Shown here: in pieces, positions 1 to 64,000 of the stretch | Layout: the number at the start of each line of letters is the position of its first letter | Numbering within the stretch: the stretch's first letter is position 1 | Source of the DNA: Kutzneria chonburiensis | GTDB taxonomy: Bacteria > Actinomycetota > Actinomycetes > Mycobacteriales > Pseudonocardiaceae | Direction of reading: 5' to 3' | Length of the DNA: 64,000 nucleotides | Assembly (NCBI RefSeq): GCF_028622115.1 | Contig: NZ_CP097263.1 | Location: 6,076,001-6,140,000, forward strand | The notes under the pieces: model-generated | What the model saw: the letters and a program-made list of their open reading frames with translations, nothing else | What the model was told of the DNA's origin: nothing | Database searches by the model: none | Position numbers and translations under genes: made by a program

Positions 1-1
1 G

Positions 2-559
2 GCTGAGCTGCTCACCGGCGGCTCGGACGTGCGGTCGGTGCCGAACACCCTGGCGAAGTCACTGGGCTCTGGCACGTCGTTCGGCGGCATCCCGAACATG
101 GTGCTGTTCGCGATCGTGGTGACCGCGATCGGCGCGTGGCTGCTGGCCACCACCCGGTTCGGTCGCTACACCTACGCGGTCGGCTCCAACGAGGTGGCCG
201 CACAGCGAACGGGTATCTCGGTGACGCGACACCTGGTGCTGGTGTACGTGCTGGCCGGCGCCCTGGCCGGGCTGGCCGGCTTCATGTCGATGGCGTACTT
301 CACCACCACCACGCTGACCAGCCACGGCACCGACAATCTGAATGCAATCGCCGGCACGGTGCTCGGTGGCACCAGCGTGTTCGGCGGCGTCGGGTCGGTC
401 ATCGGCACGGTGATCGGCGTGTTCATCCCGGCAGTGCTCAACCAGGGCTTCACGATCATCGGGGTGAACCAGTTCTGGCAGCCGATCGCGGTTGCCATCG
501 TGCTGGTGGCGGCCGTCTGGTTCGACCAGAACCGCCGCAAGGCACGCAACCTGCGCTGA
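2..559 (+). CDS. Sugar ABC transporter permease, RbsC-type (5' end cut off by window)
   Basis: Inner-membrane permease of a carbohydrate ABC importer; moves a sugar received from the binding protein encoded next. The reading frame is open from base 2, so the N-terminal part lies outside the window; 185 residues remain. Visible are several hydrophobic segments, the cytoplasmic loop GSNEVAAQRTGISV typical of the BPD_transp_2 (RbsC/XylH) family, and the later family pattern AGTVLGGTSVFGGVGS. It ends in a basic tail (QNRRKARNLR). The binding-protein gene follows after 26 bp in the same direction, so the two are almost certainly cotranscribed. The ATPase gene is presumably upstream, outside the window. 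The sugar cannot be told from the sequence. Confidence 0.9.
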   Translation, partial: AELLTGGSDVRSVPNTLAKSLGSGTSFGGIPNMVLFAIVVTAIGAWLLATTRFGRYTYAVGSNEVAAQRTGISVTRHLVLVYVLAGALAGLAGFMSMAYFTTTTLTSHGTDNLNAIAGTVLGGTSVFGGVGSVIGTVIGVFIPAVLNQGFTIIGVNQFWQPIAVAIVLVAAVWFDQNRRKARNLR

Positions 560-585
560 CCGAATACCTGAAAGGTCTATCAACG

Positions 586-1578
586 ATGACAGACAGCAGG
601 AAGATCGCCGGCCTCGCAGCGCTGGCCGCAGTGTCGCTCTTCGCCACTGCCTGTGGTGGCGGCCAGGTCGGTCAGTCCGGCGGTTCCGGATCGTCCAATG
701 CGGACAACAAGAGTCTGGCGCTGATTCCCGGTGTGTCGGCCGAGCCGTTCTACATCTCGATGCAGTGCGGTGCCGAGGCTGAGGCGAAGGCCAAGGGCTA
801 CACGCTGAAGACGCAGGCGCCGCAGAAGTTCGCGCCGGCCGACCAGACTCCCATCGTCACCGGCATCCTGGCCAACAAGCCGGCCGCCGTGCTGATCGCG
901 CCGACCGACGACAAGGCGCTGGCCGGGCCGATGAAGCAGCTCAAGGACGCCAGCATCAAGGTCATCGAGGTCGACACCTCGCTGCAGGACACCTCCATCG
1001 CGGAGTCCTCCATCTCCTCCAACAACGAGCAGGGCGGGCAGCTCGCCGCTCAGACGTTGGCCAAGCTCGTCGGGGACAAGAAGGGGTCGGTGCTGGTGCT
1101 CAACACCACCGCCGGCACCTCCACCACCGACGCGCGGGAGAAGGGCTTCAAGGAGGAGATCGCCAAGTACCCGAACATCAAGTACGTCGGGCAGCAGTAC
1201 ACCGACAACGACGCCGCCCAGTCGGCGCAGAAGGTCACCGCGACGCTGTCCAGCACGCCCGACCTGATCGGCATCTTCGCCACCAACCTCAACACCGGCG
1301 AGGGCGCGGCCACCGGTCTGCGCACGGCCGGCAAGACCGGCCAGGTCAACCTGGTCGGCTTCGACGCCAGCCCCAAGGAGGTCAGCGACCTCAAGGACGG
1401 CAGCTTCCAGGCCCTGATCGCCCAGGACCCCGCCACCATCGGCAAGGACGGCGTCGACCAGGCCATCGCCGCCCTCACCGGCGGCTCGGTGACCCGCAAC
1501 ATCTCCACCGACCTGGTGTCCATCACCAAGGACAACATGGACGCGCAGTCCAAGTACTTCTACAAGTCGAGCTGCTGA
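586..1578 (+). CDS. Sugar ABC transporter substrate-binding lipoprotein
   Basis: Extracytoplasmic sugar-binding lipoprotein (330 residues) partnering the permease just upstream. The start ATG follows an AAAGG ribosome site by about 10 bp; the frame is open far upstream but nothing there resembles a protein. Residues 1-24 form a lipoprotein signal ending in the lipobox LFATAC, followed by a Gly/Ser-rich linker. The rest fits the periplasmic-binding-protein type 4 (RbsB-like) fold: LALIPGVSAEPFYISM at the start of lobe 1, repeated KVIEVDTS and GSVLVLNTT strands, and LVGFDASPKEVSDL near the C-terminus. A strong hairpin follows the stop. Probably a ribose/galactose/xylose-type ligand, but the sequence does not settle this. 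Confidence 0.93.
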   Translation: MTDSRKIAGLAALAAVSLFATACGGGQVGQSGGSGSSNADNKSLALIPGVSAEPFYISMQCGAEAEAKAKGYTLKTQAPQKFAPADQTPIVTGILANKPAAVLIAPTDDKALAGPMKQLKDASIKVIEVDTSLQDTSIAESSISSNNEQGGQLAAQTLAKLVGDKKGSVLVLNTTAGTSTTDAREKGFKEEIAKYPNIKYVGQQYTDNDAAQSAQKVTATLSSTPDLIGIFATNLNTGEGAATGLRTAGKTGQVNLVGFDASPKEVSDLKDGSFQALIAQDPATIGKDGVDQAIAALTGGSVTRNISTDLVSITKDNMDAQSKYFYKSSC

Positions 1579-1585
1579 CCGGTCA

Positions 1586-1619
1586 CGGTGAGGGGTCGGG
1601 CAAAACCGGCCCCTCACCG
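1586..1619. terminator. Bidirectional hairpin terminator between sugar-binding gene and Ku
   Basis: Inverted repeat between convergent genes: CGGTGAGGGG pairs with CCCCTCACCG, extended inward by a T-G wobble and CGG/CCG around a GCAAAA loop. No T-tract, as is common in high-GC actinobacteria. It lies 8 bp after one stop and 8 bp before the other, so it could serve both genes. Confidence 0.7.
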
Positions 1620-1626
1620 GCGATCC

Positions 1627-2499
1627 TCAGTGACGGGATCTGGTGGCGCGGGCGGCCTTCCGGGCCCGGTCGGCCGCTTCGGCCGCGCGCCGGGCGGCGG
1701 CCTTGGCCCGACGGACTGCGCCGGATCCCTTGGGCTCCAACGCGTTCAGGCTCGCTTCCAGGGCCGTGAGCAGATCACCGGAGCCGTTGGGCTGCATCGG
1801 CACCTCGGGCCGGATCACCTCGCTGCCGGCGGCCTTGGCCTCGATCAGCTCGTCCAGGGCCTCGCGATAGGCATCGCGGTATTCGCCGGGATCGAAGTCC
1901 CCGGCCAGACAGTCGATCAACTCGGTGGCCGCCTTCAGCTCGGGCAGCCGGACGTCGACATCCTCGTCCAGGAAAGGGAAGTCGGGCGTACGGACCTCGG
2001 CCGGCCACACCATGGTCGCCAACACCAGCACGCCGTCACGAACCCGCAGCACCCCCATGGACTCCCGTTGCCGGAAGGCGACCTTCACCACCGCGACCTT
2101 GCCCGAGCGCCGCAACGCCTCGGCGAACAGGACGTACGGGCGAACGCCGTTGGCGTCGGGTTCCAGGTAGTAATTCCTGGACAGGTAAAGGGAATCGATC
2201 TGCGAGGGCGGGGCGAAGGTGTGCACGGCGATCGTGCGCAGGGTCGGCACCGGCAGCGTCGCCAGGTCATCGTCCGTGATCAGCACGACGTCCCCGCCGC
2301 CGGTGTCGGCCGCCCGCCCCACCTCAGCCGCCGGCACCTCCGCGTCGTCCAGTTCACAGAACCGCCGCAGCCGGATCCGGCCGCCGTCCGCGGCGTGCAC
2401 CTGGTGCAGGCCGAGCCCGTGCTCCTCGGTCGCCCGGTAGGCCTTGACCGGGATGCTGACGAGCCCGAAACCGATGCTGCCCTTCCAGAAGCTGCGCAA
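1627..2499 (-). CDS. ku: Ku protein, non-homologous end joining
   Basis: Homodimeric Ku ring that binds DNA double-strand ends and recruits the LigD ligase/polymerase. 290 residues from a TTG start at 2499, chosen because GAGGAGGGG lies 6 bp upstream and the protein then begins LRSFWKGSIGFGLVSIPVK, where bacterial Ku proteins normally begin. An ATG at 2532 would add 11 residues that encode this ribosome site. The Ku core spans about residues 3-250; the C-terminal 40 residues are an Ala/Arg/Lys-rich tail like the DNA-binding extension of actinobacterial Ku. No ligD is adjacent; it must be elsewhere if the pathway is complete. Confidence 0.95.
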   Translation of the reverse strand: MRSFWKGSIGFGLVSIPVKAYRATEEHGLGLHQVHAADGGRIRLRRFCELDDAEVPAAEVGRAADTGGGDVVLITDDDLATLPVPTLRTIAVHTFAPPSQIDSLYLSRNYYLEPDANGVRPYVLFAEALRRSGKVAVVKVAFRQRESMGVLRVRDGVLVLATMVWPAEVRTPDFPFLDEDVDVRLPELKAATELIDCLAGDFDPGEYRDAYREALDELIEAKAAGSEVIRPEVPMQPNGSGDLLTALEASLNALEPKGSGAVRRAKAAARRAAEAADRARKAARATRSRH

Positions 2500-2611
2500 A
2501 GTCGACCCCTCCTCGACGAGTGGCCACGTCATTTACGGCGGGGGAAGCACCTCGGTGGCGCGCAGGAACGCTTGTCATCCAGGGTAAGGGCCGAATTCGG
2601 AGCTTTTGCTG

Positions 2612-2944
2612 CTACGAACGGGTGTCGTCGTCCAGGAACGGCAGGGCCTCGGCTATGGCGTCCGCCGTAGCGGCGGCTGCGTCGGATGCCTCAATCAGTA
2701 CGTCGGCCAGCTCATTGCTCTCGAACGTCTCGCCCCGGAGCTGTAGGGCATTCGTCCGCCCGCCGACAGCGTGATCGGCGAGGTTCTTCAACACCTGTTC
2801 CAGCTGCCGCTGCGCCCGCGCCAACGTGGGCACGATCAGAGCGATCTCGCCGGGATCGGAGACGTCGGCGTTGGCCAGCGCCGCCGCGCACGCCTCCAGG
2901 TGGGCCGCGGCCACCGAGGGCGGCATGATCGAAGCACCGGTCAC
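2612..2944 (-). CDS. Hypothetical protein, alpha-helical, acidic
   Basis: A 110-residue Ala-rich soluble protein I do not recognise. It appears entirely helical (heptad-like runs around LVPTLARAQRQLEQVLKNLAD), has no signal peptide or membrane segment, and is acidic at the C-terminus. The start is uncertain: GTG at 2944, or the internal ATG at 2926 (MPPSVAAAH). Neither has a good ribosome site. Coding is supported by G/C at third positions and by filling the gap between Ku and meaB on the same strand. It may be a small partner or WXG100-like helical-hairpin protein, but no motif proves this. Confidence 0.6.
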   Translation of the reverse strand: MTGASIMPPSVAAAHLEACAAALANADVSDPGEIALIVPTLARAQRQLEQVLKNLADHAVGGRTNALQLRGETFESNELADVLIEASDAAAATADAIAEALPFLDDDTRS

Positions 2945-3030
2945 GCCGCCATCCTGCCACCCCCGCTCGGCCTATCGTCAGCGCCTCGCCGCCACCATCC
3001 CCCGTTCGAGGCGGATTCGCGCCAGCAAAT

Positions 3031-3083
3031 GTCACATGCGCGTCGGACTTGCCTCCCTGAGGCACATCCGGACCGCATGTGCC
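3031..3083. repeat. Palindromic element, family P3 copy 1 (likely terminator of the thiolase-meaB operon)
   Basis: Imperfect palindrome 7 bp downstream of the meaB stop. GTCACATGCG (3031-3040) pairs with CGCATGTGCC (3074-3083) with one mismatch. The loop carries TTGCCTCCC starting exactly 18 bp after the left end. The same two blocks with the same 18 bp offset occur at 59352, so this is a repeated element and not a chance hairpin. Confidence 0.6.
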
Positions 3084-3089
3084 AAAAAG

Positions 3090-4058
3090 TCAGGCGGTGG
3101 CGAGGCCGGTGATGAGGTCGTCGGCGGCGGCGTAGGGGTCGACCTCGCCGGCGGCTACGCGTTTGGCCAACTGGTCGAGGGCGGTGCCGCCGCGGAGGTC
3201 GCCGAGGCGGGCGCGAAGTTGTTGCAGGGCAATGGCTTCGACCTCGGCGGCGGCGCGGGCCTGCCGGCGCAGTTCGAGCTCGCCACGGTCGACGAGCCAG
3301 GAACCGTGCTCGTCGATGGCCGACAGGAGCTCGTCGATGCCCTCGCCACGGGCGGCCACGGCGCGAACGACGGGCGGCCGCCACGAAGGGCCGGTGCGTT
3401 CCCGGCGGGCCAGCGAAAGCCCGTGCTTGAGCTCCCGGACGGTCTGGTCGGCGCCGTCCCGATCGGCCTTGTTCACCACGAAGACGTCGGCGATCTCGAG
3501 GATGCCGGCCTTGGCCGCCTGGATGCCGTCACCCATACCCGGCGCGACCAGGACCAACGTGGTGTCGGCGAGTCCGGCGACCTCGACCTCGGACTGGCCG
3601 ACGCCGACGGTCTCGATGAGCACGACGTCGCAGCCGGCGGCGTCCAACACCCGCAACGCCTGCGGGGTCGCCCACGCCAACCCGCCGAGATGCCCACGGC
3701 TGGCCATGGAACGAATGAACACGCCGGGATCGGTGGCGTGCTCCTGCATCCGCACCCGATCACCGAGCAAAGCCCCGCCGGAGAACGGCGAAGTCGGGTC
3801 GACGGCCAGCACGCCGACGCGAAGATCCTTGCGCCGCAAGGCACTGACCAGCCGCGAGGTCATGGTGGACTTGCCGACGCCGGGCGAGCCGGTGAGCCCG
3901 ATGACCCGCGCCCGCCCGGTGTGCGGGGCGAGCGCGGCGGCGACCTCCCGCAGGCACGGACTGGCGTCCTCGACCAGCGTGATCAGCCGGGCCACCGCCC
4001 GCGGCTGGCCCGACCTGGCCCGAGCGACCAGGTCGGGCACGTCGACAACGCGACCCAT
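3090..4058 (-). CDS. meaB: MeaB GTPase, chaperone of B12-dependent acyl-CoA mutase
   Basis: G3E-family GTPase that loads adenosylcobalamin into methylmalonyl- or ethylmalonyl-CoA mutase and protects the enzyme from inactivation. 322 residues, usual length. Walker A GSPGVGKST at 57-65, VDPTS at 87-91, ETVGVGQSE (switch region) at about 149-157, and base-recognition NKAD at 196-199 are intact. The ATG starts immediately after the TAG of the thiolase gene (no spacer), so the two are translationally coupled. A mutase it could serve is at 43568-45559. A palindromic element follows the stop. Confidence 0.95.
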   Translation of the reverse strand: MGRVVDVPDLVARARSGQPRAVARLITLVEDASPCLREVAAALAPHTGRARVIGLTGSPGVGKSTMTSRLVSALRRKDLRVGVLAVDPTSPFSGGALLGDRVRMQEHATDPGVFIRSMASRGHLGGLAWATPQALRVLDAAGCDVVLIETVGVGQSEVEVAGLADTTLVLVAPGMGDGIQAAKAGILEIADVFVVNKADRDGADQTVRELKHGLSLARRERTGPSWRPPVVRAVAARGEGIDELLSAIDEHGSWLVDRGELELRRQARAAAEVEAIALQQLRARLGDLRGGTALDQLAKRVAAGEVDPYAAADDLITGLATA

Positions 4059-5246
4059 CTACTGCTTCGGCACTCGCACGATCAGCGCGTCGCCCTGGCC
4101 ACCGCCGCCGCACAGGGCGGCCGCGCCGACGCCGCCGCCACGGCGCTGGAGCTCCAGCGCCAGGTGCAGCGCGATGCGCGCGCCGGACATGCCGATCGGG
4201 TGGCCGAGCGCGATGGCGCCGCCGTTCACGTTGACCTTGTCCTCGGACAGCCCGAGCTTGCGCGCGGACACCACGCCGACGGCGGCGAACGCCTCGTTGA
4301 TCTCGACCAGGTCGAGGTCGGCCGGGTCGATGCCCTCCTTGGCGCACGCCTTGCGGATGGCGTTGGACGGCTGCTCGTGAAGGCTGGCGTCCGGCCCGGC
4401 GACCACGCCGTGCGCGCCGATCTCGGCCAGCCAGGTCAGGCCCAGCTCCTCGGCCTTGGCCTTGCTCATCACGACAACGGCGGCCGCGCCGTCGGAGATC
4501 TGCGAGGCGGAGCCGGCGGTGATGGTGCCGTCGGAGGCGAAGGCCGGGCGCAGCTTGCCCAGCGTCTCCACGGTGGTGTCGGCGCGCACGCCCTCGTCGG
4601 TGCTGAACAGCACCGGGTCGCCCTTGCGCTGCGGGATCGGCACCGGAACGACCTCGGCGTCGAAGATCCCGTTCTTGGCCGCCTCGGCGGCGCGCTGGTG
4701 CGACCGGGCCGAGAAGGCGTCCTGCTCCTCGCGGGTCAGGCCGTAGCGGGAGTTGTACTTCTCCGTCGACGAGCCCATGGCGACCTGGTCGAAGGCGCAG
4801 AACAGGCCGTCGTACGCCATGTGGTCCTGGAGCGTGACGTCGCCGTACTTGAAGCCGGAGCGGGACTTGGGCAGCAGGTGCGGGGCCTGGGTCATGGACT
4901 CCTGGCCGCCGGCCACCACGATCTCGAACTCGCCGGCCCTGATCAGCTGGTCGGCCAGCGCGATGGCGTCGATGCCGGACAGGCACACCTTGTTGATGGT
5001 CAGCGCCGGCACGTCCATCGGGATGCCGGCGGCCGCGGCGGCCTGCCGGGCCGGGATCTGGCCGGCGCCCGCGGTCAGCACCTGACCCATGATCACGTAC
5101 TCGACCTGCTCGGGGCTGACTCCGGCCCGTTCGAGGGCGCCCTTGATGGCCACGCCACCGAGTTGGGCTCCGGAGAAGTCCTTGAGTGAGCCGAGCAGTC
5201 GTCCCATCGGGGTGCGAGCCCCTGCGACGATGACGGAACCGGACAC
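4059..5246 (-). CDS. Acetyl-CoA C-acetyltransferase (thiolase)
   Basis: Condenses two acetyl-CoA to acetoacetyl-CoA (reversible), the entry step for 3-hydroxybutyryl-CoA and the ethylmalonyl-CoA route. 395 residues from a GTG at 5246 preceded by GGAGG at 5 bp; an upstream extension of 30 codons lacks family similarity. Active-site Cys88 in NKVCLSG, the His of [10 protein letters not shown] and the C-terminal Cys of LCGGGGQG are all present at thiolase II positions. First gene of a two-gene unit with meaB; divergent from the epimerase gene. The pairing suggests a role in C4/ethylmalonyl-CoA metabolism more than in beta-oxidation. Confidence 0.95.
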
Positions 5247-5369
5247 GACGGCCTCCAGCGGCGTTGCGGGCGGTGGTCTTGTGGACCATACCGGCCGGTA
5301 GCTTTCCCTGTGGCTGTGAGTAGCCGCACAGGTCACTGCATCGTGTCAAGGCTACTACCCTGCTCCGAC

Positions 5370-5819
5370 ATGAACCTGCGCGCTGAGCTCGCCCCGCTGG
5401 TCACCGCCGTCGACCACGTCGGCATCGCGGTGCCCGACCTGGACGCGGCGATCGCCTTCCACCGGGAGACCTTCGGGCTGGAGGTCAGCCACGAGGAGGT
5501 CAACGAGGAGCAGGGCGTGCGGGAGGCCATGCTGCGCGCCCCCGGCGACCCGGCCGGCACGGCGATCCAGCTGCTGGCCCCGTCGCGGCCGGACTCGACC
5601 ATCGCCAAGTTCCTCGACCGCAGCGGTCCGGGCCTCCAGCAGCTGGCGTTCCGCGTGACCGACGTGGCCGCGGCGTGCGAAACGTTGCGGGCCAAGGGTT
5701 TGCGGGTGCTGTTCGACGAGCCGAAGCGCGGCACGTCCAACAGCCGGGTGAATTTCGTGCACCCGAAGGACGCCGGCGGCGTGCTCGTCGAACTCGTGCA
5801 GCCCGCGGAAGGCCATTAG
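5370..5819 (+). CDS. mce: Methylmalonyl-CoA epimerase
   Basis: Interconverts (2R)- and (2S)-methylmalonyl-CoA (and in ethylmalonyl-CoA-pathway bacteria also ethylmalonyl-CoA) so that the B12 mutase receives its isomer. 149 residues, one vicinal-oxygen-chelate domain. Metal-site pattern: His in AVDHVGIAV near residue 14, Gln/His region LQQLAFRV about 88-95, and Glu in VLVELVQ near the C-terminus. Start ATG at 5370 gives the normal N-terminus. Divergent from the thiolase-meaB unit (123 bp shared upstream region), an arrangement common in actinobacteria. It nearly abuts a convergent LacI-family gene. Confidence 0.93.
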   Translation: MNLRAELAPLVTAVDHVGIAVPDLDAAIAFHRETFGLEVSHEEVNEEQGVREAMLRAPGDPAGTAIQLLAPSRPDSTIAKFLDRSGPGLQQLAFRVTDVAAACETLRAKGLRVLFDEPKRGTSNSRVNFVHPKDAGGVLVELVQPAEGH

Positions 5820-5830
5820 CCAGCACGGTT

Positions 5831-6832
5831 TCACGCCGGCCCGGTGCTGCCCCGCACGACCAGTTCCGGAATGCCGAACACGGCGTCCGGCACCCGCTCG
5901 CCGTGGATGACCCGCAGCAGGGCACCCGCCGCCGCGGCGCCGTAGCCGGGAATGTCGCGGCTGATGGCGGTCAGCGCCGGGTGCGGCAGCCGGCACAGCG
6001 GCGAGTCGTCCCAGGCGACGATCGACAGGTCGCCGGGCACGTCCAGGCCCAGCTCGGCGGCCACGCCAACGGCGCTGACCGCCATCACGTCGTTGTCGTA
6101 CACGATCGCCGTCGGGGGTTGGCCGGAAAGCAGCAGGTCACGGGTGGCGGCGGCGCCCCGCTCACCGCTGTAGTCGGCGGCGACGATCACCGCGTCCGGC
6201 CCGGCGGTCTCGGCGAACGCCCGGTCCCGCAGCACGGTCTCCTGAAAGTCGGCATGACCGCTCACGCGGGCGATGCGGGTGTGTCCCAGAGCGCGTAAGT
6301 GTGCGACTGCCGCCACCATCGCCGCTTTCGTGTCAAGGCCGACGGACGTCAGACCGCTGCCCGGCACCTCGCTCGACACCAGCACGCACGGCAGCCCGAG
6401 CTCGGCCAGCACCGGCAGCCGCTGGTCGTCCACCCGGACGTCAACGACGAGCACGCCGTCCACCCGCCGCTGCCCCCACCAGCGGCGATAGACCTCCAGC
6501 TCGTGCTGCGGATCGTCGCCGACGACCTGGAGCAGCAGCCCGATGTCGTCGGCGCCCAGCGCCGCCTCGACGCCGGCGATCAGCCGCATGAAGAACGGCT
6601 CCACCTCCAGCAGGCCGGTCGGCCGGGCCAGCACCAGGCCGACCACCTCGGCCTGCGCGGCCGACAGCGCGCGGGCGGCCCGGCTGGGCTGCCAGCCCAG
6701 CTCGCCGGCCACGGCCAGAATGCGCTGCCGGGTCGCCTCGGACACCCCGGGGAGCCCGTTGAGCGCGAACGACACCGTGCTCTTGGCCACGCCGGCTTCG
6801 CGGGCGATGTCGTGGATGGTCGGCCGCTTCAC
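5831..6832 (-). CDS. LacI-family transcriptional regulator
   Basis: DNA-binding repressor sensing a sugar or other small molecule. About 333 residues from GTG at 6832, with GAGG 5 bp upstream; ATG at 6880 is possible but without ribosome site. HTH and hinge at the N-terminus (RPTIHDIAREAGVAKSTVSFALNG, then ARALSAAQAEVVGLV), followed by a periplasmic-binding-like sensor domain ending VPGDLSIVAWDDSPLCRLPHPALTAISRD. It has no obvious target operon next to it; neighbours are mce (convergent) and a TetR gene. A short inverted repeat AGAAA-GGGT-TTTCT just upstream (6845-6858) could be an autoregulatory site. Confidence 0.93.
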   Translation of the reverse strand: MKRPTIHDIAREAGVAKSTVSFALNGLPGVSEATRQRILAVAGELGWQPSRAARALSAAQAEVVGLVLARPTGLLEVEPFFMRLIAGVEAALGADDIGLLLQVVGDDPQHELEVYRRWWGQRRVDGVLVVDVRVDDQRLPVLAELGLPCVLVSSEVPGSGLTSVGLDTKAAMVAAVAHLRALGHTRIARVSGHADFQETVLRDRAFAETAGPDAVIVAADYSGERGAAATRDLLLSGQPPTAIVYDNDVMAVSAVGVAAELGLDVPGDLSIVAWDDSPLCRLPHPALTAISRDIPGYGAAAAGALLRVIHGERVPDAVFGIPELVVRGSTGPA

Positions 6833-6844
6833 GCACACCTCGGC

Positions 6845-6858
6845 AGAAAGGGTTTTCT
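6845..6858. promoter_or_regulatory. Possible LacI-type operator upstream of the LacI gene
   Basis: Inverted repeat AGAAA-GGGT-TTTCT, 12 bp upstream of the proposed GTG start. Its position suits autorepression, but it is short and atypical (no central CG), so the call is weak. Confidence 0.25.
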
Positions 6859-6950
6859 CCCAACCTCGGAAATGTGCCATTGACGGCGCAACAACACCAT
6901 GCCCCGCCCGGCCACTCTGTCCGAAGGGCCACCCCCGACTGCCCCAGGGA

Positions 6951-7535
6951 TTACGGCGCGCCCGCCCCTAGGGACAGCGCGTCGGCGATGAACGCCAGCT
7001 CACGTTCCATCGTCACGCGGCCCAGCTCGGGCTCGGTGGCGTGCCGGGCGACGGAGTGCTGGTAGCTGACGGCCAGCGCGAGGAGCTCGGCCGCACTGTC
7101 CACATCGGCCTTGCACTGCACCGCGCTGCCGGCCGCCATGATCACCTTGCGGATCAGGCCGACCAGCTTGCGGAACCGGTCCTGCAGCGCGTCGCGCACC
7201 GTGTGGTGGGTGTCGGCCTCGCGGTACAGCAGGTTGCTCAGCATCAGGGATTCCTCGCGGCGGCGGTCCAGCTCGGTCAGCAGCGCGCGCAGGCTGGCGA
7301 CGACGTCGCCGTCCACGACGACCCCGGACATGTCGATGCGCTCGTCGGGCAACCGCTCGACGAGCGCAACGAGGAGATCCGGCTTGCGTTTGAAGTAGTA
7401 GTGCACGAGCCCCTTGGGCACACCGGCCCGCTCGGCGATCCGGGAGGTGGGGGTGGCCTCGAACCCGGTGTCGGCGAACAGCTCCTCCGCCGCCGTCAGG
7501 ATTCGCTCCCTGGCTGGGATCTCCTCCACCCTCAC
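6951..7535 (-). CDS. TetR-family transcriptional regulator
   Basis: One-domain repressor of 194 residues. N-terminal TetR DNA-binding domain: ARERILTAAEELFADTGFE, then HTH TSRIAERAGVPKGLVHYYFKRKPDLL at about 30-57; the C-terminal ligand domain is divergent. Starts with GTG at 7535, only 13 bp after the stop of the SPW-repeat membrane gene, so the two form an operon with the regulator second. A TTGACCGG-type near-palindrome upstream of the first gene (7952-7967) suggests that it represses its own operon. The ligand is unknown. Confidence 0.9.
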   Translation of the reverse strand: MRVEEIPARERILTAAEELFADTGFEATPTSRIAERAGVPKGLVHYYFKRKPDLLVALVERLPDERIDMSGVVVDGDVVASLRALLTELDRRREESLMLSNLLYREADTHHTVRDALQDRFRKLVGLIRKVIMAAGSAVQCKADVDSAAELLALAVSYQHSVARHATEPELGRVTMERELAFIADALSLGAGAP

Positions 7536-7548
7536 CCCAAAATTCTCG

Positions 7549-7905
7549 TCAGTGCGCTGCCAGGCCGCGGTGCGCGGACGTCGCCACCGGCACGGCGATC
7601 GCGCCGGCCAGCACGGTCAGCACGCCACCGACCCAGGACACCCAGCTGGCGCCCATCATCGCCGTGTAGCCCATCACCCAGGGTGCCACGAAAAGCAGCA
7701 CACCGAGGACGATCTGCACCCACTCGCCGGTGACCTGGCTGGGCGCCGCGAGCGACCACAGCCCGTCGAGCACGACGAGCGCGCCCAGGACGATCATCGT
7801 CCACGCCGCGGCCGTCGACGTCGTCACCACGATCGGCGACAGCGCGACGAGCGCCCCGATGACGACCTCGGTCCAGTCCTGCCACCTGGTCCATGACTTG
7901 GTCAT
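7549..7905 (-). CDS. SPW-repeat membrane protein
   Basis: Small integral membrane protein (118 residues) of the SPW-repeat family, function unknown. Start ATG at 7905 has GGAGGG 6 bp upstream. Four hydrophobic segments form two repeats; each carries a version of the S-P-W signature (LVALSPIVV near residue 25, LFVAPWVMGY near 80). First gene of a two-gene unit with the TetR regulator. The same family occurs in actinobacteria near regulators and stress genes; no substrate is known. Confidence 0.85.
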   Translation of the reverse strand: MTKSWTRWQDWTEVVIGALVALSPIVVTTSTAAAWTMIVLGALVVLDGLWSLAAPSQVTGEWVQIVLGVLLFVAPWVMGYTAMMGASWVSWVGGVLTVLAGAIAVPVATSAHRGLAAH

Positions 7906-7951
7906 TTGAACCCTCCACATCCTCGTGGGACCCACCGATCATGCGCCTTGG

Positions 7952-7967
7952 TTGGCCGGCCGGTCAA
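7952..7967. promoter_or_regulatory. Candidate TetR operator upstream of the SPW-TetR operon
   Basis: TTGGCCGGCCGGTCAA is a palindrome except for one base pair and matches the TTGACCG..CGGTCAA shape common for TetR-family operators. It lies 47-62 bp upstream of the SPW start and includes a TTGACC that could be the -35 hexamer, so binding would block transcription. Confidence 0.45.
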
Positions 7968-8045
7968 TACTTGTGACCGGGTAGACATCTAGGCTCTGAC
8001 CAGGCGATATCCGAAACCGTCATACCCCGGCCGTACGGTGCCGGC

Positions 8046-8602
8046 ATGCGGAGAATCGTGTTCTCGCTATCGGTGTCCCTCGACGGCTTCTTCGAGGGGC
8101 CGAACCACGAGATCGACTGGAGCCGGGTCGACGACGAGCTGATGGCCCACATGAACGACCAGTTCCGGGACACCAGCGCGTACCTCACCGGCCGGATCAC
8201 CCACGAGCTGATGGCCGCGGCCTGGTCGGCGACGGGGCCGACCCGGACGCGCCTCCACTGGCCGCCGAGTTCGCCTCGATCTGGCTGCCGACGCCGAAGT
8301 ACGTCTTCTCGCGGACGCTCGACCACGCCGAGTGCAACGCCACCGTCAAGCGCGCGGTGGACGTCGAGGAGATCCGTGCCCTACAGCGCCGGCCGGGCGG
8401 GGACATGGTCGTCGGCGGGCCCGACCTGGCTCGCACCTTCCGGGAGCTCGACCTGATCGACGAGTACCGCGTCTATGTGCATCCGGTGCTCATCGGGCGC
8501 GGCCGACCGATGTTCCAGGCCGCCGACGAGCACGTCGGCCTGACCCTCGCGAGCGCAAGGACCTTCGGGAACGGGGTGGTGCGCCTGAGCTATGTGCGCT
8601 GA
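8046..8602 (+). pseudogene. Dihydrofolate-reductase-family (RibD C-terminal) protein, frameshifted
   Basis: The first 62 codons (RRIVFSLSVSLDGFFEGPNHE, then LTGRITHELM) and the second part (VFSRTLDHAECNATVKRAV, GGDMVVGGPDLARTF, VHPVLIGRGRPMF) together make one 185-residue protein of the RibD C-terminal/DHFR-like family, but they are in different frames. The break is at a run of four G (8234-8237): a fifth G would give ATGADPDAPPLAAEF and restore the family sequence through the TGA at 8602. Both halves keep normal codon use, so this is either a recent one-base loss or a sequencing error in a homopolymer. Proteins of this family reduce pteridine- or flavin-precursor-like substrates; the real substrate is unknown. 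Confidence 0.85.
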
Positions 8603-8636
8603 CGGGTGAACCGGGCCACATCCGTAGTTCTGTATC

Positions 8637-8652
8637 GTTACTCGTGGGTAAC
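8637..8652. promoter_or_regulatory. Candidate operator in the ccr promoter
   Basis: Perfect inverted repeat GTTAC-TCGTGG-GTAAC, 49-64 bp upstream of the ccr GTG and overlapping TATCGT (8632-8637), a plausible -10 hexamer. A repressor bound here would shut off ccr. Similar GTTACT/AGTAAC half-sites lie before the 3-hydroxyacyl-CoA dehydrogenase (17038-17064) and the aldehyde dehydrogenase (about 23640), so one acyl-CoA-responsive regulator might act at several of them. Confidence 0.4.
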
Positions 8653-8700
8653 CTGCCTCCAACCTGCGACAGGACCACTCGAGGCCCCGGAGGCACCGCC

Positions 8701-10032
8701 GTGCAGAAGATCCTTGACGCGATCCTCGCCGACGAGCTGGACGCGCTCGCGCATCTGGCCGTTCCCGAGTCCTACCGCGGCATGACCGTGCACGCCGACG
8801 AGGTGAACCTGTTCGACGGCATGGCGACCGCCGACAAGGACCCGCGCCGCTCGCTGCACCTGGACGAGGTGCCGACCCCGGAGCTCGGCCCGGGCGAGGC
8901 GCTCGTCGCCGTGATGGCCAGCGCCATCAACTACAACACCGTGTGGACGTCGATCTTCGAGCCGCTGTCCACCTTCGGCTTCCTCAAGCGCTACGGCAAG
9001 ACCTCGCCGCTGGCCTCCCGCCACGACCAGCCGTACCACGTGGTCGGCTCCGACCTGGCCGGCGTCGTGCTGCGCACCGGGCCCGGCGTGCAGGCGTGGA
9101 AGCCGGGCGACGAGGTCGTCGCGCACTGCCTTTCGGTCGAGCTGGAGAGCCCGGACGGGCACAACGACACCATGCTCGACCCGGAGCAGCGGATCTGGGG
9201 CTTCGAGACCAACTTCGGCGGGCTGGCCGAGCTGGCGCTGGTCAAGACCAACCAGCTGATGCCCAAGCCGAAGCACCTGTCCTGGGAGGAGGCCGCCTCC
9301 CCCGGCCTGGTCAACTCGACGGCGTACCGGCAGCTGGTGTCGACCAACGGCGCCAACATGAAGCAGGGCGACACCGTGCTGATCTGGGGCGCGTCCGGCG
9401 GCCTCGGCTCGTACGCCACGCAGTTCGCCCTCAACGGCGGCGCCATCCCGGTGTGCGTGGTGTCCAGCGAGGAGAAGGCCGAGATCTGCCGGGCCATGGG
9501 CGCGGAGCTGATCATCAACCGCAACGCCGAGGGCTACCGGTTCTGGAAGGACGAGCACGAGCAGGACCCCAGGGAGTGGAAGCGGTTCGGGGCCAAGATC
9601 CGCGAGCTGACCGGCGGCGACGACCCCGACATCGTGTTCGAGCACCCCGGCCGGGAGACCTTCGGGGCCAGCGTCTACGTGGCCCGCAAGGGCGGCACCA
9701 TCGTCACCTGCGCGTCCACGAGCGGTTTCATGCACAGCTATGACAACCGCTACCTGTGGATGAATCTCAAGCGGATCATCGGCTCGCACTTCGCCAACTA
9801 CCGCGAGGCGTGGGAGGCCAACCGCTTGATCGCCAAGGGGAAGATCCATCCCACACTGTCCAAGGTGTACACACTGGCCGAGACCGGGCAGGCCGCGCGG
9901 GACGTGCAGAGCAACGCGCACCAGGGCAAGGTCGGCGTGCTGTGCCTGGCGCCGGAGGAAGGTCTCGGCGTGCGCGATCACGAACTGCGGGCCGCGCACC
10001 TGTCCGAGATCAACCGGTTCCGGGGTGTGTGA
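8701..10032 (+). CDS. ccr: Crotonyl-CoA carboxylase/reductase
   Basis: Reductively carboxylates crotonyl-CoA with CO2 and NADPH to (2S)-ethylmalonyl-CoA; supplies C4 extender units and feeds the ethylmalonyl-CoA route. 443 residues from GTG at 8701 with GGAGG 7 bp upstream. Zinc-free MDR fold with nucleotide-binding WGASGGLGS at about 229-237. The four residues known to hold CO2 in the Kitasatospora enzyme (Asn81, Phe170, Glu171, His365) are found here, shifted by two, as Asn79, Phe168, Glu169 and His363, so it should be a true carboxylase and not only a reductase. Stands alone, with its own promoter region; a B12 mutase for the next steps is at 43568-45559. Confidence 0.97.
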   Translation: MQKILDAILADELDALAHLAVPESYRGMTVHADEVNLFDGMATADKDPRRSLHLDEVPTPELGPGEALVAVMASAINYNTVWTSIFEPLSTFGFLKRYGKTSPLASRHDQPYHVVGSDLAGVVLRTGPGVQAWKPGDEVVAHCLSVELESPDGHNDTMLDPEQRIWGFETNFGGLAELALVKTNQLMPKPKHLSWEEAASPGLVNSTAYRQLVSTNGANMKQGDTVLIWGASGGLGSYATQFALNGGAIPVCVVSSEEKAEICRAMGAELIINRNAEGYRFWKDEHEQDPREWKRFGAKIRELTGGDDPDIVFEHPGRETFGASVYVARKGGTIVTCASTSGFMHSYDNRYLWMNLKRIIGSHFANYREAWEANRLIAKGKIHPTLSKVYTLAETGQAARDVQSNAHQGKVGVLCLAPEEGLGVRDHELRAAHLSEINRFRGV

Positions 10033-10090
10033 CCGGGTTTCGCCCCATCGCCGTGCACACCGGGCTCTCTCGTACCGGTAGCGTGGGGAC

Positions 10091-11758
10091 ATGGCCCTCG
10101 GCAGCGACCGCGATCTCGTCCCGTTGGGAACCGGCTTCGACGTCGTCAAGCGCGGTTACGACAAAGCACAGGTGGAAGACCACCTGGAACGGCTGGACGC
10201 CGACCTGAAGCTGCTCGCCGCCGACCGGGACGCCGCCGTGTCGCAGGCCAACGACCTGGCGCGGCAGCTGGAGAAGGCCCGGTCGGAGATCGACGACCTT
10301 CGCGGGCAGGTGGACCGGCTGTCCTTGCCGCCCACCACGCTCGAGGGTCTGAGCGAGCGACTGCAGCGAATGCTGAAGCTCGCACAGGAAGAGGCCAACG
10401 AGACCAAGGCCCGCGCCGAGGCCGAGGCCGGGCACATCCGTGCCCGCGCCGAGGAGGAAGGCGCGGCGCTGCGGGCTCGGTACGAGCAGATGATGCGTGA
10501 TCTCGACACGCGGCGGGCCGCCATGGAGACCGAGCACCAGGGTGTCATGACGGCCGCGCACGCCGAGGCCAAGCGGATCACCGACGAGTCCACCGCCAGG
10601 CGTGACGAGCTCGACGAGGCCGCCGCGGCCGTGCGGGCCAAGGCCGACTCCGACTCGTCGGCCAAGCGGACCCAGGTCGAGGAGGACTTCGAGATCGCCA
10701 TGTCCGCGCGGCGCACCGACGCCATGCGGGCACTGGCCGAGCAGGAGGCAGCCAGCAAGGGCGAGGCCGAGAAGCGGGTGCGGGAGGCCACCGAGGAGGC
10801 CAACCGGCGTCGGCACGACTCCATCGCCGAGGCCACCGCACGTTTGCAGGAGGCGACGGACGAGGCCCACCGCCGCGTGCGCGAGGCCACCGACGAGTCC
10901 GCCCGCCGCGTCGGCGACGCCACCCGCCGGGTCGAGCAGCTGCGCCAGATCCGCAACCGCATCGCCGGTCAGCTCACCGAGGCCCGCGGCTTGATCATCG
11001 CCGCGGCGCCGCTGTTGGAGCGGCTGCCGGAGGAGAAGGTGGCCGACGAGTCGCCGACCGTGCAGGTGAAGGTGCCCGAGGGCGGCATCCCCGCCCCCAA
11101 GCCGGCCGGCGCGCAGGCAGAGGCTGCGGCCACCGACGGCCAGGCCGCCGGTCAGGCTCCCGGCGCTCAGGCCGCGGCCGGTCAAGCTGCTGGCGGTCAG
11201 GCTGCTGGTGCGGCCACGGGTCAGAACCAGGCTGCCGGCGCGGCTCCGACCGGCGGTACGCCGGCGCAGTCTCCGGCCGCCCCGCAGGCATCCGCCGCGC
11301 CGACGGCCGCTCAGGTCGAGGTCACGACCGCGTTGCCCCAGGTCACGCCGCCGGGCCAGCCCGCGACCGGGCCGGCCAAGGCTCAGGCCGCGCCCCAGCA
11401 GGCTCCGGCCGGACAGGCCGCCGCACCCGCCTCCGGCCAGCCCGCTCCGGCCACGCCGTTGACCGCGACCAACCCGGCCGCGCAGCCGGGCCGCCCGCAG
11501 AACCAGCCGCCGAACCAGGTCACGCAGCCGGTTCAGCAGGTCCCGGCCAGGCCGGCCCAGGGCAACGCCGCCAAGCCGGGGACGCCGCGTCGTCCGCAGC
11601 AGGGCAAGCAGCCGGCGAAGCCCCAGCAGGGTGCCCAGCAGCAGGCAAAGCCCCAGCCCGCCGCCCAGCAGCAGGCCCAGCCGGCCGCGGCCAAGGACGC
11701 CGAGCAGACCAAGAAGATCCAGCGCCCCACCCCGCCCCGCCAGTCAGCCAAGCGCTGA
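10091..11758 (+). CDS. FilP/DivIVA-like coiled-coil cytoskeletal protein
   Basis: A 555-residue coiled-coil protein related to the DivIVA/FilP group of actinomycete polar scaffold proteins. Residues about 10-70 hold the DivIVA-like start (FDVVKRGYDKAQVEDHLERL). Residues 85-300 are an almost continuous Glu/Ala/Arg coiled coil with hendecad-like EATEEA/EATDEA repeats. Residues 315-555 form a disordered tail rich in Ala, Gln and Pro. It starts 58 bp after ccr in the same direction but is probably an independent gene. It likely works at the hyphal tip or septum, organising the cell envelope; the long AQP tail is longer than in classical FilP and of unknown use. A family P1 palindrome follows the stop. 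Confidence 0.8.
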   Translation: MALGSDRDLVPLGTGFDVVKRGYDKAQVEDHLERLDADLKLLAADRDAAVSQANDLARQLEKARSEIDDLRGQVDRLSLPPTTLEGLSERLQRMLKLAQEEANETKARAEAEAGHIRARAEEEGAALRARYEQMMRDLDTRRAAMETEHQGVMTAAHAEAKRITDESTARRDELDEAAAAVRAKADSDSSAKRTQVEEDFEIAMSARRTDAMRALAEQEAASKGEAEKRVREATEEANRRRHDSIAEATARLQEATDEAHRRVREATDESARRVGDATRRVEQLRQIRNRIAGQLTEARGLIIAAAPLLERLPEEKVADESPTVQVKVPEGGIPAPKPAGAQAEAAATDGQAAGQAPGAQAAAGQAAGGQAAGAATGQNQAAGAAPTGGTPAQSPAAPQASAAPTAAQVEVTTALPQVTPPGQPATGPAKAQAAPQQAPAGQAAAPASGQPAPATPLTATNPAAQPGRPQNQPPNQVTQPVQQVPARPAQGNAAKPGTPRRPQQGKQPAKPQQGAQQQAKPQPAAQQQAQPAAAKDAEQTKKIQRPTPPRQSAKR

Positions 11759-11772
11759 CCCACCCCCGTTCG

Positions 11773-11815
11773 GAACGGACCATTCCTCTACTCGGAGTTT
11801 TGGAACGGTCCGTTC
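11773..11815. repeat. Palindromic element, family P1 copy 1 (convergent terminator)
   Basis: Two 21-base arms around one base. The outer 14 (GAACGGACCATTCC against GGAACGGTCCGTTC) pair with one mismatch, while the inner seven no longer pair: the left arm is like copy 3 (TCTACTC), the right like copy 2 (GAGTTTT). This looks like a decaying or recombined copy. It lies between convergent genes that end 15 and 20 bp away. Confidence 0.75.
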
Positions 11816-11834
11816 ACACCTTCCGGGCCGCCGG

Positions 11835-12518
11835 TCAGGACGGGCCGTTCAGCCAGTTGAGGACCACGGCGGCGAAGGCGTCGGGGTCCTCGACGGGTGG
11901 CAGGTGTCCGCAGCCGGCCAGCTCCACCATCCGAGCGCCGGGCACCTGAATGGCGTCCGGGGGCATCAAGGCGTCGTCGGCGCCGCGTACGACCAAGGTC
12001 GGCATGGTGACCGAGGCCAACAACGCCGTGGAATCCGGCCGGGCGGCCATGGCGCGCTGAGCTCGAGCCACGACCGAGCCGCTCTGGGAGTCGATGAGGG
12101 AGCGCAGGGTGGTGAGCACCTCGGGACGTGCACGGGGGCTGACCAGGTTGGGCAGCATGGCGTCGGCCAACCAGCCGGTGACGCCCTCCGCCTCGGCCTG
12201 GGCGGCCACGGCGAGGCGGTTGGCCCGGGCCTCGGGAGTGTCCGCGGCGGACTTGGTGTCGACGAGCAGCAGGCCGGCGACCTGGGACGGGGCCTTGCGC
12301 AGGATGGCCATGGCCAGGTAGCCGCCCATCGAGCAGCCGCCGAGCACGAAGGGCTCGTCGCCCAGACCGGCGAGCACGGCGTCGGCGGCGTCATCGAGGC
12401 TGGGTGGCCCGTCACCGAGGTCGGGCGTGACCAGCCGCAAACGTTTGGCGAAGGGCTCGCGAACCCCGTCCCACATGCGTGAGTCCAGCGGGAACGCGTG
12501 CAGCAGGACCAAGATCAT
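11835..12518 (-). CDS. Alpha/beta hydrolase
   Basis: Cytoplasmic alpha/beta-hydrolase of 227 residues. HAFPLDSRMWDG near the N-terminus is the oxyanion-loop strand; nucleophile elbow GGCSMGGYLA places the Ser near residue 65; ADDALMPPDA supplies the Asp and AGCGHLPPVEDPD the His. Start ATG at 12518. A possible 35-codon open frame overlaps this ATG upstream (12515-12622). The substrate is unknown; the family includes lactonases, esterases and carboxylesterases. Convergent with the FilP-like gene across a P1 palindrome. Confidence 0.88.
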   Translation of the reverse strand: MILVLLHAFPLDSRMWDGVREPFAKRLRLVTPDLGDGPPSLDDAADAVLAGLGDEPFVLGGCSMGGYLAMAILRKAPSQVAGLLLVDTKSAADTPEARANRLAVAAQAEAEGVTGWLADAMLPNLVSPRARPEVLTTLRSLIDSQSGSVVARAQRAMAARPDSTALLASVTMPTLVVRGADDALMPPDAIQVPGARMVELAGCGHLPPVEDPDAFAAVVLNWLNGPS

Positions 12519-12622
12519 GGGTCCGACGGTACTGCGCGGGCTCTCGGGCCGTGGCTCGACAGTTCCTCGCGAACCCGGTCGAACAGGTACTGAAACGGCT
12601 CCCCGAAGCCCTTGTCGAGCAC
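12515..12622 (-). CDS. Possible 35-residue peptide overlapping the hydrolase start
   Basis: GTG at 12622 to a TGA overlapping the hydrolase ATG (ATGA overlap), 35 codons. The first 23 codons (VLDKGFGEPFQYLFDRVREEL...) have G/C third positions typical of real genes here; the last twelve are less convincing and there is no ribosome site. It could be a translationally coupled leader peptide or chance. The divergent GNAT gene starts at 12655, so the gap would otherwise hold only promoters. Confidence 0.3.
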   Translation of the reverse strand: MLDKGFGEPFQYLFDRVREELSSHGPRARAVPSDP

Positions 12623-12654
12623 CTGTAATCGTTTGCTCGGCGCAGAATCGGCTC

Positions 12655-13146
12655 ATGCTCACCGAGCTGCGCACGGAGCGACTGCTGCTGCGCCGGTTAC
12701 GCCCCGAGGACCTGCCCGCGGTGGTGCAGATCCAGGGCGACCCGGCGGCGAACGAACACAACCCGATCGGCACGGCCAGCCCGGCGCGCATCGCCCAGCA
12801 GCTGCGCTGCTGGATCGCCGACTGGGCCGAGCACGGCATCGGCTACTGGCTGGTCGTCGACGCCGTCACCGAGCAGGCCGTCGGCATCGGCGGGCTGCGT
12901 CGCTGCGAGCACGAGGGTGCGCCGGCGCTGAACATGTTCTACCGGTTCCGGCCGTCGGCCTGGGGTCGCGGCCTGGCGTCGGAGATGGCCCGGGCCGCCG
13001 TGGACTGGGCCGACCGCGAGGGCCGCGGCGCGCCGGTCGTCGTGATCACGACACGGGACAACCTGCCGTCCATCCGGCTGGCCGAACGGCTGGGCTTCCG
13101 CCGGGCCGGCACCGATCCGTACTGGCTGGAGTTCAGACGATCTTGA
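12655..13146 (+). CDS. GNAT-family N-acetyltransferase, RimJ/RimL-like
   Basis: Acetyl-CoA-dependent N-acetyltransferase, 163 residues. Begins LTELRTERLLLRRLRPEDLP like the RimJ/RimL (Acetyltransf_3) group. The acetyl-CoA loop is seen as FRPSAWGRGLASEMARA at about 102-118, and TTRDNLPSIRLAERLGFRRAG is the typical C-terminal block. The acceptor (ribosomal protein, small molecule) is unknown. Its end overlaps the convergent hydrolase gene by 14 bp. Confidence 0.92.
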   Translation: MLTELRTERLLLRRLRPEDLPAVVQIQGDPAANEHNPIGTASPARIAQQLRCWIADWAEHGIGYWLVVDAVTEQAVGIGGLRRCEHEGAPALNMFYRFRPSAWGRGLASEMARAAVDWADREGRGAPVVVITTRDNLPSIRLAERLGFRRAGTDPYWLEFRRS

Positions 13147-13846
13147 CCTGGCGTTCCTCCGACGGCCCGTCCCAGGTCCGCGGCAGCGGCACCGGGACGT
13201 CCGGCGCGACCGTCGCCACGATCGCGTCCAGCACCTGCTCGGCGTAGCCGACGAACAGGTGCTTCGCGCCGGCGAACTCCTCAACGCGGGCCTGCGTGAA
13301 GCGTTCCCGGGCCTGCGCCGGCCGGAGGTAGTCGTCGAACTCCGGCACCAGGCAGACCAGCGGTTTCGCCCACGCCGTCAGGTGTTCCGGCGTGCTGTAG
13401 CGCAGCGGCGGCGAGATCAACACCGCACCTTCGACGCCGTCGCCGCCGTGCCGCAGCGCCAGGTCCGTGCCGAACGACCAGCCCACCAGCCACACGTTCG
13501 GCATGCCGTGCACGAACTCCAGCGCCGCTTCGACGTCCAGCCGCTCGCTGTCACCGTTGTCGAACGCGCCCTCGCTACGACCGGCTTCGCTCGCCGTGCC
13601 GCGCGTGTTGAAGCGCAGCACCGCGATGTCGGCCAGCGCCGGCAGGCGGAACGCCGCCTTGCGGTACAGGTGCGAATCCATCATGCCGCCGTGCGTCGGC
13701 AGCGGGTGCAGGCAGACCAGCGTCGCCTTCGGCGTTCCCGACGGCAGCGCCAGCTCCCCCACCAGCTTCAGGCCGTCGGCCGTGGTCAGCGTGACCGGCT
13801 CGCGGCGGGCCGGCAGCATCGTGTTGGCGCGGATCTCGGTGCTCAT
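13133..13846 (-). CDS. Alpha/beta hydrolase (KANL3/Tex30-like)
   Basis: Soluble hydrolase of 237 residues. LVCLHPLPTHGGMMDSHLYRK is the strand and loop before the first helix, FNTRGTASEAGRSEG follows, and LVGWSFGTDLAL carries the nucleophile Ser. VPEFDDYLRP gives Asp and AKHLFVGYAEQV the His. This pattern is close to the dienelactone-hydrolase/KANL3-Tex30 group often annotated as alpha/beta hydrolase in actinobacteria. ATG at 13846; a TTG two codons earlier is less likely. The 3' end overlaps the convergent GNAT gene by 14 bp. Confidence 0.85.
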   Translation of the reverse strand: MSTEIRANTMLPARREPVTLTTADGLKLVGELALPSGTPKATLVCLHPLPTHGGMMDSHLYRKAAFRLPALADIAVLRFNTRGTASEAGRSEGAFDNGDSERLDVEAALEFVHGMPNVWLVGWSFGTDLALRHGGDGVEGAVLISPPLRYSTPEHLTAWAKPLVCLVPEFDDYLRPAQARERFTQARVEEFAGAKHLFVGYAEQVLDAIVATVAPDVPVPLPRTWDGPSEERQVKIV

Positions 13847-13884
13847 CGCCAAAAATCGTTGCAGGTCATCGGCACAATTACCGC

Positions 13885-14226
13885 ATGACCTCGACCACCC
13901 TGTGGCGGCCGACCGGGCCGGCCGAGCTGGATCTCGTACGCGACTCCGGTTGGCGTCGCTGGCCGCCTCGACTACCCGACCAGCCGATCTTCTATCCGGT
14001 GTTGAACGAGGACTACGCCGTACGGATCGCCCGTGAGTGGAACGTGCCCGCTTCCGGCGTCGGCTACGTCACCCGGTTCTCCGTCGCGACCGAGTTCCTC
14101 TCCCGGTACGAGGTGCACCAGGTCGGCGGCGAGACCATTCTCGAGTACTGGATTCCCGCCGAGGAGCTCGAGGAGTTCAACGACCACCTCGACGGCCTGA
14201 TCGAGGTCGTGCACGAGTTCCGCTGA
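13885..14226 (+). CDS. Conserved hypothetical protein (annotated ADP-ribosylation/crystallin J1 in relatives)
   Basis: A 113-residue cytoplasmic protein with a highly ordered Trp/Pro-rich start (LWRPTGPAELDLV, WRRWPPRLPDQPIFYPVLN) and YEVHQVGGETILEYWIPAEELEEFN at the end. I recognise the family as one widespread in actinobacteria under the label ADP-ribosylation/crystallin J1, but it is too short to be an ADP-ribosylhydrolase and lacks the Asp cluster of that enzyme, so the label should not be read as a function. Divergent from the hydrolase gene; convergent with the next by 1 bp. Confidence 0.75.
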   Translation: MTSTTLWRPTGPAELDLVRDSGWRRWPPRLPDQPIFYPVLNEDYAVRIAREWNVPASGVGYVTRFSVATEFLSRYEVHQVGGETILEYWIPAEELEEFNDHLDGLIEVVHEFR

Positions 14227-14227
14227 C

Positions 14228-14527
14228 TCACCACCGCCGGCTCTGCGGCTTCCGCCGACCTCGGCTGTTCCAGCATCCCGTGTGCCAGTGCCGGCGGTCG
14301 TCAACGCCGCCGTGGTCGTCCGCCGGCCAGGCCACGACGTGCGGCGTGCCCGGCCGGATCTCGTGGTCGCAGCCCGGGCACCGGTACGTCTTCTCGCCCG
14401 CCCCCACCGGCCGGACGTTCCAGTCCCCGTCCGGTCCCGACTCCGTCCGGGCCCATCCGTGCGTCGTCGGGCGCGGCTCGTCGTCCCCCTTGGGTCCGGG
14501 GCGCTGCGGTCGGTTACGGCGTGGCAC
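14228..14527 (-). CDS. Zinc-ribbon protein (ATP/GTP-binding protein in common annotation)
   Basis: 99-residue protein from a GTG at 14527 (VPRRNRPQRPGPKG). An intact CPGCDHEIRPGTPHVVAWP block, with a later HWHTGCW, gives Cys-X2-Cys ... His-X2-Cys, a likely single zinc site. The same protein is conserved in actinobacteria and often called ATP/GTP-binding, but no nucleotide-binding motif is present. The very basic N-terminus and RGRRKPQSRRW end suggest nucleic-acid contact. Divergent from the FmdB-like gene (48 bp apart). Confidence 0.75.
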   Translation of the reverse strand: MPRRNRPQRPGPKGDDEPRPTTHGWARTESGPDGDWNVRPVGAGEKTYRCPGCDHEIRPGTPHVVAWPADDHGGVDDRRHWHTGCWNSRGRRKPQSRRW

Positions 14528-14575
14528 GGGTGCCCAGGCTATCCGGCGGCCCACGGGATGCCCGACAATGGCCCC

Positions 14576-14776
14576 ATGCCGACCTACGACTTCCGGTGCC
14601 GCCAGTGCGGCGACACCTTCGAGGTGAACCGGCCCATGAGCAGCGCCACCGACCCGGCCGCCTGCCCCGCCGGCCACGACGACACCGTCAAGCTGCTCAC
14701 CACCGTCGGCGTCAACACGGGCGCGAGCGCCCCCGCCTCCGGCGGCGGTTGCTGTGGCGGGGGCTGCTGCGGCTAG
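14576..14776 (+). CDS. FmdB-type zinc-ribbon protein
   Basis: 66-residue protein of the FmdB/CxxC_CXXC_SSSS regulatory family. MPTYDFRCRQCGDTFEV carries the first CxxC, CPAGHDD the second half. The C-terminus is GGGCCGGGCCG, with four Cys in pairs, common in actinobacterial members. Probably a small metal-binding regulatory or chaperone protein; no target is known. Divergent from the zinc-ribbon gene on the other strand. Confidence 0.85.
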   Translation: MPTYDFRCRQCGDTFEVNRPMSSATDPAACPAGHDDTVKLLTTVGVNTGASAPASGGGCCGGGCCG

Positions 14777-14782
14777 GGCTGA

Positions 14783-14965
14783 CTACCCGGCCGCTACCAG
14801 GGCAGCCTCGATGGACGCGAGCACTTCCTGCTCGGTCGGCCGGGCGGCCATCGCGATCACCCACGCACGGAGGTACGCCTGCCTCGACTGGCCGGCAGCC
14901 AGCGCTCGCAGTCGGATCGTGTCCAGCGTTTCCTTCGGCACCTTGCGGATCTTGAGCGTTGCCAT
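14783..14965 (-). CDS. Ribbon-helix-helix antitoxin-like protein (FitA/VapB type)
   Basis: 60 residues starting MATLKIRKVPKETLDTIR, which matches the beta-strand plus helix start of FitA/VapB antitoxins; ALAAGQSRQAYLRAWVIAMA is the second helix. Follows another RHH gene by only 4 bp (TAG-TGGC-ATG). No PIN-domain toxin or other small toxin gene lies on either side, so the pair looks like orphan antitoxins or independent small repressors. Confidence 0.75.
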   Translation of the reverse strand: MATLKIRKVPKETLDTIRLRALAAGQSRQAYLRAWVIAMAARPTEQEVLASIEAALVAAG

Positions 14966-14969
14966 GCCA

Positions 14970-15206
14970 CTACTCGCTTCCGGGATCCGAGGACAGTCCG
15001 GACAGTGGTCGGGCCAGTCGGGCCTCGATCTCGTTCAACATGTCGTCGGATGTCCGCTGTGACGCCAGCGCGATCAGGTGGCCGCGCACGTAGTCCTCGA
15101 CCGACTGGCCGGCGGCGCGGGCCTTGGCCTGGAGGGTGTCGGAGATACGCGGCGGCAACCCGAGGAGGCGCATGATCGTCACGTGCGAAGGGTAGCGGAG
15201 GGTCAC
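14970..15206 (-). CDS. Ribbon-helix-helix protein, second orphan antitoxin-like gene
   Basis: Up to 78 residues. LLGLPPRISDTLQAKARAAG followed by QSVEDYVRGHLIALASQ has the RHH strand-helix-helix outline. A GTG at 15206 overlaps the stop of the 3-hydroxyacyl-CoA dehydrogenase gene (GTGA), so translation is coupled to it; a later start (residue 9 or 12) is possible, giving the more usual antitoxin length. The coupling to a metabolic gene and the tandem RHH partner downstream are unusual. Confidence 0.65.
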   Translation of the reverse strand: MTLRYPSHVTIMRLLGLPPRISDTLQAKARAAGQSVEDYVRGHLIALASQRTSDDMLNEIEARLARPLSGLSSDPGSE

Positions 15207-17008
15207 ACGGTGTAGTCGCGGAACCCCTTGCCGGTCTTGCGGCCGAGGCGGCCGGCGGTGACGAGGTGCTCGAGCAGCGGGGCGGGGGCGAAGCCGGCCT
15301 CGCGGAACTCCAGATAGAGGGTGCGCTCGATGGCCAGCGAGACGTCGAGGCCGACGACGTCGAGGAGCTCGAAGGGGCCCATGGGCAGGCCGCAGCCGAC
15401 CTTCATGGCGGTGTCGATGTCGTCGGCCTCGGCGTAGTGGGCCTCGAGCATCTTCACGGCGTCGTTGAGGTACGGGAAAAGCAGCGCGTTGACGATGAAA
15501 CCGGCCCGGTCACCGCAGTGCACGGGCTCCTTGCGCAGGGACCGGCAGACGGCGTCGGCGGTGGCGACGACGTCGGCATCGGTGGCGATGGTGGAGACGA
15601 TCTCCACGAGCTTCATGACCTGGGCGGGGTTGAAGAAGTGCAGGCCGACGACGTCGCCGGGACGCGAGGTGGCGGCGGCGCATTCGATGACGGGCAGGGA
15701 AGAAGTCGTTGTGGCGAGCACGGCCCCGGGCTTGCAGACCTCGTCCAACGCCCCGAAAACGGCCTGCTTGACCGAAAGCTCCTCGGCGACGGCCTCGATG
15801 ACCAGGTCGCAGTCGGCCAAGGCCTCGAACTCGACGGCGGTGTGGATACGGGCCAGCGCGGCGTCGCGGTCGGCCTCGGCGAGCTTGCCCCGCACGACGG
15901 CCTTGTCCAACGACTTGCGGATCTTGGCGACGGCGGCCTCGGCCTTGTCCGCGCCCCGCGCCCGCAACACGACATCCTTGCCGGCCTTGGCAAAAACCTC
16001 GACGATGCCGGTGGCCATGGTGCCGGTGCCGATCACGCCGACCCGGTGCACGTCACGAGGCGTGCCGGCGACCGAAGCCGAAGCGCCGCCCTCAGCAACG
16101 ACAACCGGCGAGTCGGGAGCCTCATAGGTGTAGAAACCGCGGCCGGACTTACGGCCGAGCAGCCCGGCAGTGATCATCTGTTTCAGGATCGGCGCGGGGG
16201 CGTGCAACCTGTTGCGGGACTGGTGGTACATCGTGTCGAGGATCTCGTACGCGGTGTCCAGACCGATCAGATCCAGCAGTGCCAACGGCCCCATCGGGTA
16301 CCCGCAGCCGTAGCGCATCGCGGCGTCGAGGTCTTCCCTTGTGGCGTAACGGCTCTCGTACATCCGCACGGCGTGGTTGAGGTAGCCGAACAGCAGCGCG
16401 TTGGCGATGAAGCCGGCGCGGTCGCCGATCACCACCGGCGTTTTGCCCAGCCCGCCGAGGAATGCAACGGCGTCGTCGACCACGTCGTGCTCGGTGACGA
16501 CGGTGCGCACCACCTCGACCAGCTTGAGCACCGGCGTGGGGTTGAAGAAGTGCAGCCCCAGCACCTTGCCCGGCCGCCCGGTGTGCACGCTGATCTCGGT
16601 GACGGACAGCGAGGACGTGTTGGACGCGAGGATCACCTCGGGCCGCACGATCTTGTCCAGCTGGGCGAAGATCTCGGCCTTCAGGGCGAGGTTCTCCGGC
16701 ACGGCCTCGATCACCAGGTCGACGTCGGCCAGTGCGGAAAGGCTTGTGGCGCAAGAAATCCGATCCAGCAGTTCGGCGCGGCCGGCCTCGTCCAGCTTGC
16801 CACCGCGCAACGCGCGATCGGTGGAGTGCTCGATGTGCCCGCGCCCCTTGGCGATCGCCGCCTCGTCCACTTCGACCGCGACCACGCGTAGCCCGCTTCG
16901 CGCGCACACCTCCGCGATGCCCGCACCCATGGTGCCCAGGCCGACAATCCCAACGGTACTGATGCTCGACCCTGCAAGCAGGTCTTCGGGGCTGATTTCG
17001 CGCGTCAC
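15203..17008 (-). CDS. 3-hydroxyacyl-CoA dehydrogenase, tandem-duplicated (two full domains)
   Basis: Oxidises/reduces 3-hydroxyacyl-CoA, typically 3-hydroxybutyryl-CoA and acetoacetyl-CoA. 601 residues, twice the size of the single enzyme. Domain 1 (about 17-296): GLGTMG at 23-28, SNTSS at 129-133, LHFFNP at 152-157, ending GRKSGRGFYTYE. Domain 2 (about 320-601): GTGTMA at 327-332, TTTSS, second LHFFNP, ending GRKTGKGFRDY. Both keep the catalytic His/Glu setting, but the third Gly of the dinucleotide motif is Ala in domain 2, often linked with NADP preference. GTG start with GGAGG at 6 bp. Its promoter carries a probable TetR operator (17038-17064). Confidence 0.94.
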   Translation of the reverse strand: MTREISPEDLLAGSSISTVGIVGLGTMGAGIAEVCARSGLRVVAVEVDEAAIAKGRGHIEHSTDRALRGGKLDEAGRAELLDRISCATSLSALADVDLVIEAVPENLALKAEIFAQLDKIVRPEVILASNTSSLSVTEISVHTGRPGKVLGLHFFNPTPVLKLVEVVRTVVTEHDVVDDAVAFLGGLGKTPVVIGDRAGFIANALLFGYLNHAVRMYESRYATREDLDAAMRYGCGYPMGPLALLDLIGLDTAYEILDTMYHQSRNRLHAPAPILKQMITAGLLGRKSGRGFYTYEAPDSPVVVAEGGASASVAGTPRDVHRVGVIGTGTMATGIVEVFAKAGKDVVLRARGADKAEAAVAKIRKSLDKAVVRGKLAEADRDAALARIHTAVEFEALADCDLVIEAVAEELSVKQAVFGALDEVCKPGAVLATTTSSLPVIECAAATSRPGDVVGLHFFNPAQVMKLVEIVSTIATDADVVATADAVCRSLRKEPVHCGDRAGFIVNALLFPYLNDAVKMLEAHYAEADDIDTAMKVGCGLPMGPFELLDVVGLDVSLAIERTLYLEFREAGFAPAPLLEHLVTAGRLGRKTGKGFRDYTV

Positions 17009-17037
17009 GGCGGACCTCCGGCGCTCGTCGAAGCGGC

Positions 17038-17064
17038 GTCACTGACTGGCTACCTGTCAGTAAC
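17038..17064. promoter_or_regulatory. Candidate TetR-type operator upstream of the 3-hydroxyacyl-CoA dehydrogenase
   Basis: GTCACTGAC-N9-GTCAGTAAC, 8 of 9 positions symmetric, about 30 bp upstream of the start codon. ACTGAC/GTCAGT half-sites are typical of TetR-family regulators of acyl-CoA metabolism; no such regulator is adjacent. Confidence 0.5.
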
Positions 17065-17143
17065 ATCCGAGCTTGGCGGAGATACTGCCATGCCGCGACC
17101 GCTCAACCGGGTGAGCTTCACCACCGAATCGTGCAAGTAGGGC

Positions 17144-17187
17144 CGGCGCCGGGACGTGTCACCCAGGATCGACACGCCCCGGCGCCG
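17144..17187. terminator. Hairpin terminator after the sortase gene
   Basis: GGCGCCGGGACGTGTC pairs with GACACGCCCCGGCGCC with one mismatch over a 10-nt loop, 9 bp past the sortase stop on the minus strand. No T-tract. Confidence 0.65.
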
Positions 17188-17195
17188 ACGACCGG

Positions 17196-17903
17196 CTAGG
17201 CCAACACGGCGGACACGATGATGTTGTCCACGTAGTTGCCGCTGGCCTTGTCGAACGCGCCGCCGCAGGTGATCAGCCGCAGCTCGCGCTGGTTGGACGG
17301 CCCGTACACGGCCTGGGTCGGGAACTGGGCCTTGGGCACCTGCTGAACCTGCCGCACCACGAAGTTCAGCACCTGCCCGCCGGCCTCGGTCACCTTGATC
17401 GCGTTGCCGGCCTTGAGCTGGTCGAGCTTGTTGAACACGCCCAGCTGCCCGCCGCCGTCCACGTGCCCGAGGATGACCGCCTTGCCGACCTCGCCCGGCC
17501 GCACGCCGAACTTGTACCAACCGGCCTGCAGCGGCTGGTTGACCGGCGGCACCTCCACGGTCTTGTCGGCGTTGAGTCCAAGTTGGACCAACGAGGAGTG
17601 GGCGTTGATGGCGTCCACGTCCACCCGCACCGGCAGCGCCGGCCGACCGCTGTTGTCGGCCGGCGGCGGCGCCTGCTGGCCGGCCGAGGTGGTCGGCACG
17701 GTCGCCACCTGCTGGCTGGTGGTCGGCGCGGACGGGCTGGTCAGCGCGGTGTTCTCGGGCTTGGCCGAGTGGATGAGGCCGAGCGCGAACGCGGCCACCG
17801 CGACCACCACGACCAGCGCACCGGCCACGATCAGCGTGGTCCGCGTGCCGGACGGCGGCTTGCGCTCGCCGCCCGGCCTGGGGATGTGCAGTGTCGGCTC
17901 CAT
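17196..17903 (-). CDS. Class F sortase
   Basis: Membrane-anchored cysteine transpeptidase that joins surface proteins to the cell wall. 235 residues: a short cytoplasmic start, one membrane segment at about 22-45, a Pro/Thr/Gln linker to about 85, then the sortase domain. Catalytic His in ILGHVDG and Cys in LITCGGAFD are present, as is YVDNIIVSAV at the end, the class E/F pattern. The catalytic Arg cannot be assigned by eye. It is preceded by the gene for a wall-protein candidate ending in a sorting-like signal, 9 bp upstream, so the pair is an enzyme-substrate operon. Confidence 0.9.
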   Translation of the reverse strand: MEPTLHIPRPGGERKPPSGTRTTLIVAGALVVVVAVAAFALGLIHSAKPENTALTSPSAPTTSQQVATVPTTSAGQQAPPPADNSGRPALPVRVDVDAINAHSSLVQLGLNADKTVEVPPVNQPLQAGWYKFGVRPGEVGKAVILGHVDGGGQLGVFNKLDQLKAGNAIKVTEAGGQVLNFVVRQVQQVPKAQFPTQAVYGPSNQRELRLITCGGAFDKASGNYVDNIIVSAVLA

Positions 17904-17912
17904 GCCCCGCCC

Positions 17913-18539
17913 TCAGCCGTGCTGGACGGCGAGCCTGCGCCGGCGGGCCACCGCGGCGCCGACGCCGGCGGCACCGATCAGGGCGACGCCGCCGAGTTCG
18001 GCCAGCAGCAGCCCGGAACCGGTGTCGGTAGGGCCCTGGCCACCGGTCTGCGGCGCGCCGCTCGGCAGGGCCATGGTGGTCGAAGTGTCCACAGTGGTCG
18101 ATGTGGTGGTGTTGGTGGTCGTGGTGCCACCGCCGCCGTTGCCGCCGCCACCGCGGTTGCCGTTGTCCACGTTGATGGTCACGGAGATCTTCTGGTTGCC
18201 GCAGCGGAAGGCGACCTCGAAGTTGCCCGACCGCACGTCGCTGCGGACCCGGGCGGTGGCCTGGATGTTGAAGTCCCGGCGACCGGTCTTGATCCATTCC
18301 TTGACGTTGTCCAGCGCGGCCGACACGGCGATGTCGGCCCGGTCGGAGTCGCAGCGCGCGTCCAGCTTGATCTGGTCGCCGCCGCGGTAGGAGCGCTTCG
18401 ACGGGTCGATCTTCAGTGACGCGTTGCCGTTGTTGTTGTCGCGGTTGTTGCTGGTGTCGGCGTACGCGGCCGGCGCGACCGCGACGATGGTGAACGCGGC
18501 GATGGCCGCGCCCGCGGCGATCACCCGGGTGACAACCAT
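17913..18539 (-). CDS. Secreted, wall-anchored protein, likely sortase substrate
   Basis: 208 residues. Signal peptide 1-27 (VIAAGAAIAAFTIVAVAPAAYA), an exported domain (about 28-125, two Cys at CDSD and FRCGN, beta-rich), a Gly/Asn/Thr-rich stalk, then APQTGGQGPTDTG, a hydrophobic stretch (LLLAELGGVALIGAAGVGAAVA) and RRRRL. That order (TG motif, membrane segment, basic tail) is a cell-wall sorting signal, with APQTG in place of LPxTG. AGGAAGGA ribosome site 7 bp from ATG. Cotranscribed with the sortase that presumably processes it. The exported domain has no recognised function. Confidence 0.75.
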   Translation of the reverse strand: MVVTRVIAAGAAIAAFTIVAVAPAAYADTSNNRDNNNGNASLKIDPSKRSYRGGDQIKLDARCDSDRADIAVSAALDNVKEWIKTGRRDFNIQATARVRSDVRSGNFEVAFRCGNQKISVTINVDNGNRGGGGNGGGGTTTTNTTTSTTVDTSTTMALPSGAPQTGGQGPTDTGSGLLLAELGGVALIGAAGVGAAVARRRRLAVQHG

Positions 18540-18647
18540 GAGCAGTCCTTCCTGAAAAGCACAGAGCCGGCCGGTCGGTCGTGCTCGCAGAGACGATCGC
18601 CGCCAACTACGCCGGCAACCGCCCGCCCGGTTCAGTGCTTTTTCGGA

Positions 18648-19313
18648 CTACTCCTCGAACTCGATCTCCACCAGCTTGCCGATCCGCCGCAGGGCCTCGG
18701 CCGCGTCGGGCCCGTCGGCCACCACCTTGATCGTGTCACCACCCCGCGCGGACAGGCCCATCAGCGCCAGCACACTGCGCGCGTCGGCCTGCTGTCCGTT
18801 GTGGTGGACGGTGACATCGGCCTTGAGGCTGGCGATCGTGCGCACCAGCAGCGCCGCCGGCCGCGCGTGCAGGCCGACCTCGTTGCGCAGCAGCAGTTCG
18901 ACAGATTCACCGTTGGCCGGCGGCGCCTCCTCGCCGAACTCCGGCGGCCGCTCGCCGGCCGCCCGCGCCACGCCGGCCAGATCGCCGCCGCCCTGCGCCG
19001 CAACCGCCGCCGCGACGGCGCCTTCCACTACCGGGGCGTCAACCACGACCGCCCGCAACGGATTCGCGTGCGACTCCACCGCCAGGTCGGCGATCATCCG
19101 GGCGCTGCCGAGGTCGTAGAGCAGCACCGCGCCGTCGCCGGAGTCGGCCTTCTCCAGTGCCGTGCAGACGCGGTCGAAGTCGGTGCCGATGGAGCCGTCC
19201 TCCATGCCGCCGGCCGCCTTGATCACCACGTCCGGGGCCATCTGGCCGGCGAGTTCGGCCACACCCTCGGCCAGCTTGGCGCTGTGCGAGACGATCACCA
19301 GGCCAACGGTCAC
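18648..19313 (-). CDS. dhaM: DhaM, PTS phosphocarrier of dihydroxyacetone kinase (EIIA-HPr fusion)
   Basis: Transfers phosphate from the PTS to the DhaL-bound nucleotide. 221 residues in two domains: EIIA-mannose-like (1-125; phosphorylated His in VIVSHSAKLAEG at residue 10; GTDFDRVCTALE) and HPr-like (about 135-221; active-site His in NEVGLHARPAALLV; later SVLALMGLSARGGD). The GTG start overlaps the dhaL stop by 4 bp (GTGA). The fused HPr domain means that the enzyme can take phosphate from Enzyme I without a separate HPr. Last gene of dhaKLM. Confidence 0.94.
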   Translation of the reverse strand: MTVGLVIVSHSAKLAEGVAELAGQMAPDVVIKAAGGMEDGSIGTDFDRVCTALEKADSGDGAVLLYDLGSARMIADLAVESHANPLRAVVVDAPVVEGAVAAAVAAQGGGDLAGVARAAGERPPEFGEEAPPANGESVELLLRNEVGLHARPAALLVRTIASLKADVTVHHNGQQADARSVLALMGLSARGGDTIKVVADGPDAAEALRRIGKLVEIEFEE

Positions 19314-19930
19314 GACGCACTCGCCGAATCGGCCAGCGAGCGCAGCAACAACGCCGTCGACCGCGCGCCGGGGTCGAGGTGCCCGGCCGAGCGCTCGCCC
19401 AGATAGGACGCCCGTCCCTTGCGCGCCACCAACGGAATCGTCGACTCGGCACCGGTTTCGGCCGCGGTTGCCGCGGCCGCCAACACCTCAGCCACCGACT
19501 TGTCCTTCACGGCCTCGGCCGCCTCGACCGCCGGCAGCAAGGCGTCGACCATGGTCTTGTCGCCGATCTCGGCCTTGCCCCGCGCGACCACGCCGTCCAG
19601 CGCCGCCCGCAGTGCCGCGGCGACCGACGCGCCGTCAACCTCCTCGAGATCCGTGGCGGCCCGCAGGAAAGCCGTGCCGTACAGCGGTCCGGACGCGCCG
19701 CCGACCTTGGAGATCAACGTCTTGGCCACCAGCTTCAACACCGCCGCCGGACTGTCCACTTCGGACGAGTCCACTGCGGACACCACGAAGTCGAAGCCGC
19801 GCTTGAGGTTCTCGCCGTGGTCACCGTCGCCGATGACCCGGTCGAGATCGACCAACTCGTCTCGGTGCGCCGCGACCACCACGGCCATCGCTCTTACCGC
19901 GTTCACCACGTCCGCCGTCGAGCAGCCCAT
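19310..19930 (-). CDS. dhaL: DhaL, nucleotide-binding subunit of dihydroxyacetone kinase
   Basis: ADP-binding phosphoryl-transfer subunit, 206 residues. Nucleotide/Mg site VIGDGDHGENLKRGF (about 32-46) and KVGGASGPLYGTAFL (about 74-88) are the standard DhaL blocks; GDKTMVDALLPA and SAGHLDPGARS follow. Sits between dhaK (3 bp gap) and dhaM (4 bp overlap), so the three are translationally coupled. In the PTS-type enzyme the ADP remains bound and is rephosphorylated by DhaM. Confidence 0.95.
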   Translation of the reverse strand: MGCSTADVVNAVRAMAVVVAAHRDELVDLDRVIGDGDHGENLKRGFDFVVSAVDSSEVDSPAAVLKLVAKTLISKVGGASGPLYGTAFLRAATDLEEVDGASVAAALRAALDGVVARGKAEIGDKTMVDALLPAVEAAEAVKDKSVAEVLAAAATAAETGAESTIPLVARKGRASYLGERSAGHLDPGARSTALLLRSLADSASAS

Positions 19931-19933
19931 CGT

Positions 19934-20935
19934 TCACATCCCCCAGCGCAGCGCCGCGGTCCGCACCGGGGCGTCCCACAGCTCGGTCAACTCGTCGTCC
20001 AGCTTCAGCAGCGTCAGGCTCATGCCCTGCATCTCCAGACTGGTCACGTACGGGCCGACGAGTCGGCGCTCGACCACGATTCCCCGTTCCGCCAACAACT
20101 TCTCCGCGATGCCGTGGGCCAGGTACAGCTCGACCAGCGGTGTGCCACCCATGGAGTTGGTGAACAGCAACACCTTGTCCCCGGAGGCGAACGGCAGATC
20201 CTCCACCACGGGCTCGATCAGCCTACGTACCAACACATCCGCGGGCTCCATGGTCCGGCGCTCCCGACCGGGCTCGCCGTGAATGCCGATGCCCAGCTCG
20301 TACTCGTCGTCGGCCAGGTCGAAGCTCGGCTGCCCGACATGCGGCACCGTGCACGCGGTCAGCGCCAGGCCCAGTGACCGGACTCCGGCCACCACCTTGC
20401 GCGCCAACGCTTCGCAGCGGTCGAGGTCCGCGCCCTGCTCGGCCGCCGCGCCGACGATCTTCTCCAGCAACACCGTGCCGGCCACGCCGCGCCGGCCGGC
20501 CGTGTACAGCGAGTCCTTCACGGCGACGTCGTCGTCGATCACGACCGTGCGCACCTCGATGTCGTCCATGGCGATCAACTCGGCCGCGGTCTCGAAGTTC
20601 AGCACGTCACCGGTGTAGTTCTTGACGATCAGCAGCACCCCCGCGCCACCGTCGACCTTCGCCACCGCGGCCTGCACCTGGTCCGGCGTCGGCGACGTGA
20701 AAACCGCACCCGGGCACGCGGCGTCCAGCATGCCCGCGCCGACAAAGCCGCCGTGCATCGGCTCATGGCCGGAGCCGCCGCCGGAGACCAGCGCCACCTT
20801 CCCCCGGACCGGGGCGTCGGCTCGCCAGACCACCGCCGGATCCGGCTGCACCGCCAGCAGGTCCGGATGGGCCAAAGCCATGCCCCGCAAGGCCTCCTCG
20901 ACCACTGCGGCCGGGTCGTTGATGATCTTCTTCAT
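19934..20935 (-). CDS. dhaK: DhaK, dihydroxyacetone-binding subunit
   Basis: Binds dihydroxyacetone covalently through a His and passes it to the phosphoryl group on DhaL, giving dihydroxyacetone phosphate. 333 residues, standard length. GSGHEPMHGGFVG (about 52-64) is the substrate loop, and GIGIHGEPGRER carries the His that forms the hemiaminal bond. First gene of dhaKLM; divergent from a siderophore-binding lipoprotein gene. No glycerol dehydrogenase or dha regulator is adjacent. Confidence 0.95.
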   Translation of the reverse strand: MKKIINDPAAVVEEALRGMALAHPDLLAVQPDPAVVWRADAPVRGKVALVSGGGSGHEPMHGGFVGAGMLDAACPGAVFTSPTPDQVQAAVAKVDGGAGVLLIVKNYTGDVLNFETAAELIAMDDIEVRTVVIDDDVAVKDSLYTAGRRGVAGTVLLEKIVGAAAEQGADLDRCEALARKVVAGVRSLGLALTACTVPHVGQPSFDLADDEYELGIGIHGEPGRERRTMEPADVLVRRLIEPVVEDLPFASGDKVLLFTNSMGGTPLVELYLAHGIAEKLLAERGIVVERRLVGPYVTSLEMQGMSLTLLKLDDELTELWDAPVRTAALRWGM

Positions 20936-21016
20936 CGCGGTGTCCCCTCGTCGCGGCCCACAACCGGCCCGACCTTCCTACCCCCGCGAACACATCACAC
21001 GCCAGCCGTGAATTCC

Positions 21017-21035
21017 CAAGGGTAGGCTCACCTAA
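21017..21035 (+). promoter_or_regulatory. DtxR/IdeR-type iron box overlapping the start region of the siderophore-binding gene
   Basis: The 19 bp up to base 21035 match the DtxR/IdeR/DmdR consensus TTAGGTTAGGCTAACCTAA at 15 positions (core TAGGCTCACCTAA). The TAGGCT inside it also fits a -10 hexamer, and the ATG is only two bases beyond the box, with no ribosome site, so the mRNA is probably leaderless and repressed by an iron-loaded regulator. Confidence 0.75.
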
Positions 21036-21036
21036 C

Positions 21037-22041
21037 ATGAGATCCAGGGGAATCGCCGTGCTGATCGCGGCCGCGCTCATGTTGACCGCCTGTGGGCAGT
21101 CGCCGGCCACCGACGGCCGTTCCGAGGTCGCCGTGGGCGGCGCCGGCTTCCAGGACGCCGGCGCGCGCACCGCCAAGTACGGGACCGACGCGCTGCCCGG
21201 CGTGTTCCCGCGCACCATCACCCACGCCATGGGCAAGACCACCCTGGAGAAGAAGCCGACCCGGGTGATCGTGCTCGACACCGGCGAGCTGGACAACGTG
21301 GTCGCGCTGGGCGTGCAGCCGGTCGGCGTCGCCTTCCCCGACGGCTCGCCCGACATGCCGTCCTACGTCGGCGACAAGGCCGGCAAGCCGGCGAACGTCG
21401 GCACCACCAACACGCTCAACCTGGAAGCGATCGCCGCGCTCAAGCCGGACCTGATCCTGGGCTCCAAGCTGCGGGCCGAGAAGCAGTACCCGCTGCTGGC
21501 CAAGATCGCGCCGACGGTGTTCAGCGAACGTCCCGGCTACACCTGGAAGAGCAACTTCCGGCTCAACTCGGCCGCGCTGGACCGGACCGAGCAGGCCGAC
21601 AAGATGATCTCCGACTACGAGGCCGCGGCCCGCAAGCTCGGCCAGGACGCGCAGGCCAAGCTGGGCAAGCTGCCGGTCATCTCGATGCTGCGCTTCATGC
21701 CCGGCAAGATCCGCCTGTACGCCACCAAGTCGTTCGTCGGCACCGTGCTGGCCGACACCGGGCTGCCGGTCACCGAGTCCGGCAAGGCCAACGACCTGGC
21801 CGTGGAGGTCAGCCCCGAGCAGATCGGCAAGGCCGACGCCGACTGGATCCTCTGGGGCACCTACGGCTCCCCCGGCAAGACCGGCCAGGCCGCCGTGCTC
21901 GGCGGCCCGCTGTGGCCGACGCTCGGCGCGGTCAAGGCCGGCCACGCCAAGCAGGTCCCCGACGAGACCTGGTACCTCGGCCTCGGCGTCCTCTCAGCCA
22001 ACTCCGTCCTCAAGGACCTCCGCGGGCTCCTAGGGGTCTGA
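21037..22041 (+). CDS. Iron-siderophore ABC transporter substrate-binding lipoprotein (FecB-like)
   Basis: Extracytoplasmic siderophore-binding lipoprotein, 334 residues. Signal with lipobox MLTAC at about 15-19. The TroA/FecB-like fold is seen from PTRVIVLDTGELDNVVALGVQPVGVAF and NLEAIAALKPDLILGSKL, typical of cluster A-II binding proteins. An iron box lies directly upstream, so it is likely made under iron starvation. No permease or ATPase is next to it; it must share a transporter encoded elsewhere. Converges with an aldehyde dehydrogenase gene across a P1 palindrome. Confidence 0.92.
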   Translation: MRSRGIAVLIAAALMLTACGQSPATDGRSEVAVGGAGFQDAGARTAKYGTDALPGVFPRTITHAMGKTTLEKKPTRVIVLDTGELDNVVALGVQPVGVAFPDGSPDMPSYVGDKAGKPANVGTTNTLNLEAIAALKPDLILGSKLRAEKQYPLLAKIAPTVFSERPGYTWKSNFRLNSAALDRTEQADKMISDYEAAARKLGQDAQAKLGKLPVISMLRFMPGKIRLYATKSFVGTVLADTGLPVTESGKANDLAVEVSPEQIGKADADWILWGTYGSPGKTGQAAVLGGPLWPTLGAVKAGHAKQVPDETWYLGLGVLSANSVLKDLRGLLGV

Positions 22042-22052
22042 ACCGAAGCTGT

Positions 22053-22095
22053 GAACGGACCATTCCTAAACTCCGAGTTTTGGAATGGTCCGTTC
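22053..22095. repeat. Palindromic element, family P1 copy 2 (convergent terminator)
   Basis: Arms of 21 bases (GAACGGACCATTCCTAAACTC and its partner) around a single C, with one T-T mismatch. The outer 14 bases equal copies 1 and 3; the inner seven differ from copy 3 on both sides in a way that keeps pairing. It fills the 60 bp between two convergent stops. Confidence 0.8.
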
Positions 22096-22101
22096 CGAAC
22101 T

Positions 22102-23610
22102 TCACTTGCGGCCGTAGCGGAGTTTGACGATGGCCAGGAGCTGGCGGACGGTGCCGGCGCCGCGGGTGAAGGACATCGGGTTGAGCAGGGGCTTGAACTT
22201 GCGGCGGGCGACCGCCTGCGGACGGGCGAACTCGCGCAGGCCGTCCTCGCCGTGGATGCGGCCGAAGCCGGAGTCGCCGATGCCGCCGAAGGGCAGCGAC
22301 GGGATGGCCGCGAAGGCGACCACGCCGTTGATCGACACCATGCCGGCCTTGAGCCGACGGGCCAGCTGCTCGCCGCGGGCCTTGGAGAACACGGTGCCGC
22401 CGAGGCCGTACCGCCCGGCGTTGGCCAGCCGGATCGCCTCGTCGGTGTCGCGTACTCGGTTGATCGTGATGGTCGGCCCGAAGGTCTCGTCGGTGATGGC
22501 CAGCGAGTCCTCCGGCACGTCGGCCAGCACGACCGGCTCGACGAACGGCGGCCGCACCGACTCGACCCCGCCGACCAGCGCCTTCGCGCCCTTGTCGATG
22601 GCGTCCTGCACGTGGCTGCGGATGATGTCCACCTGGGACGGCATGGTGATCGGCCCGAGGTCGGCGCCGGGGTCGCCGCCGGGACGGACCTTGGCCGCGA
22701 GCTTGCGGACCGCGGCGGTGAACTCCTCGGCGACGTCCTCGTGCACGTACACGCGCTCGACGCCGATGCAGGTCTGACCGGCGTTGGACATCGCGCCCCA
22801 CACCGCCGCATCGGCGGCCAGCGCCACGTCGGCGTCGAAGTCGACGATCAACGCGTCCTTGCCGCCGCACTCCACCAGCACCGGGGTCAGCGACTCGGCA
22901 CAGGCGGCCATCACGCGCTTGCCGGTCGCGGTCGAGCCGGTGAAGGCCAGCTTGTCCACACCGGACCGGCACAGCGCCGCGCCGGTCTCGCCGAAACCGG
23001 TGACCACGCTGAGCACCGGGTGCTCGGGCACGATCTCGGCCAGCGTGTCGGACAGCCAGGTGCCGACGCCCGGCGTCAGCTCGGACGGCTTGAACACGAC
23101 CGTGTTGCCGGCGGCCAGCGCGTAGGCGATGGAGCCCATCGGCGTGAAGGCCGGGTAGTTCCACGGGCCGATCACGCCGACCACGCCGACCGGCAGGTAC
23201 TCGATCGTCGCGGACTGGTTGGACATCAGCAGGCCGGCCGGCACGCGACGCTTGCGCAGCACGCGCTCGGCGTTCTTCGCCGCCCAGTGCAGGTGATCGA
23301 TGACGATCACCATCTCCAGCTTGGCGTCGGCCGCCGGCTTGCCGGTCTCGGCCGAGATCAGGCCGGCCGCCTCGTCAAGGCGTTTGACCAGCAGCCGCCG
23401 CCACGCGTCGAGGCGAGCCTTGCGGCCGTCGAAGCCCAGCTCCTGCCACCAGTTGCTGGCCCGGCGGGCCTGCGCCACCGCGTCCGCGACCTGTTGGGGC
23501 GTGTGGACCGGGTGGTGCGCGACGACCTCTCCCGTGCGCGGATCCAGTGAGGCGAACCGTCCGTCACCCGTGGTGGTCACCGCACTGCTCCCCGGCGCTG
23601 TCTGAGTCAT
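22102..23610 (-). CDS. NAD(P)-dependent aldehyde dehydrogenase (succinate-semialdehyde dehydrogenase-like)
   Basis: Oxidises an aldehyde to the acid; 502 residues, ALDH superfamily. ATG at 23610 with GGGAGGG 3-4 bp upstream. Visible: GVIGPWNYPAFTPMG (cofactor/oxyanion region), FTGSTATGKRVM, catalytic Glu in VECGGKDALIV, catalytic Cys in NAGQTCIGVERVYV, ETFGPTITINRV and PFGGIGDSGFGR. Closest in feel to succinic-semialdehyde dehydrogenase-type enzymes; the C-terminus is extended (to KLRYGRK). A GTTACTGAAGAGTAC site about 30 bp upstream of the start may bind a TetR-family regulator. Confidence 0.9.
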   Translation of the reverse strand: MTQTAPGSSAVTTTGDGRFASLDPRTGEVVAHHPVHTPQQVADAVAQARRASNWWQELGFDGRKARLDAWRRLLVKRLDEAAGLISAETGKPAADAKLEMVIVIDHLHWAAKNAERVLRKRRVPAGLLMSNQSATIEYLPVGVVGVIGPWNYPAFTPMGSIAYALAAGNTVVFKPSELTPGVGTWLSDTLAEIVPEHPVLSVVTGFGETGAALCRSGVDKLAFTGSTATGKRVMAACAESLTPVLVECGGKDALIVDFDADVALAADAAVWGAMSNAGQTCIGVERVYVHEDVAEEFTAAVRKLAAKVRPGGDPGADLGPITMPSQVDIIRSHVQDAIDKGAKALVGGVESVRPPFVEPVVLADVPEDSLAITDETFGPTITINRVRDTDEAIRLANAGRYGLGGTVFSKARGEQLARRLKAGMVSINGVVAFAAIPSLPFGGIGDSGFGRIHGEDGLREFARPQAVARRKFKPLLNPMSFTRGAGTVRQLLAIVKLRYGRK

Positions 23611-23718
23611 CGACCCTCCCGGCATTGGGCACTCAGCTTGTTACTGAAGAGTACGCAAGGCGACCCGTACTCGTCAGCACCCATTCTCCTGGCCGTGTCA
23701 CACGGCCATGCGGGTGAA

Positions 23719-24687
23719 TCAGGATTTGGGCAGATTCGCGACGACGATCTTGCCCGCGACGACGGCCTTGGCGCACGTGTCAAAGTCCGGCAGCTTCTGC
23801 CCGTTGGCCACGTAGACCGTGACGATCTCGCCGACGCCGTCGGCCATCGGCCGGTCGGCCCACTTCAGCGTGCAGGACGGGTACCCGGCCGAGGTGTCGG
23901 ACCGGTACGCGGTGACACCGCCGCCAAGGTCGACCGGCGTGGGCGCGGCGTCGAAGCCGGCGACCGACGGGTCACTGCCGATCTTGCCGTAGACCTCGAG
24001 CGTGACGCCCTTCTGCCGCCAGGCGCAGTCGTAGAGCGACTCGGAGTCCCGTTTGGGATCGCCGCCGGGCACGATCGCAAAGATGGTGGCGCGGTCGACC
24101 AGCAAGCACGGGTCTTGGCCGGCCATGACGCTGCTGCCCATCGGGACCCGCGGCGGCGCGGTGCGGATGCGCGCGATGACGCCGGTGAGCACCTGTCGGG
24201 CGACCGCGCACGGCTCGCCGCCCTTGACCTCAGCGCGGACGACCACCGCCCGCGTCGGCGACGCCTGCGTGACCGCCTTGTCCGTGCAGCTGCCGGTCTG
24301 CCGTGCTTCCAGCACTCGCATGCCGGCCAGCGACAGCGCGTCGCGGTCCCACTCCGGCACGGCATCGCCGAGCGTGACGGTGACGGTGTTCTGGACGTCG
24401 TCCACCGTGACCTGGGCCTTGCAGCCCTGGAAGGGGTCGCCGTGCGGCTTGCCGTCGGGCGTGCCGACGGCGGCGAGCAGCTTGTCGTCGAGCAGTGCGC
24501 AGGGGTCGACCAGGCGCAGCTTGGTCTCGGTGAACGCCGGATCCATCGCCGCGGTGTTGCCTTCGGGCTGGCCGGTGACGGTGTTGCGCCCGGCCACCGA
24601 CCGGGTCGTGTCGACGTTGGGCGAGCAGGCCGTGAGCAGGGCGACGGCCGCGAGCACGGCGCAGGCGAGGCGGAGCACGGGGTGCAC
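23719..24687 (-). CDS. DUF3558-like lipoprotein
   Basis: 322-residue exported lipoprotein of unknown function. From GTG at 24687 the signal reads VLRLACAVLAAVALLTAC with a clear lipobox. The mature part contains two copies of a small domain, each opening with an Asp-Pro-Cys block (LVDPCALLDD, GQDPCLLVDRAT) and having a second Cys further on (FQGCKAQV, YDCAWRQKG), as in DUF3558 proteins of Pseudonocardiaceae and mycobacteria. Each domain probably has one disulfide. It stands alone, oppositely oriented to a small basic peptide gene upstream. Confidence 0.8.
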   Translation of the reverse strand: MHPVLRLACAVLAAVALLTACSPNVDTTRSVAGRNTVTGQPEGNTAAMDPAFTETKLRLVDPCALLDDKLLAAVGTPDGKPHGDPFQGCKAQVTVDDVQNTVTVTLGDAVPEWDRDALSLAGMRVLEARQTGSCTDKAVTQASPTRAVVVRAEVKGGEPCAVARQVLTGVIARIRTAPPRVPMGSSVMAGQDPCLLVDRATIFAIVPGGDPKRDSESLYDCAWRQKGVTLEVYGKIGSDPSVAGFDAAPTPVDLGGGVTAYRSDTSAGYPSCTLKWADRPMADGVGEIVTVYVANGQKLPDFDTCAKAVVAGKIVVANLPKS

Positions 24688-24816
24688 GGTAGCGACCTGC
24701 GCCGATCCGTGTGACGTGAATCCCGTGATCGGTCTCACCGAGAGTTTCGGGAACGATTCAGAAGGCCAGAACGTCCTAGAGAGTGCAAGGAAGAAACAGA
24801 CCCGGAAGGGGAAGCA

Positions 24817-24924
24817 GTGATCAAGGTTCTGCGCAAGCAGGCCCGCAAGGCCGCCCGTCGCTTCGACGCCTGGACGGTCGAGGCGTTCAACCCGGTGTAC
24901 CCGCACCGCAGCGGCCGGCGCTGA
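24817..24924 (+). CDS. Small basic protein, 35 residues, unknown
   Basis: GTG start with AGGGGAAG about 4 bp upstream; 35 codons to TGA, 32 of the 34 internal third positions G or C, as in real genes here. The first half is strongly basic and could form an amphipathic helix (IKVLRKQARKAARRF), the second is DAWTVEAFNPVYPHRSGRR. It sits alone on the plus strand between two minus-strand genes, with a 100 bp upstream region of lower GC that could hold its promoter. No homolog is recognised; a membrane- or nucleic-acid-binding microprotein is possible. Confidence 0.55.
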   Translation: MIKVLRKQARKAARRFDAWTVEAFNPVYPHRSGRR

Positions 24925-24956
24925 CTCACATCAGCACCGACCGCCGCTGGTACGGA

Positions 24957-25232
24957 TCAGCTCTCGCCGGCGCCAGTGGCGTCGTCGGCGGGCTCGGTCA
25001 CCGGCACCGTGATCGGCCGCAGCCGCGCCCAGAGCGCGAACACGATGCCCACCACGAGCATCACGATCCCGCCCCACAGATTGATGTTGATGCCGGCCGC
25101 CTTGTCCAGGCCGGCCTGGCTGGTGAACGCGATGCCCATCACGGTCAGCACCACGCCGTACACCACGAACAGCAGCGCCAGCACGTAGCGGAGGTCGAAC
25201 AGCCCCGCGCGCTTCTTCACAGGCTCGCTCAT
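24957..25232 (-). CDS. Small two-helix membrane protein paired with the symporter
   Basis: 91 residues with two membrane segments (YVLALLFVVYGVVLTVMGIA about 16-35; INLWGGIVMLVVGIVFALWA about 50-69), a basic N-terminus and an acidic tail. It follows the sodium-solute symporter gene by 16 bp on the same strand and is probably cotranscribed. Small membrane proteins accompany other SSS transporters, where they may stabilise the carrier; that role is inferred here. Confidence 0.75.
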   Translation of the reverse strand: MSEPVKKRAGLFDLRYVLALLFVVYGVVLTVMGIAFTSQAGLDKAAGININLWGGIVMLVVGIVFALWARLRPITVPVTEPADDATGAGES

Positions 25233-25248
25233 CGCAGTCTGTCCTCCC

Positions 25249-26946
25249 TCACCAGAAGATGATGTTCAGCACGGCCGCCAGCACCAGCACGCCGGCGCCG
25301 AGCACGACCGGCTTGCGGTACCAGCCGGCGTTCTCGCCGGTGTCGGAGTGCTTGAGGCTGTCCCGCGGGGTCAGCGACCACACCAGCCCGACCAGCTCCG
25401 AGTCCGGCTTGGGCGCGGTCACCAGGGTGACCAGCACGCTGATCACGATGTCCATGATGAACGCGACGCTGGCCGCCACGAAGGCGCCGCCCTGGCCGGA
25501 CAGCGTGAACACGCCCGACCGGTTGAGCACGTCCACCGTGACCGCCGACGCGGTGCCGACGATCAGGCCGATACCGCCGGCCATCGGCGTCATCCGCTTC
25601 CAGAACATGCCCAGCAGGAACGTCGCGAACAGCGGCGCGTTGAAGAAGCCGAACAGCGTCTGCAGGTAGTCCATGATGTTGCTGAACTGGCCGGCGATGA
25701 ACGCGGTGCCGATCGCGATGAGGCAGCCGACGATCGTGATCAGCCGGCCGACCCGCAGGTAGTACTCGTCCGGCTTGTTCTTGACGACGTAGGTCTGCCA
25801 CAGGTCGTAGGTGAACACCGTGTTGAACGAGCTCACGCTGGCCGCCATGCCGGCCATGAACGCCGCCACCAGACCGGTGATCGCCACGCCCAGCATGCCG
25901 TTGGGCAGCAGGTCGCGGATCAGCAGCTCGATGGTGTCGTTGTAGGTCACGCCGTTGGCCGCCTTGCCGCCGCTGGCCTTGAACGCGGCCAGCTCGGGCG
26001 AGATCACCGCGGCGATCATGCCCGGGATGAAGATCAGCAGCACGATCACGGTCTTGGGGTACGCGCCGATCAGCGGCGTGCGCCGGGCGGCCGACATGCT
26101 CTTGGCCGACAGCGCCCGCTGCACCTCGGCGAAGTTCGTCGTCCAGTAGCCGAAGGACAGCACGAAGCCGAGGCCGAAGACCAGGCCGATGACCGAGAGC
26201 ACCGGGTTGTCGATGCCGGTCAGGTTGGAGCCGGGCCAGGAGTGCAGCTGCGCGGCGGCGGTGTCGGGACTGGCCGCGGTCAGCTTGGCCACCAGGCCGT
26301 TCCAGCCGCCCACCTTGTACAGGCCGACGATGGTCAGCGGCAGCAGCATCGCCACGATCACGAAGAACTGCATGACCTCGTTGTAGATCGCCGCGGACAG
26401 GCCGCCCAGCGTGGTGTAGGCCAACACGATCGCGGCCGAGGCAATGATCGACACCCACAGCGGCCAGCCGAGCAGCAGGTTGATCGTGAGCGCCAGGGCG
26501 TAGAGGTTGACGCCGGCGATCAGCACCTGGGCGATGGCGAAGCTGAGGCTGTTGACCAGGTGCGCGAAGCGGCCGAACCGGCGGAGCAGGAACTCCGGCA
26601 CGCTGCGGACCTTCGAGCCGTAGTAGAAGGGCATCATGACCAGGCCGAGGAAGACCATGGCCGGGATGGCGCCGATCCAGTAGTAGTGCACCGTCGGCAC
26701 GCCGTACTGCGCGCCGTTGGCGGTCATGCCGAAGATCTCGACGGCGCCCAGGTTGGCCGAGATGAAGGCCAGGCCCGTCACCCAGGCCGGCATCGACCGG
26801 CCGGACAGGAAGAAGTCCAGGCTGGAGGACACCGAGCGGCGGGCCAGCGCGCCGATGCCCAGCACCAGGACGAAGTAGAAGCCGAGTAGGACGTAGTCCA
26901 CGGGCCCGGCGTCCAGCCGGAGGTTCGCGTCCGCCAGGACGTGCAC
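25249..26946 (-). CDS. Sodium:solute symporter (SSS family)
   Basis: Na+-coupled uptake of an organic solute across the plasma membrane. 565 residues and about 14 membrane segments. GTG at 26946 is chosen because GGAGG stands 8 bp before it; ATG at 26985 would add 13 residues including the ribosome site. Family blocks: FFLSGRSMPAWVTGLAFISANLGAVE in TM1-2, FGYWTTNFAEVQRALSAKS in the middle, and AFMAGMAASVSSFNTVFTYDLW, the Na+-site helix (TM8). The pattern resembles galactose/sugar-type SSS carriers (SglT-like) more than proline or acetate types; the substrate is unproven. Confidence 0.92.
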   Translation of the reverse strand: MHVLADANLRLDAGPVDYVLLGFYFVLVLGIGALARRSVSSSLDFFLSGRSMPAWVTGLAFISANLGAVEIFGMTANGAQYGVPTVHYYWIGAIPAMVFLGLVMMPFYYGSKVRSVPEFLLRRFGRFAHLVNSLSFAIAQVLIAGVNLYALALTINLLLGWPLWVSIIASAAIVLAYTTLGGLSAAIYNEVMQFFVIVAMLLPLTIVGLYKVGGWNGLVAKLTAASPDTAAAQLHSWPGSNLTGIDNPVLSVIGLVFGLGFVLSFGYWTTNFAEVQRALSAKSMSAARRTPLIGAYPKTVIVLLIFIPGMIAAVISPELAAFKASGGKAANGVTYNDTIELLIRDLLPNGMLGVAITGLVAAFMAGMAASVSSFNTVFTYDLWQTYVVKNKPDEYYLRVGRLITIVGCLIAIGTAFIAGQFSNIMDYLQTLFGFFNAPLFATFLLGMFWKRMTPMAGGIGLIVGTASAVTVDVLNRSGVFTLSGQGGAFVAASVAFIMDIVISVLVTLVTAPKPDSELVGLVWSLTPRDSLKHSDTGENAGWYRKPVVLGAGVLVLAAVLNIIFW

Positions 26947-27069
26947 CAGCCCCACCTCCACACATCGAACAGCACCGAACAGCATTCACCACGAGGTGGC
27001 GGAAGTGAACGTTACCGCACAGTCAAGACGCGGTGAACAGGTCGGAGCCCAGCCGTCGTTTTGTTGGAA

Positions 27070-27086
27070 GGTCACACTAATTGACC
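27070..27086. promoter_or_regulatory. Inverted repeat upstream of the symporter
   Basis: GGTCA-CACTAAT-TGACC, a 5-bp inverted repeat in a locally AT-richer stretch about 125 bp upstream of the symporter start and 40 bp after the HIT stop. It could be an operator for the symporter operon. Confidence 0.3.
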
Positions 27087-27125
27087 ATGATGGGGCCCGC
27101 TCGGTGACGGGCGGTCACAAGACGA

Positions 27126-27542
27126 TCACGGCTTGGTGATCAAGAGCCGCGCGACCTGGTCAAGATCGCTCCGCGTAGCCGCCCGGCCACCGCCGTGCAC
27201 GCCGAAGCCGTCCTTGATCATGCGCGGGATCACATGCAGGTGGACGTGGAAGACGCTCTGCCCGGCCGCTGCGCCGTCCGCCAGCATCAGGTTGATGCCG
27301 TCGGCCGGGATCGGGCTGCGCCGGATGCGCGCGGCCAGCCGCTGCGCGAGCGGGAACATCAGGGCGCCGGTCGTCTCGGGCAGCTCGGCGAGGTTCGTCG
27401 CGTGCCGTTTGGGCGCGATGAGCAGGTGGCCGCGGTTGATCGGGTTCAGGTCGCAGAAGGCGATGAGGTGCTCGTCCTCGTGCACAACGCTGGCGTCGGC
27501 GGCACCGGACACAATGACACAGAATATGCATTTCGGGTCCAA
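27126..27542 (-). CDS. HIT-family nucleotide hydrolase/transferase
   Basis: Small histidine-triad protein acting on nucleoside phosphoramidates or related adenylates. 138 residues from a TTG at 27542, with AAAGGG about 8 bp upstream; the frame is open much further but only this part is protein-like. CIFCVIVSG opens the domain, NRGHLLIAPKRHATNLAEL is the mid-section, and the active-site triad is QSVFHVHLHVIPR. Divergent from a CtaG-like gene only 36 bp away. Confidence 0.9.
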   Translation of the reverse strand: MDPKCIFCVIVSGAADASVVHEDEHLIAFCDLNPINRGHLLIAPKRHATNLAELPETTGALMFPLAQRLAARIRRSPIPADGINLMLADGAAAGQSVFHVHLHVIPRMIKDGFGVHGGGRAATRSDLDQVARLLITKP

Positions 27543-27578
27543 AATCGACGCCCTTTCGGCAGTGTCAGACTGGAGGCC

Positions 27579-28493
27579 GTGCCGGAGCCTCTCACGCTGG
27601 TCACCGCCGTCACGGCGTGGACGGCCGATCCCGTGTCCCTGCTGGTCATCCTGGTTGTCGGCGGGTGGTACTGGCGGGCCGTCCGCCGGGTCGGCGGCTG
27701 GCCGCGGGCCCGGATGATCGCGTTCTACGGCGCCGGTCTCGGCACGTACGCCATCGCGACCCTGTCCAGCATCGGCGTCTACGCCGACACCCTGTTCTTC
27801 ATGCGGGCGGCCCAGATCATCCTGCTGCTGATGGTCGTCCCGCTCGGGTTGGCGCTGGGCGCGCCGTTCACGCTGCTGCGCGACACCGGTCCGGCTGCGG
27901 TGGTCGTGCGGCTGCGTTCCTTGCTGCACAGTCCTTTCGGCAAGGTCATCGCGTTCCCGGCGACCGCGTCCGTGCTGCTCATCGCCACACCGTGGCTGCT
28001 CTACTTCACCGCCTGGTACCCCACCGTGCTGCGCTCGCCGGTCGTCGACGAGCTCACCCGGCTGCTGTTGGTCCTGATCGGTCTTGTTTACTTTTGGAGC
28101 CGTTTGCAGCTCGACCCGGTGCCGCGGCGCTTCCACCACCTGGTGTCGGTGTGGATCACCCTCGTCGAGGTCGTCGGCGACGCCACCCTCGGTCTCACCC
28201 TGTGGTTCTCCGGCCACCTCGTCGCCGCCGACTACTACCAGGCCCTCGGCCGCACCTGGGGTCCCGACCTCCACACGGACCAGATCTTCGGCGCCGGCGT
28301 GCTGTGGATCGTCGGCGATCTGGCCGGCCTGCCCTTCCTCGGCGCGCTGCTCAACCGTATGACCAAGGAAGACGCCAAGCAGGCCAAGGAGATCGACCGT
28401 GTGCTGGACGAGCAGGAGGCCGCCGGCGAGGACTCCGACCGCCCGTGGTGGGAGAACGACCCCAACCTGTCCGAGCGCTTCAAGCGAGGCTGA
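27579..28493 (+). CDS. Cytochrome c oxidase assembly factor CtaG-like membrane protein
   Basis: Polytopic membrane protein (304 residues, about seven membrane segments) of the caa3_CtaG family, associated with copper delivery or assembly of cytochrome oxidase. Family features: MRAAQIILLLMVVPLGLALGAP, YFTAWYPTVLRSPVVDELTRL, SRLQLDPVPRRFH and DQIFGAGVLWIVGDLAGLPFL. The C-terminal 50 residues are cytoplasmic and charged (TKEDAKQAKEIDRVLDE). GTG at 27579; GGAGG is only 2 bp away, so the exact start is uncertain. No cytochrome oxidase gene is adjacent. A P2 palindrome follows 6 bp after the stop. Confidence 0.85.
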   Translation: MPEPLTLVTAVTAWTADPVSLLVILVVGGWYWRAVRRVGGWPRARMIAFYGAGLGTYAIATLSSIGVYADTLFFMRAAQIILLLMVVPLGLALGAPFTLLRDTGPAAVVVRLRSLLHSPFGKVIAFPATASVLLIATPWLLYFTAWYPTVLRSPVVDELTRLLLVLIGLVYFWSRLQLDPVPRRFHHLVSVWITLVEVVGDATLGLTLWFSGHLVAADYYQALGRTWGPDLHTDQIFGAGVLWIVGDLAGLPFLGALLNRMTKEDAKQAKEIDRVLDEQEAAGEDSDRPWWENDPNLSERFKRG

Positions 28494-28499
28494 CCCAAG

Positions 28500-28584
28500 C
28501 CCCCGCGAGTCCCGCCCACAGTCACACCGAATGCGTGAAACGGATTCGTCATTTCGGTGTGACGCTGAGCGGGACTCGCGGGGG
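28500..28584. repeat. Palindromic element, family P2 copy A
   Basis: 85 bp. The outer stem CCCCCGCGAGTCCCGC against GCGGGACTCGCGGGGG is a perfect 16 bp; an inner stem CACACCGAA/TTCGGTGTG follows; the centre reads GCGTGAAACGGATTC. It lies between convergent genes and begins 6 bp after the CtaG stop and ends 7 bp before the lysozyme-like stop. Confidence 0.85.
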
Positions 28585-28591
28585 TGGCTGG

Positions 28592-29071
28592 TCAGGCGGG
28601 GGTGTTCACCGCCTGCTCGGCCTCGGACAGATAGTCCTTGTAGGCGCCGTTCTCCCACGTCGACCACTGGTCCCAGGTCGCGCCCTGGGACGAGATGTCG
28701 AAGGCCGCCTTGGCGTTCTGGACCGGATCGAAGGCCTGCTGCTCGCTGATCTCGGGGTGCCAGTAGTCGTTGATCTGCCACAGGCCGCGGTCGCGGGTGC
28801 AGTTCTCGTTGACCAGCAGCGCGTGGGTGAAGCCGCTGCTCTCGGCCAGCGCGACCGCGACCGCGTTGATCAGGCCCTGGCCGGTGAAACCGGCGTCCTT
28901 GGCCAACTTGGCCAACTGGGCGGCCGAATACTGGTCGCCTTCCGACTTGCTCACCGACGCACACTTCTCGTGCTCGACCGGGGCGGAGGCCGGCACGTGG
29001 GCGGGCGGCACCGAGCCGGCCAGCAATGCCGACGCCGCGACCGCGACGAGCCGGGACAGCGCTTGAATCAC
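28592..29071 (-). CDS. Secreted lysozyme/transglycosylase-like protein
   Basis: Exported peptidoglycan-active protein, 159 residues. From GTG at 29071 (CGGAG 8 bp upstream) the signal is IQALSRLVAVAASALLAG. The mature domain has YSAAQLAKLAKDAGF, then AVALAESSG with the likely catalytic Glu, DRGLWQINDYWHPE and FDPVQNAKAAF, the pattern of lytic-transglycosylase-like (SLT/GH23-related) domains in actinobacterial secreted proteins and phage tails. One disulfide (EKC / ENC) is likely. The upstream 235 bp up to the SDR gene hold no recognised riboswitch. Confidence 0.82.
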   Translation of the reverse strand: MIQALSRLVAVAASALLAGSVPPAHVPASAPVEHEKCASVSKSEGDQYSAAQLAKLAKDAGFTGQGLINAVAVALAESSGFTHALLVNENCTRDRGLWQINDYWHPEISEQQAFDPVQNAKAAFDISSQGATWDQWSTWENGAYKDYLSEAEQAVNTPA

Positions 29072-29306
29072 CTCGGGGCTCCGAACTGCCGGGAACGTGA
29101 ACACGTCCAGCTAATGCGGAAATTCGGGGCTGCGGCGAGGAACCTGTCCCGATCAGGACGAAAATCGCCTGTCGCGCAACCAAAAGCGGTGGACCACCTA
29201 GTGAAAACGTTGTGGTTGCGCCGTCGCACAATTGTTGCACAACCAGGACGTCGAAGTCACGCGTCAAGCAGAACCGTCATCCACCAACGAATAGCACGGG
29301 CCGACG

Positions 29307-30176
29307 TCATTCAGCGCGGCCCATCGGGTCGAGCGATGCGGCCGTCGCATCGTCATGGTCGGTGGAAACGCTGATATACCGCCACTTCTCATCCTCAGCC
29401 ACCCTCGCCTGCGCGACCACCGCCGCGTACTGCACGGCATCGCTGCCCAGCAGCAACCGCACCGGCGGCTCGTCGAGATCGGCCACGGTCAGCACTGCTC
29501 GCGCCACCTTCGCCGGATCGCCCGCCGGCGCGACTTCCGTGCTGTCGAACATCGCCGCCAGCGCCCCGACCGTCGGCCGATACGGCTCGCTGATCGGCGG
29601 CACCGTCATCGACGATCCCGCCCAGTCCGTACGCATTCCGCCCGGCTCCAGCACCGTCACCTTGATCCCCAGCGGCGCCACTTCCTGCGCCAGCACTTCG
29701 GAAAACCCGCCCACCGCCCACTTCGCCGCCTGATACGCCGCCAGTCCCGGCGTCGCCACCCGGCCGCCCAGCGAGGACACCTGGATGATCCGCCCGCTGC
29801 CCTGTTTCCTCAGCACCGGCAGCGCCGCCTTGCTCACGTTCACCACGCCCAGCAGATTCGTCTCCAGCTGCGCCCGGAAGTCCGCCGGTTCACTGTCTTC
29901 GACCGACACCAGATTCGCGTACCCGGCGTTGTTCACCACCACGTCCAGCCGCTCGAAGGCGTCCACCGCCGCCTTCACCGCCTCTTCCGCCGCCTCTGCG
30001 TCAGTCACGTCCAGCCCCACCGCCCGTACCCGGTCGCCGTACTCCGCCACCAGATCCGCCAGCTGCTCCGGCTTCCTCGCCGTCGCCACCACCCGATCCC
30101 CCGCCTCGAGCGCCGCCACCACAATCTCCCGCCCCAGCCCGCGCGAGCTCCCCGTCACCAGCCACACCCGATCCAT
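29307..30176 (-). CDS. Short-chain dehydrogenase/reductase
   Basis: NAD(P)-dependent SDR of classical type, 289 residues. TGSSRGLG (8-15) binds the cofactor, NNAGY at about 82-86, catalytic Ser in VSSLGG and YQAAK as the active Tyr/Lys. ARK after the second strand suggests NADP preference. C-terminus extended by about 40 residues. GGAG lies 5 bp before the ATG. Two copies of a TetR-type operator flank the promoter (30187-30206 and 30244-30263), so it is tightly repressed by a regulator encoded elsewhere. Substrate unknown. Confidence 0.93.
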   Translation of the reverse strand: MDRVWLVTGSSRGLGREIVVAALEAGDRVVATARKPEQLADLVAEYGDRVRAVGLDVTDAEAAEEAVKAAVDAFERLDVVVNNAGYANLVSVEDSEPADFRAQLETNLLGVVNVSKAALPVLRKQGSGRIIQVSSLGGRVATPGLAAYQAAKWAVGGFSEVLAQEVAPLGIKVTVLEPGGMRTDWAGSSMTVPPISEPYRPTVGALAAMFDSTEVAPAGDPAKVARAVLTVADLDEPPVRLLLGSDAVQYAAVVAQARVAEDEKWRYISVSTDHDDATAASLDPMGRAE

Positions 30177-30186
30177 CCCGGCTCCT

Positions 30187-30206
30187 TATTGAGTGAACGT
30201 TCATTA
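30187..30206. promoter_or_regulatory. TetR-type operator 1 upstream of the SDR gene
   Basis: Core palindrome TGAACGTTCA. The 18 bases TTATTGAGTGAACGTTCA recur in inverted orientation at operator 2. It lies 11 bp upstream of the SDR start codon, within the leader. Confidence 0.75.
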
Positions 30207-30243
30207 CTGACATCAGAAGGCTAGGCCGGGCCCCGAGCGGCTG

Positions 30244-30270
30244 TCAAGTGAACGTTCACTCAATAATGGC
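30244..30270. promoter_or_regulatory. TetR-type operator 2 upstream of the SDR gene
   Basis: Perfect palindrome AGTGAACGTTCACT (30247-30260), centre 55 bp from operator 1 and in opposite orientation to it. Together they would bracket the promoter; the spacing is about five helical turns, which suits looping or two cooperating dimers. Confidence 0.75.
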
Positions 30271-30314
30271 GACAAAAACAACGGCGGCGGGGTCGCCCGC
30301 CGCCGCTCACGTGC

Positions 30315-30974
30315 TCAGAACAGGCGGAACTCGTCGGAGTCGGTGCCCTTGAGGGCGTCGTAGTCCAGGGTCACGCAGCGGATCCCGCGGTCCTCGGCCA
30401 GGGTGCGGGCCTGGGGCTTGATCTGCTGGGCGGCGAAGACGCCCTTGACCGGGGCCAGCAGCGGATCCCGGTTGAGCAGCTCGAGGTAGCGGGTCAGCTG
30501 CTCGACGCCGTCGATCTCGCCACGGCGCTTGATCTCGACCGCGACAGAGACGCCGTCGTTGTCGCGGCACATGAGGTCGACGGGGCCGATGGCGGTGGGG
30601 AACTCCCGCCGCACCAGGGACCAGCCGTCGCCGAGGGTGGTGACGTGCTCGGCCAGCAGCACCTGGAGGTGGGCCTCGACCCCGTCCTTGACCAGGCCGG
30701 GCTCGATGCCGAGCTCGTGCTTGGAGTCGTGCATGACCTCCTCGACGGAGATCACCAGCTTCTCGCCGGCCTTGTTCTGCACGGTCCACACGCCCGGGTC
30801 CTCGATCAGCCAGCACGGCGGGCTCATCCAGTTCAACGGCTTGTAGGCCCGGTCGTCGGAGTGCACCGACACCGACCCGTCGGCCTTGATGAGCAGCAGC
30901 CGGTTGGCCATCGGCAGATGGGCGGTCAACCTGCCGACGTAGTCGACCTGGCACCGCGCGATCACAAGACGCAC
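30315..30974 (-). CDS. nucS: Mismatch-specific endonuclease NucS (EndoMS)
   Basis: Cuts both strands at G-T, G-G and T-T mismatches and replaces MutS/MutL mismatch repair in most actinobacteria. 219 residues from GTG at 30974, giving the family N-terminus [21 protein letters not shown]; a GTG at 31004 would add ten residues. [13 protein letters not shown] marks the N-terminal DNA-binding domain; the RecB-like nuclease core has DLMCRDND and [10 protein letters not shown] (Asp and Glu-X-Lys) and QLTRYLELL. Divergent from a NUDIX gene. Confidence 0.94.
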
Positions 30975-31057
30975 GGCGAACGAAGGTACCGGGACGATCG
31001 CCACCCTGCGCGCCCGGGGCTGCCGCGCCGAAAAACCAGCCTGAAAGGATCGGGCCC

Positions 31058-31594
31058 GTGGAGACGACCCAATCGCGCGAGGTGTATCGCAACGCCTGGA
31101 TGACGGTCCGCGAGGACGACATCCGCCGCCCGGACGGCTCGCCCGGCATCTACGGCGTGGTGGACAAGCCGAACTACGCGCTGGTCATCCCGCTGGACGG
31201 GGACCGGCTGCGCCTGGTCGAGCAGTTCCGGTACCCGCTGGGCGAACGACGCTGGGAGTTCTGCCAGGGCACGGCGCCGGATCTGGCCAGCGTGGAGGCG
31301 AAGGAGCTGGCGGCACGGGAGCTGCGCGAGGAGACGGGGCTGCGGGCGGAGGAGCTGATCGAGCTGGGCGTCCTGGACGTGGCGCCGGGCATGTCGAGCC
31401 AGCGGGGCACGGTGTTCCTGGCGACGGGCCTGACCGAAGGCGAGCCGGAGCGTGAGCTGGAAGAGCAGGACATGCGCTCGGCCTGGATCCACCGGGCCGA
31501 GTTCGAGGCGATGATCGCCCGCGGCGAGATCACCGACGCCCAGAGCGTGGCGGCGTACATGCTGCTGCTCCTGCACGAGTCGCGGCAGCCGTAG
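31058..31594 (+). CDS. NUDIX hydrolase, ADP-ribose pyrophosphatase-like
   Basis: Hydrolyses a nucleoside diphosphate derivative, most likely ADP-ribose. 178 residues; GTG at 31058 with AAAGGA about 8 bp upstream. Opens [19 protein letters not shown], then [19 protein letters not shown], the usual block before the Nudix box. The box itself is seen as AAKE-type [19 protein letters not shown], with the REXXEE metal ligands intact. Divergent from nucS and followed by a LysR gene. Confidence 0.92.
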
Positions 31595-31634
31595 ATCGGC
31601 TACGTGTTCGGCGAAAAGCCTTAAGCTCGTCTAC

Positions 31635-32513
31635 ATGATGGATGTGCGACGGCTCGTGCTGCTGCGCGACCTGGCCGAGTACCAGACGGTGACGGCGGTG
31701 GCCGACGTGCACCACGTGACGGCCTCGGCCGTGTCCCAGCAGCTCAGGGCGCTGGAGGCCGAGGTCGGCAAGCCGCTGCTGCTGCGCGAAGGCCGGACGG
31801 TGCGGCTGACCAGCGCCGGCCGCGCGCTGGCCCGGCGCTGCGAAGACGTGCTGGCGGCGCTGGAACGGGCGTCGGCTGAGGTCAACGAGCTGGCCGGGAC
31901 GATCGACGGCGAGCTGGCGGTGGGCTGCTTCACCAGCGGCTTCCCGTCGGTCGTGCTGCCCATGACCGAGACCCTGCAGGCCCGCCACCCGCAACTGCGG
32001 TTCCGGTTTCACGAGGCCGAGCCCGAGGAGACCATCGCGATGCTGCGGCAGCGGCGGCTCGATCTCGTGGTGGCCTACCGCTACCGGCACCTGGGCACCG
32101 AACTCCAGCCAGGGGTGGTGGCGCTGCCGGTGTGCGACGACCCGTTCCTCATCTGCGTACCGGAAAGGCTGCGCGAGGCCGTCGAAACCGAGGGCCTGTC
32201 GGCGCTGAGCGAGCAGGCGTGGGTGTCCTATCCGGAAGGCAGTTGCCGCGAGGCCAACGTGCACGCGGCTCGCACCGCCGGCTTCACGCCCAAGCTGATC
32301 CACAGCTGCGCGAGCATCCCGGTGGCGCTGGACATGGTCGCGGCCGGCCTGTGCGTGACGATGATGCCGGGCATGGCCGCCCGCAACGCCCCGGCCGGGC
32401 TGGCCCTGATCCCGGCCCCTGGGCTGCACCGGAAGATCGAGGTCGTGGTGCGGGCCGGCACCGAACGCCAGCCGGTGATCGCCGCGGCACTGGCCGCGCT
32501 GGCCCAGCCGTAG
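31635..32513 (+). CDS. LysR-family transcriptional regulator
   Basis: 292 residues. N-terminal HTH: LVLLRDLAEYQTVTAVADVHHVTASAVSQQLRALE, then LLLREGRTVRLTSAGRAL; the C-terminal effector domain begins near residue 90 (GELAVGCFTSGFPSVVLP). TAAGCT seven bases upstream of the ATG fits a -10 box, and there is no ribosome site, so the mRNA is probably leaderless. Target unknown; it lies after a NUDIX gene and converges with a GH87 gene across a strong hairpin. Confidence 0.93.
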   Translation: MMDVRRLVLLRDLAEYQTVTAVADVHHVTASAVSQQLRALEAEVGKPLLLREGRTVRLTSAGRALARRCEDVLAALERASAEVNELAGTIDGELAVGCFTSGFPSVVLPMTETLQARHPQLRFRFHEAEPEETIAMLRQRRLDLVVAYRYRHLGTELQPGVVALPVCDDPFLICVPERLREAVETEGLSALSEQAWVSYPEGSCREANVHAARTAGFTPKLIHSCASIPVALDMVAAGLCVTMMPGMAARNAPAGLALIPAPGLHRKIEVVVRAGTERQPVIAAALAALAQP

Positions 32514-32546
32514 GCCGGATCCCCTGCCGCCACAGGGGATCCGGCC
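32513..32546. terminator. Perfect hairpin terminator between LysR and GH87 genes
   Basis: GGCCGGATCCCCTG pairs perfectly with CAGGGGATCCGGCC around CCGCCA, starting at the last base of the LysR stop codon and ending 8 bp before the GH87 stop. No T-tract; works in either direction. Confidence 0.8.
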
Positions 32547-32554
32547 CCGCCGGT

Positions 32555-34858
32555 TCAGGATCCGTAGACCTGGAACTCGGATACCTGGCCCGCGGGCCAG
32601 CCGTCGTTGCCGGTGAAGTTGAGCCGCAGGAAACGCTGGCTCGTGGCCGGCACGGTGATGGTCACGGTGTTGCCGGTTGCCGGATCGAACCGGTAGCCGG
32701 CCGAGCCGACCACGGTGGCGAACGAACCGCCGTCGGCGGAACCCTGTACGGACAAGGTTTCCGTGCGAGCGCCCCACGCGCTGGACGGCGGCAGGGTGAG
32801 CACGATGCGCCGCACCGAGGTCGACGAACCGAGGTCGACCTGCAACCACTGCGGGAAGGCGTTGTTGGCGCTTTCCCAGTAGCTGCTGGGGTTGTTGTCG
32901 TTGGCGTTGCCGGGACCGTAGACCTGGGTGTAGCTGCTGGCCGACATCGCCTTGCCCAGAGCCAGGTTTCCGCTCGGCGGGGTGGTGGTCGTGGTCGTCG
33001 TCGTGGTGGTCGTGGTGGTGGTCGTCGTGGTGGGCGGCTCGCCGCCACCGGGGTAGGTGTAGACCGGCGCTGGCCACGGTCCGCAGTACGGAGTCGCGGT
33101 GTACCAACCGGAATTGCCGCTGCCCTGGGTGATGGTGAAACTGTTGCCGAGGCAGCTGTAGATCGGGTTGGACGCGCCGACATGCGCGGCGGTGACGTTG
33201 GTGAAGCTGGCCGAACCGCCGGCCTGCAGTTGCAGCACGAAGGTTCCGGTGCCGTCGATGGTGATGTTGCTGAAGTGCACGTTGCTCACCGTCGAGCCCT
33301 CGACGGTCTGGATCGCCTCGTACGAGCTGTCCAGCAGGTTCGAGTCGGTGACGTTGACCGTGCCGTCCAGCGCGCCCTGCTGGGCGTCGAACCAGATCGC
33401 GCCGACGCCGAACTGCCAGTTGGGATCGAGCACGCCGGCCCGCAGGGTTGTGTTGCGTGCCAACGTGGTCGTGCCGGCGACATGCACGGAGTTGAAGCGG
33501 TTGGCCACGTGGATGCCGCCGCCCTGGGTCTGGGTATCGGTCACCACGTTGTCGGTCACGCTGTTGTCGTGACCGCCGTAGATGGCGATGTTGTTGGCCA
33601 GCATGGGCAGTTCGACGGTGTTGAACGAGAACGTGTTGTCGTGGTCGGCGTTGATCTCCGACCACATGGCCAGGCCGTCATCACCGGTGTTGCGCAGGAA
33701 GTTGTTGGTCACGGTGACATGGCTGATGCCGTCGTGCAGGTTGAGGCCGTCGGCGGTGACGTCCAGGATCCGGTTGTTGGACACGGTCAGGCCGTCGAAC
33801 GGCCCGTCCAGCCACAGCCCGACCTTGACGTGCTGGAGGAACAGACCCGAGACCACGGAACCGCCGCCGAGCGCGCCGCCGATGGCGTTGACCTGGTCGC
33901 AGTCGTTGCGCTCGGTGACCTCGCCGATGATCGCGAAGTCGTACAGCTTGACGTTACTGCTGACACCGGAGTTGCCGCCCTGGCCGCAGCTGTTGGGCTC
34001 GCCGAGGCCGAAGACGCCGACCCGGTTGCCGTGCAACACCGAGTACCACTGGCCGGCGCCCTGGATCGTCACGTTGTTGACGGTCAGGTGCTGGTTGACC
34101 GTGTACGTGCCCTGCGGCACGTACAGCACCTTGCCCTGGGACGACGCCGCCGCGATGGCGGTGACGAAGGCGCTGCCGGAGTCGGCCGCGCCGCTCGGGT
34201 CGGCGCCGTACGAGGTGACCGACAGCGAGCCCGCCGGCTGGCCGGTCGGCCCGGCCACGTTCTCGAAGTCGGCGGTGTCCAGCGTGACGGCGACCGAGGC
34301 CGCGTCGAGCTGGAACTTGACCTTGGTGCCGGCGGCCAGCGTGCTGCCGAACAGGGTCCGCACGTCGTCGTAGAGGTGGTGCTGGTTGCCGGCGCCCGGG
34401 TCGTTGGTGAACGGGTAGCCGCCGTAGTACCAGCTGTACTTGTTGGTCAGGGTCAGGTCGCGGTTCTTGGCCCCGTTGACGTAGACCGCGATCGGTGTCG
34501 TGTACGCCGCGCCGCCGCCGGCGTCGGGCACGGAGTAGTGCAGGGTCACGGCGTTGGCCGGTGCGGTGAGGGTGAACTCCACGTACCGGCCGTTGCCGGA
34601 CAGCGTGACCGCCTTGCGGCCGGAGGCTTCGCCGGCCAGCGTGCCGGCGGCCCGGTTGGGGCCGATCACGGTGCCGTTGGTGCCGGCCGTCTCGGCCTCG
34701 TACTCGGTGAACGGCACGGTCGCGCCGCGGCCGCCGGTCGCCGCCGACGCCGATGGCGCCGCGTCGGGTGCCGCGAGGGCCAGGCCGACCAGCGTCGCCA
34801 GGGCCACGCCGGCGGAACCCAGTCGCAGGGATAAGGAACGCAGGGATCGCTTCGACAT
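32555..34858 (-). CDS. Secreted GH87 alpha-1,3-glucanase/mycodextranase with carbohydrate-binding domains
   Basis: Exported endoglucanase that should cleave alpha-1,3-linked glucan (fungal wall glucan, mutan) or nigeran. 767 residues; GGAG 7 bp before ATG. Order: signal peptide 1-39; CBM35-like domain about 48-200 (VPFTEYEAETAG); right-handed beta-helix about 210-600; an 18-Thr linker (about 610-627); C-terminal F5/8 type C (CBM32-like) domain about 632-767. In the helix, ADGLNLHDG (Asp370) and NTGDDGLAMWSE (Asp393, Asp394) match in kind and in exact spacing (23 and 24 residues) the three catalytic Asp of characterised GH87 enzymes. Suggests attack on fungal cell walls. Confidence 0.88.
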   Translation of the reverse strand: MSKRSLRSLSLRLGSAGVALATLVGLALAAPDAAPSASAATGGRGATVPFTEYEAETAGTNGTVIGPNRAAGTLAGEASGRKAVTLSGNGRYVEFTLTAPANAVTLHYSVPDAGGGAAYTTPIAVYVNGAKNRDLTLTNKYSWYYGGYPFTNDPGAGNQHHLYDDVRTLFGSTLAAGTKVKFQLDAASVAVTLDTADFENVAGPTGQPAGSLSVTSYGADPSGAADSGSAFVTAIAAASSQGKVLYVPQGTYTVNQHLTVNNVTIQGAGQWYSVLHGNRVGVFGLGEPNSCGQGGNSGVSSNVKLYDFAIIGEVTERNDCDQVNAIGGALGGGSVVSGLFLQHVKVGLWLDGPFDGLTVSNNRILDVTADGLNLHDGISHVTVTNNFLRNTGDDGLAMWSEINADHDNTFSFNTVELPMLANNIAIYGGHDNSVTDNVVTDTQTQGGGIHVANRFNSVHVAGTTTLARNTTLRAGVLDPNWQFGVGAIWFDAQQGALDGTVNVTDSNLLDSSYEAIQTVEGSTVSNVHFSNITIDGTGTFVLQLQAGGSASFTNVTAAHVGASNPIYSCLGNSFTITQGSGNSGWYTATPYCGPWPAPVYTYPGGGEPPTTTTTTTTTTTTTTTTTPPSGNLALGKAMSASSYTQVYGPGNANDNNPSSYWESANNAFPQWLQVDLGSSTSVRRIVLTLPPSSAWGARTETLSVQGSADGGSFATVVGSAGYRFDPATGNTVTITVPATSQRFLRLNFTGNDGWPAGQVSEFQVYGS
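32978..33031 (-). repeat. Threonine-codon tract (interdomain linker)
   Basis: Eighteen consecutive Thr codons (ACC/ACG mixture) joining the beta-helix to the C-terminal binding domain. Trinucleotide repeats of this type can vary in length between strains; here the mixed codons reduce slippage. Confidence 0.9.
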
Positions 34859-35061
34859 CGTCGTCTCCACTTCGGCGGGCAGGGTGCCTTGGTGTGACCG
34901 CCACGTTAAGAAGACAAGACGACTGACTGCAATATCTGGATCGAAAAGTCGCAAACTTTCTCGCGATCAACGCAAGTATGCGACGGCTGCGCAAGCGTGC
35001 AGCGGCGAGCGGCCGTCTGGTCGCCTACAGCAACGGTCCACCCCAGCAAGAACCAGCGCAA
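34859..35061. promoter_or_regulatory. Upstream region of the GH87 gene
   Basis: About 200 bp with lower GC than the genes. GAAAAGT-CGCAA-ACTTTC (34944-34960) is an inverted repeat and could be an operator; on the minus strand CTTGCG recurs twice with a related TTTGCG closer to the gene. Induction by a glucan-derived sugar is plausible, but no regulator is adjacent. The rest, up to the P2 palindrome, shows nothing I can name. Confidence 0.35.
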
Positions 35062-35155
35062 CCCCCGCAAACCCGGCGAGTCCCGCCTAGCGTCACACCG
35101 AACGCGTGAAACGGATTCACACATTCGGCGTGACGCTGAGCGGGACTCGCGGGGG
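35062..35155. repeat. Palindromic element, family P2 copy B
   Basis: 94 bp, same orientation as copy A. Right arm intact; left arm carries an extra AAACCCG inside CCCCCGC...GCGAGTCCCGC. The centre CGCGTGAAACGGATTCA is the same as in A and D. It lies 8 bp downstream of the crotonase-like gene stop (minus strand). Confidence 0.85.
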
Positions 35156-35163
35156 TTCAGGGG

Positions 35164-35943
35164 TCAGCTGGACCAGGTGGGGTGGCGCTTCTCTAGGAAG
35201 GCGGCCATGCCCTCGCGGGCGTCGTCCAACTGCGAAGCGGCGGCCATGACTTCCAAGGCCAGGGTGTACGCATCGGCTTCGGGGCGGTCGAGCTGGGCGT
35301 ACAGGGTCCGCTTGCCCAAGGCCTTGGAGGCACGGCTCCCCCGCGTCGCCCGGGCCAGCAGCTCGTCGACGGCGGAATCCAGCTCCGAGTCGGGCACGAC
35401 GCGGTTGACCAGACCCCACTCCAGCGCCGTGGCGGCGTCGATGGGGTCTCCGGTAAGGGCCATTTCCATTAGCCGCTTACGGCCGATGGCGCGGGCGACC
35501 GGCACGGACGGCGTGTGGCAGAACCAGCCGCCGTGCCCACCGGGCAGGGCGAAGCCGGCCGACGAAGCGGCCACGGCCAGGTCGCACGAGGCGACGAGCT
35601 GGCAACCGGCAGCGGTGGCCAAGCCCTGCACGCGAGCGATCACGACCTGCGGGGCGGCCTGGAGGGCCTGCATCAACGACGTGCACACCGCCAACAGGTC
35701 CCGCACGCCGAGCAGGTCACGGGCGGCCACGTCGCCGAAGTCGTGGCCGGCGGAGAACACGGGCCCGGCGGCGGCCAGCACGAGCCCGGTGGCGTCGGAG
35801 GCGGCCACCGAGCGGACGGCGTCCAACAGCTCACGGAGGTGGTCTTCGGACAGTGAATTGCGCCGCGATGGGCGGTTCATGGTGATCCGTGCCGTCGCGC
35901 CGGCACGGTCGAGCAGGATGTGCTGGTAGGAGGCCATGTCCAT
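35164..35943 (-). CDS. Crotonase-fold protein, ECHDC3-like, catalytic glutamates absent
   Basis: 259-residue enoyl-CoA hydratase/isomerase superfamily member; GGGAG 4 bp before ATG at 35943. FSAGHDFGDVAARD is the oxyanion-hole block and VIARVQGLATAAGCQLVASCDLAVA the second. Where active hydratases have GCEL the sequence has GCQL, and where they have the PE of the second catalytic Glu it has ALPGGHGG. Both Glu are therefore missing, as in the ECHDC3 group of unknown function. It should bind an acyl-CoA, but ordinary crotonyl-CoA hydration is unlikely. TACCATTGGTA upstream (36021-36031) may be its operator. Confidence 0.88.
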   Translation of the reverse strand: MDMASYQHILLDRAGATARITMNRPSRRNSLSEDHLRELLDAVRSVAASDATGLVLAAAGPVFSAGHDFGDVAARDLLGVRDLLAVCTSLMQALQAAPQVVIARVQGLATAAGCQLVASCDLAVAASSAGFALPGGHGGWFCHTPSVPVARAIGRKRLMEMALTGDPIDAATALEWGLVNRVVPDSELDSAVDELLARATRGSRASKALGKRTLYAQLDRPEADAYTLALEVMAAASQLDDAREGMAAFLEKRHPTWSS

Positions 35944-36340
35944 CACGCTCCCACACCCGGGAAGCATTCACAGCCAGTCACCCGACGCGTGCGCAGCGCA
36001 TTCCGGCAAAATCGTTCGAGTACCATTGGTAAGCAATTTCTCGAGTTCGATCCGGCCAATGCGCGCCAGCCAGGGCGTCTCGGCGACGGTCGTCACCCTG
36101 TGTCGACAAGTTGGACCGAGCACCAACCTAGTTTCACCCGAATGGCCTAGCATAGCTTAGGCCGAACAGGGTACGTCGGCGGCCTCCTGTCCGCCATTTC
36201 AATCACAATCCCGCCACGGACGGGCGATGAATCTGGCGCTGTTCAGCCATAGGTAAGAGAGTCTGCTGAACTCATGGGAACTGGTGAGTTCCCAACGGGT
36301 GCAAATTGACGCACGGTCGCCGAAGGCAGGGGATGAGACG
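35944..36340. promoter_or_regulatory. Divergent control region between the crotonase-like gene and the oligopeptide operon
   Basis: A 397 bp gap without a credible gene. It holds three exact palindromes: TACCA-T-TGGTA (36021-36031); GGCCTA-GCATAGCT-TAGGCC (36144-36163); and TGGGAACT-GGTG-AGTTCCCA (36275-36294), the last 46 bp before the permease ATG and able to fold in its leader. The middle one faintly resembles a metal-regulator box. Local GC is lower than in the genes. Probable promoters for both directions. Confidence 0.5.
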
Positions 36341-37339
36341 ATGACGGCGCCCTTGGACGTTCCGGGCGACGCGGTCCAGGCAGAGCCTGAGGCCGTGCTG
36401 GCCGGGATGGGCAAGGCGATCGAGGGCCGCTCGCTGCGGCAGATCGCCTGGATGCGACTGCGGCGGGACCGCGTCGCGATGGCCGGCGGTGTGGTCGTCG
36501 CGATCCTGGTCGTCGCCGCCGCGGTGGCGTTCGTCCTGGACCGGGTGTTCGGCCTCATCCCGACAACGCAGTTCAACCAGTCGCTGGTCGACCCCGATCT
36601 CCAGATCCCCAAGGGCTTCTTCGGCGGCCTGAGCGCGGACCACCCGCTGGGCGTCGAGCCGGTCAACGGCCGCGACCTGCTGGCCCGCATCTTCGCCGGG
36701 TCCTGGGTCTCGCTGCTGATCGCCTTCCTGTCCACCGTGGTCTCGGTGGTCATCGGCACCGTGCTCGGTGTGGTCGCCGGCTTCTTCGGCGGCTGGGTCG
36801 ACACGCTGATCAGCCGGCTGATGGACGTCTTCCTGGCGTTCCCGCTGCTGCTGTTCTCGCTGGCGCTGGCCGGTGTGGTGCCGGACAACGCGTTCGGCCT
36901 TTCGGGCGACGCGCTGCGCATCGTCCTGCTGATCTTCATCATCGGCTTCTTCAACTGGTCGTACATCGGCCGGATCATCCGCGGCCAGACGCTGTCCCTG
37001 CGCGAGCGCGAGTTCGTCGACGCCGCGCGCAGCCTCGGCGCCCGGGCCCCGCACATCCTGTTCCGGGAGCTGCTGCCCAACCTGGCCGCGCCGATCCTGG
37101 TGTACTCCACGCTGCTGATCCCGACCAACGTGCTGTTCGAGTCGGCCCTGTCCTACCTCGGCGTCGGCGTTCGCCCGCCCACGCCGACCTGGGGCGGCAT
37201 GCTGTCCGACGCGACGCAGTACTACCAGATCGACCCGGAGTTCATGCTCGTGCCGGGCATCGCCATCTTCATCACCGTGTTGGCGTTCAACCTGTTCGGT
37301 GACGGTCTGCGCGACGCGCTCGACCCACGTGCCCGCTAG
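36341..37339 (+). CDS. Oligopeptide/dipeptide ABC transporter permease (OppC/DppC type)
   Basis: Inner-membrane permease, 332 residues; AGGGGA 8 bp before ATG. One membrane segment near 48-68, a large extracytoplasmic loop, then five segments. OppC/DppC signature: GVEPVNGRDLLARIFAGSWVSLLIAF and the EAA loop RGQTLSLREREFVDAARSLGA, plus FESALSYLGVGVRPPTPTWGGML near the end. First gene of a five-gene unit (C permease, binding protein, B permease, two ATPases); having the C-type permease first is an unusual order. Confidence 0.93.
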   Translation: MTAPLDVPGDAVQAEPEAVLAGMGKAIEGRSLRQIAWMRLRRDRVAMAGGVVVAILVVAAAVAFVLDRVFGLIPTTQFNQSLVDPDLQIPKGFFGGLSADHPLGVEPVNGRDLLARIFAGSWVSLLIAFLSTVVSVVIGTVLGVVAGFFGGWVDTLISRLMDVFLAFPLLLFSLALAGVVPDNAFGLSGDALRIVLLIFIIGFFNWSYIGRIIRGQTLSLREREFVDAARSLGARAPHILFRELLPNLAAPILVYSTLLIPTNVLFESALSYLGVGVRPPTPTWGGMLSDATQYYQIDPEFMLVPGIAIFITVLAFNLFGDGLRDALDPRAR

Positions 37340-37401
37340 CGGGCCCCAATCTCTGCAACCAGTCTGGAAGCAGTTCGAGAAGATGAGGGGTTGACCAGAT
37401 C

Positions 37402-39159
37402 ATGAAGAGAAAGCGGGTCATGGCGGCGGTCGCCGTCGCCTCCGCGCTCGCCGTGGGCCTGACCGCGTGTGGCGGCGGCGGGGGTTCGAGTTCGAACAAC
37501 ACCGCGGGCGGGGCCTCCGGGTTCAACGCCGGGGCCGACAAGGTGGTCAACCCCTCGGACACCAAGGGTGGCGTCATCAGGATGGCGAACTCGGGTGACT
37601 GGGACTCCCTGGACCCGGGCGACACGTACTACGCCTACTCCTGGAACTTCGTCCGCCTCTACGGCCGCTCCCTGGTGACGTTCCAGTCGGCGCCGGGCGC
37701 CGAGGGCGCGAAGCTCGTGCCGGACCTGGCCGAGTCGCTCGGCAAGCCCAGCGACGACGGCAAGACCTGGACGTACAAGATCCGCAGCGGCGTCAAGTTC
37801 GAGGACGGCAAGACCGTCACGTCCAAGGACGTCAAGTACGCGGTCGAGCGCTCGCTCGACAAGACCGTCTTTCCCAACGGTCCCACGTACTTCAACGACT
37901 ACCTGGACCTGGGCGACTACAAGACGCCCTACAGCGACCCGACGCCGGACAAGCTCGGCCTGAAGGCCATCGAGACGCCGGACGACTCGACCATCGTGTT
38001 CCACCTGAAGACGGCCTTCTCCGGCTTCGACTACTTCGCGATGCTGCCCTCGACCATCCCGGTCGAGCAGGCCAAGGACACCGGCTCCAAGTACAAGGAG
38101 CACGTGGTCTCCACCGGCCCGTACATGTTCAAGGAAAACAACCTCGGCAAGAACTTCACGCTGGTCCGCAACCCGCAGTGGGACCAGAAGACGGACCCGG
38201 TGCGCAAGGCGCTGCCGGACGAGTACGACGTCGCGCTGAACGTGAATGCCGATGACATCGACAACCGCCTGCTCGCGGGCAGCCTCGACATCGACATCGC
38301 GGGCTCCGGCGTGCAGGCGGCGGCCCAGGGCAAGATCCTGAGCGACCAGACCAAGAAGGCCAACGCGGACGACCCGACGGTGGCCCGGCTCTGGTACACC
38401 TCGATCAACGGTGACGTGGCCCCGCTGGACAACATCCACTGCCGCAAGGCGGTCGAGTACGCCGCGGACAAGACCGGCTACCTGGCCGCGTACGGCGGCC
38501 AGACCGGCGGCCAGATCGCGTCCAACATGATGCCGCCGATCATCCCGGGCGCCGAGTCGTTCGACACCTACGCGACGCCGGGCAACGCCGGTGACGTGGC
38601 CAAGGCCAAGTCGGAACTGCAGGCCTGTGGCAAGGCCGACGGCTTCGAGACCAACATCTCCTACCGGGCCGAGCGTCCGAAGGAGAAGGCGGCCGCCGAG
38701 GCGCTGCAGCAGTCGCTGGGCAAGGCCGGCATCAAGCTGACCATCAAGCCGTTCCCGACCGGCGACTACTACAAGCTGTACGCCGGCAAGCCGGACTACG
38801 CCAAGAACAACAACCTCGGCCTGATGATCACCGGGTGGGGCGCCGACTGGCCGGACGGCTTCGGCTTCCTCAGCCAGATCGTCGACAGCCGGGTCATCCG
38901 GGCCTCGGGCGGCAACACCAACCTGTCGGTCAAGGACCCCGCCGTTGACGCGCTCGTCGACAAGGCGCTGACCACGACCGACACCTCGGCCCGTGAGAAG
39001 GTCTGGGTCGACGTGGACAAGAAGGTCATGGACGACGCCTACACCCTGCCCGGCCTCTGGTCCAAGGGCCTGCTCTACCGGCCGCCGAACCTGACCAACG
39101 TGTTCGTCAGCAACGGCTACCAGATGTACGACTACCTCGCCCTCGGCGCCAAGAAGTAA
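37402..39159 (+). CDS. Oligopeptide ABC transporter substrate-binding lipoprotein
   Basis: Extracytoplasmic binding protein of the peptide/nickel family (SBP_bac_5), 585 residues. Signal with lipobox GLTAC at about 20-24, then a Gly/Ser linker. GGVIRMANSGDWDSLDPGDTYY starts the fold, LVPDLAESLGKPSDDGKTWTYKI and VKFEDGKTVTSKDVKYAVERSLD are the typical family blocks, and QQSLGKAGIKLTIKPFPTGDYY lies in the second lobe. Peptide is the likely ligand; the family also takes nickel and sugars. A strong hairpin follows the stop and separates it from the B permease. Confidence 0.94.
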   Translation: MKRKRVMAAVAVASALAVGLTACGGGGGSSSNNTAGGASGFNAGADKVVNPSDTKGGVIRMANSGDWDSLDPGDTYYAYSWNFVRLYGRSLVTFQSAPGAEGAKLVPDLAESLGKPSDDGKTWTYKIRSGVKFEDGKTVTSKDVKYAVERSLDKTVFPNGPTYFNDYLDLGDYKTPYSDPTPDKLGLKAIETPDDSTIVFHLKTAFSGFDYFAMLPSTIPVEQAKDTGSKYKEHVVSTGPYMFKENNLGKNFTLVRNPQWDQKTDPVRKALPDEYDVALNVNADDIDNRLLAGSLDIDIAGSGVQAAAQGKILSDQTKKANADDPTVARLWYTSINGDVAPLDNIHCRKAVEYAADKTGYLAAYGGQTGGQIASNMMPPIIPGAESFDTYATPGNAGDVAKAKSELQACGKADGFETNISYRAERPKEKAAAEALQQSLGKAGIKLTIKPFPTGDYYKLYAGKPDYAKNNNLGLMITGWGADWPDGFGFLSQIVDSRVIRASGGNTNLSVKDPAVDALVDKALTTTDTSAREKVWVDVDKKVMDDAYTLPGLWSKGLLYRPPNLTNVFVSNGYQMYDYLALGAKK

Positions 39160-39188
39160 GCGGGAAGGTAGGTGAAGGCGTAAGGCAT

Positions 39189-39224
39189 CCGGCCGCCGCC
39201 GTCCGTCTCGACGGCGGCGGCCGG
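39189..39224 (+). terminator. Intra-operon hairpin after the binding-protein gene
   Basis: CCGGCCGCCGCCGTC pairs perfectly with GACGGCGGCGGCCGG over a 6-nt loop, 29 bp past the binding-protein stop and 19 bp before the permease start. It likely protects or partly terminates the mRNA so that the binding protein is made in excess of the membrane parts. Confidence 0.75.
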
Positions 39225-39243
39225 GCTGCTGTCAGCCGTCCCG

Positions 39244-40254
39244 GTGTTCGCATATCTGATTCGTCGCCTGCTCGGGGCGATCGTGATGCTGTTCATCGTC
39301 AGCATCGCGGTCTTCCTGATCTTCTTCCTGCTGCCCCGCATCGGTGGCGCGACCGCGGACGACCTGGCCTCGCGCTACGTCGGCAAGACCGCGGACGCGG
39401 CGCAGATCCACCTGATGGCGCAGAAACTCGGTTTCACCGACCCGCTGTACGTGCAGTACGGGCGGTTCCTGGCCGGCATCTTCGCCGGGGCCGACTACAG
39501 CACCGGTCCGACCACCGTGCACTGCCCGGCGCCGTGCCTCGGCTACTCGTTCATCACGCAGAACCCGGTGCTGCCGGACCTGCTCGACCGCTTCCCGGTG
39601 ACGCTGTCGCTGGCCATCGGCGGCGCGATCGTGTGGCTGTCCTTCGGCGTCTCGGCCGGCGTGGTCTCCGCGCTGCGCAAGGGATCGCTGTTCGACCGGA
39701 CGGCGATGGGCATCGCGCTGGCCGGCGTGTCGCTGCCGATCTTCTTCACCGGTCTGCTGGCGCTGAACATCTTCAGCTACAACCTCGGCTGGTTCCCGGC
39801 CGGCGGCAGCTACACCAACTTCACCGACAACCCGGCGTTGTGGGCGTACGACCTGGTGCTGCCGTGGGTGACGCTGGCCTTCCTCAACGCCGCCGCGTAC
39901 GCCCGACTGACCAGGGCCGGCATGCTGGAGACGATGGGCGAGGACTTCATCCGCACCGCGCGGGCCAAGGGCCTGCCGGAGCGGACGGTGGTGGTCCGGC
40001 ACGGCCTGCGGGCCGCGCTGACCCCGATCACCACCATCTTCGGCCTCGACATCGGCATCCTGCTGGGCAGCTCGATCCTGACCGAGCACACGTACTCGCT
40101 CAACGGCCTCGGCGCGTACGCGTTGCAGGCGATCACCAGCAACGACCTGCCGAAGGTGCTGGGCGTGACCATCCTGGCCGCCACCTTCGTCATCGTGGCC
40201 AACCTGGTGGTGGACATTCTGTACGTGGTCATCGACCCGAGGGTGCGTATCTAG
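39244..40254 (+). CDS. Oligopeptide ABC transporter permease (OppB/DppB type)
   Basis: 336 residues, six membrane segments. FAYLIRRLLGAIVMLFIVSIAVFLIF is the OppB first helix; MAQKLGFTDPLYVQYGRFL is the family loop; EAA loop: RAGMLETMGEDFIRTARAKGLPE; ILLGSSILTEHTYSLNGLG near the C-terminus. The GTG start has no clear ribosome site and follows a stable hairpin. The stop overlaps the next GTG by one base (TAGTG), coupling translation to the ATPase. Confidence 0.93.
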   Translation: MFAYLIRRLLGAIVMLFIVSIAVFLIFFLLPRIGGATADDLASRYVGKTADAAQIHLMAQKLGFTDPLYVQYGRFLAGIFAGADYSTGPTTVHCPAPCLGYSFITQNPVLPDLLDRFPVTLSLAIGGAIVWLSFGVSAGVVSALRKGSLFDRTAMGIALAGVSLPIFFTGLLALNIFSYNLGWFPAGGSYTNFTDNPALWAYDLVLPWVTLAFLNAAAYARLTRAGMLETMGEDFIRTARAKGLPERTVVVRHGLRAALTPITTIFGLDIGILLGSSILTEHTYSLNGLGAYALQAITSNDLPKVLGVTILAATFVIVANLVVDILYVVIDPRVRI

Positions 40255-41300
40255 TGACCGAACTGTACGAGCCGCCCGCGCAGCGCAGCTTCCTCGAGGT
40301 CGACGACCTGCGGGTGCACTTCAACACCGACGACGGCGTGGTCAAGTCGGTCGACGGCCTGTCGTTCAAGCTGGAGCGCGGCAAGACGCTGGGCATCGTC
40401 GGCGAGTCCGGCTCCGGCAAGAGCGTGAGCAGCATGGCCCTGATGGGCCTGCAGCGCTACGCCAGGGCCAAGATGACCGGCGAGATCTGGCTGGACGGCG
40501 AGGAGCTGCTGTCGGCCGACGACGAGCACGTGCGCTCGTTGCGGGGCAAGAAGATGGCGATGATCTTCCAGGACCCGCTGTCGGCCATGCACCCGTTCTA
40601 CACGGTCGGCGCGCAGATCATCGAGGCCTACCGGATCCACCACAAGGTGACCAAGGCGGTGGCCCGCAAGCACGCCATCGAGATGCTGGACCGGGTCGGC
40701 ATCCCGCAGCCGAACTCGCGGGTCGACGACTACCCCCACCAGTTCTCCGGCGGCATGCGGCAGCGCGCGATGATCGCCATGGCGCTGTGCTGCGACCCGG
40801 AGCTGCTGATCGCCGACGAGCCGACGACCGCGCTGGACGTCACCGTGCAGGCCCAGATCCTGGACCTGATCAAGGACCTCCAGCAGGAGTTCGGCTCGGC
40901 CGTCATCATCATCACGCACGACCTCGGCGTGGTGGCCGAGCTGGCCGACGACATCATGGTGATGTACGCCGGGCGCTCGGTCGAGCAGGGCAGCGCGCGC
41001 GAGGTGTTCCACTCGCCGCAGCACCCCTACACCTGGGGCCTGCTCGGCTCGATGCCGCGGCTGGACCGGGACCGCTCCGAACGGCTGCTGCCGATCAAGG
41101 GCACGCCGCCCAGCCTGATCAACGTGCCCAGCGGCTGCGCCTTCCACCCGCGCTGCGCGTACAAGGACATCCCCGGCGAGGTCACCACGTCACAGGTGCC
41201 CGAACTGGTCGACATCGGCAACGGCCACAAGGTGGCCTGCCACATGACCGTCGACCAGCGGCTGCGGATCTGGACCAACGAGATCCAGCCGAAACTCTAG
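40254..41300 (+). CDS. Oligopeptide ABC transporter ATPase (OppD/DppD type)
   Basis: ATPase subunit, 348 residues. Walker A GESGSGKS near residue 52, Q-loop [12 protein letters not shown], signature FSGGMRQR, Walker [15 protein letters not shown], and His in ITHDLGVV. The C-terminal oligo_HPY extension ([13 protein letters not shown], then CAFHPRCAY) has the Cys set that in related proteins binds an iron-sulfur cluster. Coupled to the permease upstream by a one-base overlap. Confidence 0.95.
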
Positions 41301-41304
41301 GAAT

Positions 41305-42330
41305 ATGGAGACCACTGTGGACAGTCTGTTGGCGGTTTCGGGGCTGCGCAAGCACTTCCCGATCCGGCGTGGACTGCTGCGCCGGCAGGTCGGCGCGGTC
41401 AAGGCCGTCGACGGGCTCGACTTCTCGGTGCGCACCGGCGAGACGCTGTCCCTGGTCGGCGAGTCCGGCTGCGGAAAGACCACCACCGGCCGGCTGCTGA
41501 CCCGGCTGCTGGAGCCGACCGACGGCAAGATCGTCTTCGAGGGACGGGACATCACCCACCTGTCCAACTCGGCGATGCGGCCGCTGCGCCGCGACGTGCA
41601 GATGATCTTCCAGGACCCGTACTCGTCGCTCAACCCGCGGCACAACGTCGGCACCATCATCGGCGCGCCGTTCCGGCTGCAGAAGGTGTCGACGCCGCAG
41701 GGCGTGAAGAAGGCCGTGCAGGAGCTGCTGGAGCTGGTCGGGCTCAATCCCGAGCACTACAACCGCTACCCGCACGAGTTCTCCGGCGGCCAGCGCCAGC
41801 GCATCGGCATCGCGCGGACGCTGGCCCTCAAGCCCAAGCTGATCGTGGCCGACGAGCCGGTGTCCGCGCTGGACGTGTCCATCCAGGCCCAGGTGATCAA
41901 CCTGCTCGAGGACCTGCAGAGCGAGCTGGACCTGACCTACGTGATGATCGCGCACGACCTGTCGGTGGTGCGGCACGTGTCCGACCGGGTCGCCGTGATG
42001 TACCTGGGCAAGATCATGGAGATCGCCGACCGGAACGCGCTGTACGAGCGGCCGATGCACCCGTACACGGTGGCGCTGCTGTCGGCGGTGCCGGTGCCGG
42101 ACCCGGAGAACAAGGGCAAGCGGGAGCGCATCCGCCTGGTCGGCGACGTGCCCAGCCCGATCAACCCGCCGCCGGCCTGCCGCTTCCACACCCGGTGCTG
42201 GAAGGCCCAGGACAAGTGCAAGACGGTGGAGCCGCCGCTGGTCGAGCTGGCCCCGGGCCAGCAGGTCGCCTGCCACTTCCCGGAGAACGTGCCGTCCTCC
42301 TCGGACAAGGCCACCGCCGCCGCGGAGTAA
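41305..42330 (+). CDS. Oligopeptide ABC transporter ATPase (OppF/DppF type)
   Basis: Second ATPase of the heterodimer, 341 residues from ATG at 41305. A GTG at 41317 has a better ribosome site (GGAG at 6 bp) and may be the real start. Walker [11 protein letters not shown]-loop [12 protein letters not shown], signature FSGGQRQR, Walker [15 protein letters not shown], and [11 protein letters not shown]. Ends with the oligo_HPY part ([20 protein letters not shown]). Last gene of the operon; a P2 palindrome follows 13 bp on. Confidence 0.94.
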
Positions 42331-42343
42331 ACCACACCCCCAA

Positions 42344-42428
42344 CCCCCGCGAGTCCCGCTCAGCGGCACACCGAACGTGTGAATCCGTTTCACGCTTTCG
42401 CTGTGACGCTAGGCGGGACTCGCGGGGG
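42344..42428. repeat. Palindromic element, family P2 copy C (inverted)
   Basis: 85 bp with the same 16-bp outer stem. The centre reads GTGAATCCGTTTCAC, the reverse complement of the centre in A, B and D, so the element as a whole is inverted here. It lies downstream of the oligopeptide operon. Confidence 0.85.
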
Positions 42429-42654
42429 TTTTGCTGTGGGTGGGCGGCGGCGGTTGCCCGTTCGAACAGGGGACGGGCATTGGCGGCACGTTCTGCCCCG
42501 CTCGCATATACCCCACCTGACCTGCGCTTATGGTGACGCCAACCGCGAGAACCGACCCCATTGTGACCGCAGTCACATCGTCCACAACTTGATTGTGCAC
42601 GATGTAATCGCATACGGTTCTGCCATCGAGATCGACCACGAAGGAGTCACCGAG
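42429..42654 (+). promoter_or_regulatory. Promoter region of the secreted hydrolase, with CRP/GlxR-type site
   Basis: TGTGACCGCAGTCACA (42562-42577) is an exact match to TGTGA-N6-TCACA, the CRP/GlxR consensus. Downstream TTGATT (42589-42594) and TACGGT (42613-42618) are spaced 18 bp and fit a promoter. The site is centred about 55 bp upstream of the expected start of transcription. This implies control by a cAMP-receptor-type regulator. Confidence 0.6.
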
Positions 42655-43482
42655 ATGAGCATCAAGGCCACCATCACCCGCACCCTGGCCATCGGCGCCG
42701 CCCTGGCCGTCACCGCCGGTCTGGCCCTGGCGCCGTCCTCCTCGGCCACCTCGGACGTCGCCGACAACCACGGCGGCCCGAAGCCCACGGTGATCCTGGT
42801 GCACGGCGCCTTCGCCGACGCGTCCAGCTGGAACGGGGAGATCACCGAGCTGGAGCGCCGCGGCTACCCGGTCATCGCGGCGGCCAACCCGCTGCGCAGC
42901 GTCGCCACCGACGCCGCGGCCATCCGCGGTCTCATCGAGAGCGTCAAGGGCGACGTCATCCTGGTCGGCCACTCCTACGGCGGCCAGGTCATCACCAACG
43001 CCGCGCTGGGCGAGAAGAACGTCAAGGCCCTGGTCTACGTGGCCGCGTTCCTGCCGGAGAAGGGCGAGTCCGCGCTCGGCCTGACCAACAAGTTCCCCGG
43101 CAGCACGCTGGCCGCCACCATCCAGACGGTCGCGCTGCCCGACGGCAACACCGACTTCTACGTCAAGCAGGACCTGTTCCCCAAGCAGTTCGCCGCCGAC
43201 GTGCCGCTGCCGCAGGCCAAGCTGATGGCCGCCACCCAGCGCCCGGTCACCCAGGCCGCGCTGACCGAGGCCTCGGGCGACGCCGCCTGGCACAGCATCC
43301 CGTCGTGGTCGATCATCCCGACCGGTGACAAGAACATCCCGGTGCAGGCCCAGGAGTGGATGGCGCAGCGGGCCCACGCCCACACCGTCGAGATCAAGGG
43401 CGCCTCGCACGCCGTCCTCGTCTCGCAGCCCCACGCCGTCACGGCCCAGATCATCGCCGCCGCCACCGCCACCACCCGCTGA
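42655..43482 (+). CDS. Secreted alpha/beta hydrolase
   Basis: Exported esterase-like protein, 275 residues; AAGGAG 9 bp before ATG. Signal peptide about 1-32 (ATITRTLAIGAALAVTAGLALAPSSSA). TVILVHGAFADASSWNGEI is the oxyanion strand, ILVGHSYGGQVITNAA the nucleophile elbow, and KGASHAVLVSQPHAV supplies the His. Belongs to the group with HGAFADASSW often called alpha/beta hydrolase or putative chloroperoxidase-like esterase. Substrate unknown. Possibly catabolite-regulated through the upstream CRP-type site. Confidence 0.88.
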   Translation: MSIKATITRTLAIGAALAVTAGLALAPSSSATSDVADNHGGPKPTVILVHGAFADASSWNGEITELERRGYPVIAAANPLRSVATDAAAIRGLIESVKGDVILVGHSYGGQVITNAALGEKNVKALVYVAAFLPEKGESALGLTNKFPGSTLAATIQTVALPDGNTDFYVKQDLFPKQFAADVPLPQAKLMAATQRPVTQAALTEASGDAAWHSIPSWSIIPTGDKNIPVQAQEWMAQRAHAHTVEIKGASHAVLVSQPHAVTAQIIAAATATTR

Positions 43483-43500
43483 CTTCGTCCACGACCTGAA

Positions 43501-43553
43501 GTTTGGAACGGACCATTCCTCTACTCGGAGTAGAGGAATGGTCCGTTCCAAAC
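43501..43553. repeat. Palindromic element, family P1 copy 3 (perfect, convergent terminator)
   Basis: A perfect inverted repeat of 26-base arms around one G; 53 bp in all. The arm starts GTTTGGAACGGACCATTCC and ends TCTACTC. It lies between the convergent stops of the secreted hydrolase and the B12 mutase. Confidence 0.85.
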
Positions 43554-43567
43554 GTTCGGGGTGGGGG

Positions 43568-45559
43568 TTACAGCTGGTTGGCGGTGCGGATGACGGTGAC
43601 GATCTCGTCCATGATCTGGGTGAGCTCGTAGTCCTTGGGCGTGAAGACGCGGGCCACACCGCGTTCGGCGAGCACGGCGGCGTCGTCGGGCGGGATGATG
43701 CCGCCGACGATCACCGGCACCTCGCCGGCACCGGCGGCGCGCAGGCCATCCACGACCGCCGGCACGACCTCCAGGTGCGAGCCGGACAGCACGGACAGGC
43801 CGACGATGTGCACGTCCTCCTGCACCGCGGCGGCCACGATCTGCGCCGGGGTCAGCCGGATCCCCTGGTAGATCACCTCGAAGCCGACGTCACGGGCCCG
43901 CACGGCGATCTGCTCGGCCCCGTTGGAATGGCCGTCCAGCCCGGGCTTGCCGACCAGGATCCGCAGCCGCTCGCCGAGCTGCTTTCCGGTCTCCTGCACG
44001 CGTTCCCGCACAGCGGCGATGGCCGACCCGGCCTCGCCGACCGCCGCGGCGGCGGAAACCCCGGTCGGGGCACGGTATTCGCCGAACGCCTCGCGTAGCG
44101 CGGCCGCCCACTCGCCGGTCGTCACGCCGGCCCGGGCGCAGGCCAGGCTGGCCTCCATCAGGTTCTCGTCGGTCTTGGCGGCGTCCCGCAGGGCCGCCAG
44201 CGACGCCTCGACGGCCGCGTTGTCCCGCTCAGAACGCCAACGCTGCAACGCCTCCACGGCGTGCTTCTCCACCGCCGGATCGATGGTCTCGATGGCCTTC
44301 GCGCCCTCGGCCTGCAACGGCGACGGCTCGCTGGTGTCGAACTTGTTCACGCCGACGATCACGTCCTCGCCGGCCTCCAGCCGACGACGGCGCTCGGCCA
44401 GCGAGCTCACCAGCGAGGACTTCATGTAGCCACTCTCGACGGCGGCGACCGCGCCGCCCATGGCCTGCACGCGGTCGATCTCCTCGCGGGCCCCGGCCAG
44501 CAGCTCGTCCACCTTGGCCTGCACCACGTGCGAGCCGTCGAAGATGTCCTCGTACTCCAGCAGATCCGTCTCGTAGGCCAGCACCTGCTGCATGCGCAGC
44601 GCCCACTGCTGGTCCCACGGCCGCGGCAGCCCGAGCGCCTCGTTCCACGCCGGCAGCTGGATCGCACGGGCCCTTGCGTTGCGGGACAAGGAAACCGCCA
44701 GCATCTCCAGCACGATCCGCTGCACGTTGTTCTCCGGCTGGGCCTCGGTCAGCCCCAGCGAGTTGACCTGCACGCCGTAGCGGAAGCGGCGCTGCTTGGG
44801 GTCGGCGATGCCGTAGCGGTCGCGGGTGACCTCGTCCCACAGCTGCGCGAACGCCCGCATCTTGCACATCTCCTCGACGAACCGCACGCCGGCGTTGACG
44901 AAGAAGGAGATGCGGGCGACCACGTCGCCCATGCGCTCGGCCGGCACCTGCCCGGAGTCGCGGACCGCGTCCAGCACGGCGATGGCCGTGCACATCGCGT
45001 ACGCGATCTCCTGAACCGGCGTCGCACCGGCCTCCTGGAGGTGGTACGAGCAGACGTTGATCGGGTTCCACTTCGGCACATTCGCCACGGTCCACGCGAC
45101 CATGTCGGTGATCAGCCGCAGGCTCGGCCCGGGCGGGAACACGTACGTGCCGCGGGACAGGTACTCCTTGATGATGTCGTTCTGCGTGGTGCCGGCCAGC
45201 TTCGTCACGTCGGCGCCGTCTTCCTCGGCGACGCTGACGTAGAGCGCCAGCAGCCACATGGCCGTGGCGTTGATCGTCATCGACGTGTTGGCCTCGGCCA
45301 TGGGGATCTGGTCGAACAGCTGGCGCATGTCGCCGATGTGCGCGACGGGCACGCCGACCTTGCCGACCTCGCCCTTGGCCAGCTCGTGGTCGGAGTCGTA
45401 GCCGGTCTGCGTCGGCAGGTCGAACGCCACCGACAGGCCGGTCTGGCCCTTGGCCAGGTTGCGGCGGTAGAGCGCGTTGGACGCGGCCGCCGACGAGTGT
45501 CCGGCGTAGGTGCGCATCACCCACGGTCGGTCGCGGTCGCGATCGGTCGGGTACGGCAC
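43568..45559 (-). CDS. B12-dependent acyl-CoA mutase, ethylmalonyl-CoA mutase (MeaA/Ecm) type
   Basis: Rearranges the acyl-CoA carbon skeleton with adenosylcobalamin; by similarity ethylmalonyl-CoA to methylsuccinyl-CoA. 663 residues: substrate barrel about 1-520, then a B12-binding domain with GKPGLDGHSNGAEQIAV (DxHxxG lower-ligand motif) and GLSVLSGSHL. The N-terminal part (RPWVMRTYAGHSSAAASNALYR, LAKGQTGLSVAFDLPTQTGYD) and ALGLPRPWDQQW match Ecm/MeaA more than methylmalonyl-CoA mutase. GTG with GGAGG 6 bp before it. Ccr, epimerase and MeaB in this window fit the same pathway; isobutyryl-CoA mutase is less likely, since that enzyme's subunits are split or fused to MeaB. Confidence 0.93.
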   Translation of the reverse strand: MPYPTDRDRDRPWVMRTYAGHSSAAASNALYRRNLAKGQTGLSVAFDLPTQTGYDSDHELAKGEVGKVGVPVAHIGDMRQLFDQIPMAEANTSMTINATAMWLLALYVSVAEEDGADVTKLAGTTQNDIIKEYLSRGTYVFPPGPSLRLITDMVAWTVANVPKWNPINVCSYHLQEAGATPVQEIAYAMCTAIAVLDAVRDSGQVPAERMGDVVARISFFVNAGVRFVEEMCKMRAFAQLWDEVTRDRYGIADPKQRRFRYGVQVNSLGLTEAQPENNVQRIVLEMLAVSLSRNARARAIQLPAWNEALGLPRPWDQQWALRMQQVLAYETDLLEYEDIFDGSHVVQAKVDELLAGAREEIDRVQAMGGAVAAVESGYMKSSLVSSLAERRRRLEAGEDVIVGVNKFDTSEPSPLQAEGAKAIETIDPAVEKHAVEALQRWRSERDNAAVEASLAALRDAAKTDENLMEASLACARAGVTTGEWAAALREAFGEYRAPTGVSAAAAVGEAGSAIAAVRERVQETGKQLGERLRILVGKPGLDGHSNGAEQIAVRARDVGFEVIYQGIRLTPAQIVAAAVQEDVHIVGLSVLSGSHLEVVPAVVDGLRAAGAGEVPVIVGGIIPPDDAAVLAERGVARVFTPKDYELTQIMDEIVTVIRTANQL

Positions 45560-45759
45560 GGCCCACCTCCGGTCACGGCGTCGTGTCGACCCAGCGTACT
45601 GGCGGGTAACAACGGTTGCCCGGTGGAGTTCCTCACACGATCGATCGAGAAGGTCCCGCTCGCGGTGAAACCGAAACCGGTCACACCCGGCCCGGCAACC
45701 GGTGGGAAACGGCCGGCGTCATCCCCCACGTAATGATCATCAATCCAAGGGGGACCACC

Positions 45760-46371
45760 ATGGTTGTCCGCACCGCCGCCGCCATCGCCGCCGCGTTGAC
45801 CCTGCTCACCGTGCCGGCCGCGGCCATCGCCACCGCCGCGCCGGCCCCGCACGGCCAGCCGACCTGGGACCAGCTCTACGCCCAGCAGACGGCCAACCGT
45901 GAGCACACCGCGGCGGTGTTCCCGAAGCTGGTGCCCGGCGCCCGTGACATCGACCTGTCCGACTTCGGCAACGACCGGGTCAGCCAGTTCAACGGGCAGA
46001 GCTACCTCGGCGGCCAGGTCTGGTTCACCGACGCCGACGGCGGCGAGAACCTGTACATCCAGGTCTCCGGCCCGACCACGCTCGACGCGCTCCAGCAGGG
46101 CTGCGCCAAGGTCACGCGGTGCACCACGCGGCGCGAGACCAACGGCTCGCACACCTACGTGCTGGAGAACGACGAGCAGACCCCGGCCGGCACCGCCACC
46201 ACCCGGTTCGCCGAGAACCTGCGCAGCGACGGCACCCTGGTCCTGGTGCAGGAGCACAACTACCTGCCGGAGCGGGACGGCGGCGAGCCCAGCGGCGCGA
46301 TCCACAAGACGTTCCCGCTGAGCACCGACCAGCTGCTCACCCTGGCCCGCGACCGCGCGTACCAGATCTGA
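45760..46371 (+). CDS. Secreted protein of unknown function
   Basis: 203 residues; AGGGGGA 6 bp before ATG. Signal peptide about 1-29 (VRTAAAIAAALTLLTVPAAAIATA). Mature protein is hydrophilic, with one Cys pair (QGCAKVTRC), beta-like stretches (GGQVWFTDADGGENLYIQVSG) and THTYVLENDEQ. It appears to be a single compact exported domain. I know it only as a hypothetical protein of actinomycetes. Converges with murA 24 bp further. Confidence 0.75.
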   Translation: MVVRTAAAIAAALTLLTVPAAAIATAAPAPHGQPTWDQLYAQQTANREHTAAVFPKLVPGARDIDLSDFGNDRVSQFNGQSYLGGQVWFTDADGGENLYIQVSGPTTLDALQQGCAKVTRCTTRRETNGSHTYVLENDEQTPAGTATTRFAENLRSDGTLVLVQEHNYLPERDGGEPSGAIHKTFPLSTDQLLTLARDRAYQI

Positions 46372-46395
46372 GCCGGCCAAGCCGTGGCGTCAGGC

Positions 46396-47664
46396 CTACT
46401 GCTCCGGCGCCGCGGCGACCCGCTCGACGTTGCCGCCGAGCCGCTGCATGTTCTCCACGAACTGCGGGTAGCCGCGGTCGATGTGGAAGACGTCCCACAC
46501 GTCGGTGACGCCGTCGGCGCACAGCGCGCCCAGCACCAGGCCGACGCCGGCCCGGATGTCCGAGGCCCACACCGGGGCCGCCGACAGCCGGTCGAGGCCG
46601 CGCACGACCGCGTGGTGGCCGTCGGTGCGGGCGTCCGCGCCCATCCGGACCATCTCCTCGATGAACCGGAACCGGGACTCGAACAGGTTCTCCGTGATCA
46701 TCGACGTGCCGTCGGCCACCGCGGCCATGGCGATGGCGAACGGCTGGAGGTCGGTGGCGAAGCCCGGGTAGGGCAGCGTCACGAAGTCGACCGCCTTGGG
46801 CCGCTGGCTCATCACCACGCGGAAGCCGTCCTCGTTCGGCGTGACGTCCGCGCCGGCCATCCGCAGCTTCTCCAGCACGAGGTCGAGGTGGTGCGGGTCG
46901 ACGCCGCGCACCGTGATGTCGCCCCGCGTGACGGCGGCGGCGAAGCCCCAGGTCGCGCCGACGATCCGGTCGCCGATCACCCGGTGGTTCGTCGGCTCCA
47001 GCTTCTCGACGCCGTGCACGGTCAGCGTGGACGTGCCGGCGCCCTCGATCTTGGCCCCCATCTGCACCAGCATCGTGCAGAGGTCGCTCATCTCCGGCTC
47101 GCGGGCGGCGTTGTCGATCACCGTCGTGCCGTTGGCCAGCACCGCGGCCATCAGGATGTTCTCGGTCGCCCCCACGCTGGGGAAGTCCAGCCAGATCTGC
47201 GCGCCGCGCAGATCCTCGGCCTGGGCCACCACGCAGCCGTGCTCGATCGTGCTGGTCGCACCGAGCTGGCGCAGGCCGCTCTGGTGCATGTCCAGCGGAC
47301 GCTGGCCGATCGCGTCGCCTCCGGGCAGCGCCACCACGGCGCGCTTGCAGCGGCCCACCAGCGGCCCCAACACGCACACCGAGGCCCGCAGCTTGCCCAC
47401 CGACGGGGACGTGGCCTCGTGGTTGAGCTGGGCCGGCGTGGTGATGGTGACGGTGCCGCCGTCCACGACGACGTCACAGCCCAGGTCGCGCAGCACGTCC
47501 GCCATCAGCGGCACGTCCAGGATCTCCGGGCAGTTGGTGAGCGTGGTCGTGCCCTCGGCCAGCAGGGCCGCGGCCATCAGCTTGAGCACGCTGTTCTTGG
47601 CGCCGACCACGTCGACCGTGCCGACCAGCCGTGCCCCGCCCTCGACCCTGAAATGCTCGCTCAA
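46396..47664 (-). CDS. murA: UDP-GlcNAc 1-carboxyvinyltransferase MurA (Asp117, fosfomycin-insensitive type)
   Basis: First committed step of peptidoglycan synthesis: transfers enolpyruvate from PEP to UDP-GlcNAc. 422 residues from TTG at 47664 with AGGAG 7 bp upstream. KN motif [14 protein letters not shown] at 19-32; active-site loop [15 protein letters not shown]. The catalytic Cys (115 in E. coli) is Asp117, the same residue and number as in Mycobacterium tuberculosis, which makes the enzyme resistant to fosfomycin. Divergent from the cobalamin adenosyltransferase gene. Confidence 0.95.
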
Positions 47665-47742
47665 CCTGTATCTCCTAGCGTTTTCGCCCGGCGGGAGCCG
47701 CCGACCATCGTACGGAAACGGGAAAAGGCCTAGGGTCCGGGT

Positions 47743-48315
47743 ATGTCCGTGCACCTGACCCGCATCTACACCCGTGTCGGCGACGACGGCACCACCGCCC
47801 TCGGCGACTTCAGCCGCGTCCCCAAGACCTCGCCCCGGCTGGCCGCCTACGCCGACGTCGACGAGACCAACGCGGCCATCGGGGTGGCCATCGCACTCGG
47901 TCAGTTGCCCGAGGAGCTCTCCGGGTTGCTCCGCAAGATCCAGAACGACCTCTTCGACGTCGGAGCCGACCTCTGCACGCCGATCGTCCCCGATCCGAAG
48001 TATCCGCCGCTGCGGGTCACCCAGGCCTACGTCGACCGCCTGGAAGGCTGGTGCGACGAGCACAACGCCGACCTGCCGGCGCTCAAGTCGTTCATCCTCA
48101 ACGGCGGCACGCCCGGGGCGGCGCTGCTGCACCAGGCCCGCACCATCACCCGCCGGGCCGAGCGGGCCACCTGGGCCCTGCTGGAGGCCGAGGCGGAGCA
48201 GACCAACGTGCTGGCCGCCAAGTACCTCAACCGGCTGTCCGACCTGCTGTTCATCCTGGCCCGCGTGGCCAACCCCGACGGCGACGTCCTCTGGCAGCCC
48301 GGCGGCAACGCCTAA
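47743..48315 (+). CDS. Cob(I)alamin adenosyltransferase, PduO type
   Basis: Adds the adenosyl group of ATP to cob(I)alamin, giving the cofactor of the mutase at 43568-45559. 190 residues, all-helical PduO fold. N-terminal ATP-binding [31 protein letters not shown], and the C-terminal block [13 protein letters not shown]...[15 protein letters not shown] are present. In actinobacteria it usually lies next to the atp operon and murA, as here. Converges with DUF2550-atp through a P2 palindrome. Confidence 0.94.
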
Positions 48316-48318
48316 GAA

Positions 48319-48404
48319 CCCCCGCGAGTCCCGCCCACAGTCATACCGAATGCGTGAAACGGATTCATGCATTTCGGTGTGACGCTAAGCGGGACTCGCG
48401 GGGG
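48319..48404. repeat. Palindromic element, family P2 copy D (end of the ATP synthase operon)
   Basis: 86 bp, same orientation as A and B, 16-bp outer stem perfect. It fills the gap between the adenosyltransferase stop and the DUF2550 stop (3 bp on each side), and is therefore the only visible terminator of the atp operon. Confidence 0.85.
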
Positions 48405-48407
48405 TTG

Positions 48408-48839
48408 TCAGCTGGCCCAGGGGATGGCGCTGCCGGGAGGGCTGGATTCGAGCCAGGACAGGAAGCCGGTCATGGCGTCGACGCCCATGGCGATCTCGAC
48501 GGTGCCGTCCGGGCCGTGGCAGCTGATCACCATGGAGCCCAGGGGCATCGAGTAGGTCTCCGGGCCGGTGGGCTCGCGCCGGGCGTCGATCTCCAGGCCG
48601 TCACGGCGGATCACCTTGTCCGGGCCCGAACGCACGGACAGCACCCGGTACCAGACGAACTCGTCACCGCGATAGCGGCCGACACCCAGCTGCCAGCCGC
48701 GGCCGCTGTCGTCCTTACGGCCCCGCAGGGCCACGTGCACGCCGCCGGCGCGCAACAGCCGTAGCCGGCGCCAGGCCAGCAGGCCCAGCCCCCCGGCCGT
48801 GACGACCAGGACCACTCCCACGATCCAAGTCATGTCCAC
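48408..48839 (-). CDS. DUF2550 membrane-anchored protein
   Basis: 143 residues of unknown function, always found after atpC in mycobacteria and relatives (Rv1312 position). One N-terminal membrane anchor (IVGVVLVVTAGGLGLLAW about 6-23), then RRLRLLRAGGVHVALRGR and a beta-rich cytoplasmic domain (WQLGVGRYRGDEFVWYRV). GTG at 48839, or the ATG two codons later. 21 bp after atpC, so part of the operon. The conserved linkage suggests a role tied to ATP synthase, unproven. Confidence 0.88.
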   Translation of the reverse strand: MDMTWIVGVVLVVTAGGLGLLAWRRLRLLRAGGVHVALRGRKDDSGRGWQLGVGRYRGDEFVWYRVLSVRSGPDKVIRRDGLEIDARREPTGPETYSMPLGSMVISCHGPDGTVEIAMGVDAMTGFLSWLESSPPGSAIPWAS

Positions 48840-48860
48840 GGCCCCGCCCGTCAGCCCGGC

Positions 48861-49226
48861 TCAGACCGTCTGGCCCGCGGCGCGCAGCTGGGCGGCTGCT
48901 CTGGTCCGCGCTGCCTCGTCGTCGCTGTCCAGACCGGCTCGGGCGGCGTTGACGTCGATCTCGTCGGCCAGCTCCGCGGACTCGGCCAGAATGCTCACGC
49001 CGCGGTCGCTGATCGAGATGAAGCCGCCGTGCACCGCGGCCCTGACTACGCCGCCGTCGGTGGTGCGGATCTCGACCGCGTGGCCGTCGACCAGCTGGCC
49101 GAGCAGCGGGATGTGGCGAGGCAGGATGCCGATCTCGCCCTCGATCGTCCGCGCGAGAACCATCGTGGCCTGGCCCGACCACAGACGACGCTCGACGGCG
49201 ACCAACTCGACGGACATCTCGGCCAC
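48861..49226 (-). CDS. atpC: ATP synthase F1 epsilon subunit
   Basis: Central-stalk subunit that regulates rotary catalysis; 121 residues. The GTG at 49226 is chosen because AAGGAG lies 6 bp upstream and the protein then starts [18 protein letters not shown], as in relatives; an ATG two codons before lies directly on the ribosome site. [15 protein letters not shown] is the family loop. The C-terminal helical part is present. It is separated from atpD by 131 bp containing a perfect 19-bp hairpin, unlike the rest of the tightly packed operon. Confidence 0.95.
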
Positions 49227-49310
49227 GTTCATCTCCTTCGTCGACCTCGAGGACCGATTCTATCGGTTACGGAATGCATTCGGGCGACAGCTTCGCTGTA
49301 GCCCGGAGTG

Positions 49311-49352
49311 CGCGGTGGGGGTGCCGGTCTCGCGACCGGCACCCCCACCGCG
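49311..49352 (-). terminator. Intra-operon hairpin between atpD and atpC
   Basis: CGCGGTGGGGGTGCCGGTC pairs perfectly with GACCGGCACCCCCACCGCG around TCGC: 19 bp without mismatch, 5 bp past the atpD stop. Two smaller hairpins follow toward atpC (ACAGC/GCTGT and ACCGAT/ATCGGT). Probably lowers atpC expression or processes the mRNA; no T-tract. Confidence 0.75.
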
Positions 49353-49357
49353 GAAAC

Positions 49358-51674
<2,317 letters not shown>

Positions 51675-51680
51675 GTCGCG

Positions 51681-53321
51681 TCACTTCTTCGGCGCGGGCC
51701 GGTTGACCTGCACGGACTCGTGGCCGACCTCGTCCTCGTCCATGGCGTCCGCCGGATGCTCCACGACCGACGAGCCGTCGGAGGCGGTGAAGCCCTTCTT
51801 GAACGTCGCGATGGCCTTGACCAGGCGCTCCTCGGTCTCGTCCGAGAGGTCGCGGCTGTCGCGGATGTCGGCGAGGATGCCGGCCTCGTTGTGCCGCAGG
51901 TGCTCAAGGAAGTCGGCCTCGAAGCGGCGGATGTCCTCGATCGGCACCGAGTCCAGGTGGCCACGGGTGCCGAGGTAGATCGAGGCGACCTGCTCGTCGA
52001 CCGGGAACGGGTTGTAGGCGGGCTGCTTGAGCAGCTCGTACAGCCGCGCACCGCGGGCCAGCTGGGCCTTGGACACGTCGTCGAGGTCGGAGGCGAAGGC
52101 GGCGAACGCCTCCAGCTCCCGGTACTGCGACAGGTCGAGACGCAGCGAGCCGGCCACCTTGCGCATGGCCTTGATCTGCGCCGAGCCACCGACCCGGGAG
52201 ACCGACACACCGACGTTGACCGCCGGGCGCTGGCCCTGGTTGAACAGGTCGGACTCGAGGAAGCACTGGCCGTCGGTGATGGAGATGACGTTGGTCGGGA
52301 TGTAGGCCGAGATGTCGTTGGCCTTCGTCTCGATGATCGGCAGACCGGTCATCGAGCCCGCGCCCAGGTCGTCGGACAGCTTCGCGCAGCGCTCCAGCAG
52401 ACGGGAGTGCAAGTAGAAGACGTCGCCCGGGTAGGCCTCGCGGCCCGGCGGACGGCGCAGCAGCAGGGAGATGGCCCGGTAGGCCTCGGCCTGCTTGGTC
52501 AGGTCGTCGAACACGATCAGGACGTGCTTGCCCTGGTACATCCAGTGCTGGCCGATGGCCGAGCCGGTGTACGGGGCCAGCCACTTGAAGCCGGCCGGGT
52601 CGGACGCCGGGGCGGCGACGATGGTGGTGTACTCCAGCGCGCCCGCGTCCTCCAGCGCCGTCTTCACGGCGGCGATGGTGGAGCCCTTCTGACCGATGGC
52701 GACGTACACGCAGCGCACCTGCTGCTTGGGGTCGCCGGTCTCCCAGGCCTGCTTCTGGTTGATGATCGTGTCGATGCAGACCGTGGTCTTGCCGGTCTTG
52801 CGGTCGCCGATGATCAGCTGGCGCTGGCCGCGGCCGATCGGCGTCTGCGAGTCGATCGCCTTGATGCCGGTCTGCAGCGGCTCCTTCACCGGCTGGCGCT
52901 GCATCACGGTCGCGGCCTGAAGCTCGAGGACGCGCTCGTCGTCGTTCACGATGTCGCCGAGGCCGTCGATGGGCTGGCCCAGCGGGTTCACCACGCGGCC
53001 GAGGAAGCCGTCGCCGACCGGCACGGACAGCACCTTGCCGGTCCGCTTGACCTCCTGGCCCTCCTCGATCGACTCGTAGCCGCCGAGGATGACCGCGCCG
53101 ATCTCACGCACGTCCAGGTTGAGCGCCACACCGAGGATGCCGCCCGGGAACTCCAGCAGCTCGTTGGTCACAGCGGAAGGCAGGCCCTCGACAAAGGCGA
53201 TGCCATCACCCGTCGCGGTGACGGTGCCGACCTCTTCCCGGTTGACGTCCGGGGAGTAGCTGGAGACGTAGTTCTCGATCGCACTGCGGATCTCGTCCGA
53301 CGAGATCGTCAGCTCCGCCAT
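51681..53321 (-). CDS. atpA: ATP synthase F1 alpha subunit
   Basis: Non-catalytic nucleotide-binding subunit; 546 residues. P-loop [33 protein letters not shown], and a C-terminal extension ([19 protein letters not shown]) longer than in E. coli. In mycobacteria a similar C-terminal extension of alpha suppresses ATP hydrolysis; whether this one does so is not known. AGGAAC lies before ATG at 53321. Confidence 0.96.
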
Positions 53322-53372
53322 GTCGTTCCTGCTCTCACTTCGCTCTGGGCAAATCTACGTTCGGGAGCCGAC

Positions 53373-54191
53373 TCAGCCGGCCAGATTGCGTCGCAGCTGG
53401 TCGAGCTGACCGGCGACGCTGCCGTCGATGACCTCGTCACCGACCTTGACCACCAGACCGCCGCGCACCGCCGGGTCGATCTCGACATGCGGCACGACCT
53501 GACGGCCGTAGATCCGCTGCAATGCCGAGGCCAGCCGGTCCACCTGCGCCGCGGTCAGCTCGACGGCCGACCGCACGTAGGCGACGGAGCGCTCGCGGCG
53601 CCGGGCGGCGACCGCGGTGAGCTCCTCGAGGCCGGCGACGATGTCGCGGCCCCGCGGCGTGGTCACCAGCTGGCGGACCAGGATCTCGGTCACCGGCTCG
53701 ACCTTGCCGGCGACCAGCGAGTCGACCAGCGCGGCCTTGCCGGCGGCGTTGCCGCCGCTGCCGCCGAGGACCTGGGCCAGCTCGGCCTGGCCGGCGATGA
53801 TGCGGCCGAGCCGGAACAGCTCGTCCTCGACCGCGTCGAGCCGGTTGCCGCGCTCGGCGCGGACCAGCAGCGCGGTGCGGGCCAGCGATTCCAGGCCGTC
53901 CAGCAGCTCGCGGGCGCTGGACCAGCGGGCCGTGACGGCCGCCGACAGCACCTTGAGCGTGCCCTCGCCGACCTTGCTGGCCAGCAGGTTGCGCACCAGG
54001 CCCTCACGGGCCTGCGGCTCGGACGCCGGGTCCGAGACGGCGCGGCGCAGCGCGTGCTCGTCGATCAGCAGCCGGACGACGGCGAACAGCTCCTCGCCCA
54101 GCGTCACCAGGCCCTGGTCGTCGGCGCCGTCGATGACGTCGAGCAGCCGGAGTTCGGCCGCGGCGAGCGCCTCACGACTTGCGGCGTGCAT
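53373..54191 (-). CDS. atpH: ATP synthase F1 delta subunit
   Basis: Peripheral stalk top, connects b to alpha; 272 residues, long like other actinobacterial deltas. LDGLESLARTALLVRAERGNRLDAVEDELFRLGRII and the C-terminal VEIDPAVRGGLVVKVGDEVIDGSV are the OSCP/delta hallmarks. The ATG overlaps the stop of the preceding b-like gene by one base (TGATG). In mycobacteria these two genes are one fused b-delta gene. Confidence 0.94.
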   Translation of the reverse strand: MHAASREALAAAELRLLDVIDGADDQGLVTLGEELFAVVRLLIDEHALRRAVSDPASEPQAREGLVRNLLASKVGEGTLKVLSAAVTARWSSARELLDGLESLARTALLVRAERGNRLDAVEDELFRLGRIIAGQAELAQVLGGSGGNAAGKAALVDSLVAGKVEPVTEILVRQLVTTPRGRDIVAGLEELTAVAARRRERSVAYVRSAVELTAAQVDRLASALQRIYGRQVVPHVEIDPAVRGGLVVKVGDEVIDGSVAGQLDQLRRNLAG

Positions 54192-54727
54192 CAGCTCTCT
54201 CCCTTGCTCGCGACCAGCGACGGCTGGGCCGCCGCGTCACGGGCGGACATCGCGTCCAGCTCTTCCAGGAACCGGTCGACGGTGGCGCTGCGGGCGCCCG
54301 CGTCGGCCAGGTGCTCCTCGACCAGGCGATCGGCCACTTCGACCGAACGCTGACCGAGGTAGGCGTGCAGCTCGCGGAGCAGGTGCTGGCGGCGGTTGGC
54401 GAGCTCTTCCTCGCCCCGCAGCCGGATGCGCTCGACCTCGCGGTCGGCCTGCGCCCGCAGCTCCTCGACGATGCGCTGGGCGTCGGCCCGCGCGTTGTCG
54501 CGGATCTTCGCCGCCTCCTGGCGGGCCTCGACCTGCGCGTCGGCGAACTTCGCCTCGGCGACGGCCAGCCGCTTCTCGGTCTCCGCGGCCCGCTCGATCT
54601 GGATGCGGATCTTCTCCTGCTGAGCCTGCATCGCCTTGCGCACCGGCGGCACGACGTACCGCACGATGAAGAAGACGATGATCGCGAAGGCGACGAGCTC
54701 AGCGACGTACGCGAGAACCTCGTCCAT
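54191..54727 (-). CDS. ATP synthase Fo b'-like subunit (second b)
   Basis: 178 residues: membrane helix AELVAFAIIVFFIVRYVVPPV (about 8-28), then a long charged coiled coil (QAQQEKIRIQIERAAETEKR...). It differs from the first b and corresponds to the N-terminal part of the mycobacterial b-delta fusion. The start overlaps the atpF stop and the end overlaps the atpH start, each by one base (TGATG). With atpF it would form a b-b' heterodimer stalk. Confidence 0.9.
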   Translation of the reverse strand: MDEVLAYVAELVAFAIIVFFIVRYVVPPVRKAMQAQQEKIRIQIERAAETEKRLAVAEAKFADAQVEARQEAAKIRDNARADAQRIVEELRAQADREVERIRLRGEEELANRRQHLLRELHAYLGQRSVEVADRLVEEHLADAGARSATVDRFLEELDAMSARDAAAQPSLVASKGES

Positions 54728-55248
54728 CAGCCGTTCCCCTCCAGCTCGCCGAGAATCCGGTCGACGTTGGCGTTGCCGCGCGCCGCGGGGGCGAGCTCGC
54801 CGCCGACGACCCGACCGGCCAGCGACGTCGACAGCTCACCGACGTGGGTGCGCAACTCGGCGAGGACCTGAGCGCGCTGCGCGGCCAACTGCTCGTCGCC
54901 CCGCTGCACGATCTGGTCGGCCTCGGCCTGGGCCCGCTGCCGCAGGTCGTCCAGGACGCGCTGGCCCTCGGCCCGCGCCTCGTCCCGGATCGCCGCGGAC
55001 TCGGCCCGGGCCTCGGCCAACGCCTCGTTGTACTTCACCTGGGCCTGCTCGAAGGTCTCCGCCGCCTTGCGCGACTGCTCGGCCTCCTTGCTGACCATGT
55101 CCTCGCGGTCCTTCAGCGCCTTCTGCACCGGCGGCAGCACGAAGCGCCAAATGACCACCAGGACGATGGCGAAGATGATCAGCTCGCCCCAGAAGGTGCC
55201 GTTGGGCAGCAGGAAGTTTTCCTGCGCCGCGAGAACCTGCTGATCCAT
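54727..55248 (-). CDS. atpF: ATP synthase Fo b subunit
   Basis: 173 residues; LLPNGTFWGELIIFAIVLVVIWRFVLPPV is the membrane entry typical of actinobacterial b, followed by a coiled coil (DREDMVSKEAEQSRKAAE) and a C-terminal delta-binding part. 5 bp after atpE; stop overlaps the next ATG. Confidence 0.95.
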   Translation of the reverse strand: MDQQVLAAQENFLLPNGTFWGELIIFAIVLVVIWRFVLPPVQKALKDREDMVSKEAEQSRKAAETFEQAQVKYNEALAEARAESAAIRDEARAEGQRVLDDLRQRAQAEADQIVQRGDEQLAAQRAQVLAELRTHVGELSTSLAGRVVGGELAPAARGNANVDRILGELEGNG

Positions 55249-55253
55249 GGAGA

Positions 55254-56330
<1,077 letters not shown>

Positions 56331-56334
<4 letters not shown>

Positions 56335-56744
56335 TGCTGGCGAAGCCCCTTCACTGCCGATGCCGAGGTACTGGCGATCATGATGAGCTGGAAGACCGCG
56401 AGGCCGAGGAAGATGCCGATGCCGTCCGGCCGCACCAGGAAGTAGACCCCGATGGCGATCGCGGTGATGATGGCGAGCCGCCCGAGCGCGGAGAAGGCGA
56501 GCGCCTTCTTGTTCGGGTTCTCGGTGACCGTCACCTTGCCGACCGAGCGCTGGACGAGGCGGGTGTTGAGCAGGCCGAGCCCGAGGCCGACGACGCCGAA
56601 GACGCCCATCAGGATGTGGCCCAGCAGGCCCGACGCGACGAGCGCGAGAACCCCCATCGCGGCCGCCATCAGCAGCGGACGCTTCAGATCGATGATCCGC
56701 TGGACGTGGATGGGAGTGGGCGACGCAGCTTCCCCGGCTGACAT
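56331..56744 (-). CDS. atpI: ATP synthase assembly protein AtpI-like (four membrane segments)
   Basis: 137 residues at the Rv1303 position. GAGGGG 7 bp before ATG at 56744. Four membrane segments; the C-terminal half [36 protein letters not shown] is the UncI/AtpI-like fold, thought to help build the c-ring. Overlaps atpB by 4 bp. Confidence 0.85.
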
Positions 56745-56761
56745 GCTTTTCCCCTCGAACC

Positions 56762-56998
56762 TCATTGTTTCAGGAACTTGCGCAGCTTGGCATAGGCGAA
56801 TACCCAGGCACTGACCATCCCCAGTGCCAAGCCGATGAATACGAAGACCGGAACGGTGTGCAGGACGGAGTCCAACCACCATCCGAGTCCTACTCCGCCG
56901 ACGACAAGACCCACGGCTCCGGAGCCCAATCCGATCAGGCTCCACATGCTCGGCCGACCTACTTCGGGGCGGCCGTCGTTGGGCTCGGTGGCGGACAT
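56762..56998 (-). CDS. AtpZ/AtpI-type small membrane protein
   Basis: 78 residues, two membrane segments ([46 protein letters not shown]), AtpZ family, found at the head of atp operons; implicated in ion (Mg/Ca) transport or ATP synthase assembly. First gene of the atp operon, 17 bp before AtpI. No obvious ribosome site. Confidence 0.85.
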
Positions 56999-57317
56999 GA
57001 CAGGACGGCTGTCGCTATCCCGCAGCGCGCACGGAGAGATGACGATCAGTCAAGGGCAGCTCCTCGTCGTAGCGGCGCCGTCCGAGCTTTGTGTCGGCCG
57101 TGACCTCGGTTATCCGAACGGTCACTGGGTCGGCAGGTCCCCGTCGTTCGGAGACACGGCGAACGCTACCACAGCGTACGGACGCCACTGCCACGGGCCC
57201 TCAGAGACGGGCTCGTGGTGCGTCCAGCGAGTCTGCAACCCCAAGGACTATACGCGCGGACGCAAGCTCCGGTTCGTTAATTCCCTCTACAGCCTTGACA
57301 ATTCGCCCGATATGGAC
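56999..57317 (-). promoter_or_regulatory. Leader and promoter region of the ATP synthase operon
   Basis: 319 bp between wecA and the first atp gene. The best promoter element on the operon strand is TATAGT (at 57247-57252), giving a leader of about 240 nt. CGTTCG/CGAACG (about 57148-57168) can pair within it. GC falls around 57230-57310. I see no named riboswitch or small gene. Confidence 0.45.
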
Positions 57318-58496
57318 CTAGTTGCCGCGTGCGGCGGCCCGCGCCGCCTTGAGCCGCGGCACCGCGGAAACCCCCAGCGCGAGCAGCAGACCAGCGGCGA
57401 CACCGAAGATCACCACCTCCACCGGGGCGAAGGCCAGCGCCACCGCGCCGAACGCGAGCAGCCCGGCCCACAGGTAGATCAGCAGCACCGCCCGGCGCTG
57501 CGAGTGGCCGATCTCCAGGAACCGGTGGTGCAGGTGCATCTTGTCGGCGCTGCCGATGCTCAGGCCCTTACGCGTGCGCCGGATGATGGCCATGATCAGG
57601 TCCAGCAGCGGGATGAACAGCACCGCCGCCACCACGATCAGCGGGGTCAGCAGCGCGATCAGGTCACGCGGGTCGGCCACCGAGTAGTTCAGGTCGCCGG
57701 CCTGCGAGGTGCTGGCCGCGGCCAGCATCAGGCCGATCAGCATGGACCCCGAGTCGCCCATGAATATCTTGGCCGGATTGAAGTTGTGCGGCAGGAAGCC
57801 CAGACAGGCGCCGGCCAGCGCGGCCGAGATCAGGGCCGGCGGGTACAGGTGCGCGTCGCCACCGCGCTGGTCCAGCAGCCCGAGGGAGAACGCGCAGGTG
57901 GCCGCGGCGGCGATGAAGCCGATCCCGGCGGCGAGGCCGTCGAGGCCGTCCACGAAGTTCATCGCGTTGACCATGGTGACGGTCAGCAGCATGGTCAGCA
58001 GCGTGCCCTGGCTCGGGCCCAGCACCAGGACCGAGCCGTAGCTGCCGTTCAGTCCGTCCCACGGCACCCAGAAGGCCAGCCACTGCACGCCGAACACGAC
58101 CAGGATGCCGGCCGCGGTGACCTGGCCGGCCAGCTTGGTCAGCGAGTCCAGCTCGAACCGGTCGTCGATCGCGCCGACCAGCGTGATCAGCAGGCCGGCC
58201 AGCACGACGCCCCACGGCGCCAGCGAGTACGTGTAGGCCACGCGCAACACCGGCAGCTGGTGGGCCAGCAGCATCGCCGCCAGCACGCCGGCGTACATGG
58301 CCAGCCCGCCCATCCGCGGGATCGGCGTGACGTGCACGTCGCGGGTGCGCGGGTTGGCCACCGCGCCCAGCCGGATCGCCAGCACCCGGACCAGCCCGGT
58401 GAGCAGGAACGTCACCGCGGCGGCGGTCAGTCCGACCAGGAGGTACTCCCGGACGGGCAACAGGCCGGCCGCCTGGGTTGGCAACTGGGTACCCAC
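57318..58496 (-). CDS. wecA: Decaprenyl-phosphate GlcNAc-1-phosphate transferase WecA
   Basis: Polytopic membrane enzyme (392 residues, about 11 helices) that starts the arabinogalactan/cell-wall linker by moving GlcNAc-1-P to decaprenyl phosphate. Mg/substrate motifs: GAIDDRFELD, NAMNFVDGLDGLAAG, IFMGDSGSML and HLHHRFLEIGHSQR. In the Rv1302 position upstream of atp. The GTG start has AAGGAG, but 12 bp away. It is preceded by a perfect 28-bp palindrome. Confidence 0.94.
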   Translation of the reverse strand: MGTQLPTQAAGLLPVREYLLVGLTAAAVTFLLTGLVRVLAIRLGAVANPRTRDVHVTPIPRMGGLAMYAGVLAAMLLAHQLPVLRVAYTYSLAPWGVVLAGLLITLVGAIDDRFELDSLTKLAGQVTAAGILVVFGVQWLAFWVPWDGLNGSYGSVLVLGPSQGTLLTMLLTVTMVNAMNFVDGLDGLAAGIGFIAAAATCAFSLGLLDQRGGDAHLYPPALISAALAGACLGFLPHNFNPAKIFMGDSGSMLIGLMLAAASTSQAGDLNYSVADPRDLIALLTPLIVVAAVLFIPLLDLIMAIIRRTRKGLSIGSADKMHLHHRFLEIGHSQRRAVLLIYLWAGLLAFGAVALAFAPVEVVIFGVAAGLLLALGVSAVPRLKAARAAARGN

Positions 58497-58534
58497 GGCG
58501 TGCTGACGCTCCTTGTGCTGGCGGCGGTGGGAAT

Positions 58535-58593
58535 GATGCAGGGAAGGACGCCTTCACTGCATCCAATGCAGTGAAGGCGTCCTTCCCTGCATC
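58535..58593. repeat. Perfect 28-bp inverted repeat with 3-nt loop
   Basis: Left arm begins GATGCAGGGAAGGACGCC, right arm is its exact complement, loop CCA; each arm contains the smaller palindrome GAAGG..CCTTC. It lies 59 bp after the sua5 stop and 38 bp before the wecA start, on the same strand. It could be the sua5 terminator and/or a roadblock to wecA. Only one copy in the window. Confidence 0.8.
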
Positions 58594-58652
58594 GGCGAGG
58601 TGCCCACCACGCTACCGCCATCCGTGTGGTGACCGGCCCGGGGGCTAGTTGA

Positions 58653-59300
58653 TCACTTGCTGACGACGTCCTCGCCCAGCACGTCGTTGAGCTCGGCGAT
58701 CGTGATCGCGCCTTCCCGCAGCACCAACGGCTTCGCGCCGGTCAGGTCCAGGATCGTGGACGCGACGCCCTTGTCGGCCGGGCCGCCGTCCAGGTACACC
58801 GCCACCGAGTCGGCCAGCTGCGCCTGCGCGTCGGCCGCCGTCGTCGCCGGGGCGTTACCGCTGCGGTTGGCGCTGGACACCGCCATCGGGCCCACTTCGC
58901 GCAGCAGCTCGATCGCCACCGGGTGCAGCGGCATGCGCAGCATCACCGTGCCGCGGGTCTCGCCAAGGTCCCAGTTCAGCGACGGGGCGTGGTTCAGCAC
59001 GAGCGACAGGCCGCCCGGCCAGAACGCCTCGATCAGCTGGCGGGCCTGCGTCGGCACGGAGAAGACCAGGCCGTCGATCGTCTGCCAGGAGCCGACCAGC
59101 ACCGGGATCGGCATGTCTGGCCCGCGCCCCTTGGCCTCCAACAGCGACCGCACCGCCGCCGCGTCGAACGCATCGCAGCCGATGCCGTACAGCGTGTCCG
59201 TGGGCAGCACCACCAGACGGCCCGAGCGGACCGCGCCGGCCGCCGCGGCCAGCCCCGCCTCACGGCTGTCCTGCCGGGAACAGTCATAAACAGTGCTCAC
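58653..59300 (-). CDS. L-threonylcarbamoyladenylate synthase (Sua5/TsaC)
   Basis: Makes threonylcarbamoyl-AMP for the t6A37 modification of ANN-decoding tRNAs. 215 residues from GTG at 59300; no Sua5 C-terminal domain, so TsaC-length. VVLPTDTLYGIGCDAFD near 33-49, KGRGPDMPIPVLVGS, FWPGGLSLVL and MAVSSANRSGNAPATT are the YrdC blocks. Position (prfA-prmC-sua5-wecA) is shared with mycobacteria, though two genes are inserted here before it. Confidence 0.93.
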   Translation of the reverse strand: MSTVYDCSRQDSREAGLAAAAGAVRSGRLVVLPTDTLYGIGCDAFDAAAVRSLLEAKGRGPDMPIPVLVGSWQTIDGLVFSVPTQARQLIEAFWPGGLSLVLNHAPSLNWDLGETRGTVMLRMPLHPVAIELLREVGPMAVSSANRSGNAPATTAADAQAQLADSVAVYLDGGPADKGVASTILDLTGAKPLVLREGAITIAELNDVLGEDVVSK

Positions 59301-59351
59301 GGCCGACGATCCTGACAGAGCCCCCACCACCCCCACCGCCCACCCCCAGAA

Positions 59352-59404
59352 GTCACATGCGGCGCGTATTTGCCTCCCAGCGTCAAATACGCGCCGCACG
59401 TGAC
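59352..59404. repeat. Palindromic element, family P3 copy 2 (terminator of the TPR gene)
   Basis: 21-bp stem with one mismatch, GTCACATGCGGCGCGTATTTG against its complement, loop 11 nt. The blocks GTCACATGCG and TTGCCTCCC occur 18 bp apart, as at 3031. It lies 30 bp downstream of the TPR gene stop. Confidence 0.7.
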
Positions 59405-59434
59405 AGTCGTGGGGACGCCCCATCAATGCGGTGG

Positions 59435-60238
59435 TCAGCGGGAGAGGGCGCGGAGCTGCCAACGCTGGCGGCGGTAGGTGTAGACCGCGTAGAAGATGGC
59501 GGCGGCGCCGATCACCAGTCCGGCAAGGACAAGCGGCCAGCTGCCGAGCAGTCCACCGAGGATGATCGGCACCACGCCGAACAGGGCGGCGACGCCGCCG
59601 AGGAAGGCGGCGTTGCGCGGGGCGGTCCAGATCCACTCGCGACCGGACTGGGTCTCGGCGAGCAGCGACCGCGCGGCGGCGAGCAGCTCGGCGTCGTCGG
59701 TGCCGGACAGGGCCACTCGCCGGGACAGGTCCTCGCACTGCTCCAACTGCTTGACGTCGCCGATGAGCAGGCGACCGTCACCGGTCTCGGTCCTCACCTC
59801 GACGGTACGGGCCAGCAGGGCCACGGCCAGGTAGTAGCCGATGACCGGATCGCCCTTGCGGGTCCGGGCCAACACGTCCAATTCGGCCACGGCGGTGTCG
59901 GCGTGACCGGTGGCGGCCCGCACGAGGGACAGGCCGAGCACAGCCAAGATGGACAGCGGGGCCACGACGAGGGCCCGCCGGAACTGCGACTCGGCAGCGG
60001 CCCAGTCCCGATGGGCCACATGCACGTCGCCGAGGGCCACGTAGTCGTTGCCGTCGCCGCGGATCCGGCACGCCTCCTCGAACAGCCGCTGGGCCTGCTC
60101 GAGGTCGCCGTCCTCCATCCGCAGCCAGCCCTGCGCGAACGGGTCCTCCGGACGTGACGACCGCAGCCCCGTCGGCACCAGCCGCCACTTGGTGGAGATG
60201 TCCACCCACTCCCGGCTGGCCTGCCAGTCGTTGCCCAT
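59435..60238 (-). CDS. TPR-repeat membrane protein
   Basis: 267 residues; GAGGG 6 bp before ATG at 60238. Tetratricopeptide-like helices about 25-130 (AQGWLRMEDGDLEQAQRLFEEAC, AAESQFRRALVVAP), a middle region, then two C-terminal membrane segments (AAFLGGVAALFGVVPIILGGL; WPLVLAGLVIGAAAIFYAVY) and a basic end. Likely a membrane-tethered scaffold facing the cytoplasm. Inserted between prmC and sua5, together with the divergent next gene. Confidence 0.75.
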   Translation of the reverse strand: MGNDWQASREWVDISTKWRLVPTGLRSSRPEDPFAQGWLRMEDGDLEQAQRLFEEACRIRGDGNDYVALGDVHVAHRDWAAAESQFRRALVVAPLSILAVLGLSLVRAATGHADTAVAELDVLARTRKGDPVIGYYLAVALLARTVEVRTETGDGRLLIGDVKQLEQCEDLSRRVALSGTDDAELLAAARSLLAETQSGREWIWTAPRNAAFLGGVAALFGVVPIILGGLLGSWPLVLAGLVIGAAAIFYAVYTYRRQRWQLRALSR

Positions 60239-60296
60239 CCGCGGCCCTCGCTCAGTAGGCTTGGTTCGGCTCGCATTCTTCCGGATGGGGAGGGCC

Positions 60297-60893
60297 GTGC
60301 GCACTCCACTACAGCTGGCGCTGGTCGCGGCGGTGGGCTACCTGGTCGCGGGCAGCCTGGTCGGCGTGACACTGCTGGCCGCGCACGGCAGCACCGCGGT
60401 GGCCGGCTCCCCGGTGGCCGCCCAGCTCGCGCCGACGACTGCGGTTGCCGGTCCGGCGGCGGGGTTTCAGCAGGTCAACGGCCCGGCCGGGCTGGTGACG
60501 GCGGTGCCCGACGGCTGGCAGATCAGCCCCATCCGCAACGGCTTCCAGGCCGACGACCCGCAGCACGGCGGGGCCGGCGGCCGCTTCGTGCGTTACCAGG
60601 GCGTGGCCGGCGAAGCCGATCTCTACACCTGGCTGACCGCCTACGAGAAGCAGTCCTGGTCCACCCAACCGGGTTACCAGCGCGTCCAGATGAACCAACA
60701 GAAGTTCCACGACAATCCGGCCGTGCTGTGGGAGTTCACCTACAGCCTCAACGGCCAGCCGCGGCACGTGAAGATCCTCTACTGGAACGCCAAGGGCACC
60801 CAGTACGACGTCTACGCCTCGGCCCCGACCGCCGACTGGGCGCAGACGTCGCCACTGTTCGACTCGATGGTCGCTAGCTCCTCCGTGCAGTAG
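60297..60893 (+). CDS. Secreted or membrane-anchored protein of unknown function
   Basis: 198 residues from GTG at 60297 (GGGGAGGG upstream); an ATG at 60285 is possible. One hydrophobic N-terminal segment (LQLALVAAVGYLVAGSLVGVTLLAA), then an Ala/Pro linker and an exported beta-rich domain (VTAVPDGWQISPIRNGFQA, ADLYTWLTAYEKQSW, ILYWNAKGTQYDVYASAP). This domain resembles the extracellular part found after Ser/Thr kinases in Pseudonocardiaceae, but no kinase is fused here. Ends overlapping prmC by 20 bp on the opposite strand. Confidence 0.7.
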   Translation: MRTPLQLALVAAVGYLVAGSLVGVTLLAAHGSTAVAGSPVAAQLAPTTAVAGPAAGFQQVNGPAGLVTAVPDGWQISPIRNGFQADDPQHGGAGGRFVRYQGVAGEADLYTWLTAYEKQSWSTQPGYQRVQMNQQKFHDNPAVLWEFTYSLNGQPRHVKILYWNAKGTQYDVYASAPTADWAQTSPLFDSMVASSSVQ

Positions 60894-61749
60894 CGAATCG
60901 GGGGCTGCCGGGCAGATCCAGGTGGTCCTGTACGTCGGTCAGCACTCGTCGCGAAGCCAGCAGCGCCGGTACGGACTCGCCCTGCGTGTCGTCGTGCTCG
61001 ATGGCCACGCCACCACCGGACACGAGCAGGCGCGCGGCCAGCCCGACGACGTGCCGGATGACGTCGAGGCCGTCGCCGCCGGAGAACACGGCCTGCACGG
61101 GATCGTGGTCGGCCACCTCCGGCGGCACCACGGTTCCCATTGGCACGTAAGGAGGATTGCACAGCACGAGGTCGACGGAACCGTCCAGTTCGGACAGTAC
61201 GCCGGGCGTCGTGACGTCGGCGGCGTGCAGCCGGATCGGGGTGTCGCCGGCGGCGGCCTGCTTGTCGGCGTTGCGCCGGGCCCAGGCCAGCGCCGAGCGG
61301 TCCATCTCCACGGCGTGCACGATCGCGTCGGGCCGGGAATGCGCTACCGCCAAGGCCAACGCGGCCGATCCGGTGCAGAGATCAACCACAACCGGGTGCG
61401 ATTTCCCTTGCAGGGCAGCCAAACCCCATTCCCACAGCAGCTCGGTCTCCGGCCGCGGGATGAAAACGCCGGGCCCGACGTCCACTGTGATCGGTCCCAG
61501 CGGGGCCCAACCCAGCAGGTGCTGCAAGGGAATCCGCTTGGCCCGCTGGTGCACGAGCTTGCCGATGCCGTCGATCACCTGCGGGTCGACCAGCGGCACC
61601 AGCGGCAGCTTCATCCGCTCCACGCCGACCACGTGCGCGGCGATCTCCTCGGCGTCGAACCGGGCGCTGTCGATGCCGGCGGCGGACAGGATCCGCTCGG
61701 CGTCGAGGATGGCCAGCCGCAACGGCTGCCGGTGCCGCACGTCAGCCAT
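60874..61749 (-). CDS. prmC: Release factor glutamine methyltransferase PrmC (HemK)
   Basis: Methylates the Gln of the GGQ motif in release factors. 291 residues. SAM motif [17 protein letters not shown] and catalytic [12 protein letters not shown] (NPPY) present. The ATG overlaps the prfA stop by 8 bp, so enzyme and substrate are cotranslated. The 3' end overlaps a convergent gene by 20 bp. Confidence 0.95.
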
Positions 61750-62830
61750 TGCTGCCCACCGAGGCCAGCCGTTCGGCCCGGTCGGCCTCGGCCAGCGCGT
61801 CCAGCAGCGGGTCGAGCTCGCCGGCCAGCACCAGGTCCAGGTTGTGCGCCTTGAAGTTGATCCGGTGGTCGGAGATCCGGTTCTCCGGGAAGTTGTACGT
61901 GCGGATGCGCTCGGAGCGGTCCACCGTGCGGACCTGGCTCCGCCGGTTCTGCGAGGCCTCGGCCTGCGCCTTCTCCTCGGCCAGAGCCTGCAGCCGGGAC
62001 TTCAGCACGTCCATGGCGCGGGCCTTGTTCTGCAGCTGCGAGCGCTCGTTCTGGCAGGACACCACGATGCCGGTCGGGATGTGCGTGATCCGGACCGCCG
62101 AGTCGGTGGTGTTGACGCTCTGGCCGCCGTGCCCGGACGAGCGGAACACGTCCACCCGCAGGTCCTTCTCGTCGATCTCGACGTCCTCGACGTCATCGAC
62201 CTCCGGGTAGACCAGCACGCCGGCGGCCGAGGTGTGGATGCGGCCCTGCGACTCGGTCACCGGCACCCGCTGCACGCGGTGCACGCCGCCCTCGAACTTC
62301 AGCCGCGCCCAGACGCCGTCGAGGTCGTTGCCCTTCGACTTGATCACGAGCGTGGCGTCCTTGTAGCCGCCGAGATCGGAGTCGGTGGCGTCGAGCATCT
62401 CGGCCTTCCAGCCGTGCTTCTCGGCGTAGCGCAGGTACATCCGCACCAGGTCGGAGGCGAACAGCGCGGACTCCTCGCCGCCCTCGCCCGACTTGACCTC
62501 CATCACGATGTCGGAGGCGTCGTGCGGGTCGCGCGGCAGCAGCAGCTCGGTCAGCCTGGTCTCCAGGCCCGGCACCCGCTCGCGCAGCTCCTCGGCCTCG
62601 GCGGCGAACGCCGGGTCCTCCCCCGCCAGCTCCTCGGCCGCGTCGATGTCGCTGCGCACCTGCTCCAGCTCGCGGATGGTGCGCACCACCGGCGTCAGCT
62701 CGGAGTAGCGGCGGCCGAGCTTGCGTGCCGTCGCCTGATCGGCGTGCACCGAGGGGTCGGCGAGCCGCTCCTCCAGCTCGACGTACTCGGTCAGCAGCGC
62801 CTCGAGGGCCTCAGGGACGGGTCTGGTCAC
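61742..62830 (-). CDS. prfA: Peptide chain release factor 1
   Basis: Recognises UAA and UAG stops. 362 residues. Tripeptide anticodon PVT in [17 protein letters not shown] and GGQ in [17 protein letters not shown] at 62830. Lies 14 bp after the response-regulator gene, so readthrough from that operon is possible; overlaps prmC by 8 bp. Confidence 0.96.
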
Positions 62831-62844
62831 ACTGCCTAGTTTGC

Positions 62845-63489
62845 CTAACGGGTCGAGGTGCCACCCGATCGGGCCAGCGCCACGGCCTCCAGCTGCGAGC
62901 CGACCTCCAGCTTGGCCAGGATGGAGCGGATCTGGCTGCGTACGGTGGCCACCGACACGACGAACTCCTCAGCCACCTTCGCGGCCCGCTGACCTGCGGC
63001 AAGCCGCTCCAGGACCTCCCGCTCACGGGTGGTCAGCCGGTCCAGCAGGCGGGTCCGGTCCTGGTCGCCGCGGTTGAGTTCGTACAGCTCGCGGCGCTCC
63101 TGCTCGGACAGCATCGACTTGCCGTGCACCGCCGCGGCGGCGGCCTGCACGAGCTGCTCGAACGGCGCGGTCTTGGACACCCAGCCGATCGCGCCGGCGA
63201 CGATCGCGGCAGCGATCCGGTTGCGGCTGGACGACCCGGTCACCACCAGCACCCGCCAGCCGGCGGCCTTGAGCGGCAGCACCAGGTCGGCCCCGTCGAC
63301 GTCGAGGCCGAGGTCCATGTCCAGCAGCACCAGGCCTCGCTGGTCGCCCGACTCGGCCTCGGCGATGATCTCCGCCTCGGACGTCACCGGGCAGCGGCGG
63401 GCCGGAATGCCCTGCCCCCGCAGCGCCAGCACCAGTGAGGTGGCCACGATCGCGTGATCGTCGATCACCAGAACGGGTGGCTTTGCCAT
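62845..63489 (-). CDS. NarL/LuxR-type response regulator
   Basis: 214 residues. Receiver domain: acidic pair DDH near residues 9-11, phospho-Asp in [10 protein letters not shown], Lys in [13 protein letters not shown]-terminal Lux[51 protein letters not shown]. The ATG at 63489 overlaps the kinase stop (TGATG); a GTG one codon earlier is possible. Paired with the histidine kinase upstream. Target unknown. Confidence 0.92.
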
Positions 63490-64000
63490 CACGGGCGGCC
63501 CGCAGGCACGGCCAGGGCCGCGACGGTGCCGTGGCCGTCGGCGGCCGGGCGCAGCGACAGCGAGCCGCCGGACGCGCCGACCAGCTGCTGGCTCAGGTGC
63601 AGCCCCAGGCCGCTGCCGCCGCGCGACTCGTCGTGCACGCCGCGCCGGAACAGCTTGCCGCGCACCTCGGGGGCCAGGCCGGGGCCGTCGTCACGCACCT
63701 CGACGTGCACGCTCCGCCCGTTGGCCCTGGCCTTGACCTGCACCTTCGCCCCGGGCGCGTGGCGCTCGCAGTTGGCCAGCAGATTGGTCACGACCTGGGC
63801 GAACGCGTCGGCCGGCATGGTCGTGCGCAGGCCCGGCTCCACGTCCAGCTCCACGTCGAGGCCGTTGGTCCGGCGCAGCGTGACGATCCGCGTGAGCACC
63901 GGGTCGACCGCGCACCCGGCCGGCTCGGCTCGCTGGTCCAGCAGGTTGCGCAGGCGGCCGATCTCCTCGCGGACGGCCTCGCTGAGCAGTTCCCGGTCGT
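63489..64000 (-). CDS. Sensor histidine kinase, C-terminal part (cut off by window end)
   Basis: About 169 residues are visible, running off the right edge. ATP-binding domain is complete: N box VTNLLANCERHAPG, G1 VRDDGPGLAP, G2 RGGSGLGLHL. Upstream ELLSEAVREEIGRLRNLLDQ is the end of a dimerisation helix; the phosphorylated His is not seen and should lie outside. Partner of the adjoining NarL-type regulator. Confidence 0.9.
   Translation of the reverse strand, partial: DRELLSEAVREEIGRLRNLLDQRAEPAGCAVDPVLTRIVTLRRTNGLDVELDVEPGLRTTMPADAFAQVVTNLLANCERHAPGAKVQVKARANGRSVHVEVRDDGPGLAPEVRGKLFRRGVHDESRGGSGLGLHLSQQLVGASGGSLSLRPAADGHGTVAALAVPAGRP

Follow-up and report, generated by a model that had tools for sequence, protein, structure and literature searches.

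Palindromes at gene ends in the window

Within 20 kb of the window, the whole 64,000-nucleotide stretch of Kutzneria chonburiensis DNA analysed here, four palindromes lie at gene ends (Table 1), where an earlier note on this sequence had placed them. The high local density claimed there is borne out, as four copies in 20 kb has P = 0.0044 under random placement of 48 copies of 74-78 bp. Copy A is 6 bp and 7 bp from its flanking stop codons and copy D 3 bp from either, while the gene downstream of copy C has the same direction as the oligopeptide ABC transporter gene. The outer stem (CCCCCGCGAGTCCCGC and its complement) is confirmed apart from a mismatch near the outer end of the left arm of copy B, as are the inner stem (CACACCGAA/TTCGGTGTG), with single changes in copies B, C and D, and the asymmetric centre, which is of the GAATCCGTTTC type. 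Folding of seven strand stretches covering the four copies gave -65 to -71 kcal/mol, with z of -8.1 to -10.6 relative to shuffles.

Table 1 Palindromes in the window and the arm motif of copy A (positions in the window)
Feature	Position	Strand	Context
Copy A	28500..28584	.	between CtaG-like gene (stop 28493, +) and lysozyme-like gene (stop 28592, -)
Copy B	35072..35155	.	8 bp from stop of enoyl-CoA hydratase gene (35164, -)
Copy C	42344..42428	.	13 bp past stop of oligopeptide ABC transporter gene (42330, +)
Copy D	48319..48404	.	between cobalamin adenosyltransferase gene (stop 48315, +) and DUF2550 gene (stop 48408, -)
Outer arm motif GCGAGTCCCGC of copy A	28505..28515	+	dialect position is base 8; inverted partner at 28569-28579

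Two details of the earlier description are revised. The extra bases of copy B, described as a 7-base insertion, look like native flank, since similar CGCAACCCC(C)GCAA-type sequence precedes the relatives' own elements. Copy C had been called inverted from its centre. Among the 32 readable of 48 copies, 22 show one relation between centre and arm polarity and 10 the opposite one, so the direction of an element cannot be read from its centre; a whole-element inversion of copy C, whose own arm polarity is unreadable by the rule used, was thus set aside as something its centre cannot decide. As for the statement that the window holds no transposase, Pfam recognised none among the 10 proteins near the copies, a result that stands for these proteins rather than for the whole window. 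Rfam gave no match at the gathering threshold within the window.

A dispersed family beside stop codons

A covariance model found the family at 59 or more places in the 10.4-Mb genome of this Kutzneria, a soil bacterium (117 strand matches), a lower bound because 150 of 6140 candidates were scored; two of the 59 places are weak (E about 0.001-0.002). In the proposed genome scan for the arm, GCGAGTCCCGC occurred 160 times against 16 for the reversed control, and the arm-pair pattern occurred 37 times genome-wide against 0 for the pattern read backwards. The core of the element measures 75-77 bp, or about 85-93 bp counting the outer C/G ends, and the element ends are CCCCCGCGAG/CTCGCGGGGG.

K. 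chonburiensis sequence totalling 1.24 Mb holds 67 arm pairs, counting nested duplicates at two loci as well as one chance-looking pair in coding DNA; 30 lie in convergent, 17 + 15 in co-directional and 1 in divergent gaps, and 4 in a called ORF. Arm pairs are borne by 30 of 194 convergent gaps versus 1 of 195 divergent gaps (Fisher 4.6e-9), and no clear strand bias was seen by eye in co-directional gaps. The nearest relevant stop codon is a median of 4 bp away (≤15 bp in 54/62), and for 23 of the 30 convergent pairs both stops lie within 15 bp. Intrinsic terminators form a strong RNA hairpin a few bases from the stop, are symmetric and are frequent between convergent genes, and the Kutzneria palindromes are alike in this, with a stable hairpin right after the stop codon. 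They differ from intrinsic terminators in that their repeated sequence is common to unrelated genes. A U-tract is also missing (TTTT follows the stem at 5 of 71 ends), so that they do not fit the classical intrinsic terminator.

TAA is used by 24 of 63 genes abutting a 74-78-bp copy versus 66 of 1069 other genes (Fisher 2.7e-12). In relatives, TAA is found in 19 of 74 genes with an arm element nearby, in 10 of 70 of the same genes without one, and in 13 of 187 genes elsewhere without one; the association is thus also present in relatives, but weaker. Part of the TAA excess may reflect the element end, which reads AACCCCC.

Shared slots and species dialects

An arm-paired palindrome stands at the orthologous gap of another Kutzneria species in 52 of 94 comparisons where K. 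chonburiensis has one, versus 0 of 210 comparisons at neighbouring gaps that lack one there (Fisher 6e-33, treating comparisons as independent). The subtype, by contrast, is the same as in K. chonburiensis at only 6 of 97 orthologous slots, even though the flanking genes are mostly 82-95% identical between the species. Among these 97 slots, 21 lack a palindrome by the criterion used and 19 carry another inverted repeat, some of these non-arm slots having a mutated arm or edge-cut sequence and one containing N. An arm element is also lacking from slot A of relative G005 and from slot D of G004, both outside the 97, and three slots in G002 are occupied by palindromes of another, armless family (ATGCAGGGAAGGACGCC type). 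Slot 7536701 is without an element in three relatives, where the gaps measure 6, 9 and 6 bp. A target-site duplication was not seen by eye in 11 slots, whose junctions had changed. The earlier note had taken identical positions and sequences in distant relatives without empty sites as the mark of fixed terminators. Positions are indeed shared between congeners, far more often than the background, but sequences are not and empty sites exist, indicating that the family fits neither a plain fixed terminator nor a proven mobile element. Related species have hairpins of this sort at about half of the corresponding gene ends, mostly in another spelling, which suggests that the hairpins may copy or replace one another within a genome.

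The dominant spelling varies among species. The outer arm reads GCGAGTC[C/A/G]CGC; as a rule the two sides match and a prevailing inside goes with them, although mixtures occur. Under a strict pattern in seven genomes, CCCGC arms number 37 in K. chonburiensis, 64 in G006, 12 in G003, 11 each in G002 and G005, 2 in G001 and 0 in G004; CACGC arms number 37 in G003, 18 in G002, 2 in K. chonburiensis, 1 in G006 and 0 in G001, G004 and G005; and CGCGC arms number 13 in G001 and 0 in the remaining six, the three counts being not strictly comparable because of unequal gap ranges among the patterns. The dialects are not exclusive, since the K. chonburiensis subtype also occurs in G001, G002, G003 and G006, and G002 is a mixture. 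Of 57 slot elements in relatives, 50 have two identical arms, a figure informative only at the few positions that the search expression leaves free. According to an excerpt of PMC3630211, the DUS of Neisseriaceae likewise form short-motif dialects among related species, and inverted DUS pairs are associated with terminators. The Kutzneria motif differs from DUS in that most of its copies pair up within a long palindrome.

Copies resemble one another more within a genome than between genomes at the same slot. In 51 slot comparisons (57 arm-type elements minus 6 longer than 140 bp), the median identity of the K. chonburiensis copy to its orthologue was 0.67 versus 0.88 to its paralogue, the orthologue falling below the paralogue median in 46; since the paralogues were picked by similarity, their mutual identity is inflated. 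Slot-picked elements, free of that inflation but resting on 10 pairs between species, have a mutual identity of 0.76 in G006 (n = 19) and 0.76 in G003 (n = 16), versus 0.63 between G003 and G006 at the same slot. Moreover, two identical cores lie 1.37 Mb apart in K. chonburiensis. The inner-half variants differ between the two sides in 38 of 46 readable K. chonburiensis copies, and the two halves are the same in 8 versus 2.5 expected from random pairing (p 0.0025), indicating that the halves are not freely shuffled.

How one version may spread

On balance, we consider it probable that these palindromes are hairpin 3' ends occupying conserved slots, their sequence being made uniform within each genome by concerted evolution. 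They would most likely act as bidirectional transcription terminators or insulators, and the resident palindrome of a slot would be repeatedly overwritten by the version current in that genome, so that the dominant dialect would vary among species. A long hairpin or cruciform may be cut, for which sbcD, encoded in 7 of 7 Kutzneria genomes, is a candidate, and the break could be repaired by copying another palindrome via the short conserved arms, that is, by gene conversion. Such copying would exchange insides or half-insides, could flip the centre and might sometimes lose the element. The slots with armless ATGCAGGGAAGGACGCC-type palindromes are not explained by gene conversion through shared arms. 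Gene conversion as a means of spread for bacterial palindromic repeats, reportedly proposed by Higgins in 1988 for the evolution of REPs, is a long-standing question, and one difficult to address in genomes with a transposase. Kutzneria would allow such copying to be traced directly, since each genome has tens of mapped slots, the RAYT family gives no match and sister species use different dialects in the same slots. Inverted repeats are described in an excerpt of PMC3519483 as causing instability in mycobacteria, with perfect deletions only in the absence of single-strand annealing, which by analogy backs the proposed breakage only in general.

More tentatively, hairpin breakage and repair may drive a transposase-free concerted evolution on a genome-wide scale, in which one version spreads and replaces older palindromes, stop codons included. 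If true, DNA repair would here propel a terminator that spreads itself, and it could not be taken for granted that a terminator descends in place along with its gene. No publication on these palindromes was found among the matches listed for open-licence PMC papers, and neither Kutzneria nor Actinobacteri- occurs in the main text of PMC12306157.

Less likely, though worth weighing, the palindromes may be MITE- or REPIN-like non-autonomous mobile elements, in which a putative enzyme would recognise the GCGAGTCNCGC arms and target gene 3' ends or existing hairpins, each dialect being a burst of that lineage's element. The dispersed similar copies with conserved ends, the identical core pair in distant slots, the candidate empty sites in relatives, the nested elements (an element within an element) at loci 532033 and 5623715 and a short candidate ORF flanked by half-elements at 655444-656091 are consistent with such mobility. 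However, the slot sharing described above is hardly expected from independent insertion, target duplications were not seen by eye in the 11 slots, and the convergent elements close to both stops leave little space for a remnant of the other palindromes of relatives. Mobility by a RAYT, raised in the earlier note, found no support: there is no Y1_Tnp match in K. chonburiensis or in the copy-rich genomes G006 and G014. The PF01797 profile had no match in G001, G002, G004 and G005 as well as in G006 and G014, G000 likewise lacking one, and matched 6 of 37 genomes overall, including one 33-position partial match in G003. A RAYT-driven REPIN is rejected because PF01797 has no match in the genome.

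The resemblance to REP/BIME holds in kind, as the palindromic repeat is dispersed and lies at the 3' ends of genes, but RAYT mobility is not supported. Terminal inverted repeats, as in MITEs, are present, and MITE membership is unproven. As in the REP/BIME/REPIN systems with RAYTs of an excerpt of PMC3116915, extragenic palindromes, often paired inverted there, are short and repeated many times in one genome; those of Kutzneria differ in having no RAYT match, in being longer and nested, and in their shared slots and species dialects. GTAG- and CGTC-tagged REPs favour convergent and unidirectional gaps downstream of coding regions (excerpt of PMC3733652), the same gap preference as in Kutzneria, whereas the alignment ends judged by eye carry neither GTAG nor CGTC, the latter occurring inside the element. 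With no RAYT match and no end tag, the family does not belong to REP/REPIN.

Two wide-arm loci were considered as autonomous elements and rejected, no transposase being recognised in either by eye. Of the arms at 3988733 and 3990823, one falls within a called gene and the other has a half-element, and at 655444-656091 a weak ORF (score 12.5) is called between the half-elements.

It is improbable that the palindromes are ordinary terminators selected for the motif of a host protein, such as a termination or nucleoid factor, the dialects then co-evolving with the protein without any need for one slot to be copied into another. Base changes matched on both arms, and an outer arm that stays constant where insides vary, in Kutzneria and in a second genus of the family, would suit such selection, but the insides too, not the arm alone, are common to unrelated slots in a genome and changed at the orthologous slot, and the identical cores 1.37 Mb apart also argue against it. 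An uptake-signal-like watermark, with inverted pairs doubling as terminators, would account for a short motif with dialects and inverted pairs at gene ends but is highly improbable, as the arm occurs only 160 times in K. chonburiensis, presumably far fewer than DUS in Neisseria, and 75 of 100 listed copies fall in arm pairs or model places, with few standing single.

Hairpins at gene ends in the Kutzneria chonburiensis genome

The four palindromes of the window (copies A-D) were located and folded, giving hairpin folding energies of -65 to -71 kcal/mol. The four-palindrome observation of the earlier note is real. Across the genus the 11-base outer arm reads GCGAGTC[C/A/G]CGC; a strict pattern for a pair of C arms matched 37 times in the genome (10.41 Mb, one contig) and 0 times when read backwards. 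A covariance model trained on 19 copies placed at least 59 family members, a minimum because only 150 of the 6140 candidates were scored. The single arm occurs 160 times versus 16 for the reversed control; of the 100 arm places listed, 75 coincide with an arm pair or a place found by the model, and 25 with neither. In other inverted arm pairs the insides are nested or longer (108 bp, 156-195 bp).

Positions of palindromes and genes in the window
Feature	Position	Remark
Copy A	28500 (start)	
Copy B	35072 (start)	
Copy C	42344 (start)	
Copy D	48319 (start)	
NucS endonuclease gene	30315-31004	Pfam NucS_C + NucS_N; 1.7 kb from copy A
pduO	47743-48315	99% protein identity to the Kutzneria sp. CA-103260 counterpart
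Second family GGAACGGACCATTCC ... GGAATGGTCCGTTCC	11768-11827	
Second family GGAACGGACCATTCC ... GGAATGGTCCGTTCC	22048-22107	
Second family GGAACGGACCATTCC ... GGAATGGTCCGTTCC	43501-43560	

Location was assessed in 60 regions of the genome plus the window (1.24 Mb), in which 1174 genes were called by a simple codon-score gene caller. Among 67 arm pairs, 30 lie in convergent gaps, 32 in co-directional gaps, one in a divergent gap and four within a called ORF. The nearest stop codon is at a median distance of 4 bp, and within 15 bp for 54 of the 62 pairs with a gene ending towards them. As the regions were picked around copies, only the contrast among gap classes is informative: arm pairs occupy 30/194 convergent, 17/371 and 13/351 co-directional, and 1/195 divergent gaps. 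This placement is the layout of bidirectional terminators; termination itself we infer. A U-tract after the stem was not found, TTTT standing at just 5 of 71 ends.

Gene-end slots and arm dialects among Kutzneria species

Each gene-end gap holding a copy (a slot) was compared with the orthologous gap in relatives. The coding flanks of 35 copies were searched in Kutzneria sp. 744 (G002), another Kutzneria genome (G003) and Kutzneria sp. CA-103260 (G006), and the window region with the four copies in six relatives. Both flanks aligned in one of these three or in K. buriramensis (G001) in 97 comparisons from 34 of 39 slots, at 75-96% flank identity (median 89.5). The K. chonburiensis subtype (C arms with its own inside) was present in six of the 97 (three in G002, three in G003), and the same or a variant arm around a different inside in 51; another inverted repeat was found in 19 and, by our criterion, no palindrome in 21, making the arm-type count too low because some of the latter two classes have a mutated or edge-cut arm. 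Slot A of K. viridogrisea and slot D of a Kutzneria metagenome-assembled genome, both outside the 97, hold no arm element. In a separate orthology test taking in all short gaps, the relative showed an arm pair in 52 of 94 comparisons for gaps with a copy and in 0 of 210 for copy-free gaps, including 0 of 25 for convergent ones. At the pduO end (80 of 554 loci kept), inspection by eye showed arm-type palindromes in K. chonburiensis, CA-103260, K. buriramensis and sp. 744, and other hairpins in K. viridogrisea and the hairpin-bearing Lentzea loci.

Genome-wide, arm base 8 acts as a species dialect. Counted with C-, A- and G-arm patterns whose different gap ranges limit comparability, C arms dominate in K. 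chonburiensis (37 C, 2 A) and CA-103260 (64 C, 1 A), A arms are commoner in G003 (37 A, 12 C) and sp. 744 (18 A, 11 C), and K. buriramensis is the one genome where G arms were found (13 G, 2 C). K. viridogrisea has 11 C arms. The two arms are identical in 50 of 57 slot elements. Insides also vary between species, non-exclusively: C arms of CA-103260 mostly enclose the CAACTGAATGTCGAG type, and the K. chonburiensis subtype is present too in G001, G002, G003 and G006. REP elements and the DUS dialects of Neisseriaceae, in which related species likewise have dialects of a short motif, are the closest known kinds.

Proposed concerted evolution and exchange of insides between palindromes

Copies of K. 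chonburiensis have a median identity of 0.88 to its copies elsewhere versus 0.67 to the relative's same-slot element, the former likeness being greater in 46 of 51 comparisons. Comparison between relatives, which is less biased because the K. chonburiensis copies were gathered by similarity, gave 0.76 among G006 elements, likewise 0.76 among G003 elements, and 0.63 for G003-G006 same-slot elements (10 pairs). Inner halves are drawn from a common variant pool: the two sides are alike in 8 of 46 copies and unlike in 38, yet 8 is more than random pairing would yield (2.5; p = 0.0025). The copies at 5195241 and 6567314 have identical cores, and the polarities of centre and arm are only loosely linked (22 one way, 10 the other). 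For REP elements, gene conversion has reportedly been put forward as a mode of evolution.

Among three candidate routes, copying between palindromes after breakage is preferred, in which a palindrome would break and repair would copy sequence from another palindrome. Long palindromes fold into hairpins that SbcCD cuts, and sbcD, the one gene of the two looked for, is present in all seven Kutzneria genomes; together with the mixed half-insides, this favours breakage and copying. So do two half-elements at 655444-656091 (L083), separated near the palindrome centre by about 0.55 kb that includes a putative short ORF, and extra genes beside a half-element in one G002 slot and one G006 slot. TAA stops are over-represented at element edges (24/63 genes versus 66/1069 others), and the gene abutting the element at 5469664 ends in TAA, whereas its orthologues in three relatives, with no arm element within 30 nt of the stop, end in TGA, in agreement with a replacement tract extending into the stop codon. 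Counting against this route, three G002 slots (L215, L222 and L279; K. chonburiensis 4036174, 5895608 and 6337276) hold a different palindrome of ATGCAGGGAAGGACGCCTTACCC type; this would call for a loss followed by a regain, or for replacement by a non-homologous route. The palindromes could also be shaped by selection for a binding motif. A mobile system could spread them, as in the earlier REP/MITE reading. Against mobility, PF01797 had no match in the genome, no target duplication was seen by eye in 11 slots, where the junctions had changed, and many slots are shared with relatives. The results do not demonstrate the mobile reading; slot-conserved 3'-end hairpins with species dialects is the better description.

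Range of the arm and other palindromes

Among 297 genomes of the family, an even sample of a larger group, 16 contain the arm-pair pattern, including six of seven Kutzneria. One genome of another genus (G014) carries 41 arm-pair copies with nested GAGTCCCGC hairpins, and a gene 3' end is adjacent at both loci inspected; G215, also outside Kutzneria, carries four, and eight further genomes one each. In seven of these eight, the match apparently lies in one conserved coding sequence and is probably due to chance. The arm therefore extends beyond Kutzneria, though patchily. At G014 loci L016 and L022 and in K. viridogrisea, GAGTCCCGC hairpins are tightly nested or arranged in tandem and have different insides.

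All three GGAACGGACCATTCC ... GGAATGGTCCGTTCC palindromes lie in convergent gaps by our gene calls and are probably a second terminator family. Of 80 convergent gaps (25-400 bp) outside the family, 49 contain an arm-less inverted repeat scoring at least 12, versus 6 of 168 divergent gaps; such repeats in K. chonburiensis regions L031-L090 and the window have 10-mers in common, e.g. CCTTCCTGCA and CAGTAAGGGG. In G002 slot L246 (K. chonburiensis 6551352), two small ORFs adjoin the palindrome, by eye a nucleotidyltransferase/HEPN-like pair.
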